NCBI GenBank assembly: GCA_902797985.1
Contig: CADBUZ010000002.1
Span: 23,164 to 87,163, forward strand
Origin: an uncultured bacterium
GTDB lineage: Bacteria; Cyanobacteriota; Vampirovibrionia; Gastranaerophilales; Gastranaerophilaceae
Direction of reading: 5' to 3'
DNA length: 64,000 bases
Below the pieces are notes generated by a model that was not told the DNA's origin, did not search any database, and saw only the letters and a list, made by a program, of their open reading frames with translations. Both the position numbers and the translations under genes were made by a program. Of this stretch, positions 1-64,000 are shown one piece after another (the first letter of the stretch is position 1; every line of letters starts with the position of its first letter).

Positions 1-328
1 CATTATAAATATCACAGATTATTCTTGCTGATTGATATCCTTCCTCATTTCTCCAAGGAAGAATTTCAAAAGTGTTTTTATCAGGATAGAAAAACATATC
101 TGATGTTTCAATACTTCTAAAACCTTTTATTGATGAACCATCAAGCATCATATCATTATTCAATGCTCTATCTACATGAGATGCAGGTATAGATAAATTT
201 TTAACTTGTCCGTTCATATCTACAAATTGAAGTTTTATAAATTTTACATTATTTTCTTCAATCATTCTTTTAATATCTTCGTTAGTGTACTGTTTTTTGT
301 CTAATCTTTGATAAGTAAATTCGCTCAT
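1..328 (-). CDS. glnA: Glutamine synthetase, N-terminal part (cut by window edge)
   Basis: Makes glutamine from glutamate, ammonia and ATP in the cytoplasm; central nitrogen assimilation. Only the first 109 codons lie in the window. Reading back from the ATG at 328 gives a typical type-I GlnA N-terminus: an early FVDMNGQVKN stretch (beta-grasp domain) followed by DGSSIKGF and the SDMFFYPD motif that begins the catalytic domain. An AAGGAGA ribosome site lies just upstream of the ATG, and a good promoter sits about 50 bases further out. The gene is divergent from the kinase gene at 503. Identification is firm; the remainder lies outside the window. Confidence 0.95.
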   Translation of the reverse strand, partial: MSEFTYQRLDKKQYTNEDIKRMIEENNVKFIKLQFVDMNGQVKNLSIPASHVDRALNNDMMLDGSSIKGFRSIETSDMFFYPDKNTFEILPWRNEEGYQSARIICDIYN

Positions 329-378
329 TGTTTCTCCTTAAATCAGTGATAAGGTATTAACCTTAACTTTATAAACTA

Positions 379-408
379 ATTATAATATTTATCCCTTATT
401 TAGGTCAA
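379..408 (-). promoter_or_regulatory. glnA promoter
   Basis: On the minus strand there is TTGACC (403-408), an 18-base spacer and TATAAT (379-384). The leader is about 50 bases long and contains a small AAGGT/ACCTT inverted repeat (around 345-358). No known glutamine-riboswitch core was recognised in the leader. Confidence 0.65.
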
Positions 409-420
409 TATCTGTTTTTA

Positions 421-445
421 TAAAAATTTGTAAAGCAAATTTTTA
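421..445. repeat. Perfect 10-bp inverted repeat between divergent genes
   Basis: TAAAAATTTG (421-430), loop TAAAG, CAAATTTTTA (436-445). It lies between the glnA promoter and the -10 of the kinase gene, so it could be a hairpin or an operator. Its centre (GTAAAGC) resembles the centre of the GGCAAAGCC hairpin in the repeat at 11852-11968. Confidence 0.6.
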
Positions 446-502
446 TCTCGTTTATTATCGTAAAATTTTCAATTTATAATAAGATTGTAGACAGGAGAGA
501 AT

Positions 503-1015
503 ATGGCAGATAGAATAATAATTTTTTCGGGAAAACAGTACGCAGGGAAAGATACCGCAGCAAGAATAATGCTTGATATCATGCCCGATTTTCATAGATG
601 TGCTATGGGAGATATTATTAAACTTGAATATGGGAAACAACATAATTTAACGTATGAAGAAATAGAAGCAAATAAATCAAAATACAGAGCAGGTTTAATA
701 GAGTTAGGCAACTGGGGTAGAAGTCAATCACCGGATTATTGGTTAGAAAAAATAATATCTTCAGAAGGAAACATAATGGTTACGGATGTACGTGTTCCTC
801 ACGAATATGAAGTATTTAAAAATGCCGGAGCAATTTCAATCAGAATAGAAGCTGATAGACAAGTTCGTGCTCAACGTGGTGATTTGATTGGTGAACAAGA
901 TATTACAGAGGTTGGTCTTGATAATATCACAGATTGGGATTATGTAATTTCTAACAACAAAGACTATGATACCTTTAAAAAAGATATCTTAGAATTAGTT
1001 GAGAAGTTAAAATAA
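503..1015 (+). CDS. Small P-loop nucleotide kinase (dNMP kinase-like)
   Basis: A 170-residue protein of the nucleoside-monophosphate-kinase fold. The Walker A motif GKQYAGKDTAA lies at residues 10-20. A VTDVRVPHEYE strand-loop follows at about 93-103, and an RIEADRQVRAQR lid-like segment with several arginines follows that. The pattern is that of phage-type deoxynucleoside-monophosphate kinases, with dephospho-CoA kinase or phosphomevalonate-kinase-like folds as alternatives. The likely reaction is ATP-dependent phosphorylation of a dNMP in the cytoplasm, but the substrate cannot be read from sequence. The ATG has an AGGAGAG site about 6 bases upstream and a TATAAT at 475-480. Single-gene unit, convergent with clpP. 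Confidence 0.7.
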   Translation: MADRIIIFSGKQYAGKDTAARIMLDIMPDFHRCAMGDIIKLEYGKQHNLTYEEIEANKSKYRAGLIELGNWGRSQSPDYWLEKIISSEGNIMVTDVRVPHEYEVFKNAGAISIRIEADRQVRAQRGDLIGEQDITEVGLDNITDWDYVISNNKDYDTFKKDILELVEKLK

Positions 1016-1025
1016 TATATTATTT

Positions 1026-1658
1026 TTAACCTTTTAAATCTTCAGCAGTAATAACTTTATCAATAAGACCGTATTTTACAGCTTCTTCAGCTGACATGTA
1101 ATAATCACGTTCACAATCTTTTTTAACTTTTTCAATGTCTTGACCTGAATTTTGAGCTAAAATTCCTGTTAACATATCTTTCATACGAAGGATTTCTTTA
1201 GCTTCAAGTTCAATATCGGTAGCTTGACCTTGCGCACCACCAAGAGGTTGGTGAATCATTATTCTTGCGCTTGGCAATGCTAATCTCTTACCTTTTGCAC
1301 CTGATGACAATAAGAAAGAACCCATACTTGCAGCTTCACCTAAACAGATTGTTGATACATCTGCTTTTATTAGATTCATTGTGTCATAAATTGCCATACC
1401 TGCCGTTATTACACCACCCGGACTATTAATATATAACATAATATCCTTTTCAGGATTTTCACTATCAAGAAGTAAAAGTTGTGCCACGATTGAATTTGCC
1501 ACTTCATCATCTATTTCTGTACCCAAGAAAATTATTCTTTCTCTTAACAATCTTGAAAAAATATCAAAAGATTTTTCACCTCTTGAAGATGATTCAATAA
1601 CTGTTGGTACATAGTTTATAATCTTATTTAAATCGCTTACACTTAAAATATCGTCCAT
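1026..1658 (-). CDS. clpP: ATP-dependent Clp protease proteolytic subunit
   Basis: Serine peptidase subunit that forms the tetradecameric barrel degrading proteins fed by ClpX or ClpA/C. 210 residues, normal length. The catalytic triad is visible: Ser111 in GEAASMGS, His136 in MIHQPLGG, and Asp185 in [12 protein letters not shown]; the oxyanion-loop NSPGG is at 78-82. No separate clpX follows in the window, so it is transcribed alone from its own promoter (1682-1710). The start codon is preceded by AAGGAGAAC. Most bacteria of this group carry more than one clpP paralogue, so which paralogue this is cannot be told. Confidence 0.97.
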
Positions 1659-1681
1659 TTTGTTCTCCTTGATTTTTTTTA

Positions 1682-1710
1682 ATTATAGCATAAAGCATTT
1701 CAGGGGTAAA
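1682..1710 (-). promoter_or_regulatory. clpP promoter
   Basis: Minus strand: TTTACC (1705-1710), 17-base spacer, TATAAT (1682-1687) preceded by TGC, an extended -10. No obvious CtsR- or CIRCE-type heat-shock operator was recognised around it. Confidence 0.65.
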
Positions 1711-1785
1711 TATTTTTATAGTAAAGCTCCTCACTTGCAAAAATTATTTAATTCTTTTAAAAATATTTTTATTTGATAAATTATC

Positions 1786-2898
1786 TTATTCTATAAATTC
1801 AGACAATATAATGTTACTTATCAAAAATCCGTTATTTTCTCGCTCATCTGATAATTTATACCCATTATTTGTTTTTATTATATGACCGCTATTTGTATAT
1901 TTTTTCAAAATATTTTTGTATTTTTCATCAAAATCAATATTAAACAACTGATTTATTTCAGAAACATTGACACCTTCTTCTAATCTAAATCCTAAAAAAA
2001 TACGTTCTTCAAGCATTTCTTGTTTTGTAAGAAATTTTCCGAAATCTCTTGATGTAGGAGAATCAAGATATCTCGTCATATCAGTAGTATTTGAATATCT
2101 TATCTCGCCTGTATATCCGTGAGCAGAAAGTCCAAAACCGTAATATCCTCCGCATTTCCAATAATTTGTATTATGTTTTGAATTATAACTCGATTTTGAA
2201 TAATTACTGATTTCATAATGATTATATCCATTTTGTTTAGTAATCTCTCCGGCCATTAAATACATATCTGCTTGAGCATCTTCATCCGGTATATTTTCAG
2301 GTGTATGTTGATAAAAATAACAACCCTCATCTATCTTTAACCCATATAAAGACAAGTGTTCTACTCCTAAAGAAATAATTTGCTTAAGATCATTTTCAAA
2401 AATTTTTATTGTTTGTGTTGGCAATCCGTATATTAAATCCAAACTTATATTTTCAAATTTAGAATTACGTAAAATTTCAAAAGCTTTATAAATTTCCTCA
2501 GAAGAATGTCGTCTGCCAATTATTTTAAGGATATTATCATCAAAACTTTGAGCCCCCATACTAACTCGATTAAAACCCAGTTGTTTTAAGCCATCCGAGT
2601 ATTCTTCCGTAATATCATTCGGATTAACCTCTATAGTTATTTCTGCATTAGAAGTGAAAGAAAATTTAGACAAAATTTTTGATAATTCATCAATTTCCAT
2701 CACAGACGGAGTTCCACCACCAATATATAATGTCTTTAGCTGTTCCCCTGCATAGTAATAATCTATTTCTTTTAATAGTGAATATAAATATCCTGTTTTT
2801 TTATCAATATTTTCTGTTGAAACAAAAGAACAGTATTTACACTTACTTTTACAAAAAGGAATATGAATATATGCACTTGTGATGGCATTTTGAGGCAT
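1786..2898 (-). CDS. hemW: Radical SAM heme chaperone HemW-like protein
   Basis: A 370-residue radical S-adenosylmethionine protein of the HemN/HemW family. The [4Fe-4S] cluster cysteines are Cys16, Cys20 and Cys23 (CxxxCxxC in the IPFCKSKCKYC segment). The GGGTPS SAM-binding motif follows at about 60-65, and the C-terminal HemN-type domain is present (residues about 290-370). The short N-terminus without the extra HemN segment favours HemW (heme insertion chaperone) over true oxygen-independent coproporphyrinogen oxidase. It starts 2 bases after the stop of the upstream glycosyltransferase, so the two genes are probably co-transcribed. No other heme-biosynthesis gene is nearby. Confidence 0.85.
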   Translation of the reverse strand: MPQNAITSAYIHIPFCKSKCKYCSFVSTENIDKKTGYLYSLLKEIDYYYAGEQLKTLYIGGGTPSVMEIDELSKILSKFSFTSNAEITIEVNPNDITEEYSDGLKQLGFNRVSMGAQSFDDNILKIIGRRHSSEEIYKAFEILRNSKFENISLDLIYGLPTQTIKIFENDLKQIISLGVEHLSLYGLKIDEGCYFYQHTPENIPDEDAQADMYLMAGEITKQNGYNHYEISNYSKSSYNSKHNTNYWKCGGYYGFGLSAHGYTGEIRYSNTTDMTRYLDSPTSRDFGKFLTKQEMLEERIFLGFRLEEGVNVSEINQLFNIDFDEKYKNILKKYTNSGHIIKTNNGYKLSDERENNGFLISNIILSEFIE

Positions 2899-2900
2899 TA

Positions 2901-4457
2901 TTAGATATTTTCTTCCTCTTTTTTGCTGTTAATTGCATCTAAAATATTTACAACATTATTTTTTTCATATGCATCGCACGCATTCCACACAACGGTTGGA
3001 AGAATATCTCCGGGAGTTCTGTTTGAGAACGGATATTTACAAAAACCATTAATTTGATTAACTGTACCATCAATATTGGCTTCAAAATATTTACAACACT
3101 TACAAAGTCTTAACAAATATCCGTAACTTTCTAATTTTTGAGCAATTTCACTTATTGCATCAACAACTCTTAAATGATTTTTAGTTTTATACTTTTTATT
3201 TTTATTTATAAATATAATCTTAGAAAGTCCTGATTCGGAAATTATTTCCAATTTACAAGGAAAATATCTTGTTCCGTCATAAACAAAAGCTTGTATAGTA
3301 AGTTTTTCTATTTTTGTTTCTTCTCCGCTTTTGAACAAACATTTTCTTATAAATCTCAAAAGAGGGAAATTATATATCACTTTACATAATGCATAAAAAG
3401 GATACAAGAACAAATAAAAATGTTCTTTCGAATGTATTTTTGCATGCAGCAAGCTTGAACAAAACGCAATCAGATATGCGCAAATTCCCAATCCAACCAC
3501 ATAATAATTCAACAAACATTTAACCTGAAAAGCATAATCAAATACAAGAAAATATCCTAATGCTAAAGTTAAACAATTTGGATAAATTAATGACATTATA
3601 AGTTCATTAAAATGAAATTTACCGGGTTTTACTTTTAAAATATTTTCAAAGAATAAATTAATCCTATGAGATAATGAAGGAATTTTAAAATCGTAATTCT
3701 CAACAGGAATATATATTTTCAAATCAGAATTAAAACCTGTTCTCACATCAATATTTGAAAGGGCAATAGTATATTTTAATTCATCATTTGTATCTTTAAA
3801 ATTGAAAGAACTCATTTCATCAACAACAGATTTTCGCATAGCCAAAATATCTGAATTAACAAGATTACTCAAGCCCAACATATCACGAGATTTCGAAATA
3901 AAATTATTTTTATATAGATTATATGAATATTTAATATTATCCAACAATGTTAAATTTTCTCTACAGATAAGAGTTGTTGCACCTGTGATAACATCATCTT
4001 TTTGAAGAGATTCATTAACTTTTTCTAAAAAGTCACTATTAACATAATATTTAGCATCTAAAAACACATACGCATCTAAATCTTTAATAGGTGAATATTT
4101 TTCCGTAATAATCGAAAATGCTTGATCTCTGCCAATAGTATCGACATTTTTCACATTCATGACATTAACCGCTAAATCACCTTGAAACATTACTTCCGAA
4201 TTGTCGGAACAATTATCTAAAACAAGCGTAATTGTGTAATTTGAGGTTGGGTATGTTTGATTTTTCAACTGTTTAATAAGATTTTCAACAGTTTCTTTAT
4301 TATTATGTGCGTACACTACAACGCATAAATTGTGTATTTTCTTTCCATATTCATCACGAATTTTTTTAACTTTTTTCTGCGCGGTAATCGCTAATGCAAC
4401 ATAATACACCGTATATACGGTTAAATACAAATAAATAAGGTAAATGATAAGTTTCAT
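2901..4457 (-). CDS. Membrane-bound family-2-type glycosyltransferase, degenerate motifs
   Basis: 518 residues. One N-terminal membrane helix (about 2-26), a GT-A-fold catalytic region (VVVYAHNNKETV at about 46 and LVLDNCSDNS at about 80), two or three further helices (about 285-375) and a cytoplasmic tail with a four-cysteine cluster (LCKCCKYFE and later Cys). This layout is that of membrane GT2 enzymes making surface polysaccharide. The metal-binding DxD site reads FLDAKYYV (second Asp replaced by Lys), and the usual ED and QxxRW motifs cannot be found, so it may be inactive or unusual. The final ~100 residues look like a separate domain. Probably co-transcribed with hemW; a GGAG site precedes the ATG. 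Confidence 0.65.
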   Translation of the reverse strand: MKLIIYLIYLYLTVYTVYYVALAITAQKKVKKIRDEYGKKIHNLCVVVYAHNNKETVENLIKQLKNQTYPTSNYTITLVLDNCSDNSEVMFQGDLAVNVMNVKNVDTIGRDQAFSIITEKYSPIKDLDAYVFLDAKYYVNSDFLEKVNESLQKDDVITGATTLICRENLTLLDNIKYSYNLYKNNFISKSRDMLGLSNLVNSDILAMRKSVVDEMSSFNFKDTNDELKYTIALSNIDVRTGFNSDLKIYIPVENYDFKIPSLSHRINLFFENILKVKPGKFHFNELIMSLIYPNCLTLALGYFLVFDYAFQVKCLLNYYVVGLGICAYLIAFCSSLLHAKIHSKEHFYLFLYPFYALCKVIYNFPLLRFIRKCLFKSGEETKIEKLTIQAFVYDGTRYFPCKLEIISESGLSKIIFINKNKKYKTKNHLRVVDAISEIAQKLESYGYLLRLCKCCKYFEANIDGTVNQINGFCKYPFSNRTPGDILPTVVWNACDAYEKNNVVNILDAINSKKEEENI

Positions 4458-4558
4458 AATTATAAATCTCCGTGATTGATTTTAACTTAAATAATGGTTC
4501 AAATCAACATGATTGTTGATATCTCATACAAATAGAGGAGAAAAAACGTGTTAATAAA

Positions 4559-4587
4559 ATGACAATCAAATCTAATTCTTGTATAAT
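4559..4587 (+). promoter_or_regulatory. Promoter of the SbcD/SbcC-like operon
   Basis: ATGACA (4559-4564), a 17-base spacer, TATAAT (4582-4587). The in-frame ATG at 4559 is itself part of the -35 box. The mRNA should therefore begin near 4594, and translation must start at the ATG at 4607, which has an AAGAGGG ribosome site. Confidence 0.75.
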
Positions 4588-4606
4588 AGATTTAATAAGA
4601 GGGATT

Positions 4607-5875
4607 ATGGAATTTTCATTTTTACATATTGCTGATTTACATTTAGGGCGAGCTTTTTCTGATTTATCAGAAATAAACAATAAAATAGATTTTTGTTCTC
4701 AAGCATGCAATAAAGCTTTCAATAAAATTATAGAATTAGCAATAGAAAAACAAGTTAGTTTTATATTAATCTCAGGAGATAGTTTTGATAGTGATGAACA
4801 CGATTTAAGCGCAAAGCTTTTGTTTTTAAAAAACTTAAAAATACTGGCAAAAAAAGGAATAAAATCATTCGTAATCTGCGGAAATCATGATTCTCTTGAA
4901 ATGTATAAAAAATTTAAAAATTATTTTAATAAAGATTTTGAGGGCCTAATCAATATCACAGGCGTTACCACAGCTGATTACAAACATTCCTTCTCTCCTA
5001 TTGAGGGTGTTAAAATTCATTCAATTAGTTTTAAAACCGATGAGGGGAAAAACCCGACAGAAGATTTACCTAAAATATCTGCAGGGGATAATAATTTCAA
5101 TATTGGTTTAATCCATTGTGATTTAGACAAAACTTCTTCAAAATATGCACCATGCTCAAAAGAAGATTTACGAAATCTTGGATATGATTATTATGCTTTA
5201 GGACATATCCATGTGCCTCAAGATTGCGGAGATAATATTATATATGCAGGAACTCCTCAAGCAAGAACAAAAAAAGAAACAGGTACACATGGCTGTTATT
5301 ATATTAAAGTTAATGATAAAAATATCTCAAAAGAATTTATACCAACTGATTTTGTCAGATTTAATTCACAAGATATTGATTGCTCAAATTATGAAAACAA
5401 AATTGAAATATATAACGCAATATTAGATTCTGTAAACAACATAGAAGAAGAAGTTGAATTAAATCTATTTGAAATCAACTTAATCGGAATTTCAAAAGCT
5501 TTTGAGGAATTAAATGATACGGATAATCTACTGGAAGAATATTTAGAAAATTATTCTCAATCTGAAAATAAAAATATAAGTGTTTATAAAATAAATAATA
5601 AAACAATCCCATTATTTGAAGATTATAAACTAACCTCTGACACAGGAGTAATAGGATTAATAGCTAATTGTTTTGAAAAAAATTCGGAAATTAACACCGA
5701 CAAAATTTATTCAGATATTTGTGAAATACACGAAAATATTTATAAAAAATTGAAACTGGATACAGATTCTGCCAAAACTATAATTGATTCTTTAGAAACA
5801 GATAAAGATGAAATAATAAACAATGTGAAAAATGAAATTAAATCGCTCTGCAACGAGATTTATTCAATGGAGTAA
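4607..5875 (+). CDS. SbcD/YhaO-like DNA exonuclease (metallophosphoesterase)
   Basis: 422 residues from the preferred start at 4607. Calcineurin-type phosphoesterase with every metal-site motif: DLHLG near the N-terminus, SGDSFDSD, CGNHDS, IHCDLD and GHIHVP. These are the Mre11/SbcD nuclease signatures, and the C-terminal half matches the capping region of that family only loosely. With the ATPase starting 3 bases after its stop, it should form an Mre11-Rad50-like complex that processes DNA ends or hairpins. The membrane hairpin in the partner makes the Bacillus YhaO/YhaN pair a better comparison than classic SbcDC. The longer reading from 4559 is rejected because it overlaps the -35 element. 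Confidence 0.85.
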   Translation: MEFSFLHIADLHLGRAFSDLSEINNKIDFCSQACNKAFNKIIELAIEKQVSFILISGDSFDSDEHDLSAKLLFLKNLKILAKKGIKSFVICGNHDSLEMYKKFKNYFNKDFEGLINITGVTTADYKHSFSPIEGVKIHSISFKTDEGKNPTEDLPKISAGDNNFNIGLIHCDLDKTSSKYAPCSKEDLRNLGYDYYALGHIHVPQDCGDNIIYAGTPQARTKKETGTHGCYYIKVNDKNISKEFIPTDFVRFNSQDIDCSNYENKIEIYNAILDSVNNIEEEVELNLFEINLIGISKAFEELNDTDNLLEEYLENYSQSENKNISVYKINNKTIPLFEDYKLTSDTGVIGLIANCFEKNSEINTDKIYSDICEIHENIYKKLKLDTDSAKTIIDSLETDKDEIINNVKNEIKSLCNEIYSME

Positions 5876-5878
5876 CTA

Positions 5879-8479
5879 ATGTCTAAGTTAAGAATTATAG
5901 AAACACAAATAGATAATTATAACGAAACAAATAACCAATTTATTAAATATGAAACCGGTTTGAACATAATTCTTGGCAAAAATGAAGCCGGCAAATCAAC
6001 TTTGATGAACTTTATAAAAAATATTTTTATCAGAAAATCCGATGCAAAAGGTTATTTAAAGTACGACTATGACAATAATGAACAAAATCTTAGAGCAGAA
6101 AAAAATAAACAAAAAGAAAATGACAAAACTCTTGAAAAAATAAATCCATTATCATATAAAACAGGTTTTATTATTGATTTAGATGATATTATGTTTGCTA
6201 AAAAAGCAGATGCGGAAGCATTAGTAAATATAGTAAAAGATTCCTCCGGAAATGCAATCAATATAAAACAAGATGAGTATTACAATTATATTTATGGTAA
6301 AAAACAAAAATTTGCTTTGACAGGAAGAAACATTGCCTCTAAAACCTTCCAAGAACAATTTAATCATTTAAAAGAACTTGATATGAAGATTAAAGAACTT
6401 CAATCAAAAGAAGAAGAATATAATAATATTTGCTCGCAAATAGAATATATTAAACAAGAACTCGAAACCTTAAACAATGATTTAAATTATAGAGAACTTA
6501 TTTTAAATAAAAATAATACACAAAGTGAATTAGAAAAAATTAAAATAAATAAAAAACTTTTGGATAATAAAGAAGATTTTGAAAAAATCAGAGAAAATTA
6601 TGGTGCATTAAATTCTCAAAAACAAAAATTACCAAATATCGAACAACAAATATCTGATTTGCAAAAAATATATGATGAAAAACTAAATGAATTAAATAAA
6701 ATTCAGGTTTTTTCAAGTAATGAAATAGAAAATTTTGAACTTTCTTCTGAAATCCTAAATGAAATAAAAAATTATATTAATGAAAATAATAAACTTTCAA
6801 ATGAAAAACAAAACATTTCTTCACTACACAAAGAAATAGAAAAAAGAATAAATGATTTAGAATGCGAAGCAAAATCTATAGAACGTCAATTAAATTCTTT
6901 TGAAATAAAAGATTCGACTAAATATAAAAACGATAAAGATATGCTTGAAAGCTATAAAAATAATTATTCAGACTGGATGAATAAAGCAATAAACAACAAT
7001 GCTATAAATACCCAAAATAATAATTGGTATAACAAAGTATTTATGCTACTGTTCGGTGGTTTATTTTTTGCATCACTAAGCGGATTAATACGATTTTGGA
7101 ATAGTACGGCTATGTTAGTTTTTATAGCAATTATTCTTGTATCTTGTTCCGGTATGCTAACTGTTTGGATGAAAAATTATGAATTTAAAAAAAATAATGA
7201 AAATAACGGATACAAAAAATATTTAGATGAAAATGCTAAAAAAATTATTGAATTATGCAATAAATACAATTTTAAACTAAATAAAGATGATAATTTTATA
7301 GTTCAAATAAACGCATTTATTCAAAAAATGAATGATAATTTGTCAGAATACAAAATCATTGAAAATGACCTTTTAAAAACCAGAATAACCCTTGAAAAAG
7401 AAAAAGAAAATTTTACTGATAAACAAGAATTTTTAAATAAACAAGATAAAAATCTTGAAAAATTAAACGAAAAAAAATTAGAATTTATAGAAAAAACAAA
7501 TATTCAAAATCTTGAGAAATATCCTGAAATCTACGAAAAAATAAAAGAATTAAAAACAATTCAACAGGAGCTATCCGAAAAACAAAATGAAATAAAAAAT
7601 ATTGAGATTAATACTGAAACCTTCGTTGAAGTATTAAACAAATTTATTGAAACGTCAGAAATTAATAATATTCAAACCTTGAATAAATACGATTATGAAA
7701 TATTTGAAAAAACATTATCTGAAATAAGAAACCTTTTAGACGAGAGTATTTCAGGAGAAAAAGTTATATCAGAATTAGAAAACAAAATAGAAAAATATAA
7801 CGAAGAATTGACTAAGTTTTCTCAACAAAAAGAAGATATTGATGTTGATGAAAATAGTATCCAAAATTTAAAAAATGAAATACAAATAAAACACGATGAA
7901 AAAACACGTTTAATTCAAACAAAAGAAAATTTAGAACAGGTATCAAGTATCGTTAATTTAAAAAACCAAAAAAATATTGAATTAAATAATTTAAAAATTG
8001 GTTTAAATAAACTTATACAAAAAGAAATTATTTTTGAAATTATAAAAAAATCAAAAGAAAAATTTAATGAAACACAACCTAATCTGGTATGCGCAAAACA
8101 ATATTTATCAGAAATTACTAATGGAAAATATTCAGAAATAGATTTTGAGAATAAAACAATCTCAGGAAAAAATGTTGGAGAAAAAGATTGGGATTGTTTA
8201 AGCAGAGGAACAAAAGAACAACTATATTTGGCATTGAGATTGGGATTTGCGACCAATTTTTCAAAAGATATAGCAGGAAACCCTAACGGACTTCCTGAAA
8301 TGCCATTAATAATTGATGATGCTTTTGTGAATTTTGACAAAGAAAGAACCGGTGCTATCTTAAAATGTTTAAGCGATTTTTCAAAAAATCATCAAGTTTT
8401 ATATTTCACCTGCCATAACGAAACAATAAAAGATATTTTGAAAAAATCTAATATTGAACACCATATTATTGAATTATAA
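5879..8479 (+). CDS. SbcC/YhaN-like ATPase with a membrane hairpin in the coiled coil
   Basis: 866-residue SMC/Rad50-like ATPase. Walker A GKNEAGKS is at residues 33-40. Long Lys/Glu/Asn-rich coiled coils flank a central hydrophobic pair of segments (about 386-408 and 410-432, two membrane helices joined by a short polar turn). Near the C-terminus are the ABC signature LSRGTKEQLYLALR, Walker B PLIIDDAFVNFD and the D-loop. A Rad50 zinc hook (CxxC) is absent: the hairpin occupies its place at the tip of the coiled coil. This is the YhaN arrangement and suggests the DNA-end complex is tethered to the cytoplasmic membrane. Forms one operon with the SbcD-like gene. Confidence 0.85.
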   Translation: MSKLRIIETQIDNYNETNNQFIKYETGLNIILGKNEAGKSTLMNFIKNIFIRKSDAKGYLKYDYDNNEQNLRAEKNKQKENDKTLEKINPLSYKTGFIIDLDDIMFAKKADAEALVNIVKDSSGNAINIKQDEYYNYIYGKKQKFALTGRNIASKTFQEQFNHLKELDMKIKELQSKEEEYNNICSQIEYIKQELETLNNDLNYRELILNKNNTQSELEKIKINKKLLDNKEDFEKIRENYGALNSQKQKLPNIEQQISDLQKIYDEKLNELNKIQVFSSNEIENFELSSEILNEIKNYINENNKLSNEKQNISSLHKEIEKRINDLECEAKSIERQLNSFEIKDSTKYKNDKDMLESYKNNYSDWMNKAINNNAINTQNNNWYNKVFMLLFGGLFFASLSGLIRFWNSTAMLVFIAIILVSCSGMLTVWMKNYEFKKNNENNGYKKYLDENAKKIIELCNKYNFKLNKDDNFIVQINAFIQKMNDNLSEYKIIENDLLKTRITLEKEKENFTDKQEFLNKQDKNLEKLNEKKLEFIEKTNIQNLEKYPEIYEKIKELKTIQQELSEKQNEIKNIEINTETFVEVLNKFIETSEINNIQTLNKYDYEIFEKTLSEIRNLLDESISGEKVISELENKIEKYNEELTKFSQQKEDIDVDENSIQNLKNEIQIKHDEKTRLIQTKENLEQVSSIVNLKNQKNIELNNLKIGLNKLIQKEIIFEIIKKSKEKFNETQPNLVCAKQYLSEITNGKYSEIDFENKTISGKNVGEKDWDCLSRGTKEQLYLALRLGFATNFSKDIAGNPNGLPEMPLIIDDAFVNFDKERTGAILKCLSDFSKNHQVLYFTCHNETIKDILKKSNIEHHIIEL

Positions 8480-8558
8480 AAATTACATAACTTTACAAAA
8501 ATAGCAAAAAATTCTTATTTACTGTTTTATATAGGTACAAAAGTTAAGTGTGGTGTTT

Positions 8559-9359
8559 ATGAATATTCTCCCTAATCACAATTATCAATGTACTACCCCT
8601 CAAAAGCCTAATTTTACCGCCATTCCTAAGGCTAACTACAAGCTTTTCAAAGATACGGGTAAGGTTACTGTTTTTCAATTAGAAAAATCAGACATTCCTT
8701 TTTTGGAAAAAATTAAGGTTAATTTAGGAAAATTTTTATCTCAACATAAAATAGAAGACGAAGCAAAACAAGAAATTTTTACAGACTCATTAAACGCAAG
8801 TATAAATATATTAAAAGACAGTGAAAGACTTGGTAAAAAAGCTAAAATTTATATGGCAGTTGCCGATAAAAAACCTTGCGGAATTATTGTTGGAAGTGCT
8901 TCAAAATTAAATAAAAAAGGGAAAATAGTTTATTCAAGCAGAAAAAATCATAGTTCAAAAGAAACAGAATTAGACTTTTTATCAACTTGGCACAATTCAG
9001 AATACAAAGGGACAGGAAAATCCCTTGTAGATGAATATTTAATCGATACAAGAGAAGCAGGGTTTAAAGATGTTTATGTACGCTCCGAAGTACCGCAATA
9101 CTCAGGTGCAACATCTTTTTATGAAGGCTGTGGATTCAAATCATTAACAGGTGAAAAACAAAAATTAGATTTAAAAAAAGGTGATAATTCGTATATTGGC
9201 GGAGATTATTTTGATCCTGAAGATTTAATCCTTCCGATGAAGGCCACTCCAAAAAGAATCAATGAAAGCATCAAGAATATTTCAGAAGCTATGAGCAGAG
9301 AAGAAATAAAAAATCCAAAAAGTTGTAATTTATTTGATGTCACAAATGTGCATTATTAG
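8559..9359 (+). CDS. GNAT-family N-acetyltransferase
   Basis: 266 residues from the ATG at 8559 (a GTG at 8550 is an alternative). The acetyl-CoA-binding motif A is seen as YKGTGKSLVDEYL at about 150-162, followed by the typical VRSEVPQYSGATSFYEGCGFK strand-helix-strand, here given in outline only. The substrate is unknown. The first ~25 residues (ending in the motif KPNFTAI) are polar and look like a separate leader preceding the enzyme fold. No clear Shine-Dalgarno site is present. Stands alone between the YhaN-like gene and the hydrogenase operon. Confidence 0.75.
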   Translation: MNILPNHNYQCTTPQKPNFTAIPKANYKLFKDTGKVTVFQLEKSDIPFLEKIKVNLGKFLSQHKIEDEAKQEIFTDSLNASINILKDSERLGKKAKIYMAVADKKPCGIIVGSASKLNKKGKIVYSSRKNHSSKETELDFLSTWHNSEYKGTGKSLVDEYLIDTREAGFKDVYVRSEVPQYSGATSFYEGCGFKSLTGEKQKLDLKKGDNSYIGGDYFDPEDLILPMKATPKRINESIKNISEAMSREEIKNPKSCNLFDVTNVHY

Positions 9360-9416
9360 AAGTTAACAGGGATATTTCGTTAAAAAAATCACGATAAATA
9401 AAATTTTTTCTATTTC

Positions 9417-9452
9417 TTGTCACGAAATTATATCCATGATATTATAATCATG
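9417..9452 (+). promoter_or_regulatory. Hydrogenase operon promoter with overlapping palindrome
   Basis: TTGTCA (9417-9422), 17-base spacer, TATTAT (9440-9445). A perfect inverted repeat CATGAT/ATCATG (9435-9440 and 9447-9452) lies across the -10 box, a position suited to a repressor that blocks RNA polymerase. The cognate regulator is not in the window. Confidence 0.6.
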
Positions 9453-9486
9453 TTTAAGCATACAGTGGCATGTAGGAGAAAGTATA

Positions 9487-9984
9487 ATGAATGGAAGTGG
9501 TACTTCAATCGACTTTCGAGCAATTGATAAAATTCTCGAAAAGTATGATTACAAAAAATCGTATTTAATTGCGATGTTACAAAGTGTTCAGGAAATATAC
9601 AAATATCTTCCTGAGGAGGCAATGACATATATTGGAGAAAAAGTTGAAGACCTGTCACCTGCAACGGTTTACGGTGTTGCAACTTTTTATGCACAATTTT
9701 CGTTAGAGCCAAAAGGGAAATATGAAATTAAAGTTTGTGACGGAACAGCTTGTCACGTACGTGGTTCAATGCCTGTTCTTAATGCAATAAGAAACAAACT
9801 TAATATAACAGAAGGCAAACTTACAAGTGAAAACGGATTATTCTCACTTGAAACCGTAAGCTGTTTGGGTGCTTGCGGGCTTGCACCTGTTGTGGTTATA
9901 AACGATAAAGTTTATCCGCAAATGACTTCAGATGCAGTCAGTATTGTCATAGATACCCTTTTAAAAGAAGAAGGAGGTAACTAA
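9487..9984 (+). CDS. hydC: NADH-dependent [FeFe]-hydrogenase, NuoE-like subunit
   Basis: 165 residues, thioredoxin-like [2Fe-2S] protein of the NuoE/HydC family. The four cluster ligands are Cys84 and Cys89 (VCDGTACHV) and Cys126 and Cys130 (SCLGACGLAP). The N-terminal helical bundle (about 10-60) has the usual LQSVQEIYKYLP and YGVATFYAQF segments. It passes electrons between the NuoF-like flavoprotein and the hydrogenase subunit. First gene of the operon, with a TAGGAGA site. Its stop overlaps the next ATG by one base (TAATG), so the two are translationally coupled. In characterised bacteria this three-subunit set oxidises or reduces NADH, often together with ferredoxin (electron bifurcation). 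Confidence 0.93.
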   Translation: MNGSGTSIDFRAIDKILEKYDYKKSYLIAMLQSVQEIYKYLPEEAMTYIGEKVEDLSPATVYGVATFYAQFSLEPKGKYEIKVCDGTACHVRGSMPVLNAIRNKLNITEGKLTSENGLFSLETVSCLGACGLAPVVVINDKVYPQMTSDAVSIVIDTLLKEEGGN

Positions 9985-11840
9985 TGACAAATTTAAATAT
10001 TAACATTAACGATGAACAAGCAAAAGCACAAGAAGCAATTAAGAAACAAGGGCTTAGAGTTCTAGTGTGCGCAGGTACAGGATGTGTTGCAAACGGTTCT
10101 TTAAAAGTTATTGAAAAATTCAGAGAATTAGGCGCAGATGTATCTGCTTTAACAGAATATGACAAAATGACTATTGTTCCAACAGGTTGTCACGGATTCT
10201 GTGAACAAGGTGTACTTGTTATTATTCCTGATAAACACGTTACTTACGTAAAAGTAAAAGAAAGTGACGTTGAAGAAATATATGAAAGTCACGTTAAAAA
10301 CAATACACCTGTAGAAAGATTACTTTATACAGATCCAAAAACAGGTGAACACGTTCATAAAAATGATGACATTAATTTTTATGCTAAACAAACAAGAACA
10401 GCACTCAAAAACTGCGGTAGAATTAACGCTGAAAGCCTTGATGAAGCATTAGCAGTTCGTGGTTATGAAGCGTTATACAATGTAATAAATGAAAATAATC
10501 CTGATGCGGTAATTGATACAATCATCAAATCAGGCTTACGAGGCAGAGGAGGCGGAGGCTTCCCAACCGGTATGAAATGGAAATTCACTGCTGCAAACAG
10601 AGGCGGAAAATCATATGTAGTTTGTAACGGTGACGAAGGTGATCCGGGTGCATTCATGGATAGATCGGTTATGGAAGGTGACCCTCACAAACTATTAGAA
10701 GGTATGGCTATTGCAGGTTTTGCAGTAGGTGCTGATGAAGCATATATATATGTTCGTGCAGAATACCCGCTTGCAATTAAACGTTTAAGAATAGCTATTG
10801 CTCAAGCAGAAGAAAGACATTATCTTGGTGATAATATAATGGGAAGTGATTTTTCTTTCCATATTCACATAAAAGAAGGTGCCGGTGCATTTGTTTGTGG
10901 TGAAGAAACAGCACTTCTTGCATCTATTGAAGGTGAAAGAGGTATGCCTAGACCAAAACCGCCTTTCCCTGCAAACAAAGGTTTATTTGGCAGACCAACT
11001 CTTATTAACAACGTTGAAACATTAGCAAACGTACCTGTTATTATGTTAAACGGTGCAGATTGGTTCTCATCAATGGGTACAGAAACTTCTAAGGGTACTA
11101 AAACATTTGCTCTTACAGGTGAAGTAAACAATACAGGTTTAATCGAAGTTCCAATGGGAACAACTTTAAGAGAAATCATCTTTGATATCGGTGGTGGTAT
11201 CAGAGGCGGAAAGAAATTTAAAGCTGTTCAAATCGGCGGACCTTCAGGCGGATGTTTAACAGAAGAACATTTAGACCTTCCTATGGATTATGACAGTCTG
11301 ATAAAAGCAGGAGCTATGGTTGGTTCAGGCGGACTTGTTGTAATGGCTGAAGATACTTGTATGGTTGAAGTTGCAAGATTTTTCATGAACTTTACCAAAA
11401 ACGAAAGCTGTGGTAAGTGCGTTCCTTGTCGTGAAGGTACTAAAAACATGCTTAAAATCTTACAAAAGATTGTTAAAGGTAAAGGCGAAATGAAAGATTT
11501 AGAATTGTTAGAAGAATTAGCATATACTGTTAAAGACGGTTCTTTATGCGGTCTTGGTAAAACAGCTCCAAATCCGGTTCTTTCAACTTTGAAATACTTT
11601 AAAGACGAATACATCGCACATATTAAAGACCACAAATGCCCAGCAGGTGTTTGTACAGCGATGAAGAAAATCATAATTGACCCTGAAAAATGTAAGGGTT
11701 GTACTAAGTGTGCAAGAACTTGTCCTGTTGGTGCTATTGAAGGTACTGTTAAAAACCCACACAAGATTGATCAAGAAAAATGTATCAAGTGTGAGGCTTG
11801 TTTGAACAATTGTCCATTCAAGGCGATTAGCAAAGAATAG
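9984..11840 (+). CDS. hydB: NADH-dependent [FeFe]-hydrogenase, NuoF-like flavoprotein subunit
   Basis: 618 residues, normal for HydB/HndC. Domain order: an N-terminal thioredoxin-like [2Fe-2S] domain (CAGTGC and GCHGFCEQG, within residues about 28-76); a NuoF core with FMN/NADH motifs GRGGGGFPTGMKW and GDEGDPGAFMDR; the NuoF [4Fe-4S] site ESCGKCVPCREG with the later SLCGLG Cys; and a C-terminal ferredoxin domain with two [4Fe-4S] motifs (CKGCTKCARTCP and CIKCEACLNNCP). This is the NADH-oxidising subunit. The extra N- and C-terminal clusters are those of bifurcating-type HydABC enzymes. A strong AAGGAGG site lies within the end of hydC. Confidence 0.95.
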   Translation: MTNLNININDEQAKAQEAIKKQGLRVLVCAGTGCVANGSLKVIEKFRELGADVSALTEYDKMTIVPTGCHGFCEQGVLVIIPDKHVTYVKVKESDVEEIYESHVKNNTPVERLLYTDPKTGEHVHKNDDINFYAKQTRTALKNCGRINAESLDEALAVRGYEALYNVINENNPDAVIDTIIKSGLRGRGGGGFPTGMKWKFTAANRGGKSYVVCNGDEGDPGAFMDRSVMEGDPHKLLEGMAIAGFAVGADEAYIYVRAEYPLAIKRLRIAIAQAEERHYLGDNIMGSDFSFHIHIKEGAGAFVCGEETALLASIEGERGMPRPKPPFPANKGLFGRPTLINNVETLANVPVIMLNGADWFSSMGTETSKGTKTFALTGEVNNTGLIEVPMGTTLREIIFDIGGGIRGGKKFKAVQIGGPSGGCLTEEHLDLPMDYDSLIKAGAMVGSGGLVVMAEDTCMVEVARFFMNFTKNESCGKCVPCREGTKNMLKILQKIVKGKGEMKDLELLEELAYTVKDGSLCGLGKTAPNPVLSTLKYFKDEYIAHIKDHKCPAGVCTAMKKIIIDPEKCKGCTKCARTCPVGAIEGTVKNPHKIDQEKCIKCEACLNNCPFKAISKE

Positions 11841-11851
11841 GGGTAAATAAA

Positions 11852-11968
11852 ATGGAATTAAATAATGGAAAATGTAAAATTATTTAATTGCGCTTCGCAC
11901 TATAATATTTCAAAAAATTAAATAGTCGGCAAAGCCGACAAAAATATTTTCCATTTTCAATTTTCCAT
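11852..11968. repeat. Composite palindromic (MITE-like) repeat inside the hydrogenase operon
   Basis: The outer arms are imperfect inverted repeats rich in ATGGAAAAT (11852-11874 and 11946-11968). A second nested pair is TATTTAATT (11881-11889) with AATTAAATA (11916-11924). Two local hairpins sit inside: TGCG-CTT-CGCA (11889-11899) and GTCGGC-AAA-GCCGAC (11925-11939). The whole unit can fold as one branched RNA stem. The right arm shares 26 identical bases with a segment inside murD (11946-11971 versus 55794-55819). No protein is encoded. It separates hydB from hydA. Confidence 0.8.
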
Positions 11969-12007
11969 TTAAGTAAGGCATAATAAAACGAATAAAGGAA
12001 ACTAAAA

Positions 12008-13774
12008 ATGACAGAAGATAAAAAGACATTATTCATAGAAGGAAAGGAAGTAGAATTTACTGACGAACCTAACCTGCTTGAAGTTATCAGAAAAGCAGGT
12101 ATGAATGTTCCGACATTCTGCTACCGTCCTGATTTAACATCATTTGGTGCTTGCAGAATGTGCGTTGTTGAAGTTGAGTATCCAAACGGAAGAAAAATGA
12201 TTAACTCATCTTGTACAATGCCGCCGGAAGCAGGTATTAAGGTAAGTTTAAATACAGAAAAAACAAGAAGAATCAGAAAAACAGTATTAGAGTTGTTATT
12301 AGCAAATCACGATAGAAAATGTTTAACTTGTGAACGTTCAGGTGATTGTGAATTACAACAATATGCAGAAGAATACGGAATAAAAGAAATTCGTTATGCA
12401 GACAAAGACGACTATCTTCCTGTAGATAACAGCAGTCCTTCAATTGTCAGAGATCCAAATAAATGTATTTTATGCGGAGCATGTGTTAGAGCATGTGATG
12501 AATTTCAACACGGGGTATTAGGTTTTGCAAACAGAGGTTCAAGAACTCTTGTACAACCTATGAACGGAAAACCATTAGCAGATGTTGAATGTATCAATTG
12601 CGGACAATGTGTAGCTGTTTGTCCTACAGGTGCATTAACTATTAAATCAGATATTGAAGAAGTATGGTCAAGAGTTACTAACCCTGAGATTAAAACTGTT
12701 GTTCATATGGCACCATCTGTTCGTGTAGCGTTGGGTGAAATGTTTGGTTTAGAAGCTGGTACTAACAGTATTGGTAAAATCAATGCAGCTCTAAGAAAAA
12801 TCGGATTTGATATGGTATTCGATACAAACTTTGGCGCCGACCTAACAATTATGGAAGAAGCAACTGAGTTTGTTGGCAGAGTAACAAAAGGTGAAAATTT
12901 ACCATTATTCACATCTTGTTGTCCTGCTTGGATTAAATATATTGAAACAGCACATCCTGAAATGCTAAATCATTTATCAAGCTGTAAATCACCAATGTCA
13001 ATGCAATCACCTGTATTAGTACAATTAGCACCACAAATGCTTGGCGTTGACAGAGAACATTTAACAGTTGTTGCTATTATGCCTTGCACAGCTAAGAAAT
13101 TTGAATGCAAGCGAGAAGAATTATCTCAAAATGGTAAACAAGATACAGATTTTGTATTGACAACAAAAGAACTTGGTAAAATGATAAAAAGTGCAGGTAT
13201 AGATTTTGCTAATTTAGAGCCTGAAGAAGCAGACACACCATTTGGAGAATACACAGGTGCAGGTACAATCTTTGGTGCATCAGGTGGTGTTGCAGAAGCT
13301 GCAGTTAGAACCGCTTATCAAATGGTAACAGGTGATGAGTTAGCAGACATTGATATTCTTGCAATCAGAGGTACTTCTGAAAGATGTAAAGAAATTGAAC
13401 TTGATCTTAAGGGTACAAAAGTAACCGTAAGAGTAGTTTCAACAATCAAGGAAGCGGAAAAATCATTACAAGAAATCAAAGCCGGAACAGCTAAATTCCA
13501 AATGCTTGAGGTTATGGCTTGCCCTGGAGGATGTATCAACGGTGGTGGTCAACCTAGAAGCTGTGATAATTCTAAAATTAAAGCTCAACGTGCTGAAGGA
13601 TTATATAAAGAAGACAGAGAACTTCCGCAAAGAAAATCTCACTTCAACCCTTCTGTTAAAAAACTTTATGACGAATTTTTGGAAAAACCTAATTCACATA
13701 AAGCACATGAGCTTCTTCACACAGTATATACAAACAGACGTAAAAATTGTTATATATCGGCAGGTGAAGAATAA
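12008..13774 (+). CDS. hydA: [FeFe]-hydrogenase catalytic subunit
   Basis: 588 residues; produces or consumes H2. From the N-terminus: plant-type [2Fe-2S] domain (Cys38, Cys49, Cys52, Cys69); a His-Cys3 [4Fe-4S] site (HDRKCLTCERSGDC); two ferredoxin [4Fe-4S] sites (CILCGACVRAC and CINCGQCVAVC); then the H-cluster domain with all three signatures TSCCPAW, MPCTAKKFE and MACPGGCINGGGQP; and a small-subunit-like tail with YTNRRK. Length matches HndD-type enzymes, lacking the extra C-terminal cluster of Thermotoga HydA. Third gene of hydCBA, separated from hydB by 167 bases holding a palindromic repeat. Maturases HydE/F/G are not in the window. Confidence 0.97.
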   Translation: MTEDKKTLFIEGKEVEFTDEPNLLEVIRKAGMNVPTFCYRPDLTSFGACRMCVVEVEYPNGRKMINSSCTMPPEAGIKVSLNTEKTRRIRKTVLELLLANHDRKCLTCERSGDCELQQYAEEYGIKEIRYADKDDYLPVDNSSPSIVRDPNKCILCGACVRACDEFQHGVLGFANRGSRTLVQPMNGKPLADVECINCGQCVAVCPTGALTIKSDIEEVWSRVTNPEIKTVVHMAPSVRVALGEMFGLEAGTNSIGKINAALRKIGFDMVFDTNFGADLTIMEEATEFVGRVTKGENLPLFTSCCPAWIKYIETAHPEMLNHLSSCKSPMSMQSPVLVQLAPQMLGVDREHLTVVAIMPCTAKKFECKREELSQNGKQDTDFVLTTKELGKMIKSAGIDFANLEPEEADTPFGEYTGAGTIFGASGGVAEAAVRTAYQMVTGDELADIDILAIRGTSERCKEIELDLKGTKVTVRVVSTIKEAEKSLQEIKAGTAKFQMLEVMACPGGCINGGGQPRSCDNSKIKAQRAEGLYKEDRELPQRKSHFNPSVKKLYDEFLEKPNSHKAHELLHTVYTNRRKNCYISAGEE

Positions 13775-13781
13775 AAATCTT

Positions 13782-13812
13782 AAAAATCCCGAGAAAATTT
13801 CTCGGGATTTTT
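13782..13812 (+). terminator. Rho-independent terminator after hydA
   Basis: Perfect stem AATCCCGAGAAA / TTTCTCGGGATT followed by T residues; A residues lead in on the other side, so it can also serve the convergent ispA operon. Confidence 0.9.
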
Positions 13813-13845
13813 TATATTAATAAAAAATTACATATAATAGTTATT

Positions 13846-14715
13846 TTATTTATTTATTTTTTCTAAAATTTTATCTAAGATTGATTCAAATATTTCAGAA
13901 TTATATTTATCAATTATGGAATGTGCATCAGAAATCAATTCATGAACTTTTTCTTTTGCTTTATCAAGACCATACAAAGTTACATATGTTAATTTTCCTG
14001 CATCTTTATCTTTACCAATTGTTTTTCCAAGTTCTTCAAATGAAGATATTTCATCCATAATATCATCATAAATTTGAAAAGCTAATCCAAATTTTTGACC
14101 AAAATCTTCCATTTCTTTAATTTGTTCTTCACCTGCACCTGCAATAATAGCACCTGTTTTTAAAGCAAGTTTAAATAAAACTGCAGTTTTATTTGTATGA
14201 ATATATTTCAATGTTTCTTCATCAGAATCGTATAATTTACATCTTCCTTCTTCACTTAAAATATCAACAACTTGTCCACCAATTAATTGATATGCACCTG
14301 CTGATGATACAAATTCATGCAATACCTTCAAAATAATATCAGAAGATAATTTTGATTTTTCTATAATCAACTGCGGTGCAAAACTCAAAAGAGCATCACC
14401 TGCCAAAACAGCAATTGCTTCTCCAAAAACCATATGATTTGATGGTTTTCCTCTCCTAAAACTATCATCATCCATACAAGGTAAATCATCATGTATCAAA
14501 CTCTGTGCATGAAGCATTTCTATCGCACAAGCAGTAGGCATCGCATCTTCTATTTTTCCGCCCATTATTTTACAAGCTTCTAAACACATTACCGGTCTTA
14601 ATCTTTTTCCCGGTAATGTTACTGTATATTTCATTGATTTAAATATTTTTTCAGGATAAATAATCGGCATATATTCGTTTAATTTTTCATTTACTAATTC
14701 TATATATTTATTCAT
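13846..14715 (-). CDS. ispA: Short-chain polyprenyl diphosphate synthase (FPP/GGPP synthase)
   Basis: 289 residues. Condenses isopentenyl diphosphate with allylic diphosphates to make farnesyl or geranylgeranyl diphosphate for undecaprenol and quinone synthesis. The motifs are complete: GKRLRP at 36-41, the first Asp-rich motif DDLPCMDDD at 76-84, RRGKPSNH, and the second Asp-rich motif QIYDDIMDE at about 215. The residue before the first Asp-rich motif is His (IHDD), typical of bacterial FPP synthases. The start overlaps the end of rsgA by 8 bases, so the two genes are co-transcribed from the rsgA side. Confidence 0.93.
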   Translation of the reverse strand: MNKYIELVNEKLNEYMPIIYPEKIFKSMKYTVTLPGKRLRPVMCLEACKIMGGKIEDAMPTACAIEMLHAQSLIHDDLPCMDDDSFRRGKPSNHMVFGEAIAVLAGDALLSFAPQLIIEKSKLSSDIILKVLHEFVSSAGAYQLIGGQVVDILSEEGRCKLYDSDEETLKYIHTNKTAVLFKLALKTGAIIAGAGEEQIKEMEDFGQKFGLAFQIYDDIMDEISSFEELGKTIGKDKDAGKLTYVTLYGLDKAKEKVHELISDAHSIIDKYNSEIFESILDKILEKINK

Positions 14716-15697
14716 CTTCTAATTCCTTATACAAATCTTGTTTTAACGTTCTTCTTGATCCTTGTCGCTTATTTACACTAATTTTAACCGCTGTTTTATT
14801 GTGTGTATTTTTAAATCTTGATTCTGTTTTAACACCCTGATATTTAACTCTTTCCTTATATTCTTTTGCTTCTTTTATAAATTCTAAATAACTTTCATAT
14901 CGTTCGGATGAAAAATTTTCTATATTATCAAGTATTGAACAGCCGTCTTCATGAATATGAAGACAATCTTGATATTTACAAGTATTTAAATATGGTCTAA
15001 ATTCTCTAAATAATTTTGCTACATCTATTGGTAATAAAAAATCAAACTTTAAATTAGAAAATCCCGGAGTATCTATTATTGTTATATCATTATCAATAGT
15101 CATTATTTCACAATGTCTTGTTGTGTGAGTACCTCTAAGTGTTTTTTCACTAACACTTTTTGTTCTTAAATCAAATTCAGGATTTAATGAATTTATTAAA
15201 CTTGATTTTCCAACACCTGATTGACCGCATAAAACAGATAATTTATTTTTCATTATTTCTTTAAATTCTTCCAATTCAAAACCTTCTAATGCAGAAGTAA
15301 ATACAATATCATATCCTAAAGGTTCATATATTGAAAATACTTTTTCAATTAATTTATCATCTGAAGATAAATCATTTTTATTAAAACAAAGCTTTATCGG
15401 AATATTATAATATTCAGCAAATGCAATATATCTGTTTAATTGATTAAAATCAAGTTCAGGTTCTTTAACTGCAGATACTATAACAACTTGATCAATATTA
15501 GCGACTGAAGGACGAGGTATATAATTTTTTCTATCTGTTATTTCTGTTATATAACCATTATCAAATTCTACAAAATCACCAACATAAATTTTTTTATTTT
15601 GTTTTTTTAATACTTCACGTATTTTACACTCATAAGTTTCATTATTTGAGCGTATATAATAAAAATCAGAATGTATTTTATAAATTTGACCTTGCAA
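14708..15697 (-). CDS. rsgA: Ribosome small-subunit biogenesis GTPase RsgA
   Basis: 329 residues, a circularly permuted GTPase that checks 30S-subunit maturation. Order: an OB-fold (1-60); G4 NKND at 106-109; G1 GQSGVGKS at 158-165; G3 DTPG at 209-212; and a C-terminal zinc knuckle with Cys240, Cys245, His247 and Cys253. The initiation codon is TTG at 15697, supported by GAGGA about 8 bases upstream and by the usual MxGxIYKI start of the family. Basic tail of about 30 residues (NKRQGSRRT). Heads an rsgA-ispA operon. Confidence 0.93.
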   Translation of the reverse strand: MQGQIYKIHSDFYYIRSNNETYECKIREVLKKQNKKIYVGDFVEFDNGYITEITDRKNYIPRPSVANIDQVVIVSAVKEPELDFNQLNRYIAFAEYYNIPIKLCFNKNDLSSDDKLIEKVFSIYEPLGYDIVFTSALEGFELEEFKEIMKNKLSVLCGQSGVGKSSLINSLNPEFDLRTKSVSEKTLRGTHTTRHCEIMTIDNDITIIDTPGFSNLKFDFLLPIDVAKLFREFRPYLNTCKYQDCLHIHEDGCSILDNIENFSSERYESYLEFIKEAKEYKERVKYQGVKTESRFKNTHNKTAVKISVNKRQGSRRTLKQDLYKELEDE

Positions 15698-15815
15698 AAA
15701 AATCCTCGCTATTCTTAATAATCTTAAATTATTATAGATTGAAAAGTATTAAATGTAAATTAAGAACTCAGTCACCTATTAACTTAATCACTAAAAAAAT
15801 ATATTCATGTATAGG

Positions 15816-15843
15816 TTGAAAATCATGCCAATATTGTTATAAT
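15816..15843 (+). promoter_or_regulatory. Promoter for the small gene at 15998
   Basis: TTGAAA (15816-15821), 16-base spacer, TATAAT (15838-15843). The predicted leader of about 150 bases is very AT-rich. The 300-base gap 15698-15997 shows nothing else recognisable. Confidence 0.5.
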
Positions 15844-15997
15844 ATATAATGAAAGTATTAATTATTTTCTTTAAAACAATTGATATTAAAGAGTTTTAGA
15901 AATTGTTAATATTTGTAAATAAAATATTATAATTAATCAATTTTAGATATTCATATTTCTTACAAAAAGTGTAAGTGTGTATCAAGGAGAAAAAGTT

Positions 15998-16201
15998 ATG
16001 GAAAACAAAAATATCTCAAAAAAAGGTATTACAAAACCAACAATAGAATTGGATGATTTTTTCGAATTATTGGATTCTAAAATTGTAGAAAAAATAAAAA
16101 ATACTTCCATAGAATCAAGAAATAGAATATCTAATAATGTTCATCAATATGAATATGATATTGACGGAGCAAAAAATATAATAAGCTTTTTGAATAAATA
16201 A
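15998..16201 (+). CDS. Small acidic/basic protein, unknown function
   Basis: 67 residues, starting at the ATG at 15998 because AAGGAG lies about 9 bases upstream; a start at 15977 would place the ribosome site inside the gene. Composition is polar and charged, with a predicted helical stretch DDFFELLDSKIVEKIKN (about 20-36) and no membrane segment, cysteines or signal peptide. I do not recognise a family. It runs towards the end of dnaA and has its own probable promoter 150 bases upstream, so it is more likely a real gene than a chance frame. Confidence 0.55.
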   Translation: MENKNISKKGITKPTIELDDFFELLDSKIVEKIKNTSIESRNRISNNVHQYEYDIDGAKNIISFLNK

Positions 16202-16210
16202 TTATAAGAT

Positions 16211-17605
16211 TTAAATATTGCATTTTATAGCTTGTTTAAGCTCTCTTATAATTTCCTTAACCTCAGTATTTCTATCAGCTTCTTCAACTATTTTCTCATA
16301 AGAATATAGCATAGTTGGATGCTTTTTATTCAAGAATTTAGCTATTTCTTCATAACTCATTTTAGTCATCTCTCTTGCAAGATAAATTGTATATCTCCTT
16401 GCTGCACTAATGTTTTGAGATCTTGCAGGACTTTTCAAATTATCTACTGTTATATCAAAATATTCTGCGACTGTTTGAGCTATATTTTTTATGGTTATTT
16501 TTCTTTGCTGAGTTTCACTTTTTAAAACATTCATAACAAAATCAAGCGTAATATCTGTATTTTCAATATCGGCAATAGCAGTAACTTTGTTAAATGCACC
16601 TTCCAATTCTCTAACATTATTATTAAAATTAGTTGCTATAAATTCACAAACATCATCAGGTAATTCATTCAACAAAGCACAAGACCACATTTTTAAAATT
16701 TCAAATCTTGTTTCATAAGATGGTGGCTGAATATCAACAACAATTCCCATTTCAAATCTTGTTCTCAATCTATCAGGTAAAGTAGGAATATCTTTTGGAA
16801 GTCTGTCTGACGTTATAACAATCTGTTTATCTAACTGCTGTAAAGTTTCAAATATATAGAATAATTCTTCCATACATTTTGTTTTTGATTCAATAAATTG
16901 AATATCATCTATCAAAAGAACATCAATATTTCTAAATCTTTGACGAAATTTTATCATTAAATCTGTCTTGTCATAACCTCTTAAATTATTTATATATTGA
17001 TTAACAAAATCTTGTGTTTTTATATATTTAACTTTTTTCTTAGGAAGATTAAAAATAGTATAGTGACCAATTGCTTGCATTAAATGAGTTTTACCAAGTC
17101 CTGATCCGCCATATATGAATAAAGGATTATATTTTTTTGCAGGATTTTGCGCAACTATTTTAGCTATTGTATAAGCTGTTCTGCTGTTTTCACCAATTAC
17201 AAAATTTTCAAACTTATATTTTAAATTCAAATTAGCATTAGAATACATTTGTTTTATACTATCTGAATTTTCTCTGTCATCACTAACGTTACGAACACTA
17301 ACACGAACTTTTTGAATTTTTTTGTTTTTTTCTTTCTGAATTTTTAAAGCAGCTTCCTTATCAAACACAATATTAAAATCAACAGAATTACCTGTTAATC
17401 TTTTAAAGATATCTTTAATTTGACCAAGATGAGATTTTCTTAAAATATTAACAGCCATAGATAAAGAAGTAACAACAGTAAATATTCCTCCGGAATATCC
17501 TGTAGGTTCTAATGAATTTATCCAAGGATAAGAAGACTCAGGAACTTCCTTAAGAAGCTCTTGTTTAACCTCTTCCCAAATTTTTTCTGTTTCCAACGTA
17601 TCCAT
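16211..17605 (-). CDS. dnaA: Chromosomal replication initiator DnaA
   Basis: 464 residues. Domain I about 1-80, short linker II, AAA+ domain III (Walker A YGGSGLGKTH near 165-173, Walker B LLIDDIQF, sensor and Arg-finger region RLRTRFEMG), domain IV DNA-binding helix-turn-helix about 375-464. The recognition motif, Asp-His-Thr-Thr in nearly all bacteria, reads Lys428-His429-Pro430-Thr431. The minor-groove arginine equivalent to E. coli Arg399 is kept (SAARRYT). The change affects base-contacting positions and agrees with the unusual repeats in the adjacent intergenic region. The -10 element ends 6 bases before the ATG, predicting a leaderless mRNA. Divergent from dnaN across the probable origin. 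Confidence 0.96.
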   Translation of the reverse strand: MDTLETEKIWEEVKQELLKEVPESSYPWINSLEPTGYSGGIFTVVTSLSMAVNILRKSHLGQIKDIFKRLTGNSVDFNIVFDKEAALKIQKEKNKKIQKVRVSVRNVSDDRENSDSIKQMYSNANLNLKYKFENFVIGENSRTAYTIAKIVAQNPAKKYNPLFIYGGSGLGKTHLMQAIGHYTIFNLPKKKVKYIKTQDFVNQYINNLRGYDKTDLMIKFRQRFRNIDVLLIDDIQFIESKTKCMEELFYIFETLQQLDKQIVITSDRLPKDIPTLPDRLRTRFEMGIVVDIQPPSYETRFEILKMWSCALLNELPDDVCEFIATNFNNNVRELEGAFNKVTAIADIENTDITLDFVMNVLKSETQQRKITIKNIAQTVAEYFDITVDNLKSPARSQNISAARRYTIYLAREMTKMSYEEIAKFLNKKHPTMLYSYEKIVEEADRNTEVKEIIRELKQAIKCNI

Positions 17606-17617
17606 ATCATGATTTTA
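17606..17617 (-). promoter_or_regulatory. dnaA: dnaA -10 element, leaderless arrangement
   Basis: Minus strand TAAAAT (17612-17617), then CATGAT, then ATG. No Shine-Dalgarno sequence fits in 6 bases. A hairpin TCATG/CATGA (about 17633-17650) lies just upstream. Confidence 0.6.
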
Positions 17618-17780
17618 ATATAAGCATGATGTGTCATGGGTTTTGGCATGACAAAAATAAAATATTTTTTTACATTATAAAATATTAAGAATTGTAAATC
17701 ATGTATTTATAAAAAGGCAAATTTTTTTATACCAAATACTTTATAAAAGTATAAAGCTCTCTCTTCTTATTTAAACGGAC

Positions 17781-17807
17781 AGACCTTGATAACAAGGTCT
17801 TTTTTTT
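17781..17807 (+). terminator. Orphan intrinsic terminator in the dnaA-dnaN gap
   Basis: AGACCTTG (17781-17788), loop ATAA, CAAGGTCT (17793-17800), then seven or more T. No coding gene ends before it on the plus strand. It could close a short non-coding transcript started near 17640-17740, where a small TACTTT/AAAGTA stem also occurs, or insulate the origin. Confidence 0.7.
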
Positions 17808-17873
17808 ATTAATATAAATTATATAAATTAATTTATTTATATTAATCATCATTAGTAATAAGCTTTTATTATT

Positions 17874-18026
17874 TGTAGAAAACTCTTTGTAAGTTAGTTA
17901 TATAAAAGTTTTTAGATTGTTTAAAATAATGTAGAAAATAAACAAAATAATGTTATAAAATTGTAGAAAAATTTAAATATTTAAAAATATAAAATAAAAT
18001 ATGTAGAAAATAAAAAGTTTTCTACA
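17874..18026. other. oriC: Probable chromosomal origin (oriC) with five DnaA-box-like repeats
   Basis: The 9-mer TGTAGAAAA occurs at 17874-17882, 17930-17938, 17962-17970 and 18002-18010, and as its reverse complement TTTTCTACA at 18018-18026; the last two copies form an inverted pair 7 bases apart. TTTTCTACA differs by one base from the general box TTWTNCACA and from TTTTCCACA, used in cyanobacteria. The whole 548-base gap between dnaA and dnaN is extremely AT-rich (for example the run 17801-17860), as expected for a duplex-unwinding region. Location, repeats and the changed DnaA recognition helix agree. GC-skew over the full chromosome would settle it. Confidence 0.8.
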
Positions 18027-18153
18027 GGTTTTATACAAACAAATATTATAAATAAAAATTGTATCAATTTGTGTACATAAAAAGCCATAAAACTTTTAAT
18101 TACAGTAAATTTAAGATAAAATATTGTCATAATAAAAATCATTAGGAGGTTTT

Positions 18154-19326
18154 ATGGAATCAGGGGTTATGGAATTAGAAAATAATAGTGTTAATAATTC
18201 ATCAACAGGTGATTTATCATTTCAAGTAGAAAAAGAAATATTATTAAATGGTCTAAAAATAGTAGAAAGAGCAACTGCGCAAAAAGGTTTACAACCTGTT
18301 TTAGCAAATATATTAATTGATGCAGTTGATAAAAATAAATTAAATTTATATGCTACAGATTTTGATTTATCAATAATAACATCAATAGAAGCACAAGTTA
18401 GTAATATAGGTAAAATAACATTACCTGCTAAAAAATTACTCGATATAGTTTCAAGATTGAATGATGGTATTATTAGTTTTGAATTAAATTCAAATATAAT
18501 GACAATAAAAAGCGGAAAATCAAAGTTTGATATTATTGGTATTTCAGCAATGGAATTTCCAAAAATAGATTTATTATCAGAAGAAGATAATGAAGTAGAA
18601 ATTGATTTAAAACCATTAATAATTGGCATAAAAGAAGCAGGATTTGCTGCAGCTTCTTATGAATCAAATAATAATCTATTATCAGGTGTTGTTTGCGATA
18701 TAAATAAAAATGTTTTAGAAATTGCATCAACAGATGGAAACAGATTATCAAGAGCAAGAAAAATTATTACTAATAAAGACGATAAATCTATAAAGCTTAT
18801 TGTTCCTGCAAAAGTTTTACAAGAATTTTTAAAGATAAGTTATTTTATTGATGAAGATACTGTTAAACTTTATACAAAAAATAATAAAATAATGATTAAA
18901 TCTGAAAATGTAATAATGATTTCAAATATAATGAACGGACAATATCCGCAATATAATCAATTGATACCTCAAACTTTTCCAAAAGAAGCAAAAGTTAATG
19001 TATCAAAAATAATTTCAGCATTAGAAAGAGTTTCTACTATGGTTAATGAAAAAACAAGCATAGTAAAATTCAATTTTGTGGATAACAGATTATATTTAAT
19101 GGCAGATACTCCGGAATCAGGAAATTCACAAGATGAAATAGATATTTCATATTCAGGTGAAGAAATTCTTATTGCGTTCAATTATAGATATTTATTAGAA
19201 TGTTTTAAAAATATTGATGCAGAAGATATGATTATATGTATGAATACAAATCTTTCTGCAACAGTAATTAAACCTGATAATGACGAAGATTTTATTTATC
19301 TTGTAATGCCTGTTCAAATAAGATAG
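18154..19326 (+). CDS. dnaN: DNA polymerase III beta subunit (sliding clamp)
   Basis: 390 residues, ring-shaped processivity clamp loaded onto DNA next to the origin. Three repeated clamp domains are visible: QVEKEILLNGLKIVERAT begins domain 1 after a short polar N-terminal extension of about 20 residues, domain 2 from about 150 (LKPLIIGIKEAGFAAASYES), domain 3 from about 275. The C-terminus ends with the conserved YLVMPVQIR segment that lines the partner-binding pocket. The ATG has a TTAGGAGG site. The extension before domain 1 (ELENNSVNNSSTGD) is slightly unusual; the Met at residue 6 is an alternative start. Confidence 0.96.
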   Translation: MESGVMELENNSVNNSSTGDLSFQVEKEILLNGLKIVERATAQKGLQPVLANILIDAVDKNKLNLYATDFDLSIITSIEAQVSNIGKITLPAKKLLDIVSRLNDGIISFELNSNIMTIKSGKSKFDIIGISAMEFPKIDLLSEEDNEVEIDLKPLIIGIKEAGFAAASYESNNNLLSGVVCDINKNVLEIASTDGNRLSRARKIITNKDDKSIKLIVPAKVLQEFLKISYFIDEDTVKLYTKNNKIMIKSENVIMISNIMNGQYPQYNQLIPQTFPKEAKVNVSKIISALERVSTMVNEKTSIVKFNFVDNRLYLMADTPESGNSQDEIDISYSGEEILIAFNYRYLLECFKNIDAEDMIICMNTNLSATVIKPDNDEDFIYLVMPVQIR

Positions 19327-19348
19327 TTTAAATTAAAAAATAAATAAA

Positions 19349-19380
19349 AAAAAAGAATGACAATTTTGTCATTCTTTTTT
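19349..19380. terminator. Bidirectional terminator between dnaN and the deaminase gene
   Basis: AAAAAAGAATGACA, loop ATTT, TGTCATTCTTTTTT: T-rich on both strands, serving both convergent genes. Confidence 0.9.
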
Positions 19381-19392
19381 AAATAAAATTTT

Positions 19393-19923
19393 TTATAAAG
19401 AAGGTTTATAAACTTCTTTTCCGGATTTAACGTATTGTTTAAGAACTTTTTCACCTTCTTCTTGAGCAATATTACCGTAAACAGTAATACCACGTTTTTT
19501 AAATTCTTCTAACCAGTTAGGTTTAAATCCTTCATCAAAACCTGTTATTTCTTCAACACGTTTAGATGGGACACTATAATAAACATTTTTAATACCTGAC
19601 CACATAATTCCGCCAAGACACATTATACAAGGTTCTGATGTTACGTATAAACTTAAATTATAAGGTGCTAAATCATACGTATCATAATATAATTCTGCTT
19701 CTTTTATTGTATTCATTTCTGCGTGTCTGTTACTGCATTTGTCTTTAACAACAGAATTACTTGCCTTAGCTATTAAATTATCATCTTCATCATATATAGC
19801 AGCTAAAAAAGGACCTGCACCTGTTTCAATAACAGATTTTAATTCTTTTTGTAAATCTAATATAATATTAGTTGCTTTTTCAACTTTTAAATTATTTATT
19901 TCTTCGTTTGAAATAATATCCAT
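19393..19923 (-). CDS. Zinc-dependent nucleobase deaminase (guanine deaminase-like)
   Basis: 176 residues of the cytidine-deaminase-like fold. Zinc and catalytic residues are present: NRHAEMNT (His ligand and catalytic Glu) and SEPCIMCLGG (two Cys ligands). The downstream segment YSVPSKRVEEITGFDEGF resembles bacterial guanine deaminase GuaD more than tRNA adenosine deaminase TadA, and the protein is longer than TadA. The probable reaction is guanine to xanthine. The -10 (TAAAAT with an upstream TATGT) ends 6 bases before the ATG, so a leaderless mRNA is predicted. A nucleoside transporter lies next downstream on the same strand, separated by 220 bases. Confidence 0.8.
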   Translation of the reverse strand: MDIISNEEINNLKVEKATNIILDLQKELKSVIETGAGPFLAAIYDEDDNLIAKASNSVVKDKCSNRHAEMNTIKEAELYYDTYDLAPYNLSLYVTSEPCIMCLGGIMWSGIKNVYYSVPSKRVEEITGFDEGFKPNWLEEFKKRGITVYGNIAQEEGEKVLKQYVKSGKEVYKPSL

Positions 19924-19940
19924 ATTATGATTTTAACATA
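19924..19940 (-). promoter_or_regulatory. Extended -10 of the deaminase gene, leaderless arrangement
   Basis: Minus strand TATGTTAAAAT then CATAAT then ATG. Shares the TTTATGTTAAAAT string with promoters at 27953, 32384 and 38349. Confidence 0.65.
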
Positions 19941-20150
19941 AATAATAAAGGAGGTAAATTTATTTAAAAAATCAGATGTTTGGAGATTATTAACTTTTTA
20001 TAAACCAATAGCAGTTGCCCAAAGATAACTTTTAAACTATTTATCGGGTTCAGTTTCTTTTATATATTCTTCATAAAAATTTTGACTCAAAATTTTTTCC
20101 GTAATATTTTTTGTTGGGTTTAATATATTAAACTTTTTTCTATTTATTTA

Positions 20151-20175
20151 TCCCTTTACCCCTTTACCCCTAGAA
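20151..20175. repeat. Short GGGGTAAA tandem repeat at the transporter stop codon
   Basis: On the minus strand the nucleoside-transporter stop TAG opens the series GGGGTAAA, GGGGTAAA, GGGATAAA. It lies in the non-coding gap 19924-20169, in which nothing else was recognised. Confidence 0.5.
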
Positions 20176-21429
20176 TAAGATACCAACAATTGTAGCGGAC
20201 ATAAAGCAAGTGAGAGTACCTGCAATAAGTGCTTTAAAACCTAGTTGAGCAAGGTTATTTCTTTGTTCCGGTGCGAGTTCTCCTATTCCTCCGATTTGGA
20301 TTGCAATAGAGCCTATATTACCAAAACTACAAAGAGCAAAACTGGAGATTAAGAATGCTTTGTCTGTTATAACATTTTTAATTGATGTTAAATCCAAATA
20401 AGCAACAACTTCATTAAGTACAATTTTTTCTCCTATAAGTCCGCCAACATTAGTAATATCTTGAAGAGGTACCCCCATAACAAGTGCAAATATTGCAAAT
20501 ATTTTACCTAAAATAAATTTTAAAGAAAGATTAGGTAACCAACTCCAAGTGAGGTGTAATTTATAAAATAAAAATGAACCAAATCCGCCTAAAAACCAAT
20601 CAATCATTGCCACTAAAGCAACTAAAGCAATAATCATTGCAGTAATACTAATAGCAACTTTCATTCCGTCACCTGCTCCCGCAGCAATAGAATCGATTAA
20701 ATTAACGTGAGTTTTTTCAACAACAACTTCTATATTTTCACTTGTTTTAGGCTTACTATCTTCAGGATACATCAACTTTGCTATAGCTATTGCACCAGGG
20801 GCTGCCATAACTGATGATGCCAAAATATAAACAGCAGGGATTCCCATTTTTATATATACAGGCATCATTGCTCCTGATACACATGCTAAACTTCCTGCCA
20901 TTGATGTTAATAATTCAGAGCGTGTAAGTTCTTTTAAGTATGGTTTAATCATTATTTGTGCTGTTACATTACCTACAAATGAGTTTGCGACTGCACAGAG
21001 TGATTCTGCTCCTGATACCTTCATCACTTTATTCATCAATTTACCTAATAATGCAACAACTCTTTGCATTATTCCGTAATAATATAAAATATTTACTAAA
21101 ACTATCATAAGTATCATTGAACAGATAAGTTGAATTGCAAAAATTCTTGTTCCATTACAAAAGTCTATGGTAAATTTGTCACCTAATAATCCGCCAAATA
21201 CAACATTTCCGCCTTGTACGGCAAAATCCATAAGTTTTTCAATAAATGCACCAATTTTTAAGAATATAAATTGTCCTAAGGGTACTTTAAAAATAAATAA
21301 GGCAAATAATACTTGTAGTAATAATGCCATACCAATTGTTTTATAGTTTATTTTTTTCTTATTATTTGATAGAGCATAAGCAATTAATAAAATAACTGCA
21401 ATACCAATAAGACCAATAAATCTTTGCAT
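20170..21429 (-). CDS. Concentrative nucleoside transporter (CNT/NupC family)
   Basis: 419 residues, nearly all hydrophobic. Family landmarks: the N-terminal helices and FGGLLGDK re-entrant loop (about 77-84); the PYLKELTRSELLTSMAGSLACVSG core; the second half with GGLIGEKIVLNEVVAYLDL; and SFALCSFGNIGSIAIQIGGIG, the site that binds nucleoside and cation. It imports nucleosides across the inner membrane driven by H+ or Na+. It carries its own GGGAG ribosome site and lies downstream of rimO with a promoter-like TATAAT in the gap. Salvage enzymes in the window (deaminase, surE, purA) fit this role. Confidence 0.92.
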   Translation of the reverse strand: MQRFIGLIGIAVILLIAYALSNNKKKINYKTIGMALLLQVLFALFIFKVPLGQFIFLKIGAFIEKLMDFAVQGGNVVFGGLLGDKFTIDFCNGTRIFAIQLICSMILMIVLVNILYYYGIMQRVVALLGKLMNKVMKVSGAESLCAVANSFVGNVTAQIMIKPYLKELTRSELLTSMAGSLACVSGAMMPVYIKMGIPAVYILASSVMAAPGAIAIAKLMYPEDSKPKTSENIEVVVEKTHVNLIDSIAAGAGDGMKVAISITAMIIALVALVAMIDWFLGGFGSFLFYKLHLTWSWLPNLSLKFILGKIFAIFALVMGVPLQDITNVGGLIGEKIVLNEVVAYLDLTSIKNVITDKAFLISSFALCSFGNIGSIAIQIGGIGELAPEQRNNLAQLGFKALIAGTLTCFMSATIVGILF

Positions 21430-21464
21430 TTTGAACTCCCTTTTAAACTTATTCTTTTATATTA

Positions 21465-21490
21465 TAAATGGAAAATAGAAAATTTAAAAG
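21465..21490. repeat. Degenerate copy of the ATGGAAAAT repeat upstream of the transporter
   Basis: TAAATGGAAAATAGAAAAT at 21466-21484 differs by one base from the arm seen at 11950-11971 (read on the other strand), then diverges. It is flanked by a longer inverted repeat CCCTTTTAAA (about 21438-21447) and TTTAAAAGGG (about 21482-21491). A TATAAT for the transporter lies at its edge on the minus strand. Confidence 0.5.
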
Positions 21491-21524
21491 GGATATAAAT
21501 AATTAGGTTTTCTATCTAAAGAGA

Positions 21525-22844
21525 TTAGATTTCGCCAATTAAATCATATTCATCGCAAGATATAATTTTTACGTTTTCTATATCTCCTGGGACAACAGGT
21601 TCATCAGTTTTAATATAAACTAAACCATCAACTTCAGGAGCATCACCTTGTGAACGTGCTACAACATATCCGTCATCGGTAAAATTTTCTATTATGCAAG
21701 GAATGGTTTTTCCTATATAGTTTTCATTTATTTCTTTTGAAATATTTTGTTGCAGTTCCATTAATTTTTTATATCTTTGGTGGGTTATTTTTTTTGAAAT
21801 TTGTGGTTTCATACTATATGAAGAAGTACCTTTTTCTCTTGAATATTCAAAAACCCCCATTTTATTAAATTTCATATCTTTGACAAAATTGTATAAATGT
21901 TCAAATTCTTCTTCTGTTTCTCCGGGATAACCAACAATAAATGCAGTTCTAATTGTAACATTAGGAATTTTTTTTCTAATATTTTCTATCATTGGTCTAT
22001 AATCAAAAGCAGGTCTATTCATACGTTTTAGCATATCAGGATGTGAATGTTGAAGCGGAATATCCACATATTTTACTACTTTATCACATTGAGCAATTGT
22101 ATCTAACAACTCGTCTGTCATTTGAGTAGGATATGCATACATTATTCTTATCCAACCTAAGTTTTCTATTTTGTTTAATTCTTTCAAAAGTTCAGATAAC
22201 ATAGGTTTTTTATACAAATCCAATCCATAACCTGTTGTATCTTGTGCTATTAATACAATTTCAGTTACACCTTTTTTTACTAATAATTTTGCTTCTGATA
22301 TTATATCTTCAATTTTTCTCGAATGATAATCCCCTCTTAAAAATGGAATTATACAGTATCCGCAACGGTAATTACATCCGTCAGCAATTTTAAGATAAGA
22401 GCTTGAACCTACTGTTATTTGTTGACGTTTTATTTCTTCCGGATAAATATAATTAGGATTATTATTTATTTCTTCAATATATTCCTTGCCACCTTCTAAA
22501 TTCTTTAAAACTTCTATAATTTTTGTAAAATCAGAAGTTCCTATTAAAGCAGATATTTCCGGAATAGCTTTTTTAAGTTCTTTTCCGTGTTTTTGAGCTA
22601 AACATCCTGCTATTATGACTTTTTTCCCTTCATTTATCATTTCTAAAATTGAATCAACAGATTCTTTTTCCGCATCATGGATAAAAGAACAAGTGTTTAT
22701 AATAACAGTATTAGCATCATTCTCATTCAATGTAATTTCATAACCGTTTTCAGCTAACAAACCTAAAATTAGTTCTGAATCAACTAAGTTTTTAGCGCAA
22801 CCGTGTGATATTAATGCTATTTTTTTTGTTTTATTCATTTTCAT
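21525..22844 (-). CDS. rimO: Ribosomal protein S12 methylthiotransferase RimO
   Basis: 439 residues. A radical-SAM enzyme that adds a methylthio group to an aspartate of ribosomal protein uS12. N-terminal MTTase domain with three cluster cysteines (SHGCAKN, INTCSF, AGCLAQ); radical-SAM cluster CNYRCGYC at about 155-162 followed by IPFLRGDYHSR; and a C-terminal TRAM domain (about 370-439) rich in acidic residues. The absence of the MiaB-type spacing and the GCAKNLVDSE start favour RimO. The beginning overlaps the end of the upstream zinc-ribbon gene by 14 bases; the ATG at 22838 is an equally possible start. Confidence 0.93.
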   Translation of the reverse strand: MKMNKTKKIALISHGCAKNLVDSELILGLLAENGYEITLNENDANTVIINTCSFIHDAEKESVDSILEMINEGKKVIIAGCLAQKHGKELKKAIPEISALIGTSDFTKIIEVLKNLEGGKEYIEEINNNPNYIYPEEIKRQQITVGSSSYLKIADGCNYRCGYCIIPFLRGDYHSRKIEDIISEAKLLVKKGVTEIVLIAQDTTGYGLDLYKKPMLSELLKELNKIENLGWIRIMYAYPTQMTDELLDTIAQCDKVVKYVDIPLQHSHPDMLKRMNRPAFDYRPMIENIRKKIPNVTIRTAFIVGYPGETEEEFEHLYNFVKDMKFNKMGVFEYSREKGTSSYSMKPQISKKITHQRYKKLMELQQNISKEINENYIGKTIPCIIENFTDDGYVVARSQGDAPEVDGLVYIKTDEPVVPGDIENVKIISCDEYDLIGEI

Positions 22845-24552
22845 TTTGTGTTTCTGATTGGTTTACTTGTTGATTTATAAAATACATATGGTAACTTTCT
22901 TCACCCGTAGAAGAACTCCAATCAACTTGTGCTCTATCTGATGAAACAGTGAAAATATTATTTAATTCACCAAGTTCCATGTCACCTGTCAATCTGTATC
23001 CGTTATAATCTCCTCCGGAGGTTGAAATTAACATATATTTTTTGCTTCCGGAAGGTTTGTCTATTTGTACAGAATACTCACCAAATGTATCTATATTAAT
23101 TATTAATATATTAGGAAATATTTTCTTTATTCCTTTTACTGATAATGTTCTGAAACTAAAGTTTCCATAAGAGCTATCTAAACTTTTTATTTGTAAATGG
23201 TTAGGTGAGTATGCATACAATTGATTATCTTTTATAAAGAAAGAAGCATTTTCTTCTAATTGTATAGTTTGATTAGTTTTTTTGTATTTATAATCGTAAA
23301 CATCATAACCATTTTCTGATTGAGCAAGAATTATATCTCCTTTTTTAAGAGGTTTTGAAACGTTATATTCTATCCATTCACTCGTTGATGATACGAATAT
23401 ATATTTAAAATTATCATCAGATTTTAATTGAATAATATTTTTTCTAACGATAGTAAAAATGTCTGATAAATCACCTTTTTCCGGTGTTATAGCATTTAAA
23501 CTTTTTTGATATTTGTATGGATATAATTCATCAAATTTACTTTCAGAAATTCCGTTTGCAGAAGTTGAAAGATGTGTGAATAAATCTTTTAATTGGGATA
23601 ATTGATATTTCTTTAGGAATTTTTTATCACTTCTTGTGAAAGATTTATTATTTATATAAGTAGTATTAAGTCTGTCTGATGTAAACGAATAAAAGAAAGT
23701 ATATTTAAACAGTAAATCTTGTACTTCATCAATATATCTAAATTCTTTATGTGAATTTAGGAATTTTTCGTAATCGCCAATCCTTTGAGCTAATTTCCAA
23801 GGTTTTACTGTTATTTCATCTTTGTACATTACTTGTTTATTATATTTTGCATTTAATTTTAAATATTCCTTTACATCTTCAGGCATATATTTGCCATATT
23901 TTTTATAGGTAAATTTAGTATCTTCAATTAAATGATATTTAGAATAACTATCTTCTGCACAAATAGTTAAACCAACTTTTGATAAAATTTTATCGTATTG
24001 TTTTTTGATTGCTTTAAATTCTTTTTCTGTTCGTGGAATTTGATATTTTACATTTGCATCTAAAATATTTGTATTATCAAGATTTTGAATTTTAAGCAAT
24101 TCTTTTCTGTATTTATCAAATGTTTCCATTTTTTCTTCATAACTATCATCTGAAACTTTCAAATATAACTCTAAAAAGTTTTGAACATCATTCAGGTTAT
24201 CAATAAAACCGTTTAATGTTTCAGGTTGTGTTAATTCAGGAATCAGAGAAGGATTTTCTACAAATTGTTGATATTTCATCCTGTCAAAATTTAAAAAATC
24301 TCCTGCAAAATAATTTTTTCCAATTAATAAACCAACAAAAATAAAACATATTAATAACATTAGAGAAGCACCTTTTAAGAAAGTTTCTCCAAAAGAAAAA
24401 GTTTTATCTGTGTTTATATTTTTTTTGTAAGAATCTTTATAATATGAATGAGAATACATTTCTTCTTCTAAATGAGTTTCAAATTGGTGTCCGCAATATA
24501 GACAAAAACGAGAACCTTCATTTATTTCTTTTCCACAGTTTGGACAAAACAT
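22831..24552 (-). CDS. Zinc-ribbon membrane protein, unknown function
   Basis: 573 residues. A classic N-terminal zinc ribbon (FCPNCGKEI and FCLYCGHQF, Cys3/Cys6 and Cys17/Cys20), a Ser/Tyr-rich linker, one membrane helix at about 57-77 (LMLLICFIFVGLLIGKNYF), then about 490 residues predicted outside the inner membrane. The outer part begins with helices rich in Lys/Asp/Leu and ends in a beta-rich domain (from about 370) with GESYHMYFINQQ near the C-terminus. I do not recognise a family for the outer region. The layout resembles sensor or scaffold proteins that join cytoplasmic zinc ribbons to a periplasmic domain. Overlaps rimO, so co-transcribed; ribosome site AGGAGTAAG. Confidence 0.65.
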   Translation of the reverse strand: MFCPNCGKEINEGSRFCLYCGHQFETHLEEEMYSHSYYKDSYKKNINTDKTFSFGETFLKGASLMLLICFIFVGLLIGKNYFAGDFLNFDRMKYQQFVENPSLIPELTQPETLNGFIDNLNDVQNFLELYLKVSDDSYEEKMETFDKYRKELLKIQNLDNTNILDANVKYQIPRTEKEFKAIKKQYDKILSKVGLTICAEDSYSKYHLIEDTKFTYKKYGKYMPEDVKEYLKLNAKYNKQVMYKDEITVKPWKLAQRIGDYEKFLNSHKEFRYIDEVQDLLFKYTFFYSFTSDRLNTTYINNKSFTRSDKKFLKKYQLSQLKDLFTHLSTSANGISESKFDELYPYKYQKSLNAITPEKGDLSDIFTIVRKNIIQLKSDDNFKYIFVSSTSEWIEYNVSKPLKKGDIILAQSENGYDVYDYKYKKTNQTIQLEENASFFIKDNQLYAYSPNHLQIKSLDSSYGNFSFRTLSVKGIKKIFPNILIINIDTFGEYSVQIDKPSGSKKYMLISTSGGDYNGYRLTGDMELGELNNIFTVSSDRAQVDWSSSTGEESYHMYFINQQVNQSETQNENE

Positions 24553-24642
24553 AATCTTACTCCTTTTTTATATTGTTCTCATGTATATTAGCATAAAGAT
24601 AAATTATTTAGTAACAATCTAAAATCAATACTAAAAAAGATA

Positions 24643-24671
24643 TTGTATTGAATAAAAAATAATATTATTAT
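24643..24671 (+). promoter_or_regulatory. surE promoter
   Basis: TTGTAT (24643-24648), 17-base spacer, TATTAT (24666-24671); ATG 32 bases further on. Confidence 0.5.
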
Positions 24672-24703
24672 ATACTGATACTGCACTAGATGGAAAGATA
24701 AAA

Positions 24704-25492
24704 ATGAATATATTAGTATCAAATGATGATGGAATATTGGCAAATGGTATAAAAGCATTAATTGAAGCATTATCAAAAAATCATAATGTGTATGTAGTAG
24801 CACCGGATAGAGAAAGAAGTGCGGCAGGACATTCAATTACGCTTCATACTCCGTTAAGAGTGGAAGAAGTTGATGCAAAATATGGTGCAAAACGTTGTTG
24901 GATGACAACAGGAACTCCCGGTGATTGTGTAAAAATTGCCGTAAATGCAATTTTAGCAAATGATGAACTTCCGGATATGGTTATTTCAGGAATAAATCAT
25001 GGGCCTAATTTAGGTGGAGATATTTTATATTCGGGTACAGTTAGTTGTGCTATGGAGGGTGCTGTTTTGGGTATTCCAAGTATAGCAGTATCCTTGGCAA
25101 GTTTAAGAACAGAGTATGAGAATTTTAAATTAACAGCAGAATTTACCTCAAATTTAATAAATAAATTGGGTAATTATAAAATACCTTCCAAAACAGTATT
25201 AAATATAAATGTTCCGGGATTGGAAAAAGAAGATATTGCAGGAGTTGTGATAACAGAATTGGGAAAAAGAATATTTTCTGATAGATATGAAAGAAGGGTT
25301 GATCCAAGAGGAAAAGTTTATTATTGGATGGCAGGTGAATTAATAAATGAACCGGAAGATGCAAAAACAGATATAGCAGCTGTTAGAAATAATAAAATTT
25401 CTATTACTCCAATCACTTATGATATGACAAGAAAAAGTTTTATAACCGAGCTTGAAGATAAAATTACTTCATTTGAAAATAATTGGTGGTAA
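24704..25492 (+). CDS. surE: 5'/3'-nucleotidase SurE
   Basis: 262 residues. A metal-dependent phosphatase that removes phosphate from nucleoside monophosphates (and short polyphosphate in some species). The N-terminal NDDGILANGI holds the metal-binding Asp8/Asp9. It is followed by the PDRERSAAGHSIT loop with the conserved Ser, the GTPGDCVKIA segment and the ISGINHGPNLGGD motif with Asn/Gly ligands. C-terminal dimerisation arm (about 215-262) with the YDMT ending. Single gene, convergent with the PLP lyase; a weak GGAAAG ribosome site. Confidence 0.95.
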   Translation: MNILVSNDDGILANGIKALIEALSKNHNVYVVAPDRERSAAGHSITLHTPLRVEEVDAKYGAKRCWMTTGTPGDCVKIAVNAILANDELPDMVISGINHGPNLGGDILYSGTVSCAMEGAVLGIPSIAVSLASLRTEYENFKLTAEFTSNLINKLGNYKIPSKTVLNINVPGLEKEDIAGVVITELGKRIFSDRYERRVDPRGKVYYWMAGELINEPEDAKTDIAAVRNNKISITPITYDMTRKSFITELEDKITSFENNWW

Positions 25493-25497
25493 AAATA

Positions 25498-26733
25498 TTA
25501 TTTTGAAACTTTTTCAAAAATATTTTTTAAAACGAATTTAACGTGAGAATAAGTTAAACCACCTTGCATATAAACAGCAAAAGGCGGACGCATAGGTCCA
25601 TCTGCGGAAAGTTCAATAGTTGAACCTTCTATAAAAGTTCCTGCTGCCATAATTATTTTATCTTCATACCCCGGAACATCGTCAGGTATTGGGGTAACAT
25701 ATGAGTTAATCGGTGATAATTCTTGAATAGTTTGGCAGAATTTTTCTAACGGTTCGGGCGAGTTGAACGCAATAGTTTGAATTAAATCAGTTCTTTTTTC
25801 GTTATATTTAGGGGTGGAAACAAAACCAATATCTTCAAAAATTTTAGAAGCGAGGACAGCACCTTTAACAGCATCACAGACAACAGATGGAGCCATAAAA
25901 AGACCTTGAAAAATTAGTCTGTGTTGGTTTAGCATAGCGCCGCCTTCTCGTCCGATTCCGGGAGCGGTCAGACTCATAGCTGCTTGTTCTACATATTCTG
26001 ATTTTCCTGCAACATAACCTCCGGTTTCAACAATTCCGCCTCCGGGATTTTTTATTAGTGAACCTGCGATTATGTCTGCGCCAACTTCTAATGGTTCTTG
26101 TTTTTCAACAAATTCACCATAGCAATTATCTACAAAACAGATACAGTCAGGATTTTTTGATTTTACAAGTTTACAAATTTTTCCAATAGTTTCTATATTA
26201 ATAGATGGTCTGAGAGAATATCCTCTTGAGCGTTGAATTTCAACCATTTTAACAGAATTATCTATTTTTTGTTCTATTGCTTCAAAATCTACTTCCCCAT
26301 TAGATTTTAGAGGAACTTCATCATATAATACACCGTGACCTATTAATGATTCTCTTTTTCCCCCAGTAATTCCAATAACTTCTTGCATTGTGTCATAAGG
26401 TGTACCGGTGACAGATACAAGTTTTTCTCCGGCTCTTAAGTTTCCAAATAATACGCAAGATAGTGCGTGTGTTCCCGAAACAATATGAGTTCTTGCAAAA
26501 GCTGCTTCTGCTTTGAAAACTTGAGCAAAAACGTTATCTAAAACTTCTTTTCCAAGATCGTCGTGACCGTATCCTGAAACGGTATAAAAATGCTCAGGAG
26601 CTACTTTGTTATCAATAAAAGCTCTTAAAACTTTTTCCTGATTATAATCTCGAATTTCTTCTAATTCTTCGAATTGAGGTTTTAGAATTTCTTCGGATTT
26701 TTTTATATGATTATTGGTTTTTTCAGAAATCAT
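25498..26733 (-). CDS. PLP-dependent methionine-gamma-lyase-like protein (aluminium resistance family)
   Basis: 411 residues, fold-type-I PLP enzyme of the 'methionine gamma-lyase / aluminium resistance' family (YnbB-like). Family landmarks: the early SGYGHDDLGKEVLDNVFA; SGTHALSCVLFGNLRAGEK (PLP phosphate region); FVDNCYGEFVE (the Asp that holds the PLP ring); and SLIKNPGGGIVETGGYVAG, with the Schiff-base lysine. The physiological reaction of this family is not well established, so only C-S lyase-like chemistry is inferred. It lies 29 bases after prfA on the same strand with an AAAGGA site, so it is probably co-transcribed. Confidence 0.85.
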   Translation of the reverse strand: MISEKTNNHIKKSEEILKPQFEELEEIRDYNQEKVLRAFIDNKVAPEHFYTVSGYGHDDLGKEVLDNVFAQVFKAEAAFARTHIVSGTHALSCVLFGNLRAGEKLVSVTGTPYDTMQEVIGITGGKRESLIGHGVLYDEVPLKSNGEVDFEAIEQKIDNSVKMVEIQRSRGYSLRPSINIETIGKICKLVKSKNPDCICFVDNCYGEFVEKQEPLEVGADIIAGSLIKNPGGGIVETGGYVAGKSEYVEQAAMSLTAPGIGREGGAMLNQHRLIFQGLFMAPSVVCDAVKGAVLASKIFEDIGFVSTPKYNEKRTDLIQTIAFNSPEPLEKFCQTIQELSPINSYVTPIPDDVPGYEDKIIMAAGTFIEGSTIELSADGPMRPPFAVYMQGGLTYSHVKFVLKNIFEKVSK

Positions 26734-26762
26734 TATAATTTTTCCTTTATCAAAAACTAAAA

Positions 26763-27848
26763 TTAAACATTTGTTTGAGCCAGTTTTTCAAGTTTTAATT
26801 TTTGGTCATATTCAATCAGAAGTTGAAGCAATTCATCCATATCACCATCGATAACAGTCCAAACATTAAGGTTATGTCCAATTCTATGGTCAGTAAGACG
26901 ACCTTGCGGGAAATTATAAGTTCTGATACGTTCACTTCTGTCACCGGTACCTACTTGAGAACGTCTAAGGTCAGTAACTTCTTGCATTTGTTTTTGAACT
27001 TCTAAGTCATAAAGTTTAGCTTTTAAAATTTCCATAGCACGTTCTTTGTTTTGAAGTTGAGAACGTTCTTCTGTACAGAAAATCATAATTCCTGTAGGTT
27101 TGTGGAATAATCTTGCAGCTGTTTCAACTTTGTTAACGTTTTGTCCGCCTGCACCGCCTGAACGAGCAGTTGACATTTCTATATCTTCAGGTCTTATTTC
27201 AATTTCAACATCATCAACTTCAGGCATAACGGCTACTGTTGCTGTTGATGTGTGTACACGTCCTTGTGATTCCGTTTCAGGCACACGTTGTACACGGTGT
27301 ACACCTGATTCATATTTTAATTTTGAATATACAGCATCACCTTTTATTGAAATAATGATTTCAGAATATCCGCCTGCTTCACATTCTGTTTTTGAAAGCA
27401 CCTGTGTTTGCCAACCTTGTTTATCAGCGAATTTAAGATACATTCTTGCCAGGTCGCCTGCGAAAATATTAGCTTCATCTCCACCTGCTCCGCCACGAAT
27501 TTCTAACATAATATCTTTGTCATCCATTGGATCTCGTGGAAGAAGAAGTACTTTCATTTTTTCTTCATATTCAGGAAGTTTTGATTCGTTTTCTTCCATT
27601 TCTGCTTTTAAAAATGCTTTCATTTCTTCATCTTTTTCTTCGTGAATCATTTGTTTTGCATCTTCAATCGCATCTACTGCTTCTTTCCATTTGTAATATA
27701 ATTCTACTGTTTCTTCCATTGATTTTCTTTGCTTTGATAAATCACGGAATTTTTTATAATCTTGTATAACTGCAGGATCTGAAAGAGTTACTCCCAGTTC
27801 ATTATATTTTTTCTCAATTTGTAGAATTTTATCTAACATGTCTTTCAT
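26763..27848 (-). CDS. prfA: Peptide chain release factor 1
   Basis: 361 residues, normal for RF1. Recognises UAA/UAG stop codons and triggers peptidyl-tRNA hydrolysis. The GGQ catalytic loop is [14 protein letters not shown] at about 225-238, preceded by the [14 protein letters not shown] segment and followed by the [15 protein letters not shown] block. Helical domain 1 covers about 1-100. The ATG has an AGAGGA site. Usually a prmC methylase follows; here a PLP lyase follows instead. Confidence 0.97.
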
Positions 27849-27952
27849 AATATTTTCCTCTTTTGTTATATTATAACAGAAATATAATTTATATTTGTTT
27901 TGTTAGGATTTATATAAAAACCTGCATAACACATGTTTACTAATTCTTGTTT

Positions 27953-27965
27953 TTTATGTTAAAAT
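27953..27965 (+). promoter_or_regulatory. Extended -10 promoter of the sensor/ABC operon
   Basis: TTTATGTTAAAAT, with TG one base ahead of the TAAAAT hexamer (27960-27965). The -35 region is weak (TTACTA). Confidence 0.6.
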
Positions 27966-27984
27966 AACCAAGTAGGGGTATTAT

Positions 27985-29094
27985 ATGGATATTAGAAAAA
28001 TATTATCTATACAAAAAAATGTCGATATTCAATCCAGTTTACCTGATGGTGCTCTTTTTGTCGGCACAAATGCTATTATCCAATGGGCGAATGATATTGC
28101 GCATGATTTGTTCAGATTGGATGAAGGATTACTTATTTCAAAATCAGTTAATGATATTTTGGAAAACGGATATGATTTAATTATTAATTCTGCAAATACC
28201 CATAAAGCATTGATAGCTAAATCAACACAGGGTGATGAATATTTTGAAATCACTTCTCGTGAAATAGAAAATGGTCATGTTGTTATTTTAAGAGATTCAA
28301 CTCAGAATTATAAGAGAATTTCTAATATCTTAGAAGAACAGGAATATACTCAAAAAGTTAATAATGATAAAAATGTTTTTTTAGAAAAACTTGCTAATGA
28401 ATTTAATTCACCAATACAGTCTGTTATCGGTTTTGCACAAGGTTTGCTTGATGGGCTTGGTGGTCCTGTTTCAGAAAGACAAGCTAAGTATATCAATATT
28501 ATTAAAAAAAATTCATCAGAATTGCTTTATTTCTTTAATAAACTTGTAGAGCTTTCTCAATCAGAAGGCAGTTTAATTGAGGATGAAGAAAAACCGTTCG
28601 ATATAGTTACGGTACTTGATACTATTGTAAAAACTAACAGGCATTTATATAATGAAAAACCTATTAAAATTGAATATGAAATAGGCAATGATTTAAAGAA
28701 AACTGTTTATCAAAAAGAAAATTATTTTAGATTAATGATGCAAAATTTAATTGAAACAGTTGCACGTGAAATAGATATGGGTAGTGTAAATGTTGAAATT
28801 TCCGAAGCGGATGAGGAATTTTTATCCGCAAGAAATATTCCGTTATCATCAGCTATTCATATAGGAGTTTCAAGTAATAATATAACAGTTTTAGAAACGG
28901 AACTTCCTACATTATTTAATCCATATGCAATAGTAGACAGTGCAAGTAAAAAAACAATATCAAGAGCGATGGCACTTGGAACTGTGGCAAATATAGCTAA
29001 AGAACTTGGTGGATTTATATGGGCGGAAATTCTTCCAATGAAAGGTCTTGTTTTTAATATAGTTATTCCGAGAGAGAAAAAAGATAATGAGTAA
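27985..29094 (+). CDS. Degenerate sensor histidine kinase (probable pseudokinase)
   Basis: 369 residues. A PAS-like domain (about 15-110), a short coiled coil, a HisKA-like helical hairpin (about 130-205) and an HATPase-like C-terminal domain (about 230-369). The phosphoacceptor His expected before E-[LF]-x-x-P is Asn138 (the motif reads ANEFNSPIQS). The ATP-binding N-box reads QNLIETVARE, lacking the usual NA pair, and no DxGxG G1 motif can be found. No membrane helix is present, so it is cytoplasmic. It overlaps the ABC ATPase by 8 bases, so both are made together; it may act as a scaffold or input domain. PAS-type assignment is tentative. Confidence 0.65.
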   Translation: MDIRKILSIQKNVDIQSSLPDGALFVGTNAIIQWANDIAHDLFRLDEGLLISKSVNDILENGYDLIINSANTHKALIAKSTQGDEYFEITSREIENGHVVILRDSTQNYKRISNILEEQEYTQKVNNDKNVFLEKLANEFNSPIQSVIGFAQGLLDGLGGPVSERQAKYINIIKKNSSELLYFFNKLVELSQSEGSLIEDEEKPFDIVTVLDTIVKTNRHLYNEKPIKIEYEIGNDLKKTVYQKENYFRLMMQNLIETVAREIDMGSVNVEISEADEEFLSARNIPLSSAIHIGVSSNNITVLETELPTLFNPYAIVDSASKKTISRAMALGTVANIAKELGGFIWAEILPMKGLVFNIVIPREKKDNE

Positions 29095-30139
29095 TGTCAG
29101 TCTTAAAAATCTTTGTAAATCATACGATAAATCAAAAGTTATAATAAATAATATTAATCTTGAGATAGCTGATAAAGAGTTTATTGTTCTTGTAGGTGCT
29201 TCAGGATGTGGTAAATCAACTATATTAAGAATGATTGCCGGATTAGAGGAGATTACTTCAGGTACAATATCTATTGGGGATAGAGTTGTTAATAATATTC
29301 ATCCAAAAGATAGAGATATTGCGTTTGTTTTTCAAAGTTATGCATTATATCCGCACATGAGTGTGTATGATAATATTGCATTTGGTTTGAAAATGCGAAA
29401 AACCGATAAAAAAATTATTGATGAAAAAGTTCGTGAAGTAGCGGAAGTTTTAGATTTAACCCAATATTTAGACAGAAAGCCAAAACAGCTTTCAGGTGGG
29501 CAAAGACAACGTGTTGCGCTTGGTAGAGCTATGGTTAGAAATCCTAAAGTATTTCTTATGGATGAGCCGCTTTCTAATCTTGATGCTAAATTAAGAGTTC
29601 AAATGCGTTCTGAAATTAAAAAATTGCATAAAAAATTGGATACAACATTTATATATGTTACTCATGATCAAACAGAAGCGTTAACTATGGGCGATAGAAT
29701 TGTTGTATTAGATAAAGGTGTTATACAACAGGTTGATACCCCTAAAAATATATATTCAAATCCTTCAAATACTTTTGTGGCAGGATTTATAGGGCAAATG
29801 AATTTTATAGAAGCAGAAATAACAGATGAAGGATTAAAATTTGCCGATATAGTTGTTCCTATATCCGATAGTATAAAAGAAAAATTTGCAAATCGAAAAG
29901 CGGTAACTATTGGTATTCGTCCGGAGAATATGACATATGGTGAAACACGTTTTACTGTAGATGTTGAGATTAGTGAAATGCTTGGTAGTGAAAAAATAGC
30001 TTATTTTGATATTCAAGGAAGTAAGTGTTCTGCAAAGCTTTCTCCTGATTTTGAGATTGGAGAAAAAATAGAGCTTTCCGTTACTCCTGAGAATATGCTG
30101 TTCTTTGATAAAGAAACAGGGAAAAATATATTTAGTTAA
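29087..30139 (+). CDS. ABC transporter ATP-binding protein (UgpC/MsmK-type)
   Basis: 350 residues. Complete ABC ATPase: Walker A GASGCGKST, Q-loop FQSYALYPHM, signature LSGGQRQRVALGRAM, Walker B VFLMDEPLSNLD, switch His in YVTHDQTEA. A C-terminal TOBE/MOP-like domain (about 240-350) typical of sugar and glycerol-3-phosphate importers. No permease or binding-protein gene adjoins, so it may be a shared energiser for several carbohydrate importers, as MsmK is in streptococci. Its coupling to a kinase-like protein is unusual. It overlaps the upstream gene by 8 bases and purA follows 21 bases later. Confidence 0.88.
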   Translation: MSNVSLKNLCKSYDKSKVIINNINLEIADKEFIVLVGASGCGKSTILRMIAGLEEITSGTISIGDRVVNNIHPKDRDIAFVFQSYALYPHMSVYDNIAFGLKMRKTDKKIIDEKVREVAEVLDLTQYLDRKPKQLSGGQRQRVALGRAMVRNPKVFLMDEPLSNLDAKLRVQMRSEIKKLHKKLDTTFIYVTHDQTEALTMGDRIVVLDKGVIQQVDTPKNIYSNPSNTFVAGFIGQMNFIEAEITDEGLKFADIVVPISDSIKEKFANRKAVTIGIRPENMTYGETRFTVDVEISEMLGSEKIAYFDIQGSKCSAKLSPDFEIGEKIELSVTPENMLFFDKETGKNIFS

Positions 30140-30160
30140 GAGAGATTAAGGGGAAATAAT

Positions 30161-31438
30161 ATGAAAAATACGGTTGTTGTCGGTGCTCAATGGGGAGATG
30201 AAGGCAAGGCTAAAATTACTGATTTGCTTGCACAGAAGGCAGATTTTATTATCAGATATCAAGGCGGATGTAATGCAGGTCATACGGTTGTTGCTAATAA
30301 CCAAACATATAAATTTCACCTTGTTCCATCAGGTATTTTGTACGAAGGAAAGGTTTGTATGCTGGGGGCAGGCACAGTTATTTTGCCTGAAAATTTTAAA
30401 CAAGAAACTGAAGAATTGAAATCTCAAGGGGTTGATTTAACTAATTTAAAAATATCTCCTTTAGCTTCAATTACAATGCCATATCATACCGAGGTTGACG
30501 GTTACTCTGAATCTCAAGGCGGTAAAGGTAAAATAGGAACTACTAAAAAGGGAATTGGTCCTACTTATACAGATAAATATGCAAGAATCGGTTTGAAAAT
30601 TCAAGATTTATATGATTTAGAAACATTGAACGAAAAACTTGATGTTATTTTACCTTTAAAAAATAAACAACTGGAAAAAGTGTATGGACTGGAGCCATAT
30701 ACAAGAGAATGTTTAATAAGTTTGTGTGAAGAATATGCAAAAATATTTAAACCATATGTGTGTTTTGAATGGCAAAAATTGTTAAACGAGCATAAAAAAG
30801 ACGTTATCTTATTCGAAGGCGCTCAAGGGGTAATGTTAGATGTTGATTATGGAACTTACCCATTTGTAACAAGTTCAAATCCGATAGGCGGCGGGGCTTC
30901 AACAGGAAGCGGATATGGCCCATGTCAGATTGAAGAAGTTGTAGGTGTTGCAAAAGCTTACGTTACTCGTGTTGGCGAAGGTCCGTTCGTTACCGAATTG
31001 GATGATGAAATTGGTGCTAAAATAAGAGAAATCGGTCATGAATTTGGAGTAACAACCGGTCGTCCTCGTCGTACAGGCTGGTTTGATGCTGTGACTATGA
31101 AATATGCAGTTTTAGTGGGTGGTTTGACCTCTATTGCTATTACTAAAGCTGATGTTTTTGATACGTTTGATGAAATTAAAGTTTGTGTTGCATATAAAGA
31201 CACTCGTAATGGAAAAGTTTACGATTATTATCCGACAGATATTTATATGCATAAATATTTAGAACCTGTTTATGAAACATATAAAGGTTGGAAGGAAGAT
31301 ATTACAGGGATAAGAGAATATGATAATCTTCCTGAAAATTTGAAAAAATATTTCGCAAGATTGGAAGAATTATTGGATTGCCCAATTTCTATTATTAGTG
31401 TTGGTCCTGATAGAGAACAAACAATTTTCAGAAAATAA
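30161..31438 (+). CDS. purA: Adenylosuccinate synthetase
   Basis: 425 residues. Joins IMP and aspartate using GTP, the first committed step to AMP. QWGDEGKAK at residues 10-18 contains catalytic Asp13; the second residue of the usual GKGK is Ala17 here instead of Gly. GCNAGHTV provides the catalytic His. TTKKGIGPTYTDK, the GAQGVMLD stretch, GRPRRTGWFD and the C-terminal SVGPDREQT block are all present. Ribosome site AAGGGGA. Probably read through from the ABC ATPase gene. The Gly-to-Ala change is the only oddity. Confidence 0.97.
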   Translation: MKNTVVVGAQWGDEGKAKITDLLAQKADFIIRYQGGCNAGHTVVANNQTYKFHLVPSGILYEGKVCMLGAGTVILPENFKQETEELKSQGVDLTNLKISPLASITMPYHTEVDGYSESQGGKGKIGTTKKGIGPTYTDKYARIGLKIQDLYDLETLNEKLDVILPLKNKQLEKVYGLEPYTRECLISLCEEYAKIFKPYVCFEWQKLLNEHKKDVILFEGAQGVMLDVDYGTYPFVTSSNPIGGGASTGSGYGPCQIEEVVGVAKAYVTRVGEGPFVTELDDEIGAKIREIGHEFGVTTGRPRRTGWFDAVTMKYAVLVGGLTSIAITKADVFDTFDEIKVCVAYKDTRNGKVYDYYPTDIYMHKYLEPVYETYKGWKEDITGIREYDNLPENLKKYFARLEELLDCPISIISVGPDREQTIFRK

Positions 31439-31449
31439 TATTGACTTTA

Positions 31450-31887
31450 TTACATTTCAACCATAAACGTAACAGGGCCGTCATTGATAAGTTCAACATC
31501 CATCATTGCGCCAAAAACTCCTGTTTTTGTCGGTATATTTTTATGTCTGATTTGTTCAGTGAAGTATTCGTACAGTTCATTAGCTTTTTGAGGTAATTCA
31601 GCTTTGTCAAAACTTGGGCGTGTTCCTTTTTTGCAGTCCCCTGCAAGAGTAAATTGAGATACAACAAGAATTTCTCCTTCGACATCAATTATCGATTTAT
31701 TCATTTTTCCTTGTTCATCTTCAAAAATTCTTAATTTGCAGATTTTTTCGGCTAATTTTTCTGCATTTTCTTTTTCGTCACCTTTTTCAACCCCTAGTAA
31801 AATAAGTAATCCATGGTCAATTTGAGAGAATAATTTTCCCTCAATTGTAACAGATGATTTTTTTACTCTTTGGATTAAGCCCTTCAT
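31450..31887 (-). CDS. dtd: D-aminoacyl-tRNA deacylase
   Basis: 145 residues, normal. Hydrolyses D-amino acids wrongly attached to tRNA. Signature residues: SQFTLAGDCKKGTRPSF (active-site Ser-Gln and Thr) and the C-terminal NDGPVTFMVE, the cross-subunit Gly-cisPro motif. Usually found beside relA/spoT, not here. The -10 TATAAT ends 6 bases before the ATG (TACAGT between), which predicts leaderless translation. Convergent with purA. Confidence 0.95.
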   Translation of the reverse strand: MKGLIQRVKKSSVTIEGKLFSQIDHGLLILLGVEKGDEKENAEKLAEKICKLRIFEDEQGKMNKSIIDVEGEILVVSQFTLAGDCKKGTRPSFDKAELPQKANELYEYFTEQIRHKNIPTKTGVFGAMMDVELINDGPVTFMVEM

Positions 31888-31899
31888 ACTGTAATTATA
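31888..31899 (-). promoter_or_regulatory. dtd -10 element, leaderless arrangement
   Basis: Minus strand TATAAT (31894-31899), then TACAGT, then ATG; no ribosome-binding sequence possible. Confidence 0.6.
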
Positions 31900-32013
31900 T
31901 TATAAATAATTTTTATTATCTTTTTTTTGTTTATTTTAAAAGAAACATCAATTTTTTTCTCTCAGAATGAGAGATTGAGTTTTTGAGGTTAATTTATTCA
32001 AATAATAATAAAA

Positions 32014-32298
32014 TTATATTCTATTATGCCAAACGCCGCCTTGTCTATCAACAACGGCATCATAGCAAGACCATACTCTGAAAACTACTGTTAAACCTAA
32101 TATAGCATGAGTTATATTTTTGTCATATTCTTGGTCATTAACAACTTGTCCAATCCCCGGCCAAATCAATAATGATAACGCACCTGCAACAATAGAACGT
32201 CCGGACACATCTCCATTTTTGCCATGTGTTCCGGCAAATGCAGGAAATCCCATTGATAATACTGATAAAACCATTAACGATACTAATAATTTTTTCAT
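32014..32298 (-). CDS. Small exported or membrane protein, unknown function
   Basis: 94 residues from the ATG at 32298, chosen because it begins a good signal peptide (KKLLVSLMVLSVLSMGFPAFA) and has an AGGGAGA site at the right distance; a start 7 codons earlier would bury both. After the signal comes a hydrophobic stretch (VAGALSLLIWPGIGQVV, about 32-50), a second (ILGLTVVFRVWSCYDAVVD) and the ending WHNRI. The WPGIGQ and WSxYDA pattern resembles small inner-membrane proteins often found as several paralogues in one genome. Function not recognised. Confidence 0.6.
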   Translation of the reverse strand: MKKLLVSLMVLSVLSMGFPAFAGTHGKNGDVSGRSIVAGALSLLIWPGIGQVVNDQEYDKNITHAILGLTVVFRVWSCYDAVVDRQGGVWHNRI

Positions 32299-32383
32299 AA
32301 TATAATCTCCCTCTTTCAAATATTATATCATATATAATTATAATTGTTTTTTATAATTATTTTTTAATATGCAATTATGTAAA

Positions 32384-32396
32384 TTTATGTTAAAAT
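32384..32396 (+). promoter_or_regulatory. Extended -10 promoter of the gene at 32469
   Basis: TTTATGTTAAAAT with hexamer TAAAAT at 32391-32396. Same string as at 27953 and 38349. Leader about 65 bases. Confidence 0.6.
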
Positions 32397-32468
32397 ACAG
32401 TCAGAAAAAGTGAATTATTAACACCAAAAATAGTTTAATTAATTATAATGGTGTGTAGGAGTTAACTT

Positions 32469-32768
32469 ATGTTTAACAATTTAAAGAAGTCTATCAAGGC
32501 TATTAACAAACTTAATCCAAAAGCGTTGTTAACAAGTTTTATTCAATCACAACAAGTAAATCGTAGAGATTATACTGAACTATTGACTTCAGACACAGAA
32601 TTAAAATCAATTGCCGACAACAGAAGGCTGGAAGCGATGGTTGGCGAAGAAATAAAGGCTATTTTCCCTGAAATAACGGATAAGTCTTTTGAATTATTAG
32701 TAGATGCTACAATGCATTTAATCAGAAAAAAACAGCTTCAAGCCACAGACGATATTTGTTTTAAATAA
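32469..32768 (+). CDS. Small hypothetical protein, helical
   Basis: 99 residues, no signal peptide, cysteine near the C-terminus only. Composition is consistent with an all-helical cytoplasmic protein (NLKKSIKAINKLNPKALLTSF at the start, in outline, and a second half EIKAIFPEITDKSFELLVDA). I do not recognise the family. The gene is well supported: extended -10 promoter, TAGGAG site 8 bases from the ATG, and a strong terminator 30 bases after the stop, so it is a single-gene transcript. Its compact self-contained unit suggests a stand-alone function. Confidence 0.65.
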   Translation: MFNNLKKSIKAINKLNPKALLTSFIQSQQVNRRDYTELLTSDTELKSIADNRRLEAMVGEEIKAIFPEITDKSFELLVDATMHLIRKKQLQATDDICFK

Positions 32769-32798
32769 TCGTCAAGGGAAAATTATTCCAAAGTTTTT

Positions 32799-32823
32799 AG
32801 CGGGGTTTTACCCCGCTTTTTGT
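32799..32823 (+). terminator. Intrinsic terminator
   Basis: AGCGGGG (32799-32805), loop TTTTA, CCCCGCT (32811-32817), then T5. Ends the unit of the 99-residue protein. Confidence 0.92.
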
Positions 32824-32832
32824 ATGTTTTTG

Positions 32833-32867
32833 TTGAATTTTTTAGCGCAAATGGATATAATTTGAGT
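32833..32867 (+). promoter_or_regulatory. Promoter with leaderless arrangement for the double-GNAT gene
   Basis: TTGAAT (32833-32838), 17-base spacer, TATAAT (32856-32861), then TTGAGT and ATG at 32868. The longer reading starting at 32820 would begin inside the upstream terminator's T tract. Confidence 0.75.
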
Positions 32868-33857
32868 ATGGCTGTTATTAAAAAGTTGAATTATTTTGAT
32901 AAACCAAAACTAAAAGAATTAAGTCCGTTTCTAAATTATGAAGATGAAAACTTATTTATCGATATTATTACGAACGGACTTCCGGGACATTTACATTATT
33001 ATTTGCCTTTAAAATACAAATGTCTTAATGAATCATATCTTTTAGAGGATAATCAAAAAATACTCGGTCTTATTACTGTTAATACATTTAGCGGTAATCC
33101 TTATAAAATAAATATTTCTCAGTTATTTTTTATAGAAAATGCTTATGAAGTAGCTCAACAGCTGATAGAGTTTGTAATTTCGCAATATGGTGCTATGGGT
33201 GCGCACACTTTTTATATTTTAGTTGATGACAAGTATACGGAATTATCTCAATTATTTATGAACAGCTGCGGATTTAGACAATGTTCTTATGAACAAATTT
33301 GGGAATCACCCAAAACATCTTTAAAAAAATGTAAAAATATTACATATAGAAGATTTAAAAAATCGGATATTCACGAAGTTGCTGACATATATAATGATTC
33401 TGTTTTAACACATTTCAAACCAACTTTACTAAGAGAAGAAGCGGAATTTAAAGAACCGATATTTTCAGGATTGAAATATGCAAATGAATACAGATATGTA
33501 ATTGAAGAGCCCGGAACATCAAGAATTATCGCATATTTTAAAATCTCTACAGCAGACAATACAAATTACACTGTTGATTTTAACTACTCTGATGGTTATG
33601 AAATAGATTTTAATTCAATATTATATTTTGCTAAAAGAGAAATTTTAAAGCGGACAAGGAAATTTAAATTATTTATAAAAACAAAAAATTACATAAATAC
33701 AAATAAAGCGCAAAAAGAATTTTTGCAAGAAGCAGGTTTTAAGTGCATTAGTACAAAAAATCTTTTTATAAAAGATTTCTTTAAAATTGCAAAAGAATAT
33801 TCCCAAGAGGAAAGATACGCTGTAATGGGCGGATTACACAATAGTCCTTCTTTTTAA
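32868..33857 (+). CDS. Tandem GNAT-type acetyltransferase-like protein
   Basis: 329 residues from the leaderless start at 32868. Two copies of a GNAT-like alpha/beta fold can be traced: residues about 1-150 (ending FMNSCGFRQCSYEQIWE) and about 165-310 (beginning ITYRRFKKSDIHEVADIYND, ending FLQEAGFKCISTKNLFI). Each ends with the typical 'xxGFxxx' turn. The classic acetyl-CoA loop Q/RxxGxG/A is not clearly present in either copy, so at least one is probably inactive. A domain duplication is seen directly; enzymatic role is unproven. Single gene. Confidence 0.6.
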   Translation: MAVIKKLNYFDKPKLKELSPFLNYEDENLFIDIITNGLPGHLHYYLPLKYKCLNESYLLEDNQKILGLITVNTFSGNPYKINISQLFFIENAYEVAQQLIEFVISQYGAMGAHTFYILVDDKYTELSQLFMNSCGFRQCSYEQIWESPKTSLKKCKNITYRRFKKSDIHEVADIYNDSVLTHFKPTLLREEAEFKEPIFSGLKYANEYRYVIEEPGTSRIIAYFKISTADNTNYTVDFNYSDGYEIDFNSILYFAKREILKRTRKFKLFIKTKNYINTNKAQKEFLQEAGFKCISTKNLFIKDFFKIAKEYSQEERYAVMGGLHNSPSF

Positions 33858-33884
33858 AATCGAATGTTAAAATAATATATATAA

Positions 33885-33913
33885 TTGTCTTACCTTTATT
33901 TTGAATGTATAAT
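33885..33913 (+). promoter_or_regulatory. Promoter of the AsmA-like gene
   Basis: TTGTCT (33885-33890), 17-base spacer, TATAAT (33908-33913). The ATG at 33926 is only 12 bases after the hexamer, giving a leader of about 5 bases without a ribosome site. Confidence 0.65.
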
Positions 33914-33925
33914 TAGAACAATACA

Positions 33926-36900
33926 ATGAAGAATAAGTACTTAAAATATATATATGCATTAATCATTTTTTATTTGGTTTGGTTAATATTTATTCCGTTG
34001 GGATTCAGACTTATAATAAAACCTGTTCTCAACTTAATCAAACCAATAGCTAATGTTGAAATTATTCGTCCGAGATTACATACGGGAATTTTACCAAATA
34101 TAAAATTTAAAGCTGATAAAATAACTCTTTTGAATAAAGATAATTCTTCTGCTTTTGAAATTACAAAACCAAAACTCAACGTAAGAATTATCCCATTTTT
34201 GGCCGGAAAAGTTCACATTAACAGTTTTGAAGGAGTAAATATTGATGCAAAATTGAACCTAAAAGATAAACTTTATTTAGGTGACTATCCTATACTAATT
34301 CCGGAGAAAAAAATTGATTTAAAAATAAATAGAATTAAAATTAAAAAACTTGATATTATGCTGGATGAAACTAATTCAAAACACGTTTTATCAGGTGATA
34401 ATTTGTATTTTAAAACAACAAGAAGAGCCTTCGTCTGCAGCGGAAAATCAGCTTTAAAATCAAACCAAAACACTGCTTTTATAAATTATAATGTTAATTT
34501 CCCCAGATATAAAAATCTTAGAAACACAAAATTTGATATAAATGTTTTAAATTTAAATCTTCAACCTTTTTCAAATTTAATATCTAATTTGACAAATAAC
34601 GAAGTAACATCAATGTTTGGTACAATCAATTTAAGTTCAAACAATAAAAATTTAACCGCTAATTTAGATAAAATAAAAATTTGTTTTAAAGATAAATATA
34701 GAGATATTATTTTACCTGAAACTTTTAAAATTGAATCTAAACATAAAATAAAAGAAAACGGATTTAAAATCAAAACATTAACAGCAGACGGTAAAAATAT
34801 ACATGCTTCACTTAAAGGTGAAATAAAATCAATTTTTTCACAAAAACCGTTTTTCAATCTTCAAGTTGATATAAAACCTTCTGATATGAGAGCCGGAGCG
34901 TTAATGCTTCCACCGATAATTACGCCTGATATAAATATTCCAAAACTAAAACAATATCCGTTTTATGCAGATATATCAGGAAAAATGAAAATAAAAGGTA
35001 AATTTCCTGAACCTGATATTACAGGTGATATAAAGGTAACAAATGGGGTATTAATCAGACCTATACCAAACACAACAAAAGGTGCTGATATAAACATTAA
35101 ATTTATGGGTAAACAATTATTACTAGACGTAGTAGTTCCTGCAGGCGGTAAGGAAGTTGTTTATGTATCAGGCGATATAATGGTATATGGCGACAAATAT
35201 GCCCATTTGAAAGTTAAAAGCTCACAAAACGTAAATTTAGGGGTAGCTGAATTTGCTCTTAATCCAATTCATGAAGTATTTTGTTTCATGCTGGGGCCTG
35301 TTCCTATTATGGATATTAACGGTTTGGGTAATGTTGATATTAGAATTGAAGGAACTAAAAAAGATCCGCATATTTGGGGTGATTTTAATTTTAAAAATAC
35401 TTCTGCCAGATTTTTAAAAATTAATAATATGGTATTAGAGCGTGCTAACGGGAATTTAAATTTTAATGACCAAAATGCTCACTTTAAAAATGATACCGGA
35501 ATTTTACATGGGAAAAAAGTTACAGTAGATGGAGTATGTACATTATTTGGTGATTTAGATTTTAACGTTACCGCTAATAATCAAAACTTAAGTGATTTAT
35601 ATAAAATTCTTACAACTTCACCAATGTTAAAAGATATAAAATCAATTGTTCCTGTTCTGACTAATATCAAAGGTTCATCCGATTTCTTCTTAAATTTAAA
35701 GGGTAAATTATTAGATATCAACGATTTAAAAATAAATGAAAATGTCTTTCCTAAAGGCTTCATTAAATTGCTTGGTAATTCAGTTAATATAGAGAATTTA
35801 ACAGTTAAAAACCTAAAAGGACAAATAAATTTTAATAAAAAAGATTGTGATTTTGATTTAAACGGAAATCTTTCATCAGGTTCAAAATCAACAATAATAG
35901 GATTCATAAAAGATAATATTGCAGATATAGATATTAATACTCCTAAGCTATATGTTAATGACCTTAGTCCTAAAAGTTTTAAATTTTTAGATCCTTTATA
36001 TGTTAAACTAAAGGCACATTATAAAGGTCCTTTAAATGAAATAGAAATTGGCGGAATTGATGCAATAATAGATATTTTACACGATTTTAAACCTGTTAAA
36101 AACAGTAAAATCAATTCCGGAAAAATATTATTAAAAAATTCTAATTTAAATATTTCAAATCTTAAAGGCAAAATAAAACAAAATCCGTTTAATGTTAATT
36201 TAAGAGCAGATAATATCGGAAATAAAAAATTAAATCTCACAAATGCAAAAATTAATGGAAATATAAATTGTAAATCATTTGATTTAACTGCTATTAATGC
36301 AATTATTCAAGCAAATATTATGCCTTATGATATTCAAAAAGAACTTAATAAGCTATATTTTAAATCAGGAACAGCAGATATATGGGCAAAAATTAGAAAT
36401 AGTAAAACAGATGCTACAATTAATATTCATCCTGCTAAAATTAATTATTTATTATACAAAAATACAAAAAAAGAAAATGTTATCACCCCTATTAATCTAA
36501 TTAGCGGACAAATAACAATTAGAAACAACTTACTTAAACTAAACAAAATAAATACATTAGTTGATGAAATGCCTGTTTTATTATATGGGGAAATCAAAAA
36601 TATCTATCAAAACCCTCAATATAATATAAAACTTCATTCAAAACTTATGCAAAAAACATTTGATAAATATTGGAACTCATATAATATTTATCCGATTAAA
36701 ACAAATGGAGATATTTTATATTATGCAAATATATTAGGAAATAAAACACGAACAAAAATCAAATCTGATGTAAAAATAGAGGCAAATTCGAGTATATATT
36801 ATATGGGTGCAACTATTGGTGACTCTATTAATCCAATTACAGTTAATATAGATGCTGATATAGATAAAACAGGATGGATAAAACTAAACAAATTTAAATA

Positions 36901-38311
36901 TAATAAACTCATATCTTCTCAAAACCATAAACAAACAATCCTGCCTCTGGTATCTATGCACGGTCAATTAAAAAATTTAGGAAAAATATTCGAATTTCAT
37001 AACTTTATAATAAAAACAGAGAACCCGACAAATGCTAATTTGTTCAATATTATCTTTAAAAAACCTACAATAAAACAGGGTTATTTTACATCAAATCTAA
37101 AAATGAACGGACGCTCTGACAGACCAAAAATTATAGGAAAATTAGACGTTAATAATTTGGAAATGCCTTATTTGAATACAACTGTCAAAGGGTTAAATAT
37201 TAACTTTAAGCCGGATGTTATCACTTTAACAACAAAAGGAACAGTTTTAGATAATTATATTATGGGCAACATTAATATTAAAAATAATCTTGTTCCTCCG
37301 TACAGAATAAACAATGCGGATATATATATAAACGATTTAAATATAGATAGTTCAATGAATCAGTTGAAACAATTAGAGTTAAAAGGAATATCTTCTGCAA
37401 TATCAACAGATATAGATACAAGCGGAACTACTCTTATTCATTCAATTTTATTAAATAACGTAAAAATCAGGGCGGGAATTGTAAGAATTAGAAACATAAA
37501 AGCTTCTAATCTTATTGCAAATTGTTCAATGAATGAAAAAATGCAGTTATCCGTAGATAAATTCAAATTTAACATGGCGAGCGGAACAATATCAGGAAAA
37601 ATAAAATATAACTTGTTGAATAATTTAACGAACATGGAATTAAATGCTAATAAAGTTAATGCAAATGAACTTTCTATAGCATTATTTGACCTGCCAAATC
37701 AAATTTTTGGTTCTTTAACAGGTGCGATTGAATTAAACTTTAATGCAACAAATGATACGACAAGATTATCAACATTAAGCGGATACGGAACATTCAATGT
37801 TTCAAAAGGAAGAATGCCTAAACTTGGCTCATTAGAATATTTATTAAGAGCAGGAAACCTGATTAAAGGCGGAATAACAAGTCTTTCAATGAATGGAATA
37901 ATAGATATAATTACTCCTATGAAAACAGGCGAATTTTCCGGTATAAAAGGAAGACTAAGAATAAAAGATGGTATTGCAAAGACTGTGGAAATTCAAACAA
38001 TCGGAAAAAACCTGAATTTATATATGGCAGGCAGTTTAAACTTGTCTAATCAGAATGCTGATATGCACGTATATGGTCAATTATCAAGAAAAATTTCAAC
38101 AATACTGGGCGCAGCAGGAAATATTTCTTTGAACACTTTATTTAATAAAATTCCTTGGATATCATTAGATAATAATAGTCCGTTGATTAATGATTTGAAT
38201 AAAATTCCGGGTATAGAATTGTCAAATAAATCTACAAGACGATTTATGGTTGAAATTCTTGGTGACATTAATGGTGAAAATTTTGTTAAAAGCTTCAAAT
38301 GGATAAACTAA
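33926..38311 (+). CDS. AsmA/TamB-like giant envelope protein
   Basis: 1461 residues. One N-terminal membrane anchor (about 6-30), then a very long repetitive beta-rich region with many short strands and Asn/Ile/Lys-rich turns. Near the C-terminus is the conserved AsmA-like block (about 1330-1440: SLEYLLRAGNLIKGG, FSGIKGRLRIKDGIAKT and LNLYMAGSLNLSNQNADMHVYGQL). Proteins of this kind are anchored in the inner membrane, span the periplasm as a hydrophobic groove and move phospholipid towards the outer membrane or help outer-membrane assembly. This is good evidence for a double-membrane cell. No partner TamA/BamA gene is nearby; nusB follows 79 bases later with its own promoter. Confidence 0.85.
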   Translation: MKNKYLKYIYALIIFYLVWLIFIPLGFRLIIKPVLNLIKPIANVEIIRPRLHTGILPNIKFKADKITLLNKDNSSAFEITKPKLNVRIIPFLAGKVHINSFEGVNIDAKLNLKDKLYLGDYPILIPEKKIDLKINRIKIKKLDIMLDETNSKHVLSGDNLYFKTTRRAFVCSGKSALKSNQNTAFINYNVNFPRYKNLRNTKFDINVLNLNLQPFSNLISNLTNNEVTSMFGTINLSSNNKNLTANLDKIKICFKDKYRDIILPETFKIESKHKIKENGFKIKTLTADGKNIHASLKGEIKSIFSQKPFFNLQVDIKPSDMRAGALMLPPIITPDINIPKLKQYPFYADISGKMKIKGKFPEPDITGDIKVTNGVLIRPIPNTTKGADINIKFMGKQLLLDVVVPAGGKEVVYVSGDIMVYGDKYAHLKVKSSQNVNLGVAEFALNPIHEVFCFMLGPVPIMDINGLGNVDIRIEGTKKDPHIWGDFNFKNTSARFLKINNMVLERANGNLNFNDQNAHFKNDTGILHGKKVTVDGVCTLFGDLDFNVTANNQNLSDLYKILTTSPMLKDIKSIVPVLTNIKGSSDFFLNLKGKLLDINDLKINENVFPKGFIKLLGNSVNIENLTVKNLKGQINFNKKDCDFDLNGNLSSGSKSTIIGFIKDNIADIDINTPKLYVNDLSPKSFKFLDPLYVKLKAHYKGPLNEIEIGGIDAIIDILHDFKPVKNSKINSGKILLKNSNLNISNLKGKIKQNPFNVNLRADNIGNKKLNLTNAKINGNINCKSFDLTAINAIIQANIMPYDIQKELNKLYFKSGTADIWAKIRNSKTDATINIHPAKINYLLYKNTKKENVITPINLISGQITIRNNLLKLNKINTLVDEMPVLLYGEIKNIYQNPQYNIKLHSKLMQKTFDKYWNSYNIYPIKTNGDILYYANILGNKTRTKIKSDVKIEANSSIYYMGATIGDSINPITVNIDADIDKTGWIKLNKFKYNKLISSQNHKQTILPLVSMHGQLKNLGKIFEFHNFIIKTENPTNANLFNIIFKKPTIKQGYFTSNLKMNGRSDRPKIIGKLDVNNLEMPYLNTTVKGLNINFKPDVITLTTKGTVLDNYIMGNINIKNNLVPPYRINNADIYINDLNIDSSMNQLKQLELKGISSAISTDIDTSGTTLIHSILLNNVKIRAGIVRIRNIKASNLIANCSMNEKMQLSVDKFKFNMASGTISGKIKYNLLNNLTNMELNANKVNANELSIALFDLPNQIFGSLTGAIELNFNATNDTTRLSTLSGYGTFNVSKGRMPKLGSLEYLLRAGNLIKGGITSLSMNGIIDIITPMKTGEFSGIKGRLRIKDGIAKTVEIQTIGKNLNLYMAGSLNLSNQNADMHVYGQLSRKISTILGAAGNISLNTLFNKIPWISLDNNSPLINDLNKIPGIELSNKSTRRFMVEILGDINGENFVKSFKWIN

Positions 38312-38348
38312 CAATTTTTTCAAATATGTTCATTTCAATATTCTTTCA

Positions 38349-38361
38349 TTTATGTTAAAAT
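38349..38361 (+). promoter_or_regulatory. Extended -10 promoter of nusB-ftsY
   Basis: TTTATGTTAAAAT, hexamer TAAAAT at 38356-38361, TG at 38353-38354; the -35 is weak (TTTCAA). Confidence 0.65.
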
Positions 38362-38390
38362 AAACCCAGATACAAAACTAGGAGAAATTT

Positions 38391-39050
38391 ATGCAAGCAC
38401 GTAGGGCATCGAGAGAATTAGCTTTAATATTATTTTCACAATTTGATAAAAAAATAGTTGAATATTCAGATAAAGACTTTGAAGATATAATTTTAAAATC
38501 AATTAGAGTATTAACTAATAACTCAACAGATGAACTGAAAACAGCAGTAGGTTCATTGATTGATATAAAAGATTTTATTGAAACATATGAAGCGGATGAT
38601 CCGTCTAATCTTGAACGTCCTATAGGAGTTAAAAATAAACCTGTTCAAATTCCTACTACAGCTGATATGATTGAAAAAATAGATACAATATTAGATGTAG
38701 TCGAAAAAACAGTATTTGCCCTTGAAATTGCAGAATTTGCAGTATTGGAATCACAATCTGATGTTCAAGATTATGTTGTTAAAATAGCAAAAGCGTTCAA
38801 AGCACATTATGCTGAAATTGATGAACAAATTCAAAAATTCTCAAAAGGATGGGATATTAACAGATTAGTTAAAATTGATAAGGATGTTTTAAGAATTGCT
38901 ATTATTGAATTACTCTACATCAAAGAAGCTCCGATGAAAGTTGTTGTTGACGAGGCTTTAGAGCTTGCTAAGAAATATTCAACTGATGATAGCTCAGCCT
39001 TTATAAATGGTGTTCTTGCTAAAGTTGTTATAGAAAACGGTGTTAAATAA
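38391..39050 (+). CDS. nusB: Transcription antitermination protein NusB (long form)
   Basis: 219 residues. Binds boxA of rRNA leaders together with NusE for antitermination. The start MQARRASRELALILFSQFD is the typical RNA-binding N-terminus, and the end IKEAPMKVVVDEALELAKKYS...SSAFINGVLAKV (shown in pieces) is the C-terminal signature. Between them lies an insertion of about 70 residues (about 40-115), making it much longer than the ~140-residue E. coli form. A similar long NusB is known from cyanobacteria, supporting the proposed lineage. Ribosome site AGGAGA. The stop overlaps the ftsY start by one base. Confidence 0.93.
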   Translation: MQARRASRELALILFSQFDKKIVEYSDKDFEDIILKSIRVLTNNSTDELKTAVGSLIDIKDFIETYEADDPSNLERPIGVKNKPVQIPTTADMIEKIDTILDVVEKTVFALEIAEFAVLESQSDVQDYVVKIAKAFKAHYAEIDEQIQKFSKGWDINRLVKIDKDVLRIAIIELLYIKEAPMKVVVDEALELAKKYSTDDSSAFINGVLAKVVIENGVK

Positions 39051-39964
39051 TGTTTGGTTTTTTTTCTAACAGTTTTAACAATTTAAAAGAAACTGTCGCA
39101 AAAACAACACAAGCACTTGTTGGTAATGTTGTTGATAGTGTCGCTGAAGAAGAAGAATTTTCTGAATTTGTACTTGATGATATGGAAGATTTACTCATTA
39201 GTGCTGATTTAGGAGTAAATTATGCTTCTGAATTGGTTGATAAATTAAGAAATCAAGACAAAATAAAACCGTCCGTTGTAAAAAATTATTTAAAAGAAGA
39301 ATTTACAAAAACACTTAATTCTGCAGGCAGCACAACCCTTCAATATAAAGAAAACGAATTAAATATATATTTTATTACAGGGGTTAATGGCGCAGGAAAA
39401 ACAACATTAATAGGGAAATTAGCATATAAATTTAAAGAAGAAGGGAAAAAAGTTTTAGTGGCAGCAGCAGATACATTTAGAGCTGCCGCAGAAGAACAAT
39501 TAGATATTTGGTCAAAGAGAGCAGGAGCAGAAATAGTTCGCAGAGATAAAGCTGATCCGGCATCAGTTGTTTATGAAGCTATTCAAAAAGCTAAAAATGA
39601 AAAATTTGATGTTATCCTTGTAGATACTGCAGGAAGATTACAAAATAAATATAACTTGATGGAAGAATTATCTAAAATTAAAAACGTCATAGATAAACAA
39701 GCTCCTGAAAGTTTAAGAGAAAGTATCCTTGTCATTGATGCTAATACAGGACAAAATGGGCTTCAGCAAGCTAAAGTGTTTAAAGATGCTGTCAATTTGA
39801 CATCTGTTGCACTAACAAAATTGGATGGTTCTGCAAAAGGCGCTATTATTTTGGCAATTGCAAAAGAAATGTCACTCCCTGTCAAACTCATAGGAGTGGG
39901 AGAACAAATGACAGACTTGAAACCATTTAATTCTAACGATTTTATTGATGCTTTATTCAACTAA
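39050..39964 (+). CDS. ftsY: Signal recognition particle receptor FtsY
   Basis: 304 residues, the compact NG form without the acidic membrane-binding domain. Receives ribosome-nascent-chain/SRP complexes at the inner membrane. N domain (about 1-100), then the G domain with GVNGAGKTTLIGKLA (G1), DTFRAAAEEQL (G2/insertion box), DTAGRLQNKYNLMEEL (G3), TKLDGSAKGA (G4) and GVGEQMTDLKPF at the end. Translationally coupled to nusB through TAATG, an unusual pairing. The convergent helicase gene ends 8 bases later. Confidence 0.96.
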   Translation: MFGFFSNSFNNLKETVAKTTQALVGNVVDSVAEEEEFSEFVLDDMEDLLISADLGVNYASELVDKLRNQDKIKPSVVKNYLKEEFTKTLNSAGSTTLQYKENELNIYFITGVNGAGKTTLIGKLAYKFKEEGKKVLVAAADTFRAAAEEQLDIWSKRAGAEIVRRDKADPASVVYEAIQKAKNEKFDVILVDTAGRLQNKYNLMEELSKIKNVIDKQAPESLRESILVIDANTGQNGLQQAKVFKDAVNLTSVALTKLDGSAKGAIILAIAKEMSLPVKLIGVGEQMTDLKPFNSNDFIDALFN

Positions 39965-39971
39965 ATCATTA

Positions 39972-42900
39972 TTATAAATAGTTTGTAATTCTGTTAACAC
40001 ATGCTTCTGATGATTTTAACCATTCACGATATGAAAAACGACAAACTTTAAATCCGCATCTTTCAATAATAGCTTGTTTTTTCATGTTTTTCATATTTGA
40101 TTTTATGTTGTCCTTAACACCGTCACATTCTATGACAAACTTGTTATTAACAACAATATCCGCATTAACTCCGCCTAAATCAACACCGGCTTGTATTTCA
40201 TAACCTAATGATCTTAATGTATCTGCAACTTCTCGTTCGAAAGAGTTTTTATACGTATTTTCATCAAGTTCCTTATTCACAATTTTTTGATATTTATCTT
40301 CATATTCTCTGATATATGATAAATAACGTCTAAACAACCCTTCCGGAAGATCAGTAAAATCTTTTGAAACAAAGTTAATCATTTTATTTTTAGCACGGGT
40401 AACTGCAACATTAAATAAATTTGGCTTTTGTAAGAACGTCAAACTTTGAGGAAAACTATTATTTGCAAATGCCCAAGAAATCAAGATAATATCTCTTTCA
40501 TCACCCTGAAAAGTATGCGCAGTACCAATCTCTATTTGATGTTTTTCAATCATATAATCTGAAATTACTTTTCCCAAAGATATTTTCAACTGTTCAACTT
40601 GTGCTCTGAATGGTGAAATAATACCAATAGAAACAGGTTCATCCGGATTATCTCTTTCATTATCTACAATAATTTCATGAACACGTTTTACAAGTGCTTC
40701 AATCTCAGGTAAATTTCTCGTTGCATCTAAATCAACTTTTCCATCAGGCACTTGGACAACTTCAAGAACCTTTTCGTTTGGATTATTCTGACGCATTATT
40801 CTAATTCTGTCAGAATAAAATTCTTTATTTGAAAAATTGATTATAGGAGGCAAACTTCTAAAATGTTCATCTAAAAGAACAGGCCGCATTGAATAATAAT
40901 TTGCAATATCAAACATAGAGTTAGTTCTAAACCTCCACATAAGTTGATATCTGTCAGCCACCTCATATTTACTCATAAATGATTGTTCTTTTGCATTTTC
41001 AAGGAAAGAAAGATGAGGAAGCTGTTTATCGTCACCAACAATAACAGCACGTTTTGCTCTGTATAAAATAGGGAAACAACTTGCTATATCACATTGAGAA
41101 GCTTCGTCAATGATTGCAACATCAAAAAGCCCAGGTTTCATAGGTAATGAACCTGACACAGCATAAGTCGTTACACACCAGCATGGAAATGCTTCTAATA
41201 ATGGTTTAAAATCCTCTGCTTCTAATAATCTGTTTTGTAAGCTTTTCTTTCTTTCTATTAAAGATTTTGAGTGAATAAACAAACGTTGACGTTTTACTTG
41301 ATCACGCATTAATCCTTTTAATGCTTCACGTCTTTTGTTTATCAATATATCTGTAACGAGTTTCTTTTGTTTTTTCTTCAAAGAACGAATTTTTTCAGTT
41401 ATTACATGTATATTACCCATAGCTTGAATATCTTCTTCTATATCCTTCGCTTTACATACAATATCTGCTAACTCAAGTTCTTCATTAAGTTTTAAAATAT
41501 TACCTTGATTAAGAACAAAGTCTTCTATTTTTAATAATTTTTTCAATTTATTTATAGATGTGTAATTGTTAACCGAAGCAAAAAATCCGGACTTTTCAAG
41601 ATTTTTTTCAAGATCAGCGGACAAAGATTTTATTTGATTAATTTCACTTCTTTTAAATTTACCTCTAATGTATATAGGTGCGCCTGTAACTTTTTTCTTT
41701 TCAGCAACTTCTTTACCAATTTCCGTCCACTCACGCTCCATTTTGATAATATTTTCTGCTTTTTGTTCTAATTCACGAATAGTTTCTAACAAATCCTCCA
41801 TATCAGAAACATCAACGAGTACATTATTATCAACATCTTCATCTAAATCAACCTTATTAGACAACAAGTCTTGAAGTTGAAAACTTAATTGTTTTTGATA
41901 ATTTAATCTTCCCGCACGAAGTGCCAAATACGGAGCGCCAAGATTATTTAATCTTTCTGCTACAACATCAACAGCTTTATCCATTCTGGATGCAACTAAA
42001 ACTGTTTTTCCGTTAGCAATTAAGTGTGCAACAAGGTTAACTATTGTTTGAGATTTTCCTGTTCCGGGAGGTCCATACACTGACACTAATTTACTTGTTT
42101 CTATATTTTCTATAACACTTGCTTGAGAATCGCTAAGTGCTAACGGTGTTATAGGGTTAAAGTTTTCGAGATTTTTAGGCGGAATTGTGACAGATTTTGC
42201 CTGTGTATATTCTTCATTTATAACATTTAAAACAGTTTCTCTATATACACCGCTAGGCTTTTCAGCTATTTGAGTAAGCTCGTGAAGTACTCCTGCTGTC
42301 ACAGATGGTCGTTTTGTTAAAATTATTGCACATTGACTTGTCAATGTTATTTTTTCAATTTTAGAAGATGATTTCGAAGGAGTTTCTTCTTCATCACTAT
42401 TTTGTGAATCTTCTTCTTCATGACTATCATCAGACTTTGAAGAAGCTTCTTTTGTAATATTATCTTCATCAATATCATCAGTATGATCTATCGCAATATT
42501 TATATCAGGAATGACAGATCTTAAAGTAGTTAAGAAAATTTCCATTTTTTCTTCCGTAATTGGAAGGGTTGGAACAACATTTAAAAGACCTTCAAGTAAT
42601 TGTTCCATTTCTTCTTCATCACCATTCTTTTGCATAAGTGATGTTAAAGCTCCGGTATTAAGTGACAAAAATTCGTCTGTCAACATACAGTTTATATTCA
42701 CACCGTTACGTTCTAATTTGCATGGCATGTATAATAATGGGGTTAAAAATTCATTTTTCTTTCTACTTTTTGAGTTTCCACCTACAAGAAATAAATAACC
42801 ATATATCAAATATTTTTCTTTTTGATTAAGCTCACTTTGAATCATCATTTCTGTGATTTTACTATCACTTCCATCAAGCCTTAAATATTCAATATCAGAG

Positions 42901-43079
42901 GTAAAAAGCTTATCATCCTCTTTTAAAAATATCCATTTATTATCTTTATCTGCTTTTAAATTTCTAAAAGTTGAACTTTTTACTTCTTCACGAACACAAT
43001 CGTGAAGATATAATGATAATTTTTTTACAAAACTGTTATTAAATGCCGAATTTATCGCTCTTGTTGCTTCTTGTAACAT
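39972..43079 (-). CDS. Superfamily-1 helicase with C-terminal PD-(D/E)XK-type nuclease domain
   Basis: 1035 residues. The AAA_11/AAA_12 (Upf1/DNA2-like) helicase core is split by a helical insertion: Walker A YGPPGTGKSQT near 340, motif Ia VLVASRMDKAVD, motif II IIDEASQCD, motif III VGDDKQLPHL, motifs V/VI AHTFQGDERDI and NVAVTRAK. A final ~100-residue domain has a Vsr/DUF559-like nuclease pattern (VNADIVVNNKFVIECDG, then QAIIERCGFKVCRFSYREW). An acidic Ser/Glu-rich linker occurs at about 215-240. Helicase-nuclease fusions of this type occur in repair and in anti-phage defence. It stands alone here, with no methylase or other defence gene adjacent, so either role is possible. Confidence 0.82.
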   Translation of the reverse strand: MLQEATRAINSAFNNSFVKKLSLYLHDCVREEVKSSTFRNLKADKDNKWIFLKEDDKLFTSDIEYLRLDGSDSKITEMMIQSELNQKEKYLIYGYLFLVGGNSKSRKKNEFLTPLLYMPCKLERNGVNINCMLTDEFLSLNTGALTSLMQKNGDEEEMEQLLEGLLNVVPTLPITEEKMEIFLTTLRSVIPDINIAIDHTDDIDEDNITKEASSKSDDSHEEEDSQNSDEEETPSKSSSKIEKITLTSQCAIILTKRPSVTAGVLHELTQIAEKPSGVYRETVLNVINEEYTQAKSVTIPPKNLENFNPITPLALSDSQASVIENIETSKLVSVYGPPGTGKSQTIVNLVAHLIANGKTVLVASRMDKAVDVVAERLNNLGAPYLALRAGRLNYQKQLSFQLQDLLSNKVDLDEDVDNNVLVDVSDMEDLLETIRELEQKAENIIKMEREWTEIGKEVAEKKKVTGAPIYIRGKFKRSEINQIKSLSADLEKNLEKSGFFASVNNYTSINKLKKLLKIEDFVLNQGNILKLNEELELADIVCKAKDIEEDIQAMGNIHVITEKIRSLKKKQKKLVTDILINKRREALKGLMRDQVKRQRLFIHSKSLIERKKSLQNRLLEAEDFKPLLEAFPCWCVTTYAVSGSLPMKPGLFDVAIIDEASQCDIASCFPILYRAKRAVIVGDDKQLPHLSFLENAKEQSFMSKYEVADRYQLMWRFRTNSMFDIANYYSMRPVLLDEHFRSLPPIINFSNKEFYSDRIRIMRQNNPNEKVLEVVQVPDGKVDLDATRNLPEIEALVKRVHEIIVDNERDNPDEPVSIGIISPFRAQVEQLKISLGKVISDYMIEKHQIEIGTAHTFQGDERDIILISWAFANNSFPQSLTFLQKPNLFNVAVTRAKNKMINFVSKDFTDLPEGLFRRYLSYIREYEDKYQKIVNKELDENTYKNSFEREVADTLRSLGYEIQAGVDLGGVNADIVVNNKFVIECDGVKDNIKSNMKNMKKQAIIERCGFKVCRFSYREWLKSSEACVNRITNYL

Positions 43080-43259
43080 AAATAGTGTACCCTTCTAAAT
43101 TAAATATATAAAAATAGTATACCATATACTCTAACTATTTGTAAGTCCTTTGTTTATAGTAAAAATTAAAGAATTAATTATTAATATAATAATTATGTTA
43201 AGAAATTTGAGATAGAAAATTTTTTGTTATAAAATCAAAATAGCGTAGGAGTCATTATT

Positions 43260-43949
43260 ATGAAAAGATTTATATATGGAATTGTATTAGTTATTTTACT
43301 TTCAGTGCCTTCATTTGCATGGGATGTAAAAGATGTTGCACAATTACAGGAAAGAATGAATTATGTTGGTTTTAATATTTTAAATGCAAACAGAATTGAG
43401 CACAGATTAATTTTTCAAGTTATAAATCGTGTATACACAAGAGATAAATGGGCGGATGTAAGTTCTGTAAACAGAACAGTATGGATAAAACCTACAATGT
43501 TACCATATATTGATAGTGATGATGAATTGGCAGGAATTTTAAGCCACCAAATCGCTCACGGTGTAGATACTTATGAAGGTATTTTGAGAGGATATATATC
43601 TATTCTTAATTATTGGGTTGCTCCTAATAAATATGACTTAAAAGCTGATAAAAGAGCTGTAGATTATATGGTTAATGCCGGATATAATCCTTTAGCATAT
43701 ATTGTTATTCTTAATAAAATAGGTCAACAATATCGTTATGATATTTTTTCTAACCATACGTTAATCTCAAGAAGAATGATGCTTATATACGAATATATTT
43801 TTACAAAGTATCCTTCTATTCTTGCTGATAATGAATACAAAGATAATGTATATTATCAAAATTTCTTATTGACATCCAGAACAAATAGGCGTATGTTACA
43901 AGAAAAAGTAATATCAGGTTCCAACAAAAAACTAAACTATAAATATTAA
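43260..43949 (+). CDS. Secreted M48-like protein with a disabled zinc-protease site
   Basis: 229 residues with a signal peptide (about 1-20, ending PSFA). The body resembles the M48 metalloprotease domain: LAGILSHQIAHGVD aligns with the HExxH helix, and KYDLKADKRAVDYMVNAGYNP aligns with the ExxAD helix and the following AGYDP turn. The catalytic Glu is Gln97 (His96-Gln97-Ile98-Ala99-His100) and the third zinc ligand Glu is Asp126. It is therefore probably a non-catalytic binding or chaperone-like protein. Ribosome site TAGGAG. The next secreted gene starts 2 bases after the stop, so the pair is an operon. Confidence 0.7.
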   Translation: MKRFIYGIVLVILLSVPSFAWDVKDVAQLQERMNYVGFNILNANRIEHRLIFQVINRVYTRDKWADVSSVNRTVWIKPTMLPYIDSDDELAGILSHQIAHGVDTYEGILRGYISILNYWVAPNKYDLKADKRAVDYMVNAGYNPLAYIVILNKIGQQYRYDIFSNHTLISRRMMLIYEYIFTKYPSILADNEYKDNVYYQNFLLTSRTNRRMLQEKVISGSNKKLNYKY

Positions 43950-43950
43950 T

Positions 43951-44826
43951 ATGAAAAAACTATTCGCAATAATATTAATGATTGTTATATCACCTATAAC
44001 TGCATTAGCAGAGGGTGCGCTTTATAATATTCAAACTGATGTAACATCAAATAAGAAGATTGCTCTACACAAACGTCAAACCACTATTGAAGATGAATTT
44101 ATTAATTCGGATAATTTTCCTAAAATTATGCCCGAATATATCAAAAATGATGAACCTATAACTGATGAATTAATCAATAGTTATCAACAATCAGGTGCAA
44201 CAATAAAATTGTGGGCAAGAAAACGAGGTGAGTATAAAAAAACAAATATTAATGACGAATTCGCTTCAAGTCCAAGTTTTATTTCAAAAGTTGGAAATGT
44301 TTCTATATTAAAACGTCAACATAAAGAAATTATTGAAGATAATTTAGCCAAAAACAATTTGAAAATTAAAGATGTGAGAATGTCTAAAGCTAAAAATATT
44401 TATGATTTTTCAAAAGCACAAATCCCTATTAAATTAAAAGTTATCAAAAATTTAACAACTAAACATCAAATTCTTGAAGGTGATTCTATTCTGTTCAAAA
44501 CAGTAGAAGATATTACTATTGGAGATGAGACATTACCTAAAGGAACAAAAATTATAGGCAGAGTTGAAACTATTTCCAAATCGGATAAAATGGGAACCCC
44601 TGCAAATATCGTTATTGATAATTTTTATGTGGAAAACAATCCTGATATTTGTTTTTATGGTCATATATCTAAAACCGGTGCAAATCGTTCCATATGGGTA
44701 TACCCGTTATATCAAGCAGGAAATATTATGTTTTACGTAGCAGGTTTTGTATTTGTACCAATACACGGCGGGCATGCAAAAATTACGCCTAATGAAACTT
44801 ATACTGTTTTTTATGAAACAAAATAA
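43951..44826 (+). CDS. Secreted protein, unknown function
   Basis: 291 residues. Signal peptide about 1-21 (KKLFAIILMIVISPITALA). A polar middle part, then a beta-rich C-terminal half (about 170-291) with ILEGDSILFKTVEDITIGDETLPKGTKIIGRVE, quoted in outline, which looks like a small barrel often seen in periplasmic or surface proteins. It ends with a short hydrophobic strand (GNIMFYVAGFVFVPIHGG). No enzyme motif recognised. It starts 2 bases after the M48-like gene, so the two products may act together in the envelope. Confidence 0.6.
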   Translation: MKKLFAIILMIVISPITALAEGALYNIQTDVTSNKKIALHKRQTTIEDEFINSDNFPKIMPEYIKNDEPITDELINSYQQSGATIKLWARKRGEYKKTNINDEFASSPSFISKVGNVSILKRQHKEIIEDNLAKNNLKIKDVRMSKAKNIYDFSKAQIPIKLKVIKNLTTKHQILEGDSILFKTVEDITIGDETLPKGTKIIGRVETISKSDKMGTPANIVIDNFYVENNPDICFYGHISKTGANRSIWVYPLYQAGNIMFYVAGFVFVPIHGGHAKITPNETYTVFYETK

Positions 44827-44939
44827 GTTTTGTAAATATTTTATACAAATAGTTATTTGTTAGGGTTGAAATTTTAAAAAAATAGTAAATAATGAAAGTA
44901 GCAGTTAAAAATACTGCCTTTAATTCATCATTTAGAATG

Positions 44940-44966
44940 GAAAGGGGCGACGAGCCCCTTTCTATT
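44940..44966. terminator. Terminator, also a member of a two-copy repeat
   Basis: GAAAGGGGC, loop GACGA, GCCCCTTTC, then TATTTTTA. It separates two convergent genes. A nearly identical hairpin occurs at 59482-59503 in the opposite orientation (21 of 22 bases). A weaker stem GCAGT/ACTGC (44901-44917) precedes it. Confidence 0.85.
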
Positions 44967-44967
44967 T

Positions 44968-46452
44968 TTATTTATTATTTGTTTCTGTTGGTTTTTGTTC
45001 TGTTTCTGCCGGTTTTACCTGTTCGGTTTTTGGTTTTGTTTCTGTTTTGTTACTATTATCAACCTTTTGTTTTAATTCTTTTTTTGTTTTCTTTTGTTTT
45101 TTATCTTTTACTTTATTCTTTGCATTATTTAGTTCTTCTTGCTGTTTTTTAATAAACTCTTCTCTTTCAGCATTAAATTTCTTATAATCTATATCCTGAC
45201 CATTATCAATTGTGTCAGGATTAACCTTAATCTGATCATCACCACCGCTTGATGTAAAACCTGCTTTTTTACTTTTTCTATATTCTTTTAATTTCAATCT
45301 ATAATCTGCTCTTAAACGTTTCAGTTTTTCTTTATAAACTTTTTTATGAGCTCTTTTCATAGCTTTCATTTGTCTTTTGGCATCTTTTTTCTTCTTTTTT
45401 TCTAATTTTTTTTGTCTGTCAGCTTCCCATTCAACAAGATCACGAGGCTCATAACTATCAAATGCAAGCTTAAATCCTACCGTACTAACATTATAATTAG
45501 TACCTTGAAGATCAATAAGCTCACACTTTTCGCCATTAACATCAACCGCCCAAGTGCCTAAAAATGCAGGAATATCACCTGTGTATGCATATGCGCAAAC
45601 TATAATTCTTTCTTGATTATTTTTATCAAATCCGAGAGGATAAATATCCCATCTTTGTTCGGCTAAATCTACTCCTGTGACATTATGCCAATAGTTAATA
45701 ATTGCTGCTCTAACCTCCGGAAGTTCCCACGACCTGTCTGCTTTAAAATCGTGCACCCACAAATTTGTTTTCCAAATCCCATCATGAACCCAGCCTATTT
45801 TTTCTTTAGCAACAATGTATCTGTTATCTTCTGAAAAATCTATTGGAGTAATCGTTCTATACGCACCTTCTGTAGAAATATCTTTATCCGTTTCAAATAA
45901 TGGCTTATCTATTTTTTTAGCAACATTTGCTTTTTCTACACGTTCTAATTTTGTTAAATTTGTATCAAGCGGAATAACAAACACTGAGCAAGATGTACAA
46001 TTCTTATCAGCATAATAATAAACAGTAGGATATACAAGCATTGTAAAATCACCTGATACAACACCTTGAGCATTGATTTGTCTGTCAAAATTTAACTTTC
46101 TTGGAACATTGAGTTCAGGAGTCCCCGGAGGATTATTATATCTGACCAATTTGTATGTTGGTAAAGGAACATATTTCATATCACTTGGTTTTAAACGACA
46201 AGGTTCATCAACCTTAAGATTCATTCTTGGAATACCTTTAGATAATTCCTCATAATCCTCTGTTAACATATAGCCTGATTTAGGTAAATTTGTTTTTTCG
46301 TATTCTTCTTTTAAAACTTTTTTTTGAGCTTCGTATTGATATTTAAACTGTCTTACAACAGGATCACGTTCTCTGAAAAAAGTTGGAATCATCTCATCAC
46401 GAACGAACCTGATTGATACAAATAAACTTCCGAATATAATTACCCAAAACAT
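44968..46452 (-). CDS. Membrane-anchored protein with Lys-rich tail, downstream of a two-component pair
   Basis: 494 residues. A single N-terminal membrane helix (about 1-17), a mixed globular domain (about 30-330) with several Trp/Tyr-rich strands (DGIWKTNLWVHDF, EQRWDIYPLGF, FLGTWAVDVNG), then an extremely basic region (about 345-400, KKKKKDAKRQMKAMKRAHKK) and a Lys/Glu/Pro/Thr tail. The tail resembles cell-wall- or nucleic-acid-binding linkers such as TolA/TonB-like segments, but no known family is recognised. Its start lies 2 bases after the response-regulator stop, so it belongs to the kinase-regulator operon and may be its output or an accessory sensor. Confidence 0.6.
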   Translation of the reverse strand: MFWVIIFGSLFVSIRFVRDEMIPTFFRERDPVVRQFKYQYEAQKKVLKEEYEKTNLPKSGYMLTEDYEELSKGIPRMNLKVDEPCRLKPSDMKYVPLPTYKLVRYNNPPGTPELNVPRKLNFDRQINAQGVVSGDFTMLVYPTVYYYADKNCTSCSVFVIPLDTNLTKLERVEKANVAKKIDKPLFETDKDISTEGAYRTITPIDFSEDNRYIVAKEKIGWVHDGIWKTNLWVHDFKADRSWELPEVRAAIINYWHNVTGVDLAEQRWDIYPLGFDKNNQERIIVCAYAYTGDIPAFLGTWAVDVNGEKCELIDLQGTNYNVSTVGFKLAFDSYEPRDLVEWEADRQKKLEKKKKKDAKRQMKAMKRAHKKVYKEKLKRLRADYRLKLKEYRKSKKAGFTSSGGDDQIKVNPDTIDNGQDIDYKKFNAEREEFIKKQQEELNNAKNKVKDKKQKKTKKELKQKVDNSNKTETKPKTEQVKPAETEQKPTETNNK

Positions 46453-46453
46453 T

Positions 46454-47125
46454 CTAAACTAAACCCTCGGTTAGTGCCGTATTAGTAGCTTTTGCTCTTG
46501 TTTCCGCAGACAATTTTTGTAATACATTATGAACATGTGCCTTTGCCGTATATGGTGAAATAGTTAATTCTTCTGCAATCTGTGAATTTGTCATTCCCTC
46601 TACGATTAATGCTAAAACCTCCATTTCACGTTCAGTTAGCCCATAATTTTGTTTCCCTGCAAGATAATTTATTTCACCTGAAACTTTTGGAGTAATTTGT
46701 TCTTTTGGTGATTGAATATTTGATAGAACTATTTTCGCAATAGCAGGATCTAACCAAGCAACTCCCTCATTAACTGAAGAAATAGCTGTACATATTTGTT
46801 CTCTTGAAGCATCCTTCATAACATAACCATCCGCACCTGATTTGAACGCTTCAAACACATCATCATTATTATCACGAGATGTGAAAATCAAAATTTTACA
46901 ATTTGGATTAAAAGATTTTATTCTTCTTGTTGCCTCAATTCCGTCTATCAACGGTAAACCAATATCCATAACAATTACATCCGGCAAAAGTGATTTTGCA
47001 AGCTCTACCCCTTTTAATCCGTTTTCTGCTTGTCCTACAAGTTCTATATTTTCGGCTTGTTCCAACATTATAGACAAACCCAGTCTTTCTAATTCATGAT
47101 CTTCTACTAATAATGTTCTTATCAT
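46454..47125 (-). CDS. NarL/FixJ-type response regulator
   Basis: 223 residues. Receiver domain (1-120) with acidic pocket Glu8/Asp9, phosphoacceptor Asp54 in IVMDIGLP, the conserved Thr/Ser and Lys in IFTSRD and YVMKDAS. LuxR-type helix-turn-helix (about 155-215): LTEREMEVLALIVEGMTNSQIAEEL is the hallmark, continuing TISPYTAKAHVHNVLQKL. An unusual linker of about 30 residues joins the two. It activates or represses transcription when phosphorylated, most likely by the kinase encoded 10 bases upstream. Confidence 0.93.
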   Translation of the reverse strand: MIRTLLVEDHELERLGLSIMLEQAENIELVGQAENGLKGVELAKSLLPDVIVMDIGLPLIDGIEATRRIKSFNPNCKILIFTSRDNNDDVFEAFKSGADGYVMKDASREQICTAISSVNEGVAWLDPAIAKIVLSNIQSPKEQITPKVSGEINYLAGKQNYGLTEREMEVLALIVEGMTNSQIAEELTISPYTAKAHVHNVLQKLSAETRAKATNTALTEGLV

Positions 47126-47135
47126 ATTTACCTGC

Positions 47136-48701
47136 TTATTTATTTATAATTATTTTTTTGTTGTTTTCATTTTTGACTATTACATCTGTTAAAAGAAAAG
47201 AAAATTCACTACCTTTATTTAATTTACTTTCAAGCCATATTTTACCATTATGAGCCTCAATAATTTGTCTTGAAAGATATAATCCCAAGCCTGTTCCCGT
47301 TGAACGTTTTTTACTTGTTCCTTGTGAAAAACGATTAAATAAATTAGGAATATCTTCTTGAGGAATGCCATTTCCGTTATCTTGAACCGTAAAAATTAAA
47401 TCCTTTGCTTGCGATTTAACTGTTACATTTATTTCACCATTATTATTTGTATAATTAATTGCATTTCCGCAAAGGTTACAAATTACGCGTCTGATTTCTG
47501 ATCTGTCAGCACATATTTTTGTATCGTCATCTATGTCATAATTAACTTTAAAATCAATATGTTTAGTATCAGCAAGCGGTTTTAATTCAGCATATGTTTG
47601 CTCAACTAAAGATTTAAAATTAAATTCGGTTTTGCATAAATTCAATTTTGACGCATCATATTTATAAATTTCTAACAATGCATTCACTAACCCCAATAAA
47701 TCTTCATTACTTTTTTTCATTGTAGATAAAAGTAATCTTTGTTTTTCTGTTATTTCACCTATTGAACCATCGAGGAAAAATTTAAGAGTTTGTATTGCTG
47801 CCAACAATGGTGTTCTTAAATCATGAGTTAAAGTCGCAATAAAATCATCTCTCAATTTATCTGCTTCTTTTTGTTCTGTTATATCATGAATGACACCAAC
47901 ATATTTTTTTATAACCGCATCTTCCGATATACAAGCAAAACTAATATCTATAGGAATTTCTTTTTCGCTTACTGTATTATAAATCTTACAATCTCTTACA
48001 AAGAAATCATTATCTTCGGTTTTAAAACTTTCTAAAATATTCTTTTTAGATAAAATTAATTTTGATAAATTATTGTTTTTTATATTATTTTCCGACAATC
48101 CAAAAAGATTTTCACAAGTTTGATTAACCTGTTCAATATTACCTTTTTCGTCTGTTAATATAATACCGTCTGCACAATTAGCAAAAATTCCTTGTAATTT
48201 TGCGTTCGATTCAGACAAATCAGCTGTTCTTTCAGCAACTATATTTTCCAAATTATGAGAATAATCTTCCAATTGTTTTTTTGCATCTTCCAATTCAACA
48301 ATTTTTTGTCTTAATTCAGAAAGAAGATAACTTCTCTCAATCCCATTTTTCACACTCAAAACTAAATCATCATTTTCCCATGGCTTAGTAATATACTTAT
48401 AAAGTCCTACTTCATTTATAGCTCTGATAGCATTTTCTTTATCCGCATAACCGGTTAATAAAATCTTACTGACTTCAGGATACAAATCGTTCGCCTTAGA
48501 CAAAAACTCAAGTCCGTTCATTTTTGGCATAACAAAATCAGACATTATTAAATCAGGCGGATTATCTTTTAAATACTCCAATGCAAGTTCAGGTTCGGTG
48601 AAAAACTCGGCATTAGTAAAATCTTCAAGATAAAATAACGTTTTTAATGTTGATATTAAAGTTTCATCATCATCGACGACAACAATATTCCCATTCTTCA
48701 T
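47136..48701 (-). CDS. Hybrid sensor histidine kinase (receiver-PAS-HisKA-HATPase)
   Basis: 521 residues, no membrane helix, so cytoplasmic. Order: receiver domain with Asp55 (IMSDFVMPKMNG); a coiled linker (about 115-165); a PAS domain (about 165-280) with the IHDITEQKEADKLRDDF tail; HisKA with His293 (LTHDLRTPLLAA); and HATPase_c with N-box VICNLCGNAINYT, DNGNGIP and GTGLGLYLSRQI. All catalytic motifs are intact. A receiver at the N-terminus is common in cyanobacterial and Myxococcus kinases that form phosphorelays. The -10 (TAGAAT) ends 6 bases before the ATG and a TTGTCT -35 is 17 bases further up: a predicted leaderless operon head. Confidence 0.93.
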   Translation of the reverse strand: MKNGNIVVVDDDETLISTLKTLFYLEDFTNAEFFTEPELALEYLKDNPPDLIMSDFVMPKMNGLEFLSKANDLYPEVSKILLTGYADKENAIRAINEVGLYKYITKPWENDDLVLSVKNGIERSYLLSELRQKIVELEDAKKQLEDYSHNLENIVAERTADLSESNAKLQGIFANCADGIILTDEKGNIEQVNQTCENLFGLSENNIKNNNLSKLILSKKNILESFKTEDNDFFVRDCKIYNTVSEKEIPIDISFACISEDAVIKKYVGVIHDITEQKEADKLRDDFIATLTHDLRTPLLAAIQTLKFFLDGSIGEITEKQRLLLSTMKKSNEDLLGLVNALLEIYKYDASKLNLCKTEFNFKSLVEQTYAELKPLADTKHIDFKVNYDIDDDTKICADRSEIRRVICNLCGNAINYTNNNGEINVTVKSQAKDLIFTVQDNGNGIPQEDIPNLFNRFSQGTSKKRSTGTGLGLYLSRQIIEAHNGKIWLESKLNKGSEFSFLLTDVIVKNENNKKIIINK

Positions 48702-48736
48702 AATATTATTCTATCTTAACGATATTTATTAGACAA
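48702..48736 (-). promoter_or_regulatory. Promoter of the two-component operon, leaderless arrangement
   Basis: Minus strand TTGTCT (48731-48736), 17-base spacer, TAGAAT (48708-48713), then AATATT and ATG. Confidence 0.7.
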
Positions 48737-48800
48737 ATTCGTAAAGGAAATGTAATAATCGGTTTATTTGTTTTAAAAATACTCAATCTAAACATTTTAC

Positions 48801-49025
48801 CTATGGTTCACCAACCTTTTTAAGCAAAAATTTAACATAACGCTTCATATAACATTTCCATTTTTGTGGAAGAAAATATGTTTTATAAATAAAACATTTT
48901 GAACAATCACAACCGATTTCATAACAATCAATTGCTGTTCCGTTCCACATTTTAACATCTTTACGATACAGTTTTGGGGTTAAATGTATTTTAAAAACAG
49001 GGTCTTTCAATTTATCTCTCTCCAC
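48801..49025 (-). CDS. Small cysteine-rich protein
   Basis: 74 residues if the GTG at 49025 is used. A TATAAT on the minus strand ends only a few bases before, and GGAGAGA then precedes an in-frame TTG at 49010, which is an alternative start (69 residues); a further Met lies at 48947. The core is MWNGTAIDCYEIGCDCSKC with another Cys in WKCYMKRY, giving five cysteines in a Cx4CxCx2C...C pattern that could bind zinc or an iron-sulphur cluster. The end is basic with hydrophobic residues (VKFLLKKVGEP). Family not recognised. Divergent from the repressor gene. Confidence 0.55.
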   Translation of the reverse strand: MERDKLKDPVFKIHLTPKLYRKDVKMWNGTAIDCYEIGCDCSKCFIYKTYFLPQKWKCYMKRYVKFLLKKVGEP

Positions 49026-49099
49026 AAGATTATATATTTTCGAGTCTTACTTTATTTTTTTGTGATTTTTAGTTGACTATTTCTTTTTTATATGGTTAA

Positions 49100-49159
49100 A
49101 TGTAAATTATAGATTTACATAATAATATAATTGTAAATTAACAATTGACAAATGTCAAT
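49100..49159 (+). promoter_or_regulatory. Promoter with three stacked palindromes upstream of the repressor
   Basis: TATAAT at 49126-49131. Three perfect inverted repeats flank or overlap it: ATGTAAAT/ATTTACAT (49100-49107 and 49113-49120), AATTGT/ACAATT (49129-49134 and 49141-49146) and ATTGACA/TGTCAAT (49144-49150 and 49153-49159). The last two overlap. They are good candidates for autoregulatory operators of the adjacent LexA/CI-like protein. Confidence 0.7.
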
Positions 49160-49186
49160 AAAAGTAAAGGAAATTTTACAAAACCC

Positions 49187-49801
49187 ATGAAGATAAGAGA
49201 ATTACTTAATTTAATATCACAAAAGACAGAAAATCCTGTTAACCAAAGCATTTTAGCAAAAAGTTTGGGGATAACCCGACAAAATATAAGTAATAGAGTT
49301 AGGAATAACAGCGAAATTACTCTTTCAGAAATACAAAAAATTGAAGAATTTTTTGGAATAAAACTATTTGAGGCATGCCCTCAAAATATTGATATGATTG
49401 ATGTGGACTATTATCCTGAGGTTTTTGCAAGCTGTGGGCATGGAACAATAACTTTTTCAGAAGAAAAACATTTGATATCTATTCCAAAATCTTTATTATT
49501 TAGTTATTCCCCAACAAAAAAATATTCCATGATACACGCATACGGTGATAGCATGACTCCTTTTATTAATAATGATGACAAACTAATCATTGAACATTGG
49601 GAAAACAATCAAATTATTGATAATAAAATATATGTTTTTTGTTATAAATCAGAAATATTTGTCAAAAGATTATCTAAAAATTTAGACGAAATTATTATAA
49701 AATCAGATAATCCGAATTACGGACAAAAAACCATTCAAAACGAAGAAATTAATGAAATAAATATTATCGGACAAGTTATAGGAATTATGAGGAGTTTATA
49801 G
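49187..49801 (+). CDS. LexA/CI-like self-cleaving repressor (HTH + S24 peptidase)
   Basis: 204 residues from the ATG at 49187; the earlier TTG at 49145 lies inside the operator palindrome and is rejected. XRE-type helix-turn-helix at about 18-40 (NQSILAKSLGITRQNISNRV), then a linker and an S24 domain (about 75-204). Cleavage site Cys83-Gly84 in ASCGHG, nucleophile Ser122 in YGDSMTPF, general base Lys160 in IFVKRL. The architecture matches phage CI-type or HdiR-type regulators rather than housekeeping LexA, which has a winged helix. A DNA-damage or stress response is inferred. It probably co-expresses the DUF167 gene 1 base after its stop. Confidence 0.9.
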   Translation: MKIRELLNLISQKTENPVNQSILAKSLGITRQNISNRVRNNSEITLSEIQKIEEFFGIKLFEACPQNIDMIDVDYYPEVFASCGHGTITFSEEKHLISIPKSLLFSYSPTKKYSMIHAYGDSMTPFINNDDKLIIEHWENNQIIDNKIYVFCYKSEIFVKRLSKNLDEIIIKSDNPNYGQKTIQNEEINEINIIGQVIGIMRSL

Positions 49802-49802
49802 A

Positions 49803-50108
49803 ATGTCTATAGAAGAAAATATTAAGATAAAAGATGACGGACTTCTCATAAAAATACGAATTTCACCCAATGCATCTAAAAATCAAATAATGCTTGATAA
49901 TGAAATTATTAAATTAAAAGTTACGGCACAACCAATTGAAAATAAAGCAAATAAAGCTGTTATAGAATATTTATCGAAGCTGTGCAAAGTGCCTAAATCA
50001 TCTATTACAATTGTAAAAGGGGACACCTCAAAAGATAAAACTATTTTTATCAAGGTTTTTGACAAAGAAAAAATAGAAATAATAAAAAATACTATTTTAT
50101 CAGAATAA
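49803..50108 (+). CDS. DUF167 (YggU) family protein
   Basis: 101 residues. Small alpha/beta protein with the family signature VTAQPIENKANKAVIEYLSK followed by VKGDTSKDKTIFIK. Function of the family is unknown; homologues are often beside yggS/proC/yggT, but here the gene sits directly behind the repressor. Its 3' end overlaps the convergent membrane-protein gene by 17 bases. Confidence 0.88.
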   Translation: MSIEENIKIKDDGLLIKIRISPNASKNQIMLDNEIIKLKVTAQPIENKANKAVIEYLSKLCKVPKSSITIVKGDTSKDKTIFIKVFDKEKIEIIKNTILSE

Positions 50109-50700
50109 CCCCAATTAAAAGCCAAATAGAATAAACAACTGCGTCATTTGAATTGGCTATTTGAGCGGTTAAACAATAAAGTGCACATAAACATATAACA
50201 ACACCAATCGTAAAAGTTATACTACGCCAAAATGTTTTTACATAATCAAATATGCTTCTGCGTTTTGGATAAAATTCATTTTTTTCATTTTTATCTTCTT
50301 CGATATTTTCATCATATTCACAAACATCATCATTTATTTTTTCATAATAATCTGTTTTTGGATAATCATAAGCAACTTTTTTTGTTTCAATATTATTTGG
50401 TACTTCATGAGTTTGGGTAGAATATTCATTATATGTATTTTTAGTTATATCTTTTTGTTGCTCTTGAGCAATTTCTTCATATATATTTTTTTCAGGTTCA
50501 GGTTGAATTTCGGATTCTTTTAAATTCAAATTAATTTTTGTATTTGGTCTTTCATCCGAAAGCATGTCGTCATTATTACTATTTGCCAAAATATCACGTA
50601 ATCTATAATCATTTTCTGCGTCATTAGAAATTGTTTTTGTAAAAACATATATGCAAATTCCTAAAACCACAACCAAAATTATCCAAAATGTAGTTGACAT
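50092..50700 (-). CDS. Membrane protein with long charged linker
   Basis: 202 residues. One N-terminal membrane helix (about 5-23, WIILVVVLGICIYVF), a long acidic/polar stretch of about 110 residues rich in Asn/Glu/Lys, then two C-terminal helices (about 155-175 and 180-200). It looks like a low-complexity linker between membrane helices; topology puts the linker on one side of the membrane. Function not recognised. Ribosome site AAAGGA upstream. Overlaps the convergent DUF167 gene by 17 bases. Confidence 0.55.
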   Translation of the reverse strand: MSTTFWIILVVVLGICIYVFTKTISNDAENDYRLRDILANSNNDDMLSDERPNTKINLNLKESEIQPEPEKNIYEEIAQEQQKDITKNTYNEYSTQTHEVPNNIETKKVAYDYPKTDYYEKINDDVCEYDENIEEDKNEKNEFYPKRRSIFDYVKTFWRSITFTIGVVICLCALYCLTAQIANSNDAVVYSIWLLIGVILIK

Positions 50701-50804
50701 ATTAAATCCTTTTTAAATTAGTATCCATAATTATATTAACATTTTATAAAAAATATAGAATACATCATTTAGTGGGGTATATAAATAAAATTTTTTATTT
50801 GTTA

Positions 50805-50816
50805 TATAATCAAGAT
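50805..50816 (+). promoter_or_regulatory. mgtE -10 element, leaderless arrangement
   Basis: TATAAT (50805-50810), CAAGAT, then ATG at 50817. The -35 is weak. No known Mg2+ riboswitch fits, since there is no leader. Confidence 0.65.
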
Positions 50817-52187
50817 ATGATAAATGTTGAAAGTGCAGTAGAAAGAATACGAGAAATACTTGACGACGAGAACACAAAACAACTAAAAGAAGTTCTCGAC
50901 GGATATCATGCTGCGGATTTAGTAGATATATTTGAAGAGTTAAATGCGCACGAACGTTTATCATGTTTTAATCTTTTGAATGAAGAAAAGGCATCAGATT
51001 TATTAGAATACTTACCTGCCCAATTACAGGTAGAATTACTTAGTGTAATTGATCAAGAATTAGCATCAAAACTTATTGCACAAATGCCTCACGACGAAGT
51101 TGCAGACGTTTTAGGTGATATGGAAGAAGATGAATCTGAATCATATTTAGATAAACTTCCTCAAAAATTATCATCAGAAATTAGAGAATTGATGACATAC
51201 AATGAAGAATCAGCCGGTGGTATTATGAACCCTGTTGTTTTAACCGTAAATGCTGATTCCGATGTTAATGATGTTCTTGCAACCATAAGAAAAAAAGCTG
51301 AAAAAGATAATTTAGATTTATATTATGTTTATGTTGTAGATAAACAAAATCATTTGATGGGTGTTGCTTCTCTTAGAAAATTATTGACATCACCTATTAA
51401 AAGTAAAATAACTGATATTATGATTCGTGATTTAGTAAAATTACACGTTGATGACAGACAAGACTATATTGCAGATGAATTTATGAAATATCAATTTAAT
51501 GCGTTGCCTGTAGTAGATTTATATAACAGGTTAAAAGGTATAGTTACTTGGGATGACGTTCAAGATATTGTAGAAGAAGAAACAACAGAAGAAATCTATA
51601 CATCTTCAGGTATCGCAACCGAAATGGTTGAAGATGAAGATGATATTCTTTCCGGTAATTTATTACACGCAGTAAAAGCTCGTACACCTTGGTTATTTAT
51701 CACATTATTAGGTGAATTTATTGCTGTTAATGTTGCTAATCATTTCAATCATACTTTAGAAATATTACCAATAATAGCAATATTTATGCCATTACTTGCA
51801 GGATTAGGCGGAAATATTGGAACACAAAGTATTACATTAATTGTTCGTGGTCTTTCTACAGGACAAGTAACCTTAAAATCTGCTATGCATCATATTATTA
51901 GAGAATCCGCAATTGGTTTTCTTATAGGTTTATTTTTTGGTATATTGGTTACTTTAGTAACTTGTGGATGGCAACATCACGTTGGACTTGGAATTATTGT
52001 TGGTTTATCAATGATGATTAATATGACTTGCGCTACTTTGATTGGAACATTGACTCCATTTATTCTTAAAAAATTAAAAGTTGATCCTGCTATTGCCTCA
52101 GGACCTGTTATTGCAACCACAATTGATGTTGTTGGTTTATTTATTTACTTTTCATTTGCAACAGTTTATCTAATGCATATTAAATAA
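50817..52187 (+). CDS. mgtE: Magnesium transporter MgtE
   Basis: 456 residues from the ATG at 50817, preferred because a TATAAT ends 6 bases before it. An earlier ATG at 50772 lies upstream of this promoter. Cytoplasmic N domain (about 1-125), two CBS domains (about 130-255) with AGGIMNP and VDLYNRLKGIVTWDDVQ, then the plug helix and five membrane helices from about 290. The selectivity-filter region ALPVV... is replaced in the CBS part; the pore helix has the conserved PLLAGLGGNIGTQS. Mg2+ channel opened when internal Mg2+ falls. Single-gene unit. Confidence 0.94.
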   Translation: MINVESAVERIREILDDENTKQLKEVLDGYHAADLVDIFEELNAHERLSCFNLLNEEKASDLLEYLPAQLQVELLSVIDQELASKLIAQMPHDEVADVLGDMEEDESESYLDKLPQKLSSEIRELMTYNEESAGGIMNPVVLTVNADSDVNDVLATIRKKAEKDNLDLYYVYVVDKQNHLMGVASLRKLLTSPIKSKITDIMIRDLVKLHVDDRQDYIADEFMKYQFNALPVVDLYNRLKGIVTWDDVQDIVEEETTEEIYTSSGIATEMVEDEDDILSGNLLHAVKARTPWLFITLLGEFIAVNVANHFNHTLEILPIIAIFMPLLAGLGGNIGTQSITLIVRGLSTGQVTLKSAMHHIIRESAIGFLIGLFFGILVTLVTCGWQHHVGLGIIVGLSMMINMTCATLIGTLTPFILKKLKVDPAIASGPVIATTIDVVGLFIYFSFATVYLMHIK

Positions 52188-52228
52188 CTTTTAATTTAAA
52201 AAATAGTTTTTTATTAACCTTTTTGGTT

Positions 52229-52257
52229 TGAAAAAATCTCTTAGTCACATTGAGATT
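52229..52257 (-). terminator. Terminator of the mur-ftsW operon
   Basis: Minus strand AATCTC, an 11-base loop, GAGATT, then TTTTC. The stem is only 6 bp, so strength is uncertain; it may serve mgtE from the other side. Confidence 0.5.
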
Positions 52258-52260
52258 TAA

Positions 52261-53394
52261 CTAAAAACTTTCATCGTTATATTTTGAAACTCTTTCTACT
52301 AATTCCATAATATCTTTTAGGGCATCAGGTTTAGCCAATTGAGAGGATGCTTTTTTTAATTTGTTTATTTTTTCCGGATTATCGTGTAAATCAATAAGCA
52401 TTTTTAATAAAATATTTGGATCTGCTTCGGAATCTTCTAAATATATGCAAGCATTTTGTTCAAGTACATATTTTGCATTTTTTCTTTGATGATCAGCTGC
52501 TGCAAACGGATATGGAATTAGTATAGGTGCAACCTCTGATGCGAAAATTTCTGATAAACTTAGTGAGCCTGCTCTCGATATGACTATATCAGATGCTTTT
52601 ACAACGGTTATCATATCATCAAAATAAGGTTCAACTATTAGATTTTTATCCTTAGTAAAATCTTTGTAAATTAAAGAAAGTCTTTCAATAACACCGTTGA
52701 AATTCTTTTTTCCTGTTTGGAAAATGATTTGAAATCCATAATCATTTGTTAATTCTTTTATAATCTCAACAAAAGCTCTATCAATAGATTTAGAACCTTG
52801 TGAACCACCCATTACGCATAAAACGAGCTTATTTCTGTCTAATCGTAATTCTCTTTTTGCAACAAATTTTTCCATTGTTTTAAATTCAGGTCTTAAAGGG
52901 TTTCCATTGACATAGCAATTTCTGTTTTTTATGAATTTTTTAGCACCTTCAAAAGCTAAAGAAACAACTTTTGCTTTAGGTGCAAGTTTTCTTGTTACTA
53001 TCCCCGGTTGCATATCACAATCGTGCAGCATATACGGAGTTTTTTTAATCATTGCACCGGCGATTAAAACGGGTGCTGAAACGTAACCGCCTGTTCCAAA
53101 AATCATATTTGGTTTATATTTCCAAAGATAATAACAGCTTTTTATTATTGCCCAAATTAATTGAAATCCCCATAATATGAATTGAAAACTAATTTTTCTC
53201 GGCATACCTGTAACGTACACAGGAAGGAAGTTATATCCTTTTTTTTGTGCAATATTATATTCAAGATTATTAGGATTACCTACATAATATACTGTATTAT
53301 TAGGATTTTTAATCAATTCATCAGCAACGGCGATTGCAGGGTATATATGCCCTCCTGTACCACCGCCTGTAATAAAAAATGTTTTTTTAGACAT
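52261..53394 (-). CDS. murG: UDP-GlcNAc:lipid I GlcNAc transferase MurG
   Basis: 377 residues. Adds GlcNAc to lipid I to make lipid II on the inner face of the membrane. GT-B fold: N-terminal GGGTGGHIYPAIAVAD motif (11-26), HDCDMQPGIVTRKLA (acceptor loop), the C-domain GGSQGSKSIDRAF nucleotide loop, and SRAGSLSLSEI near 275 for the UDP-GlcNAc site. Last gene of the murF-mraY-murD-ftsW-murG operon; its start overlaps the ftsW end by 8 bases. Confidence 0.96.
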   Translation of the reverse strand: MSKKTFFITGGGTGGHIYPAIAVADELIKNPNNTVYYVGNPNNLEYNIAQKKGYNFLPVYVTGMPRKISFQFILWGFQLIWAIIKSCYYLWKYKPNMIFGTGGYVSAPVLIAGAMIKKTPYMLHDCDMQPGIVTRKLAPKAKVVSLAFEGAKKFIKNRNCYVNGNPLRPEFKTMEKFVAKRELRLDRNKLVLCVMGGSQGSKSIDRAFVEIIKELTNDYGFQIIFQTGKKNFNGVIERLSLIYKDFTKDKNLIVEPYFDDMITVVKASDIVISRAGSLSLSEIFASEVAPILIPYPFAAADHQRKNAKYVLEQNACIYLEDSEADPNILLKMLIDLHDNPEKINKLKKASSQLAKPDALKDIMELVERVSKYNDESF

Positions 53395-54544
53395 CTTGTC
53401 TTACCCTTATTGTTTGTACTTTTTTCTTAGATATATTTAATAATATCCCAACCATACAAAGTGTAATCATAACAGAAGAACCACCATAACTAATGAATGG
53501 TAAAGGCACCCCTGTTGCAGGAAGCATTGAGCTTGCAACACTCATGTTTAAGAACGCTTGAAAACAAATGGAGAAGGTTAAACCAATAGCCAAAAGTTTA
53601 CCATACATATCAGGACATCTTGAGGCAATAACAAAGCCTCTTTGTAATATTGTCCAAAAAAGCCCTATTATGAATAAACAACCAATAAATCCAAGTTCTT
53701 CCCCAACAACAGCAAATATGAAGTCAGTGTGTGCCTCAGGAAGCCAAGCAAGTTTTTGCTTAGAAGCACCGTACCCGCTTCCCCATAAACCACCTGATGC
53801 AAATGCTACCATTGATTGAATAATATTATAACCTGCGCCTAATGGATCTACATCAGGATTTAGCCATATTTTTATACGTTGTAATTGATATGGTTGGAGT
53901 ATACTTCCAATTCCGCCTAAACCCATAAAAGCTAAAAATCCACCGGTGATAAGTTTTGTAGAACCACCTGCCGCTAAATACATTACGACAGAAGTTGCAA
54001 ATAATAGTATTACCATACTAAGGTTTGGTTGTTTAAATATTAGTAAAACCATTATTATTATTAATAAAAATGCTGACCATTTTTTTGAATCCATTAGGTC
54101 TGCATCTTTAGAAAAAACTTTTGCAAGAAGCATTACAACGGCAGGTTTTGCAAATTCTGAAGGCTGTAAGCTTAATGGACCAACGCTAATCCATCTTTGT
54201 GCACCATTAATAACATCACCTGTTGTCAGTACTAATACAAGCATAGCTATTACAAATACCGCAAAACCGTTTGTTAAATTTAGTAATTTTTTATAATCAA
54301 AATTACACATTACCCTTAATCCAATATATCCAAGGACTACCCCTCCTATTTGAATAAGAGTATAGTGCATGAAATTTAAGCCTGCGTTAATGCATTTTGG
54401 AACACTCGCAGAAAATACTGACATTATTCCAATGATAACCAAAAATAATACAACAACCGTTAAAATTTTGTCTGGAGGTGTTATTACAATATTCTGCTGA
54501 GTTACATTTCTCAGTTTTCTTTGATTATCTTTTTGATAATACAT
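53387..54544 (-). CDS. ftsW: Peptidoglycan glycosyltransferase FtsW (SEDS family)
   Basis: 385 residues from the ATG at 54544. A longer reading to 54601 would overlap murD by 77 bases. Ten membrane helices; the SEDS landmarks QRWISVGPLSLQPSEFAKP, the LPEAHTDFIFAVVGEELGFIG loop with the catalytic-type Asp, and GVPLPFISYGGSSV near the C-terminus are all present in order. It polymerises lipid II at the septum with its transpeptidase partner, which is not encoded in this window. Overlaps both neighbours, so translation is coupled. A short cytoplasmic N-terminus precedes the first helix. Confidence 0.94.
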   Translation of the reverse strand: MYYQKDNQRKLRNVTQQNIVITPPDKILTVVVLFLVIIGIMSVFSASVPKCINAGLNFMHYTLIQIGGVVLGYIGLRVMCNFDYKKLLNLTNGFAVFVIAMLVLVLTTGDVINGAQRWISVGPLSLQPSEFAKPAVVMLLAKVFSKDADLMDSKKWSAFLLIIIMVLLIFKQPNLSMVILLFATSVVMYLAAGGSTKLITGGFLAFMGLGGIGSILQPYQLQRIKIWLNPDVDPLGAGYNIIQSMVAFASGGLWGSGYGASKQKLAWLPEAHTDFIFAVVGEELGFIGCLFIIGLFWTILQRGFVIASRCPDMYGKLLAIGLTFSICFQAFLNMSVASSMLPATGVPLPFISYGGSSVMITLCMVGILLNISKKKVQTIRVRQDV

Positions 54545-55898
54545 AATCTTTAAAAATTTTTCCTCTTTCTTCGTAACCTGAAAACATATCAAAACTTGCA
54601 CAGGCAGGTGATAATAATACTACATCAGGTTTTAATTCGATTGATTTATCAATCGCAGATTCCATTGTTTCTTCTTTTATTATATTACTAAAACCATTAT
54701 TTTGAAGATTTTCTTCAAATCTTTCAGTTGCTTCACCTATAAGAACAACTGTTGCAATATGTTTGTTTACCGAATTGCAAAATTCTTTTAAATCGGTCAA
54801 TTTATCTCTACCGCCTGCAATTAGTACAACATTTTGATTATTAAATGAGTCTATCGCAACTATAGATGCTTCCGGATTAGTCGCTTTTGAATCGTTATAG
54901 AAGGTTATTCCGTTATATTCTCTTACTTTTTCTAATCTGTGTTCAGGTGCTTTAAATGACATAATTGCAGAGCGAATGTTTTCTGTCGTGATTCCTGTAA
55001 GTTTTCCAATAATGACACCGCACATAATGTTTTGATAGTTATGGTGCCCTACAAGTGAACAATCTTTTAAATCAATAATTTTTTCTTCTTTCCCATCACG
55101 TTTAAAATATATTGCATCATTTTTTATATAAGATGAATTTTCTGTTTCTTTATCAAAGAGGAATAAATTATTACTTTTTTCCCATTTATTATTTACCTCT
55201 TTCCATTTCATTAATTCTGTATCATTACCGTTCAAAATATCATATTCCGAAGCCCCAAAAAGTTTTGCTTTTGCATTGAAATAGTTTTCTAATGTTTTGT
55301 GCCAAGTGATATGGTCAGGTGTAAAATTAGTCCAGCAAGCAATTTTAGACTGAAGATATTTGCTGTGTTCTGCCTGATAAGAACTCATTTCACATACAAA
55401 ATAATCGGGATTATCATTTACCAAAGATATAGGCGGGCAACCAATGTTTCCGCATGCGGGTGCATTGTATTGAGTTGATAAAATATGTGAAACAAGTGCA
55501 GTTGTTGTAGTTTTCCCGTTTGTTCCCGTTATAGAAATAAATGGTGTATCACTTTCTAAGTATGCCAAATCAGGTTCTGAAATTATATCAACCCCTTCAT
55601 TTTTTAACTTTATATACAACTCATTATCTAACGGGAAGGAAGGACTAACAATAGCAATATTTACCCCTGATGTAAATTCTTCAGAATGTCCTCCAAACTC
55701 AATCTTTACCCCAAGTGATTCTAATTCTTTTATTTCTTTTTCATCTTCGGGCTTCCGTTCTCTTTGCTCTGTAATATAAACAGAAAATTTTCCATTTTCC
55801 ATTTTCAATTTTCCATTTATTAAGTATCTAGCAGCCGCTTTCCCGCTAAGAGAAAACCCCAATATTAAAACTTTTTTATTTTTCCAATCTATCTTCAT
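54525..55898 (-). CDS. murD: UDP-MurNAc-L-Ala:D-Glu ligase MurD, carrying a translated repeat
   Basis: 457 residues. Adds D-glutamate to UDP-MurNAc-L-alanine. Central ATP site SITGTNGKTTTTAL (about 116-130), ADP/substrate motifs MSSYQAEHS, NFTPDHITWH, and YNDSKATNPEA in domain 3. In the N-terminal Rossmann domain, residues 27-37 read INGKLKMENGK, between the glycine-rich turn FSLSGKAAARYL and the next strand FSVYITEQRE. This is the translation of the ATGGAAAAT repeat and looks like an in-frame insertion of about 10 residues into a surface loop. The enzyme is otherwise complete and essential, so the insertion must be tolerated. Confidence 0.95.
   Translation of the reverse strand: MKIDWKNKKVLILGFSLSGKAAARYLINGKLKMENGKFSVYITEQRERKPEDEKEIKELESLGVKIEFGGHSEEFTSGVNIAIVSPSFPLDNELYIKLKNEGVDIISEPDLAYLESDTPFISITGTNGKTTTTALVSHILSTQYNAPACGNIGCPPISLVNDNPDYFVCEMSSYQAEHSKYLQSKIACWTNFTPDHITWHKTLENYFNAKAKLFGASEYDILNGNDTELMKWKEVNNKWEKSNNLFLFDKETENSSYIKNDAIYFKRDGKEEKIIDLKDCSLVGHHNYQNIMCGVIIGKLTGITTENIRSAIMSFKAPEHRLEKVREYNGITFYNDSKATNPEASIVAIDSFNNQNVVLIAGGRDKLTDLKEFCNSVNKHIATVVLIGEATERFEENLQNNGFSNIIKEETMESAIDKSIELKPDVVLLSPACASFDMFSGYEERGKIFKDYVLSKR
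55788..55819. repeat. ATGGAAAAT-type repeat inside murD
   Basis: Bases 55794-55819 are identical to 11946-11971 in the hydrogenase-operon repeat (26 bases). Translated in frame within MurD residues 27-37. Confidence 0.85.
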
Positions 55899-55904
55899 AT
55901 TTAT

Positions 55905-56873
55905 TTATCCTAAAAATTTAAATAATCCGACTGCGATAACTCCGCAGAGCATAGAGAATAATGCGAACCCTGTTACTATTTGTTTTTCGTTAAATCCGCA
56001 TAATTCAAAATGATGGTGAATAGGTGACATTTTGAAAATTCTTTTTCCTGTAGTTTTGAAACTTGCAACTTGAAGTATTACAGATAAGGTTTCTATGACA
56101 AATATACCTGCTAATATTATTAAATAAACTTCAAATTTTCCCATAACTGCAAGTACTCCAAGCAATCCGCCTATGGCAAGAGAGCCTGTATCTCCCATAA
56201 AAACTTGTGCTTTTGGTTTGTTATATCTTAAAAATCCGAGTAATGCGCCTGTTACGGCAGCAGAAATTATTGCAAGATATATGTCGCCTGAAAGATAAGA
56301 AATAATAGTGCAGGCTAAAAATGCAAACACACCTGTTGATGCCGCCAAACCGTCTAAACCGTCTGTTAAATTATATGCATTTGATGAACCTGTGATAGCA
56401 AAAATTGCAATGATAGGATATACCCACATAAAGTCTATTGAATATTTTCCAAAACTTAAATATGTGCCGTATTCATTTGTAACCATTACATACAAAACAG
56501 GTAATACCGCAATCAATACTTGTCTTAAAAATTTACCCCTTGCGCTTAAACCTTTGTTTTCATGACCTTTTATTTTTAGAAAATCATCTTGAAATCCTGC
56601 AAGTGCATAGAATAAAAATGTGATTAAAACTATCCAAGCATTGGTAGAAAATTCTTGTGCCATGCATAGTGCTATTACAGCACCAAAAAGGGCTGATATT
56701 ATTATAAATACTCCACCTGTTGTTGGAGTTCCTTCTTTTTGTTTATGATTTTCAGGTGCTAAATCTCTTATATATTGTCCAATTGTTTTCTTTTTTAAGA
56801 AATCAATATATGGAATTCCAAATAATAAACAAAGTATTAGCCCTAATAAAAAGGCTACGATTATCATTATCAT
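55905..56873 (-). CDS. mraY: Phospho-MurNAc-pentapeptide transferase MraY
   Basis: 322 residues, ten membrane helices. Transfers phospho-MurNAc-pentapeptide to undecaprenyl phosphate to form lipid I. Conserved blocks: HKQKEGTPTTGGVFII, the cytoplasmic loop FQDDFLKI with the Asp pair, NAYNLTDGLDGLAA (catalytic Asn/Asp) and SPIHHHFELCG near the C-terminus. Its start overlaps the murF stop by one base (TAATG), and it lies 6 bases before murD. Confidence 0.96.
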   Translation of the reverse strand: MIMIIVAFLLGLILCLLFGIPYIDFLKKKTIGQYIRDLAPENHKQKEGTPTTGGVFIIISALFGAVIALCMAQEFSTNAWIVLITFLFYALAGFQDDFLKIKGHENKGLSARGKFLRQVLIAVLPVLYVMVTNEYGTYLSFGKYSIDFMWVYPIIAIFAITGSSNAYNLTDGLDGLAASTGVFAFLACTIISYLSGDIYLAIISAAVTGALLGFLRYNKPKAQVFMGDTGSLAIGGLLGVLAVMGKFEVYLIILAGIFVIETLSVILQVASFKTTGKRIFKMSPIHHHFELCGFNEKQIVTGFALFSMLCGVIAVGLFKFLG

Positions 56874-58222
56874 TATTTATCTCCTTTTATAAAGGTTAGT
56901 ATCTCTTCAAACTTCATTGATCTTGAAGCCTTTAAAAATATTGTAGTACCAATTTTGACATTATCAAGAATGTAACGGGAAACGTTTTCATTTGTGTCAA
57001 AATTTTTGGTAAAACATACATTTACAACGTCAGAAATTTCTTTTGCTAAGTTTCCAACGGTGAGTATCTGTATGGCGCAATGTTTTGCGTCAAATTTTTT
57101 ATTAATAAATTCACCGACTTCTCTATGATATTGTTTCTCATTTTCACCTAATTCGCCCATGTTCCCTAATACAATAACAATTTCATCATATAATTCCATT
57201 ACTGTATTTAAGGTGGCTTTCATTGATTCAGGGTTTGCATTATAGCTGTCATTGATTACGTTATAGCCGCCAATTTTTTCTATTTCCCAACGTTTTTCTA
57301 TTGGTTTATATTCAAGCAATCCTTTTTTAATAAGTTCGTATTCTATTTCTAAATATTTTCCTACATTTATTGCAGATAAGGAATTTTCAATATTATAATC
57401 TCCCTCAATATTTAGTTCGTATGTTTCGTTGTTGTATTTGAACTTGGAAAACCCGATTTTTTTATCAATTATTTCAACATCATCAATAGAATAAAATAAT
57501 TTTTCCCCTTTAAAATTAACTGTTTGTTTAATTAGTTCATTATTATGTGCAATTAAAATACCGTTTGGATTTTGATAAGAGGTTATTTCACATTTAGCTT
57601 TTGCGATATTTTCTCTTGAACCTAATCTTCCTATATGTGCTGTGCCGACATTAGATATGATTGAAATATCAGGTTGAGCATATTTAGAAATCAGTTCTAT
57701 TTCACCCGGTCCTCTCATACCTGCCTCTATAATAAGCACTTCTGTTGAGTTATCTATAGAAAATATTGTTTGACAAAGTCCAATTTCATTATTATGGTTA
57801 AGAGGGGTTTTTACAGTATTGTATTTCTGTGAAACGACTGAATATACAAGTTCTTTTGTTGTGGTTTTTCCGGAGCTTCCTGTTATCATGATAACTTTTG
57901 GATTTATTTTATTTCTGTAACAGTTTGCCAGTTTTAGGTATGCTTCTTTTGTATCATTAACGCATAAGATGTTAACATTTTTTAAATCAGAGGCATTATT
58001 TTTATTTGTACAAAAACATCCTGCAGCTCCATTTTCTACTGCTTTGTTTAAGAATTTTTCTCCGTCAAAAGTTTCACCTTTTAACGGAATATAAAAATCA
58101 CCTGTTTTAATAGTTCTTGTATCGGTTGAAAAAGTATTAATTTTTTGATTATTGTCAGATTTGGAAATTATTTCCGCACCTGTAATGTTAGCAATCTCTT
58201 CAATAGTCAATTCTATACTCAT
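56873..58222 (-). CDS. murF: UDP-MurNAc-tripeptide:D-Ala-D-Ala ligase MurF
   Basis: 449 residues. Adds D-Ala-D-Ala to the UDP-MurNAc tripeptide. N-terminal substrate domain (1-105: DTRTIKTGDFYIPLKG), ATP site MITGSSGKTTTKEL, IEAGMRGPGEI, NVGTAHIGRLGS, and the C-domain NDSYNANPESM with the family Asn and Asp. First gene of the five-gene wall operon; a TTTACT-17-TATAAT promoter ends 6 bases before the ATG, so the operon is predicted to start with a leaderless cistron. murC, murB, ftsI and ftsZ are not present beside it. Confidence 0.95.
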   Translation of the reverse strand: MSIELTIEEIANITGAEIISKSDNNQKINTFSTDTRTIKTGDFYIPLKGETFDGEKFLNKAVENGAAGCFCTNKNNASDLKNVNILCVNDTKEAYLKLANCYRNKINPKVIMITGSSGKTTTKELVYSVVSQKYNTVKTPLNHNNEIGLCQTIFSIDNSTEVLIIEAGMRGPGEIELISKYAQPDISIISNVGTAHIGRLGSRENIAKAKCEITSYQNPNGILIAHNNELIKQTVNFKGEKLFYSIDDVEIIDKKIGFSKFKYNNETYELNIEGDYNIENSLSAINVGKYLEIEYELIKKGLLEYKPIEKRWEIEKIGGYNVINDSYNANPESMKATLNTVMELYDEIVIVLGNMGELGENEKQYHREVGEFINKKFDAKHCAIQILTVGNLAKEISDVVNVCFTKNFDTNENVSRYILDNVKIGTTIFLKASRSMKFEEILTFIKGDK

Positions 58223-58257
58223 AAGATTATTATAATTTGAATAAATATAAAAGTAAA
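58223..58257 (-). promoter_or_regulatory. murF operon promoter, leaderless arrangement
   Basis: Minus strand TTTACT (58252-58257), 17-base spacer, TATAAT (58229-58234), then AATCTT and ATG. Confidence 0.75.
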
Positions 58258-58344
58258 TTATTATTTAAGGTTAAAAATACAAATAAATTTTTGTAAAAAA
58301 AAGTAATATTAGCCAAAAATCTGTTTTCAAAATTTATAAAATAA

Positions 58345-58359
58345 TGTTATTATAGAATT
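58345..58359 (+). promoter_or_regulatory. Extended -10 of the acyltransferase gene, leaderless arrangement
   Basis: TGTTATTAT (TATTAT at 58348-58353) followed by AGAATT and ATG at 58360. Confidence 0.65.
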
Positions 58360-59178
58360 ATGTCAGATATGGAAGATTTATACAGTGAAGTACCTCCTAC
58401 AAAGTTGAGAGATGTGGAAGAACATTTCCGTCCGGCGAGAACATCAAAATTTTGGCTATGGGTAGCAGACAGATTTTTTTATGGTCTTATAGAAAAAAGA
58501 TTTTGTGCATTTAGATATAAAGGTTATGAGAACTTTTTAGAAAATCGTGATGCGAATTATCCTACAATATTTTTTGCACCACATTATAATTGGTGGGATG
58601 GAATTGTAGGTTATAATATTTGTAACAGACTATGCAAAAAAGAAATTCGTTTAATGATAGAGGAATTGAACAGATTTCCTATTCTTAGACGTGGCGGTGG
58701 TTTTAGTGTTAATAAAAAATCTGCTCAGACAGCTATGGAATCATTAAGATATTCTGTCAGAGTACTTAAAGATTTGAACACTATATTATACCTTTTCCCG
58801 CAGGGGATTATTAATCCTCCGGATCATAGACCTATAAAGTTTCAAACAGGTATTTCTTATATTGCTCAAAAAGCGGTTAAAGAGTATGGCAAGATTAATC
58901 TTGTTCCAATTGCTGTAAATTATTTCTTTTTAAGAGATAACAGACCTGAAGTTATGATTGAAATGGGCGATGTTATCCAATTAACTGATGACAAATTTGA
59001 TAGAAAAGAATATGCAGAATATTTGGCAAATACGTTAGAAAAACTTTGTGATAAGCAAATACAAGAAGTTTCTCAAGCACAATTCGAAGGTTATAAAACA
59101 TTGTTCAAACAAAAACTTGCGTGGTATAGAGAATTTGAACAGCATTTAAAAAGAATTAAAACAAAAAAACAAAAATAG
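58360..59178 (+). CDS. Lysophospholipid/1-acylglycerol-phosphate acyltransferase-like protein (PlsC family)
   Basis: 272 residues. HX4D acyltransferase motif HYNWWD (His75, Asp80) after the hydrophobic strand YPTIFFAP; block II with LRRGGGFSV; block III FPQGIINPP in place of the usual FPEGT(R); and a basic C-terminus (about 250-272). It acylates a lysophospholipid or a related lipid at the inner membrane. The FPQG variant leaves the substrate uncertain; glycerol-phosphate, sugar or lipid A acylation are options. Single gene, predicted leaderless. Its C-terminal Lys-rich tail may bind membrane. Confidence 0.8.
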   Translation: MSDMEDLYSEVPPTKLRDVEEHFRPARTSKFWLWVADRFFYGLIEKRFCAFRYKGYENFLENRDANYPTIFFAPHYNWWDGIVGYNICNRLCKKEIRLMIEELNRFPILRRGGGFSVNKKSAQTAMESLRYSVRVLKDLNTILYLFPQGIINPPDHRPIKFQTGISYIAQKAVKEYGKINLVPIAVNYFFLRDNRPEVMIEMGDVIQLTDDKFDRKEYAEYLANTLEKLCDKQIQEVSQAQFEGYKTLFKQKLAWYREFEQHLKRIKTKKQK

Positions 59179-59267
59179 TTTTTTGCATAATTTTATTTAA
59201 TTCCCCAAGTCGGTTATTTACTTTTGTATCGACATATTTTAACTTTCTAAAAAAGAAAGGAGAAAAT

Positions 59268-59477
59268 ATGAGAATTATTAAAATTATTGCATTTATTTTA
59301 ACTGTAATTGGTGCTATAAATTGGGGATTAGTCGGTCTTTTCAGATTTGATTTAGTTGCTTCCATTTTTGGTGAAATGAGCTATATTACGAGAATAGTTT
59401 ATGCTTTGGTAGGTTTCTCAGGCATATATTCATTGTTTACAATATACGGACATTTAATCGAAGATAACAATTACTAA
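59268..59477 (+). CDS. DUF378 family small membrane protein
   Basis: 69 residues, two membrane helices. The family signature is the stretch ALTVIGAINWGLVGLF-like sequence at about 9-27 (here ILTVIGAINWGLVGLFRFD) followed by SYITRIVYALVGFSGIYSL. Function unknown in all bacteria. Strong AAAGGAGA ribosome site; a terminator follows immediately after the stop, so it is transcribed alone or as the end of a unit. Confidence 0.88.
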   Translation: MRIIKIIAFILTVIGAINWGLVGLFRFDLVASIFGEMSYITRIVYALVGFSGIYSLFTIYGHLIEDNNY

Positions 59478-59510
59478 AAACGAAAGGGGCTTGTCGCCCC
59501 TTTTCGTTTA
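59477..59510. terminator. Terminator after the DUF378 gene; second copy of a repeated hairpin
   Basis: AAAACGAAAGGGGC, loop TTGTC, GCCCCTTTTCGTTT. The reverse complement of 59482-59503 matches 44941-44962 at 21 of 22 positions. Confidence 0.9.
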
Positions 59511-59633
59511 ATTTTCGAAACATTTCATCGGTATTTTTAACCGGTACTTATATAAACATTTTTTTAATGTTAGAATTTCAGAAATCAAAAAAACTGTTAC
59601 ATTAGTTCATGAAGTTTTGTAAATCGGTTACTA

Positions 59634-59648
59634 TGCTATAATAAGCAT
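59634..59648 (+). promoter_or_regulatory. Extended -10 of spmA, leaderless arrangement
   Basis: TGCTATAAT (TATAAT at 59637-59642), then AAGCAT, then ATG at 59649. Confidence 0.7.
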
Positions 59649-60269
59649 ATGAATTATATTTTTTATATTTTAATAGTTTTTTCAGTAATTTTTGGAGTTA
59701 TAAACGGTAAAACTCAAGAGGTAGTGAATGCAATATTGGACGGTGCTGATGTTTCTGTCAAGATAGCACTTTCTTTAATCGGAATAATGGCATTTTGGCT
59801 TGGGATAATGCGTATTGCCGAAAAAGCAGGACTTGTACAATGGTTAGCAAAACTGATAAAACCTGTTACAAAATGGATTTTTAATGATGTCCCGCCTGAA
59901 AATGAGGCTATTGGAAATGTTGCACTTAGTGTTTCCGCTAATGCGCTTGGATTAACAAATGCAGCTACCCCTATTGGGTTAAAGGTTATGAAGGAACTCC
60001 AAGAAATCAATAGTAACGATAAAGAAACTGCATCTGATGCTATGTGTATGTTTTTGGCTATGAATACAGCAGGGTTTCAAATTATTCCTGCAACTGTTAT
60101 TGCCGTACTCGTTGCTGTAGGTTCAAAAAATCCGACAGAAATAATCATGCCAACCTTGATTGTTACCTCAATAGCATTTGTATCGGCTATTATTATTGCA
60201 AAGATTTTTCAAAAATTTTGGAAAAATAAATTAATTTCCCCAAGTGAAAAGGGGGTAAACAATGATTAA
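59649..60269 (+). CDS. spmA: Spore maturation protein A-like (SpmA, nucleoside-recognition domain)
   Basis: 206 residues, five to six membrane helices. The family signature NEAIGNVALSVSANALGLTNAATPIGLKVMKELQ is recognisable (quoted in part: SANALGLTNAATPIG). In Bacillus SpmA and SpmB affect spore-core dehydration, but close homologues are common in non-sporulating Gram-negatives, where the function is unknown; they resemble nucleoside-transporter gate domains. The stop region overlaps the spmB start by 8 bases. Predicted leaderless mRNA. No sporulation genes are nearby. Confidence 0.9.
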   Translation: MNYIFYILIVFSVIFGVINGKTQEVVNAILDGADVSVKIALSLIGIMAFWLGIMRIAEKAGLVQWLAKLIKPVTKWIFNDVPPENEAIGNVALSVSANALGLTNAATPIGLKVMKELQEINSNDKETASDAMCMFLAMNTAGFQIIPATVIAVLVAVGSKNPTEIIMPTLIVTSIAFVSAIIIAKIFQKFWKNKLISPSEKGVNND

Positions 60270-60786
60270 TATTTTATCTCTGTATGCTTTACCTTTTATA
60301 ATTGTTTTAATTTTGACTATTGGAATAGTTAAAAAAGTGCCTATTTACGAAGAATTTACAGAAGGTGCAAAGGATGGATTTTCTGTTGCAATAAATATAA
60401 TTCCGTATCTTGTTGCAATAATAGTAGGAATATCAATGTTTAGAGCTTCAGGTGCTATGGATAGTATAGCAACATTTTTAACACCGTTATTAACTAAATT
60501 CACAATCCCTGTTGATTCAATTCCTATAATGATAACCCGCTCATTATCCGGTTCAGCGACACTGGGACTTTTTACGGAAATTGCCCATAAACTAGGTCCG
60601 GATGCTTATGCTACAAAACTTTGTGCAGTTATTGTCGGAAGTTCTGAAACGACATTTTACGTTTTATCTGTTTATTTTGGTTCAATTGGGATAAAGAAAT
60701 TCAGATATGCATTATTAGTCGGCTTGCTGGCTGACTTTATCGGAATAGTTGCTGCTGTTTTAGTTTGCTCGTGGATTTTCCTATAA
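60262..60786 (+). CDS. spmB: Spore maturation protein B-like (SpmB)
   Basis: 174 residues, membrane protein of the same fold as SpmA. Landmarks: VPIYEEFTEGAKDGFSVAI, the MFRASGAMD segment, PIMITRSLSGSATLG and GSSETTFYVLSVYFGSIG. It overlaps SpmA by 8 bases and the two probably form one complex. Convergent with the Kelch-type gene 2 bases downstream, with no terminator visible between them. Confidence 0.9.
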   Translation: MINILSLYALPFIIVLILTIGIVKKVPIYEEFTEGAKDGFSVAINIIPYLVAIIVGISMFRASGAMDSIATFLTPLLTKFTIPVDSIPIMITRSLSGSATLGLFTEIAHKLGPDAYATKLCAVIVGSSETTFYVLSVYFGSIGIKKFRYALLVGLLADFIGIVAAVLVCSWIFL

Positions 60787-60788
60787 AA

Positions 60789-61955
60789 TTATTTAGATGA
60801 GGTATATACGAATATTTCGGGTTTAAGGAATACAGAGTTGTCATTTATTCCTTCGTATATTAAATATTTGTTTTCGTTAATTTTTAAAATTTTATGTGTT
60901 TCTCTTGGAAAATTCATTTTAGAATCAACAGAAATCAATCTTTTTGTTTTTAAATCATATGTTTTTGCTGTATTTAGTGTTACTAATCCGTTTCTCACAG
61001 AACTATATGTTCCTCCTGCTATGAGAACTTTGTTATTAGGTAGTAATTCAATATCATATCCGCTAAGTTTAAATTTTTCGTCCGGAATTATTTCTTCGAT
61101 TGTTTTATTTTGCAAGTTCAAAATACCAATGTAATCTCTATAATAAAATTTTTCATAACCTGATTTTGGGTTTTCCGGATCAATAATTTGTGTAGCTTCT
61201 GTTAGGCTTCCATCTGTTTCATTAAAAACTCTTTTCGTGAAAAATAGATAATTATTGTTCCCTATAGAATATAATTTTGTATTTTTTCCCCAATTAACTG
61301 TTTTTAATCCTATATCAATTATTTCAGAAGTATTATTGTTTAAATCATAGATTTCTATGTTTTTCCCTTCGCCACCCAATAGCAAAATTTTATTCGGCTC
61401 AATTTCTATGGATTTATGACCAAATCTTTTTTCTTTTAAATCAGGGTGTTGGATGAAAGTATTTGTTTTTATATCATATTCTAAAACTTTATCATGTTTG
61501 TAATTTGCACCTGTGACTAATATGTTACCGTTATTTAGTTCTAATAAGGATGTGCCAAAAGTTGGGTAAGGTATTTTTGCTGTTTTTGAATAGGTGTTGT
61601 CGTTAGGGTTGAAAATACAAACGTACGCATCTGCAGGCATGTCGTTTGCAGGATTATTTTTCCCGAAAATGAATATTTTTCCATTTTTTAACGGTAAAAT
61701 ATCTGCTTCAGAATATCCGTTTATTTTCCCTTGTGCAGAATATTTGTTAGTATCAATATTTAAAATCGAATATATGATATTATTGACTTTTGTGTCAATA
61801 GATATGAACGAATTATTGTTAATTCTATAGCAATGACAATTTTTAAACGTTGAGTTGTCAGGGGTTAGCAAGATGTTGAATTTCCCAACATTCGCACAAT
61901 TCGCTGGGATTGATATTCCAAATATTAAACATAATATTAATAAAAATTTTTTCAT
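60789..61955 (-). CDS. Secreted Kelch/beta-propeller protein
   Basis: 388 residues. Signal peptide about 1-20 (KKFLLILCLIFGISIPANC; the Cys at its end could be a lipoprotein site but lacks a clear lipobox). The mature part has at least five repeats of the Kelch type, each with a 'xNxKxxIxGG' strand: NGKIFIFGKNN, NGNILVTGANY, PNKILLLGGEG, NNKVLIAGGTY. Such propellers bind carbohydrates or proteins on the cell surface. A TATAAT ends 6 bases before the ATG, again predicting leaderless translation. Confidence 0.75.
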   Translation of the reverse strand: MKKFLLILCLIFGISIPANCANVGKFNILLTPDNSTFKNCHCYRINNNSFISIDTKVNNIIYSILNIDTNKYSAQGKINGYSEADILPLKNGKIFIFGKNNPANDMPADAYVCIFNPNDNTYSKTAKIPYPTFGTSLLELNNGNILVTGANYKHDKVLEYDIKTNTFIQHPDLKEKRFGHKSIEIEPNKILLLGGEGKNIEIYDLNNNTSEIIDIGLKTVNWGKNTKLYSIGNNNYLFFTKRVFNETDGSLTEATQIIDPENPKSGYEKFYYRDYIGILNLQNKTIEEIIPDEKFKLSGYDIELLPNNKVLIAGGTYSSVRNGLVTLNTAKTYDLKTKRLISVDSKMNFPRETHKILKINENKYLIYEGINDNSVFLKPEIFVYTSSK

Positions 61956-61967
61956 AATCTAATTATA
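61956..61967 (-). promoter_or_regulatory. Kelch-gene -10 element, leaderless arrangement
   Basis: Minus strand TATAAT (61962-61967), TAGATT, ATG. Confidence 0.6.
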
Positions 61968-62053
61968 TTATGCTAAAAATTTATTATAAATATGATTAAC
62001 TTTTTTATCATTTGTCCAAATTTATGCTAGTATTATTTTAATATTGGAGTTAT

Positions 62054-63091
62054 ATGAAAAAATTATTTATTTTAGGTTTTATAGTACTTTGTGGAATATT
62101 TTCTTTTGTTTATGCAAAAGATATGAAAGACAAAGTTGTAACTAATAAGTTATTCAGTATTACTATTCCGAAAGAATTTAACGGAACTTATAGTATTCGC
62201 AAAAAACACAATAGAATAGAGTTTTATCATAAATCATCTAAAAAAGCAGGTTTTGGCGGGTTTGCTTTTGGGATAGCAGGATATAAAAACCCTGCTGAAC
62301 ATGCATTATTACCGGGGGGAAGAAAAATCGGTGAAATCCAAAATAAAAAAGGTGTGATTTATGATATCGTACTAAAACATCCGACTGATGTTCAATATGA
62401 TTATACAAAATCTTCAAATCCTCCAAAAGATTTTAAGTTATTATATGATTTAGGCGAAAAAGTTTCTATTGTTGGGGTTAAAGGTTTTGTTTATGATAAA
62501 AATCAAGGTACAAAGGGCGAATATTTATATAAAAATATTTTAAAAAAACATATAACAGCAATCAATGAAAAATGGGATTCTAATAAATTAGAAAAAGAAA
62601 ATATGAGTTATATGTATAACGTATTGGCAACAACAAAAGGAAATGTTTTAGATAAGGTTGGTTATATATATTATGATGTAAATGGTGATGGAATTGATGA
62701 GTTAATAATCGGAGAGATTGCGCAAGGGAATTGGAAAGGCGTAATATATGACATGTATACTATGGTGAATAGAATTCCTAAGCACGTTATGAGTGGAGGA
62801 AGTCGCAACAGATATTATGTGTGTGATGATACGTTTATTTGTAACGAGTATTCCGGCGGGGCAAAAGAAAGTGGTTATATGATTTATAATTTAGTCGAAA
62901 ATTCTACTGAATTATTTCTTCAAGTTGGTTTTAAATATGATGAATACGAAAATTCTAAAAACCCTTATTTTATAACTTATTCTGACGAACAATGGAAAAA
63001 TGTTGATGAAAAAACGTTTGAAGAGAGAAAGAAAGTTTTTGAGAAATACGAAAGATTTGATTTTATTCCGTTGAGTAAAATTGAATTTTAA
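62054..63091 (+). CDS. Secreted protein with a DxNxDGxDE motif, unknown function
   Basis: 345 residues. Signal peptide about 1-21 (ending SFVYA). N-terminal half beta-rich (FSITIPKEFNGTYSIRKK). At about 212-224 the sequence YYDVNGDGIDELIIGE matches calcium-binding FG-GAP/dockerin-type loops. The C-terminal part contains several Tyr/Asp/Glu-rich strands. No enzyme family recognised. It is followed after 14 bases by the VanX-like dipeptidase gene, which has its own AAGGAG site, so the two secreted products are probably co-expressed. Ribosome site TTGGAG. Confidence 0.6.
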   Translation: MKKLFILGFIVLCGIFSFVYAKDMKDKVVTNKLFSITIPKEFNGTYSIRKKHNRIEFYHKSSKKAGFGGFAFGIAGYKNPAEHALLPGGRKIGEIQNKKGVIYDIVLKHPTDVQYDYTKSSNPPKDFKLLYDLGEKVSIVGVKGFVYDKNQGTKGEYLYKNILKKHITAINEKWDSNKLEKENMSYMYNVLATTKGNVLDKVGYIYYDVNGDGIDELIIGEIAQGNWKGVIYDMYTMVNRIPKHVMSGGSRNRYYVCDDTFICNEYSGGAKESGYMIYNLVENSTELFLQVGFKYDEYENSKNPYFITYSDEQWKNVDEKTFEERKKVFEKYERFDFIPLSKIEF

Positions 63092-63105
63092 AAAAGGAGT
63101 TTAAT

Positions 63106-63783
63106 ATGAAAAAATTATTTTTAATAGGAATTATATTATTAAGTTTTATTCAGATAGGATTTGCATCACAGATTTCATATGACAAAAGTGATTTTGCACC
63201 TATATATAGTGTAATTGATGATGCGGCGTTTGATATGAGATATTACTCATCAAATAATTTTACAGGGAATAAAATAAAAGGTTATAATGCACCTGTTGCA
63301 TATATGACAAAAGAGGGAATAAAGGCATTAGCTAATGCGGCGTACGATTTGAGAAAACAAGGATACAGATTGCTTATTTGGGATTCGTACAGACCTCAAA
63401 AAGCCGTTGATAATTTTGTTGAATGGATTAATAATCCAAACGATGAAGGAGATAAAACTTTTTATCCTGATTTGAAAAAATCTGACTTGGTAAAAGGTGG
63501 TTATATCGCAACAAAATCATCGCATACAAGAGGTTCAACGGTTGATTTGACTCTTATTAAAAAAGACGGTTCTTTCGTAGATATGGGCGGTGCATTTGAT
63601 TTGTTCAGCGAAGTTTCTCATCCGGATTATAAAAAATTGACAAGAGAACAAAAGAAAAATAGAAAAATTTTATATAATGCTATGACTAAAGCGGGATTTA
63701 AAGGAATTGATTCTGAATGGTGGCATTTCACATTGGATAACGAACCTTATCCTGATACATATTTCGATTTCGATATTGAGTAA
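63106..63783 (+). CDS. Secreted D-Ala-D-Ala dipeptidase (VanX-like, M15D)
   Basis: 225 residues with a signal peptide (about 1-20). Zinc site and catalytic residues are complete: His140 and Asp147 in SSHTRGSTVD, Glu204 and His207 in DSEWWHF; Arg96 of the SYRP motif matches the catalytic Arg of VanX. It cleaves D-Ala-D-Ala or peptidoglycan stem peptides in the periplasm. Export and the absence of vanH/vanA/vanR/vanS nearby point to wall turnover or scavenging, not vancomycin resistance. Runs into a 193-base non-coding stretch. Confidence 0.88.
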   Translation: MKKLFLIGIILLSFIQIGFASQISYDKSDFAPIYSVIDDAAFDMRYYSSNNFTGNKIKGYNAPVAYMTKEGIKALANAAYDLRKQGYRLLIWDSYRPQKAVDNFVEWINNPNDEGDKTFYPDLKKSDLVKGGYIATKSSHTRGSTVDLTLIKKDGSFVDMGGAFDLFSEVSHPDYKKLTREQKKNRKILYNAMTKAGFKGIDSEWWHFTLDNEPYPDTYFDFDIE

Positions 63784-63840
63784 TATTTGTTTTTATCATT
63801 TTGGTATTTAGTAACATCAAAATTGTATGGATGTGTGTTT

Positions 63841-63935
63841 GTGATAGGGGAATCCGAACCCGAAAATCTGATTATTAAGTCCCCGATAGGGTTTTATCTG
63901 TTCGCGGTTGTAGAATCGGCTTAATATTTTTTATA
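63841..63935 (+). ncRNA. Candidate structured RNA with a possible pseudoknot
   Basis: GC-richer island in an AT-rich gap. GGGGA (63847-63851) can pair with TCCCC (63880-63884), while AACCC (63857-63861) can pair with GGGTT (63889-63893); the pairings cross, as in an H-type pseudoknot. CCGAT (63883-63887) can alternatively pair with ATCGG (63915-63919), just before a TTAATATTTTTTAT run. This excludes the first pairing, as in a switch. No known riboswitch class was recognised. The rest of the gap 63784-64000 shows nothing else. Confidence 0.35.
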
Positions 63936-63976
63936 AAATTGAACATAATAGTTTTAGATATTAAAAACTATTAACT

Positions 63977-64000
63977 ATGAAGTTTAAATTTGTTGAAAAA
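63977..64000 (+). CDS. Possible start of a gene (cut by window edge)
   Basis: An ATG at 63977 opens 8 codons (MKFKFVEK) to the window end without a stop. No ribosome site is seen. Too short for identification; listed because the preceding possible structured RNA could be its leader. Confidence 0.25.

Follow-up and report, generated by a model that had tools for sequence, protein, structure and literature searches.

The ten genes considered here lie in a window of 64,000 nucleotides (the whole stretch of DNA that was analyzed). With the window counted in, the DNA examined amounts to about 0.77 Mb of a 1.86 Mb, AT-rich genome of about 30% GC. The original prediction placed a −10-like hexamer exactly six bases before the ATG of each gene, and this hexamer-N6-ATG layout is present at 10/10 of the starts, in each case where it had been placed. 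The features are as follows.

17612..17617, minus strand: −10-like TAAAAT of dnaA (gene 16211-17605; Pfam Bac_DnaA)
19930..19935, minus strand: −10-like TAAAAT with TGn, deaminase gene (19393-19923; Pfam dCMP_cyt_deam_1)
31894..31899, minus strand: −10 TATAAT of dtd (gene 31450-31887; Pfam Tyr_Deacylase)
32833..32838, plus strand: −35-like TTGAAT of the "double-GNAT" gene, 17-base spacer to the −10
32856..32861, plus strand: −10 TATAAT of the "double-GNAT" gene (32868-33857, ATG at 32868)
48708..48713, minus strand: −10-like TAGAAT of a response-regulator/PAS/histidine kinase gene (47136-48701; identified by Pfam)
48731..48736, minus strand: −35-like TTGTCT of the same kinase gene, 17-base spacer
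50805..50810, plus strand: −10 TATAAT of mgtE (gene 50817-52187; Pfam MgtE)
58229..58234, minus strand: −10 TATAAT of murF (gene 56873-58222)
58252..58257, minus strand: −35-like TTTACT of murF, 17-base spacer
58348..58353, plus strand: −10-like TATTAT with TGn, acyltransferase gene (58360-59178, divergent from murF; Pfam Acyltransferase)
59637..59642, plus strand: −10 TATAAT with TGn, spmA-like gene (59649-60269; Pfam Gate)
61962..61967, minus strand: −10 TATAAT of a Kelch-repeat gene (60789-61955; Pfam Kelch_6)

The three −35 hexamers that had been named (TTGAAT, TTGTCT, TTTACT) do sit at 17-base spacing, and a TGn extension had rightly been claimed for several window boxes, namely those of the deaminase, acyltransferase and spmA-like genes. 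Most of the gene names proposed have Pfam support, but some are less secure than presented, such as "double-GNAT", whose protein had no Pfam or NCBIfam match at E 1e-3. The NCBIfam TadA match of the deaminase gene falls below the TadA cut-off. The suggested Gastranaerophilales-like placement is not proven, but it is consistent with a phylum shared with PsaA/PsaB genomes and a protein search that found neither PsaA nor PsaB in this genome. Among named relatives, the dnaA gene comes closest to those of RUG770 and RUG11253, both labelled "uncultured bacterium"; the label "uncultured cyanobacterium" belongs to a relative at 46%, and other labels appear among weaker ones.

Starts were taken as the first ATG of first-in-unit genes and were chosen blind to the motif. 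A TATAAT-like hexamer stood at distance 6 in 10/34 such starts of the window (Poisson p = 3e-8), where control distances averaged 0.85 and never exceeded 3; distances 5 and 7 had none. A peak beyond the window, whose absence genome-wide had been named as the observation that would count against the idea, was looked for and found: held-out stretches of the same genome had the hexamer at distance 6 in 40/386 starts (p = 9e-17; control mean 7.5, although one control distance reaches 16) and only slightly raised numbers at distance 7 (10 hexamers). The window is denser than the held-out stretches (Fisher p = 0.003), which is probably why the layout was noticed. Two relatives of other genera gave 20/129 (p = 1e-12) and 8/96 (p = 1e-3). 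Pooled, 78/645 starts had the hexamer at distance 6 where 12.8 were expected (p = 7e-35); the surplus above background corresponds to about 10% of first-in-unit genes. Operon-internal starts nearly lack it (1/155 in the own genome, 3/106 in the relatives), compared with 50/420 first-in-unit starts in the own genome, window and held-out stretches together. A profile trained on the 40 distance-6 genes outside the window recovered, at threshold 6, 8/34 window first genes and 9/96 and 17/129 in the relatives, and scored 0.4% of intergenic ATGs. Another 16 hexamers abut the ATG (distance 0), a placement that a transcription start seven bases further on does not account for. Miscalled starts do not account for the hits at distances 0 and 3, as an ATG at the shifted place occurred in 0/16 and 0/7.

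Signals that lay outside the selection of genes follow the same division. The TGn extension occurred in 21/50 distance-6 genes and 18/360 others in the own genome (p = 1e-11), and in 6/28 and 7/192 in the relatives (p = 0.002). A −35-like TTG stood at exactly 17 bases in 9/50 distance-6 genes, and no other spacing from 12 to 23 yielded more than 2; in the relatives it stood at 17 bases in 6/28. A recognisable −35 is confined to a minority of distance-6 genes, while −35 and TGn are enriched across the set. The base before the start codon was T in 45/50 distance-6 genes vs 178/360 others (p = 1e-8), and in 26/28 vs 100/192 in the relatives (p = 1e-5). This signal is partly non-specific, since T at −1 is also frequent in other first genes (49%, with 39% in the upstream background and 30% in operon-internal genes). 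As a sign of a 5′ end at the start codon, this T preceding the A is only indirect. Among the 2203 wholly intergenic TATAAT-like hexamers in the stretches examined, those without a following ATG showed no clear initiator dinucleotide at the equivalent place, and they are probably mostly non-promoter. Shine-Dalgarno-like motifs were found in 1/50 distance-6 genes and 190/370 other first genes of the own genome (p = 2e-13), in 0/28 and 98/197 in the relatives, and, by the same definition, in 78/155 operon-internal genes, so that the signatures of the two initiation modes that had been proposed occur side by side. A search of the own assembly found no 16S rRNA, and the anti-Shine-Dalgarno sequence was therefore borrowed from a same-order genome (G033), whose 16S tail has it intact.

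Only ATG gives the peak (57 candidates at distance 6, 12.1 expected); GTG (2, 2.6 expected) and TTG (7, 6.9 expected) have none. The layout also recurs among orthologues. Within the family, own loci included, the layout is present in 13/19 dnaA loci with a usable ATG and 14/22 murF loci (absent from 6/19 and 8/22), both among the matches listed, and in 12/16 mgtE loci with a usable ATG (absent from 4/16). Sister families had it in 1/8 dnaA and 0/7 murF loci, again among the matches listed, and in 0/4 mgtE loci. Pooled among the matches listed, the family stands at 39/57 and sister families at 1/19 (p = 1e-6), although the loci include close kin and the counts are non-independent. These counts exclude two fetched loci that were N throughout, loci with no nearby ATG (dnaA, one family and one order; murF, one order; mgtE, one family and five order), one order dnaA locus at a contig edge, four weak or partial mgtE loci and, though matched, five order genomes for dnaA and seven order genomes and one family genome for murF. 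Spacers mostly vary in the family loci, with T kept at −1 in 13/13 dnaA, 13/14 murF and 11/12 mgtE loci. For dnaA and mgtE, the alignment of most family proteins begins with residue 1 at the box-proximal ATG; the murF start codon lies at alignment position 0, +2, +3 or +4, and the box shifts along with it. Own distance-6 genes kept the layout in 25/36 orthologue pairs (dnaA 17/25, eight other genes 8/11), compared with 0/51 for other first genes; the "double-GNAT" gene kept it in 2/3 of the pairs found.

In whole-genome counts, TATAATN5TATG exceeded the backward control in 97/97 sampled family genomes (pooled 4.1x), and N6 exceeded N9 in 23/23 of the family genomes counted in this way. The 63 sampled PsaA/PsaB genomes showed no pooled N6 excess (match/control 0.65, 13/63 above control). 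The f38 rows (50 of the 194 genomes) are outside the whole-genome tally. Within the order, N6/N9 was 2.05 in f6, 1.73 in f7, 1.37 in f3 and 1.02-1.08 in f2, f4 and f5, although with the backward control as reference f5 reached 2.54. In stretches from five sister families, 4/175 first starts had the hexamer at distance 6. Within the class, the pattern with T at −1 was raised by a factor of 1.7 to 2.7 (small counts) in f8, f40, f39, f43 and f44, barely raised in f41 (1.13) and not raised in f42 (0.86), and stretches of f8 had 1/38 first starts at distance 6. Several families outside the class that lack photosystem I had raised counts (f11, 213 vs 55; f15, 24 vs 2; f19, 36 vs 1; f9, 20 vs 3; f18, 12 vs 0), and others of this kind did not (f22, 251 vs 255; f25, 0 vs 1). 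In stretches from a single genome each of f19 and f11, however, just 1/69 and 2/110 starts, respectively, had the hexamer at distance 6.

The patterns detected are best read as predicted sigma-70-type leaderless genes that coexist with Shine-Dalgarno-led initiation, a reading in which, from the sequence patterns, we have high confidence. It had been put forward in the original prediction and is supported by the exact spacing, the bias to first-in-unit genes, the promoter elements, the T at −1, the limitation of the peak to ATG, the absence of Shine-Dalgarno motifs and the conservation within the family. The −10-like hexamer six bases 5′ of the ATG would act as the promoter. Sigma-70 promoters usually initiate at the seventh base after the hexamer, and with the hexamer exactly six bases before the ATG, RNA polymerase would most likely make the A of this codon the first base of the messenger. 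Ribosomes, judging from such messages elsewhere, are then predicted to start on the 5′-terminal AUG with no Shine-Dalgarno leader. Since about half of the other first genes carry Shine-Dalgarno-like motifs and the same-order anti-Shine-Dalgarno sequence is intact, both modes would operate in parallel.

An alternative explanation could be that the hexamer is an AU-rich translation element, for example for ribosomal protein S1, in a longer leader transcribed from further upstream. The genome is AT-rich, and published surveys describe AU-rich non-Shine-Dalgarno upstream signals in many groups, Bacteroidetes among them, as well as AT-rich biases in Cyanobacteria (PMC3160421, PMC5397173). A translation element, however, requires no promoter anatomy and should serve internal genes too, whereas the box is nearly missing at operon-internal genes (the 1/155 above) and comes with one exact distance, a −35-like TTG at 17, TGn in part and T at −1. 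We consider this explanation improbable and reject it on the promoter anatomy, the restriction to first-in-unit genes and the T at −1.

It is still less probable that the ATG was misread, with transcription from the box and translation from a downstream ATG or other codon, in which case these would be short-leader genes. Start calling was mechanical and some first-ATG picks are surely wrong, but calling errors would not favor a single distance, and start miscalling is rejected on the ATG specificity of the peak and on the orthologue alignment, in which most family dnaA and mgtE proteins match from residue 1 at this ATG and the murF box follows a moving start. That a genome with about 30% GC produced the layout by chance, to be spotted by an alert reader, has a negligible probability. 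TATAAT-like hexamers are indeed common there and the window is denser than other stretches, but chance is refuted by the repetition of the single-distance peak in the held-out stretches and the relatives and by the excess in every sampled family genome.

The leaderless reading can be carried further to function. Distance-6 genes include dnaA, dnaG, polymerase III delta, rarA, rnhA, both partners of MnmE/MnmG and of TsaC/TsaD, dtd and pth, and leaderless expression might have become a fixed mode, specific to this clade, for core genes of genome maintenance and tRNA modification, in which box and start slide as one element and core proteins, made by ribosomes that would need no Shine-Dalgarno pairing, are decoupled from Shine-Dalgarno-led genes under stress. 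We regard this extension as rather unlikely. Such genes made up 11/40 distance-6 genes (40 of 50 were scanned) and 0/30 in the comparison, with categories picked after the names were seen, and just one among 20 distance-6 genes scanned (of 26) in the relatives, where six genes, including the dnaA and murF loci already known, lay outside the tally.

The leaderless mode is already known in other bacteria; the lineage is new as far as our literature search reached. Zheng et al. 2011 reported a TA-like (TANNNT) leaderless signal in 207/953 bacterial genomes, concentrated in Actinobacteria and Deinococcus-Thermus, and described many Cyanobacteria as using neither Shine-Dalgarno-led nor leaderless genes (PMC3160421). 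Their TA-like genes resemble ours in a box about 12 bases upstream from its first T (6 + 6 here) and in being a minority alongside Shine-Dalgarno-led genes, but the present family differs from their main groups in lying within the cyanobacterial phylum, without photosystem I. In Deinococcus-Thermus, reporters have shown leaderless drive from a "-10 region adjacent to ORF", with expression strengthened by a −35 (PMC12340547, 2025); there too the −10 motif lies a few bases before the ORF and ribosome-binding-site-led genes coexist, at about 30% of ORFs as opposed to about 10% of first-in-unit genes here. That study also surveyed bacteria at large, phylum by phylum (Fig. S7), so the present phylum may be covered without comment. 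GeneMarkS-2, as told in the StartLink paper (PMC9581028), predicts leaderless transcription in 21.6% of bacterial species, a predicted architecture of the same class as here; the pattern named there for cyanobacteria, however, is not leaderless but a weak signal whose mechanism is unknown. In the photosynthetic Synechococcus elongatus UTEX 2973, 19 gene start sites were considered leaderless (PMC6091082); such messages therefore exist there but are sporadic, unlike here.

If true, the leaderless reading would add a neighbor lineage of the photosynthetic cyanobacteria, on which published surveys disagree, to those with systematic leaderless expression. It would also single out one family in which the mode is universal and at its strongest, whereas the signal in sister families is weaker or absent. 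Gene finders that expect Shine-Dalgarno sites may miscall starts in this group. A −10 box and start codon that move together would offer a natural experiment on the origin and upkeep of leaderless genes.

Genes were called with a hexamer coding score as the longest consistent open reading frames, the first ATG of each being taken as the start irrespective of upstream motifs, and a gene was considered first in its unit when its upstream neighbour lay on the opposite strand or more than 60 bases off. Counting hexamers with T1, A2 and T6 and at least five positions matching TATAAT, we found one ending exactly six bases before the ATG (distance 6) at 10 of 34 first genes in the window, where the mean at control distances was 0.85. 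The peak that the original prediction anticipated beyond the window is present: in 702 kb sampled elsewhere in the genome, 40 of 386 first genes have the hexamer at distance 6 (control mean 7.5, highest control count 16; p 9e-17); distances 7 and 5 yield 10 and 5. Twelve stretches from 12 family relatives gave 20/129 (2.4 expected) and eight stretches of one further relative 8/96 (2.1 expected). In the own genome and in relatives alike, the excess over background amounts to about 10% of the genes that head a unit. Operon-internal starts rarely have the hexamer at distance 6 (1/155 in the own genome, 3/106 in relatives). Distance-6 genes are denser in the window than in the other stretches (Fisher p 0.003), a surplus that selection probably accounts for. 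A profile built from the 40 distance-6 genes outside the window and run on unseen sequences at a threshold of 6 matched 8/34 first genes in the window and 9/96 and 17/129 in relatives; sister families gave 2/64, 2/39, 0/29 and 0/30, a photosynthetic genome gave 0/41, and among intergenic ATGs 0.4% matched. All ten starts named in the prediction (dnaA, a deaminase, dtd, a "double-GNAT" gene, a histidine kinase, mgtE, murF, an acyltransferase, spmA and a Kelch gene) read directly as TANNNT-N6-ATG, and its three -35 hexamers lie 17 bases ahead of the -10. The double-GNAT label is less secure than given: no Pfam or NCBIfam model matches that gene (window 32868-33857) at E 1e-3; orthologues of it are present in relatives. 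Separately, sixteen TATAAT-like hexamers directly abut the ATG of first-in-unit genes in the own genome, more than at most nearby distances, and a later true ATG does not explain the sixteen.

Several features that played no part in selecting the distance-6 genes accompany them. TG at -15/-14 occurs in 21/50 of these genes in the own genome against 18/360 others (relatives, 6/28 against 7/192), TTG at 17-base spacing in 9/50, with two or fewer at every other spacing from 12 to 23, and T at -1 in 45/50 against 178/360 (relatives, 26/28 against 100/192). T followed by A is a usual context of a transcription start; should the message start at the A of the ATG, the -1 T would lie outside it, so translation could not account for that T. 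A counterpoint is that roughly half of the other first genes also have T at -1, above background. Among genes lacking Shine-Dalgarno (SD) sites with only the weaker TANNNT at distance 6, T is at -1 in 16/19, and the figure of about 10% is therefore probably an undercount. SD-like 4-mers are found in 1/50 distance-6 genes against 190/370 others, and in 88/146 genes with a hexamer 16-34 bases away. When every in-frame start candidate near the beginnings of reading frames was compared, distance-6 counts were 57 for ATG (12.1 expected), 2 for GTG (2.6) and 7 for TTG (6.9). The anti-SD is intact in a genome of the same order, whose 16S 3' end is GGATCACCTCCTTTCT. Our 16S search, which detected 9 of 14 well-known control genomes, found none in the own assembly (G000) or in genomes G013, G020, G014, G008, G012, G016 and G027, probably an assembly or search gap.

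The distance-6 genes match the sigma-70-type leaderless class in each sequence-based test run here, and most probably are such a class, of the same kind as that described by Zheng et al. 2011. Reporters demonstrate leaderless expression of this class in Deinococcus-Thermus (PMC12340547). In the library searched, supplementary material like Fig. S7 of PMC12340547 aside, no paper brings leaderless genes together with Melainabacteria, Gastranaerophilales or Vampirovibri-.

Conservation was followed in dnaA, murF and mgtE, sought in 38 genomes with up to 30 loci per gene. Among the matches listed, family loci with a usable ATG, own included, have the layout in 13/19, 14/22 and 12/16 cases respectively, and sister families of the order in 1/8, 0/7 and 0/4. 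Spacers are mostly different (11/13, 13/14 and 12/12 distinct among family distance-6 loci), while the -10 and the -1 T are retained. The most telling of the three is murF, in which the start codon is at alignment position 0, +2, +3 or +4 depending on the genome and the box shifts along with it. In mgtE of genome G022 the box is six bases ahead of an ATG three codons upstream. The mgtE locus of G016 (L182) has GTG at six bases followed directly by ATG; that of G008 (L179) has GTT there and ATG one codon on, which would give a three-base leader if the transcription start is the same. Three dnaA loci of family members, L061 (G016), L062 (G010) and L066 (G019), are without the layout, and the last has AAGGA just upstream of its ATG, which looks like a change to SD initiation. 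When own distance-6 genes were paired with their orthologues in the stretches and loci compared, the layout was shared in 25/36 pairs (dnaA 17/25, with some loci counted twice; eight other genes 8/11), against 0/51 pairs of other first genes.

Of the 50 own distance-6 genes, 40 were scanned against Pfam, as were 30 other first genes picked at random and 20 of 26 genes from relatives. The own set, with names that we partly presume from Pfam labels, includes many proteins of genome maintenance and tRNA care (DnaA, DnaG, polymerase III delta, RarA-like MgsA, RNase H, MnmG, MnmE, TsaD, Sua5/TsaC, Dtd, Pth), and further LepA, RibD, an amino-acid kinase with PUA domain, LptC and LptF/G. For MnmE/MnmG and TsaC/TsaD alike, the predicted leaderless set contains the two proteins of the pair. 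On contig C1 of the own genome (L005:4274-4319), only 44 bases separate the starts of mnmG and a divergent gene that no Pfam model matches; both have TATAAT at exactly six bases from the ATG, so that two predicted leaderless promoters would overlap face to face. Replication or tRNA modification/quality control accounts for 11/40 distance-6 genes against 0/30 others (p 0.001), but because these categories were chosen afterwards and relatives gave 1/20, known dnaA loci left out, the enrichment is a lead, short of a result.

Whole-genome counts place the pattern taxonomically. TATAATN6ATG exceeds its backward-pattern control in all 62 genomes that the phylum sample holds from the family (7449 against 2482); N6 exceeds N9 in 23/23 (2555 against 1176), and the pattern with T at -1 exceeds control in 97/97 (7124 against 1733). 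The 63 PsaA/PsaB genomes gave 1840 against 2832, with 13/63 above control. By such counts, families f6 and f7 of the same order look enriched, f3 weakly, f5 by just one of two controls, and f2 and f4 not; within the class, enrichment is mild and rests on small counts in several families and is absent from f42. Some photosystem-I-less families outside the class also appear enriched, although stretches of two of them did not confirm this. The trait is thus strong in one family, where every genome sampled shows it.
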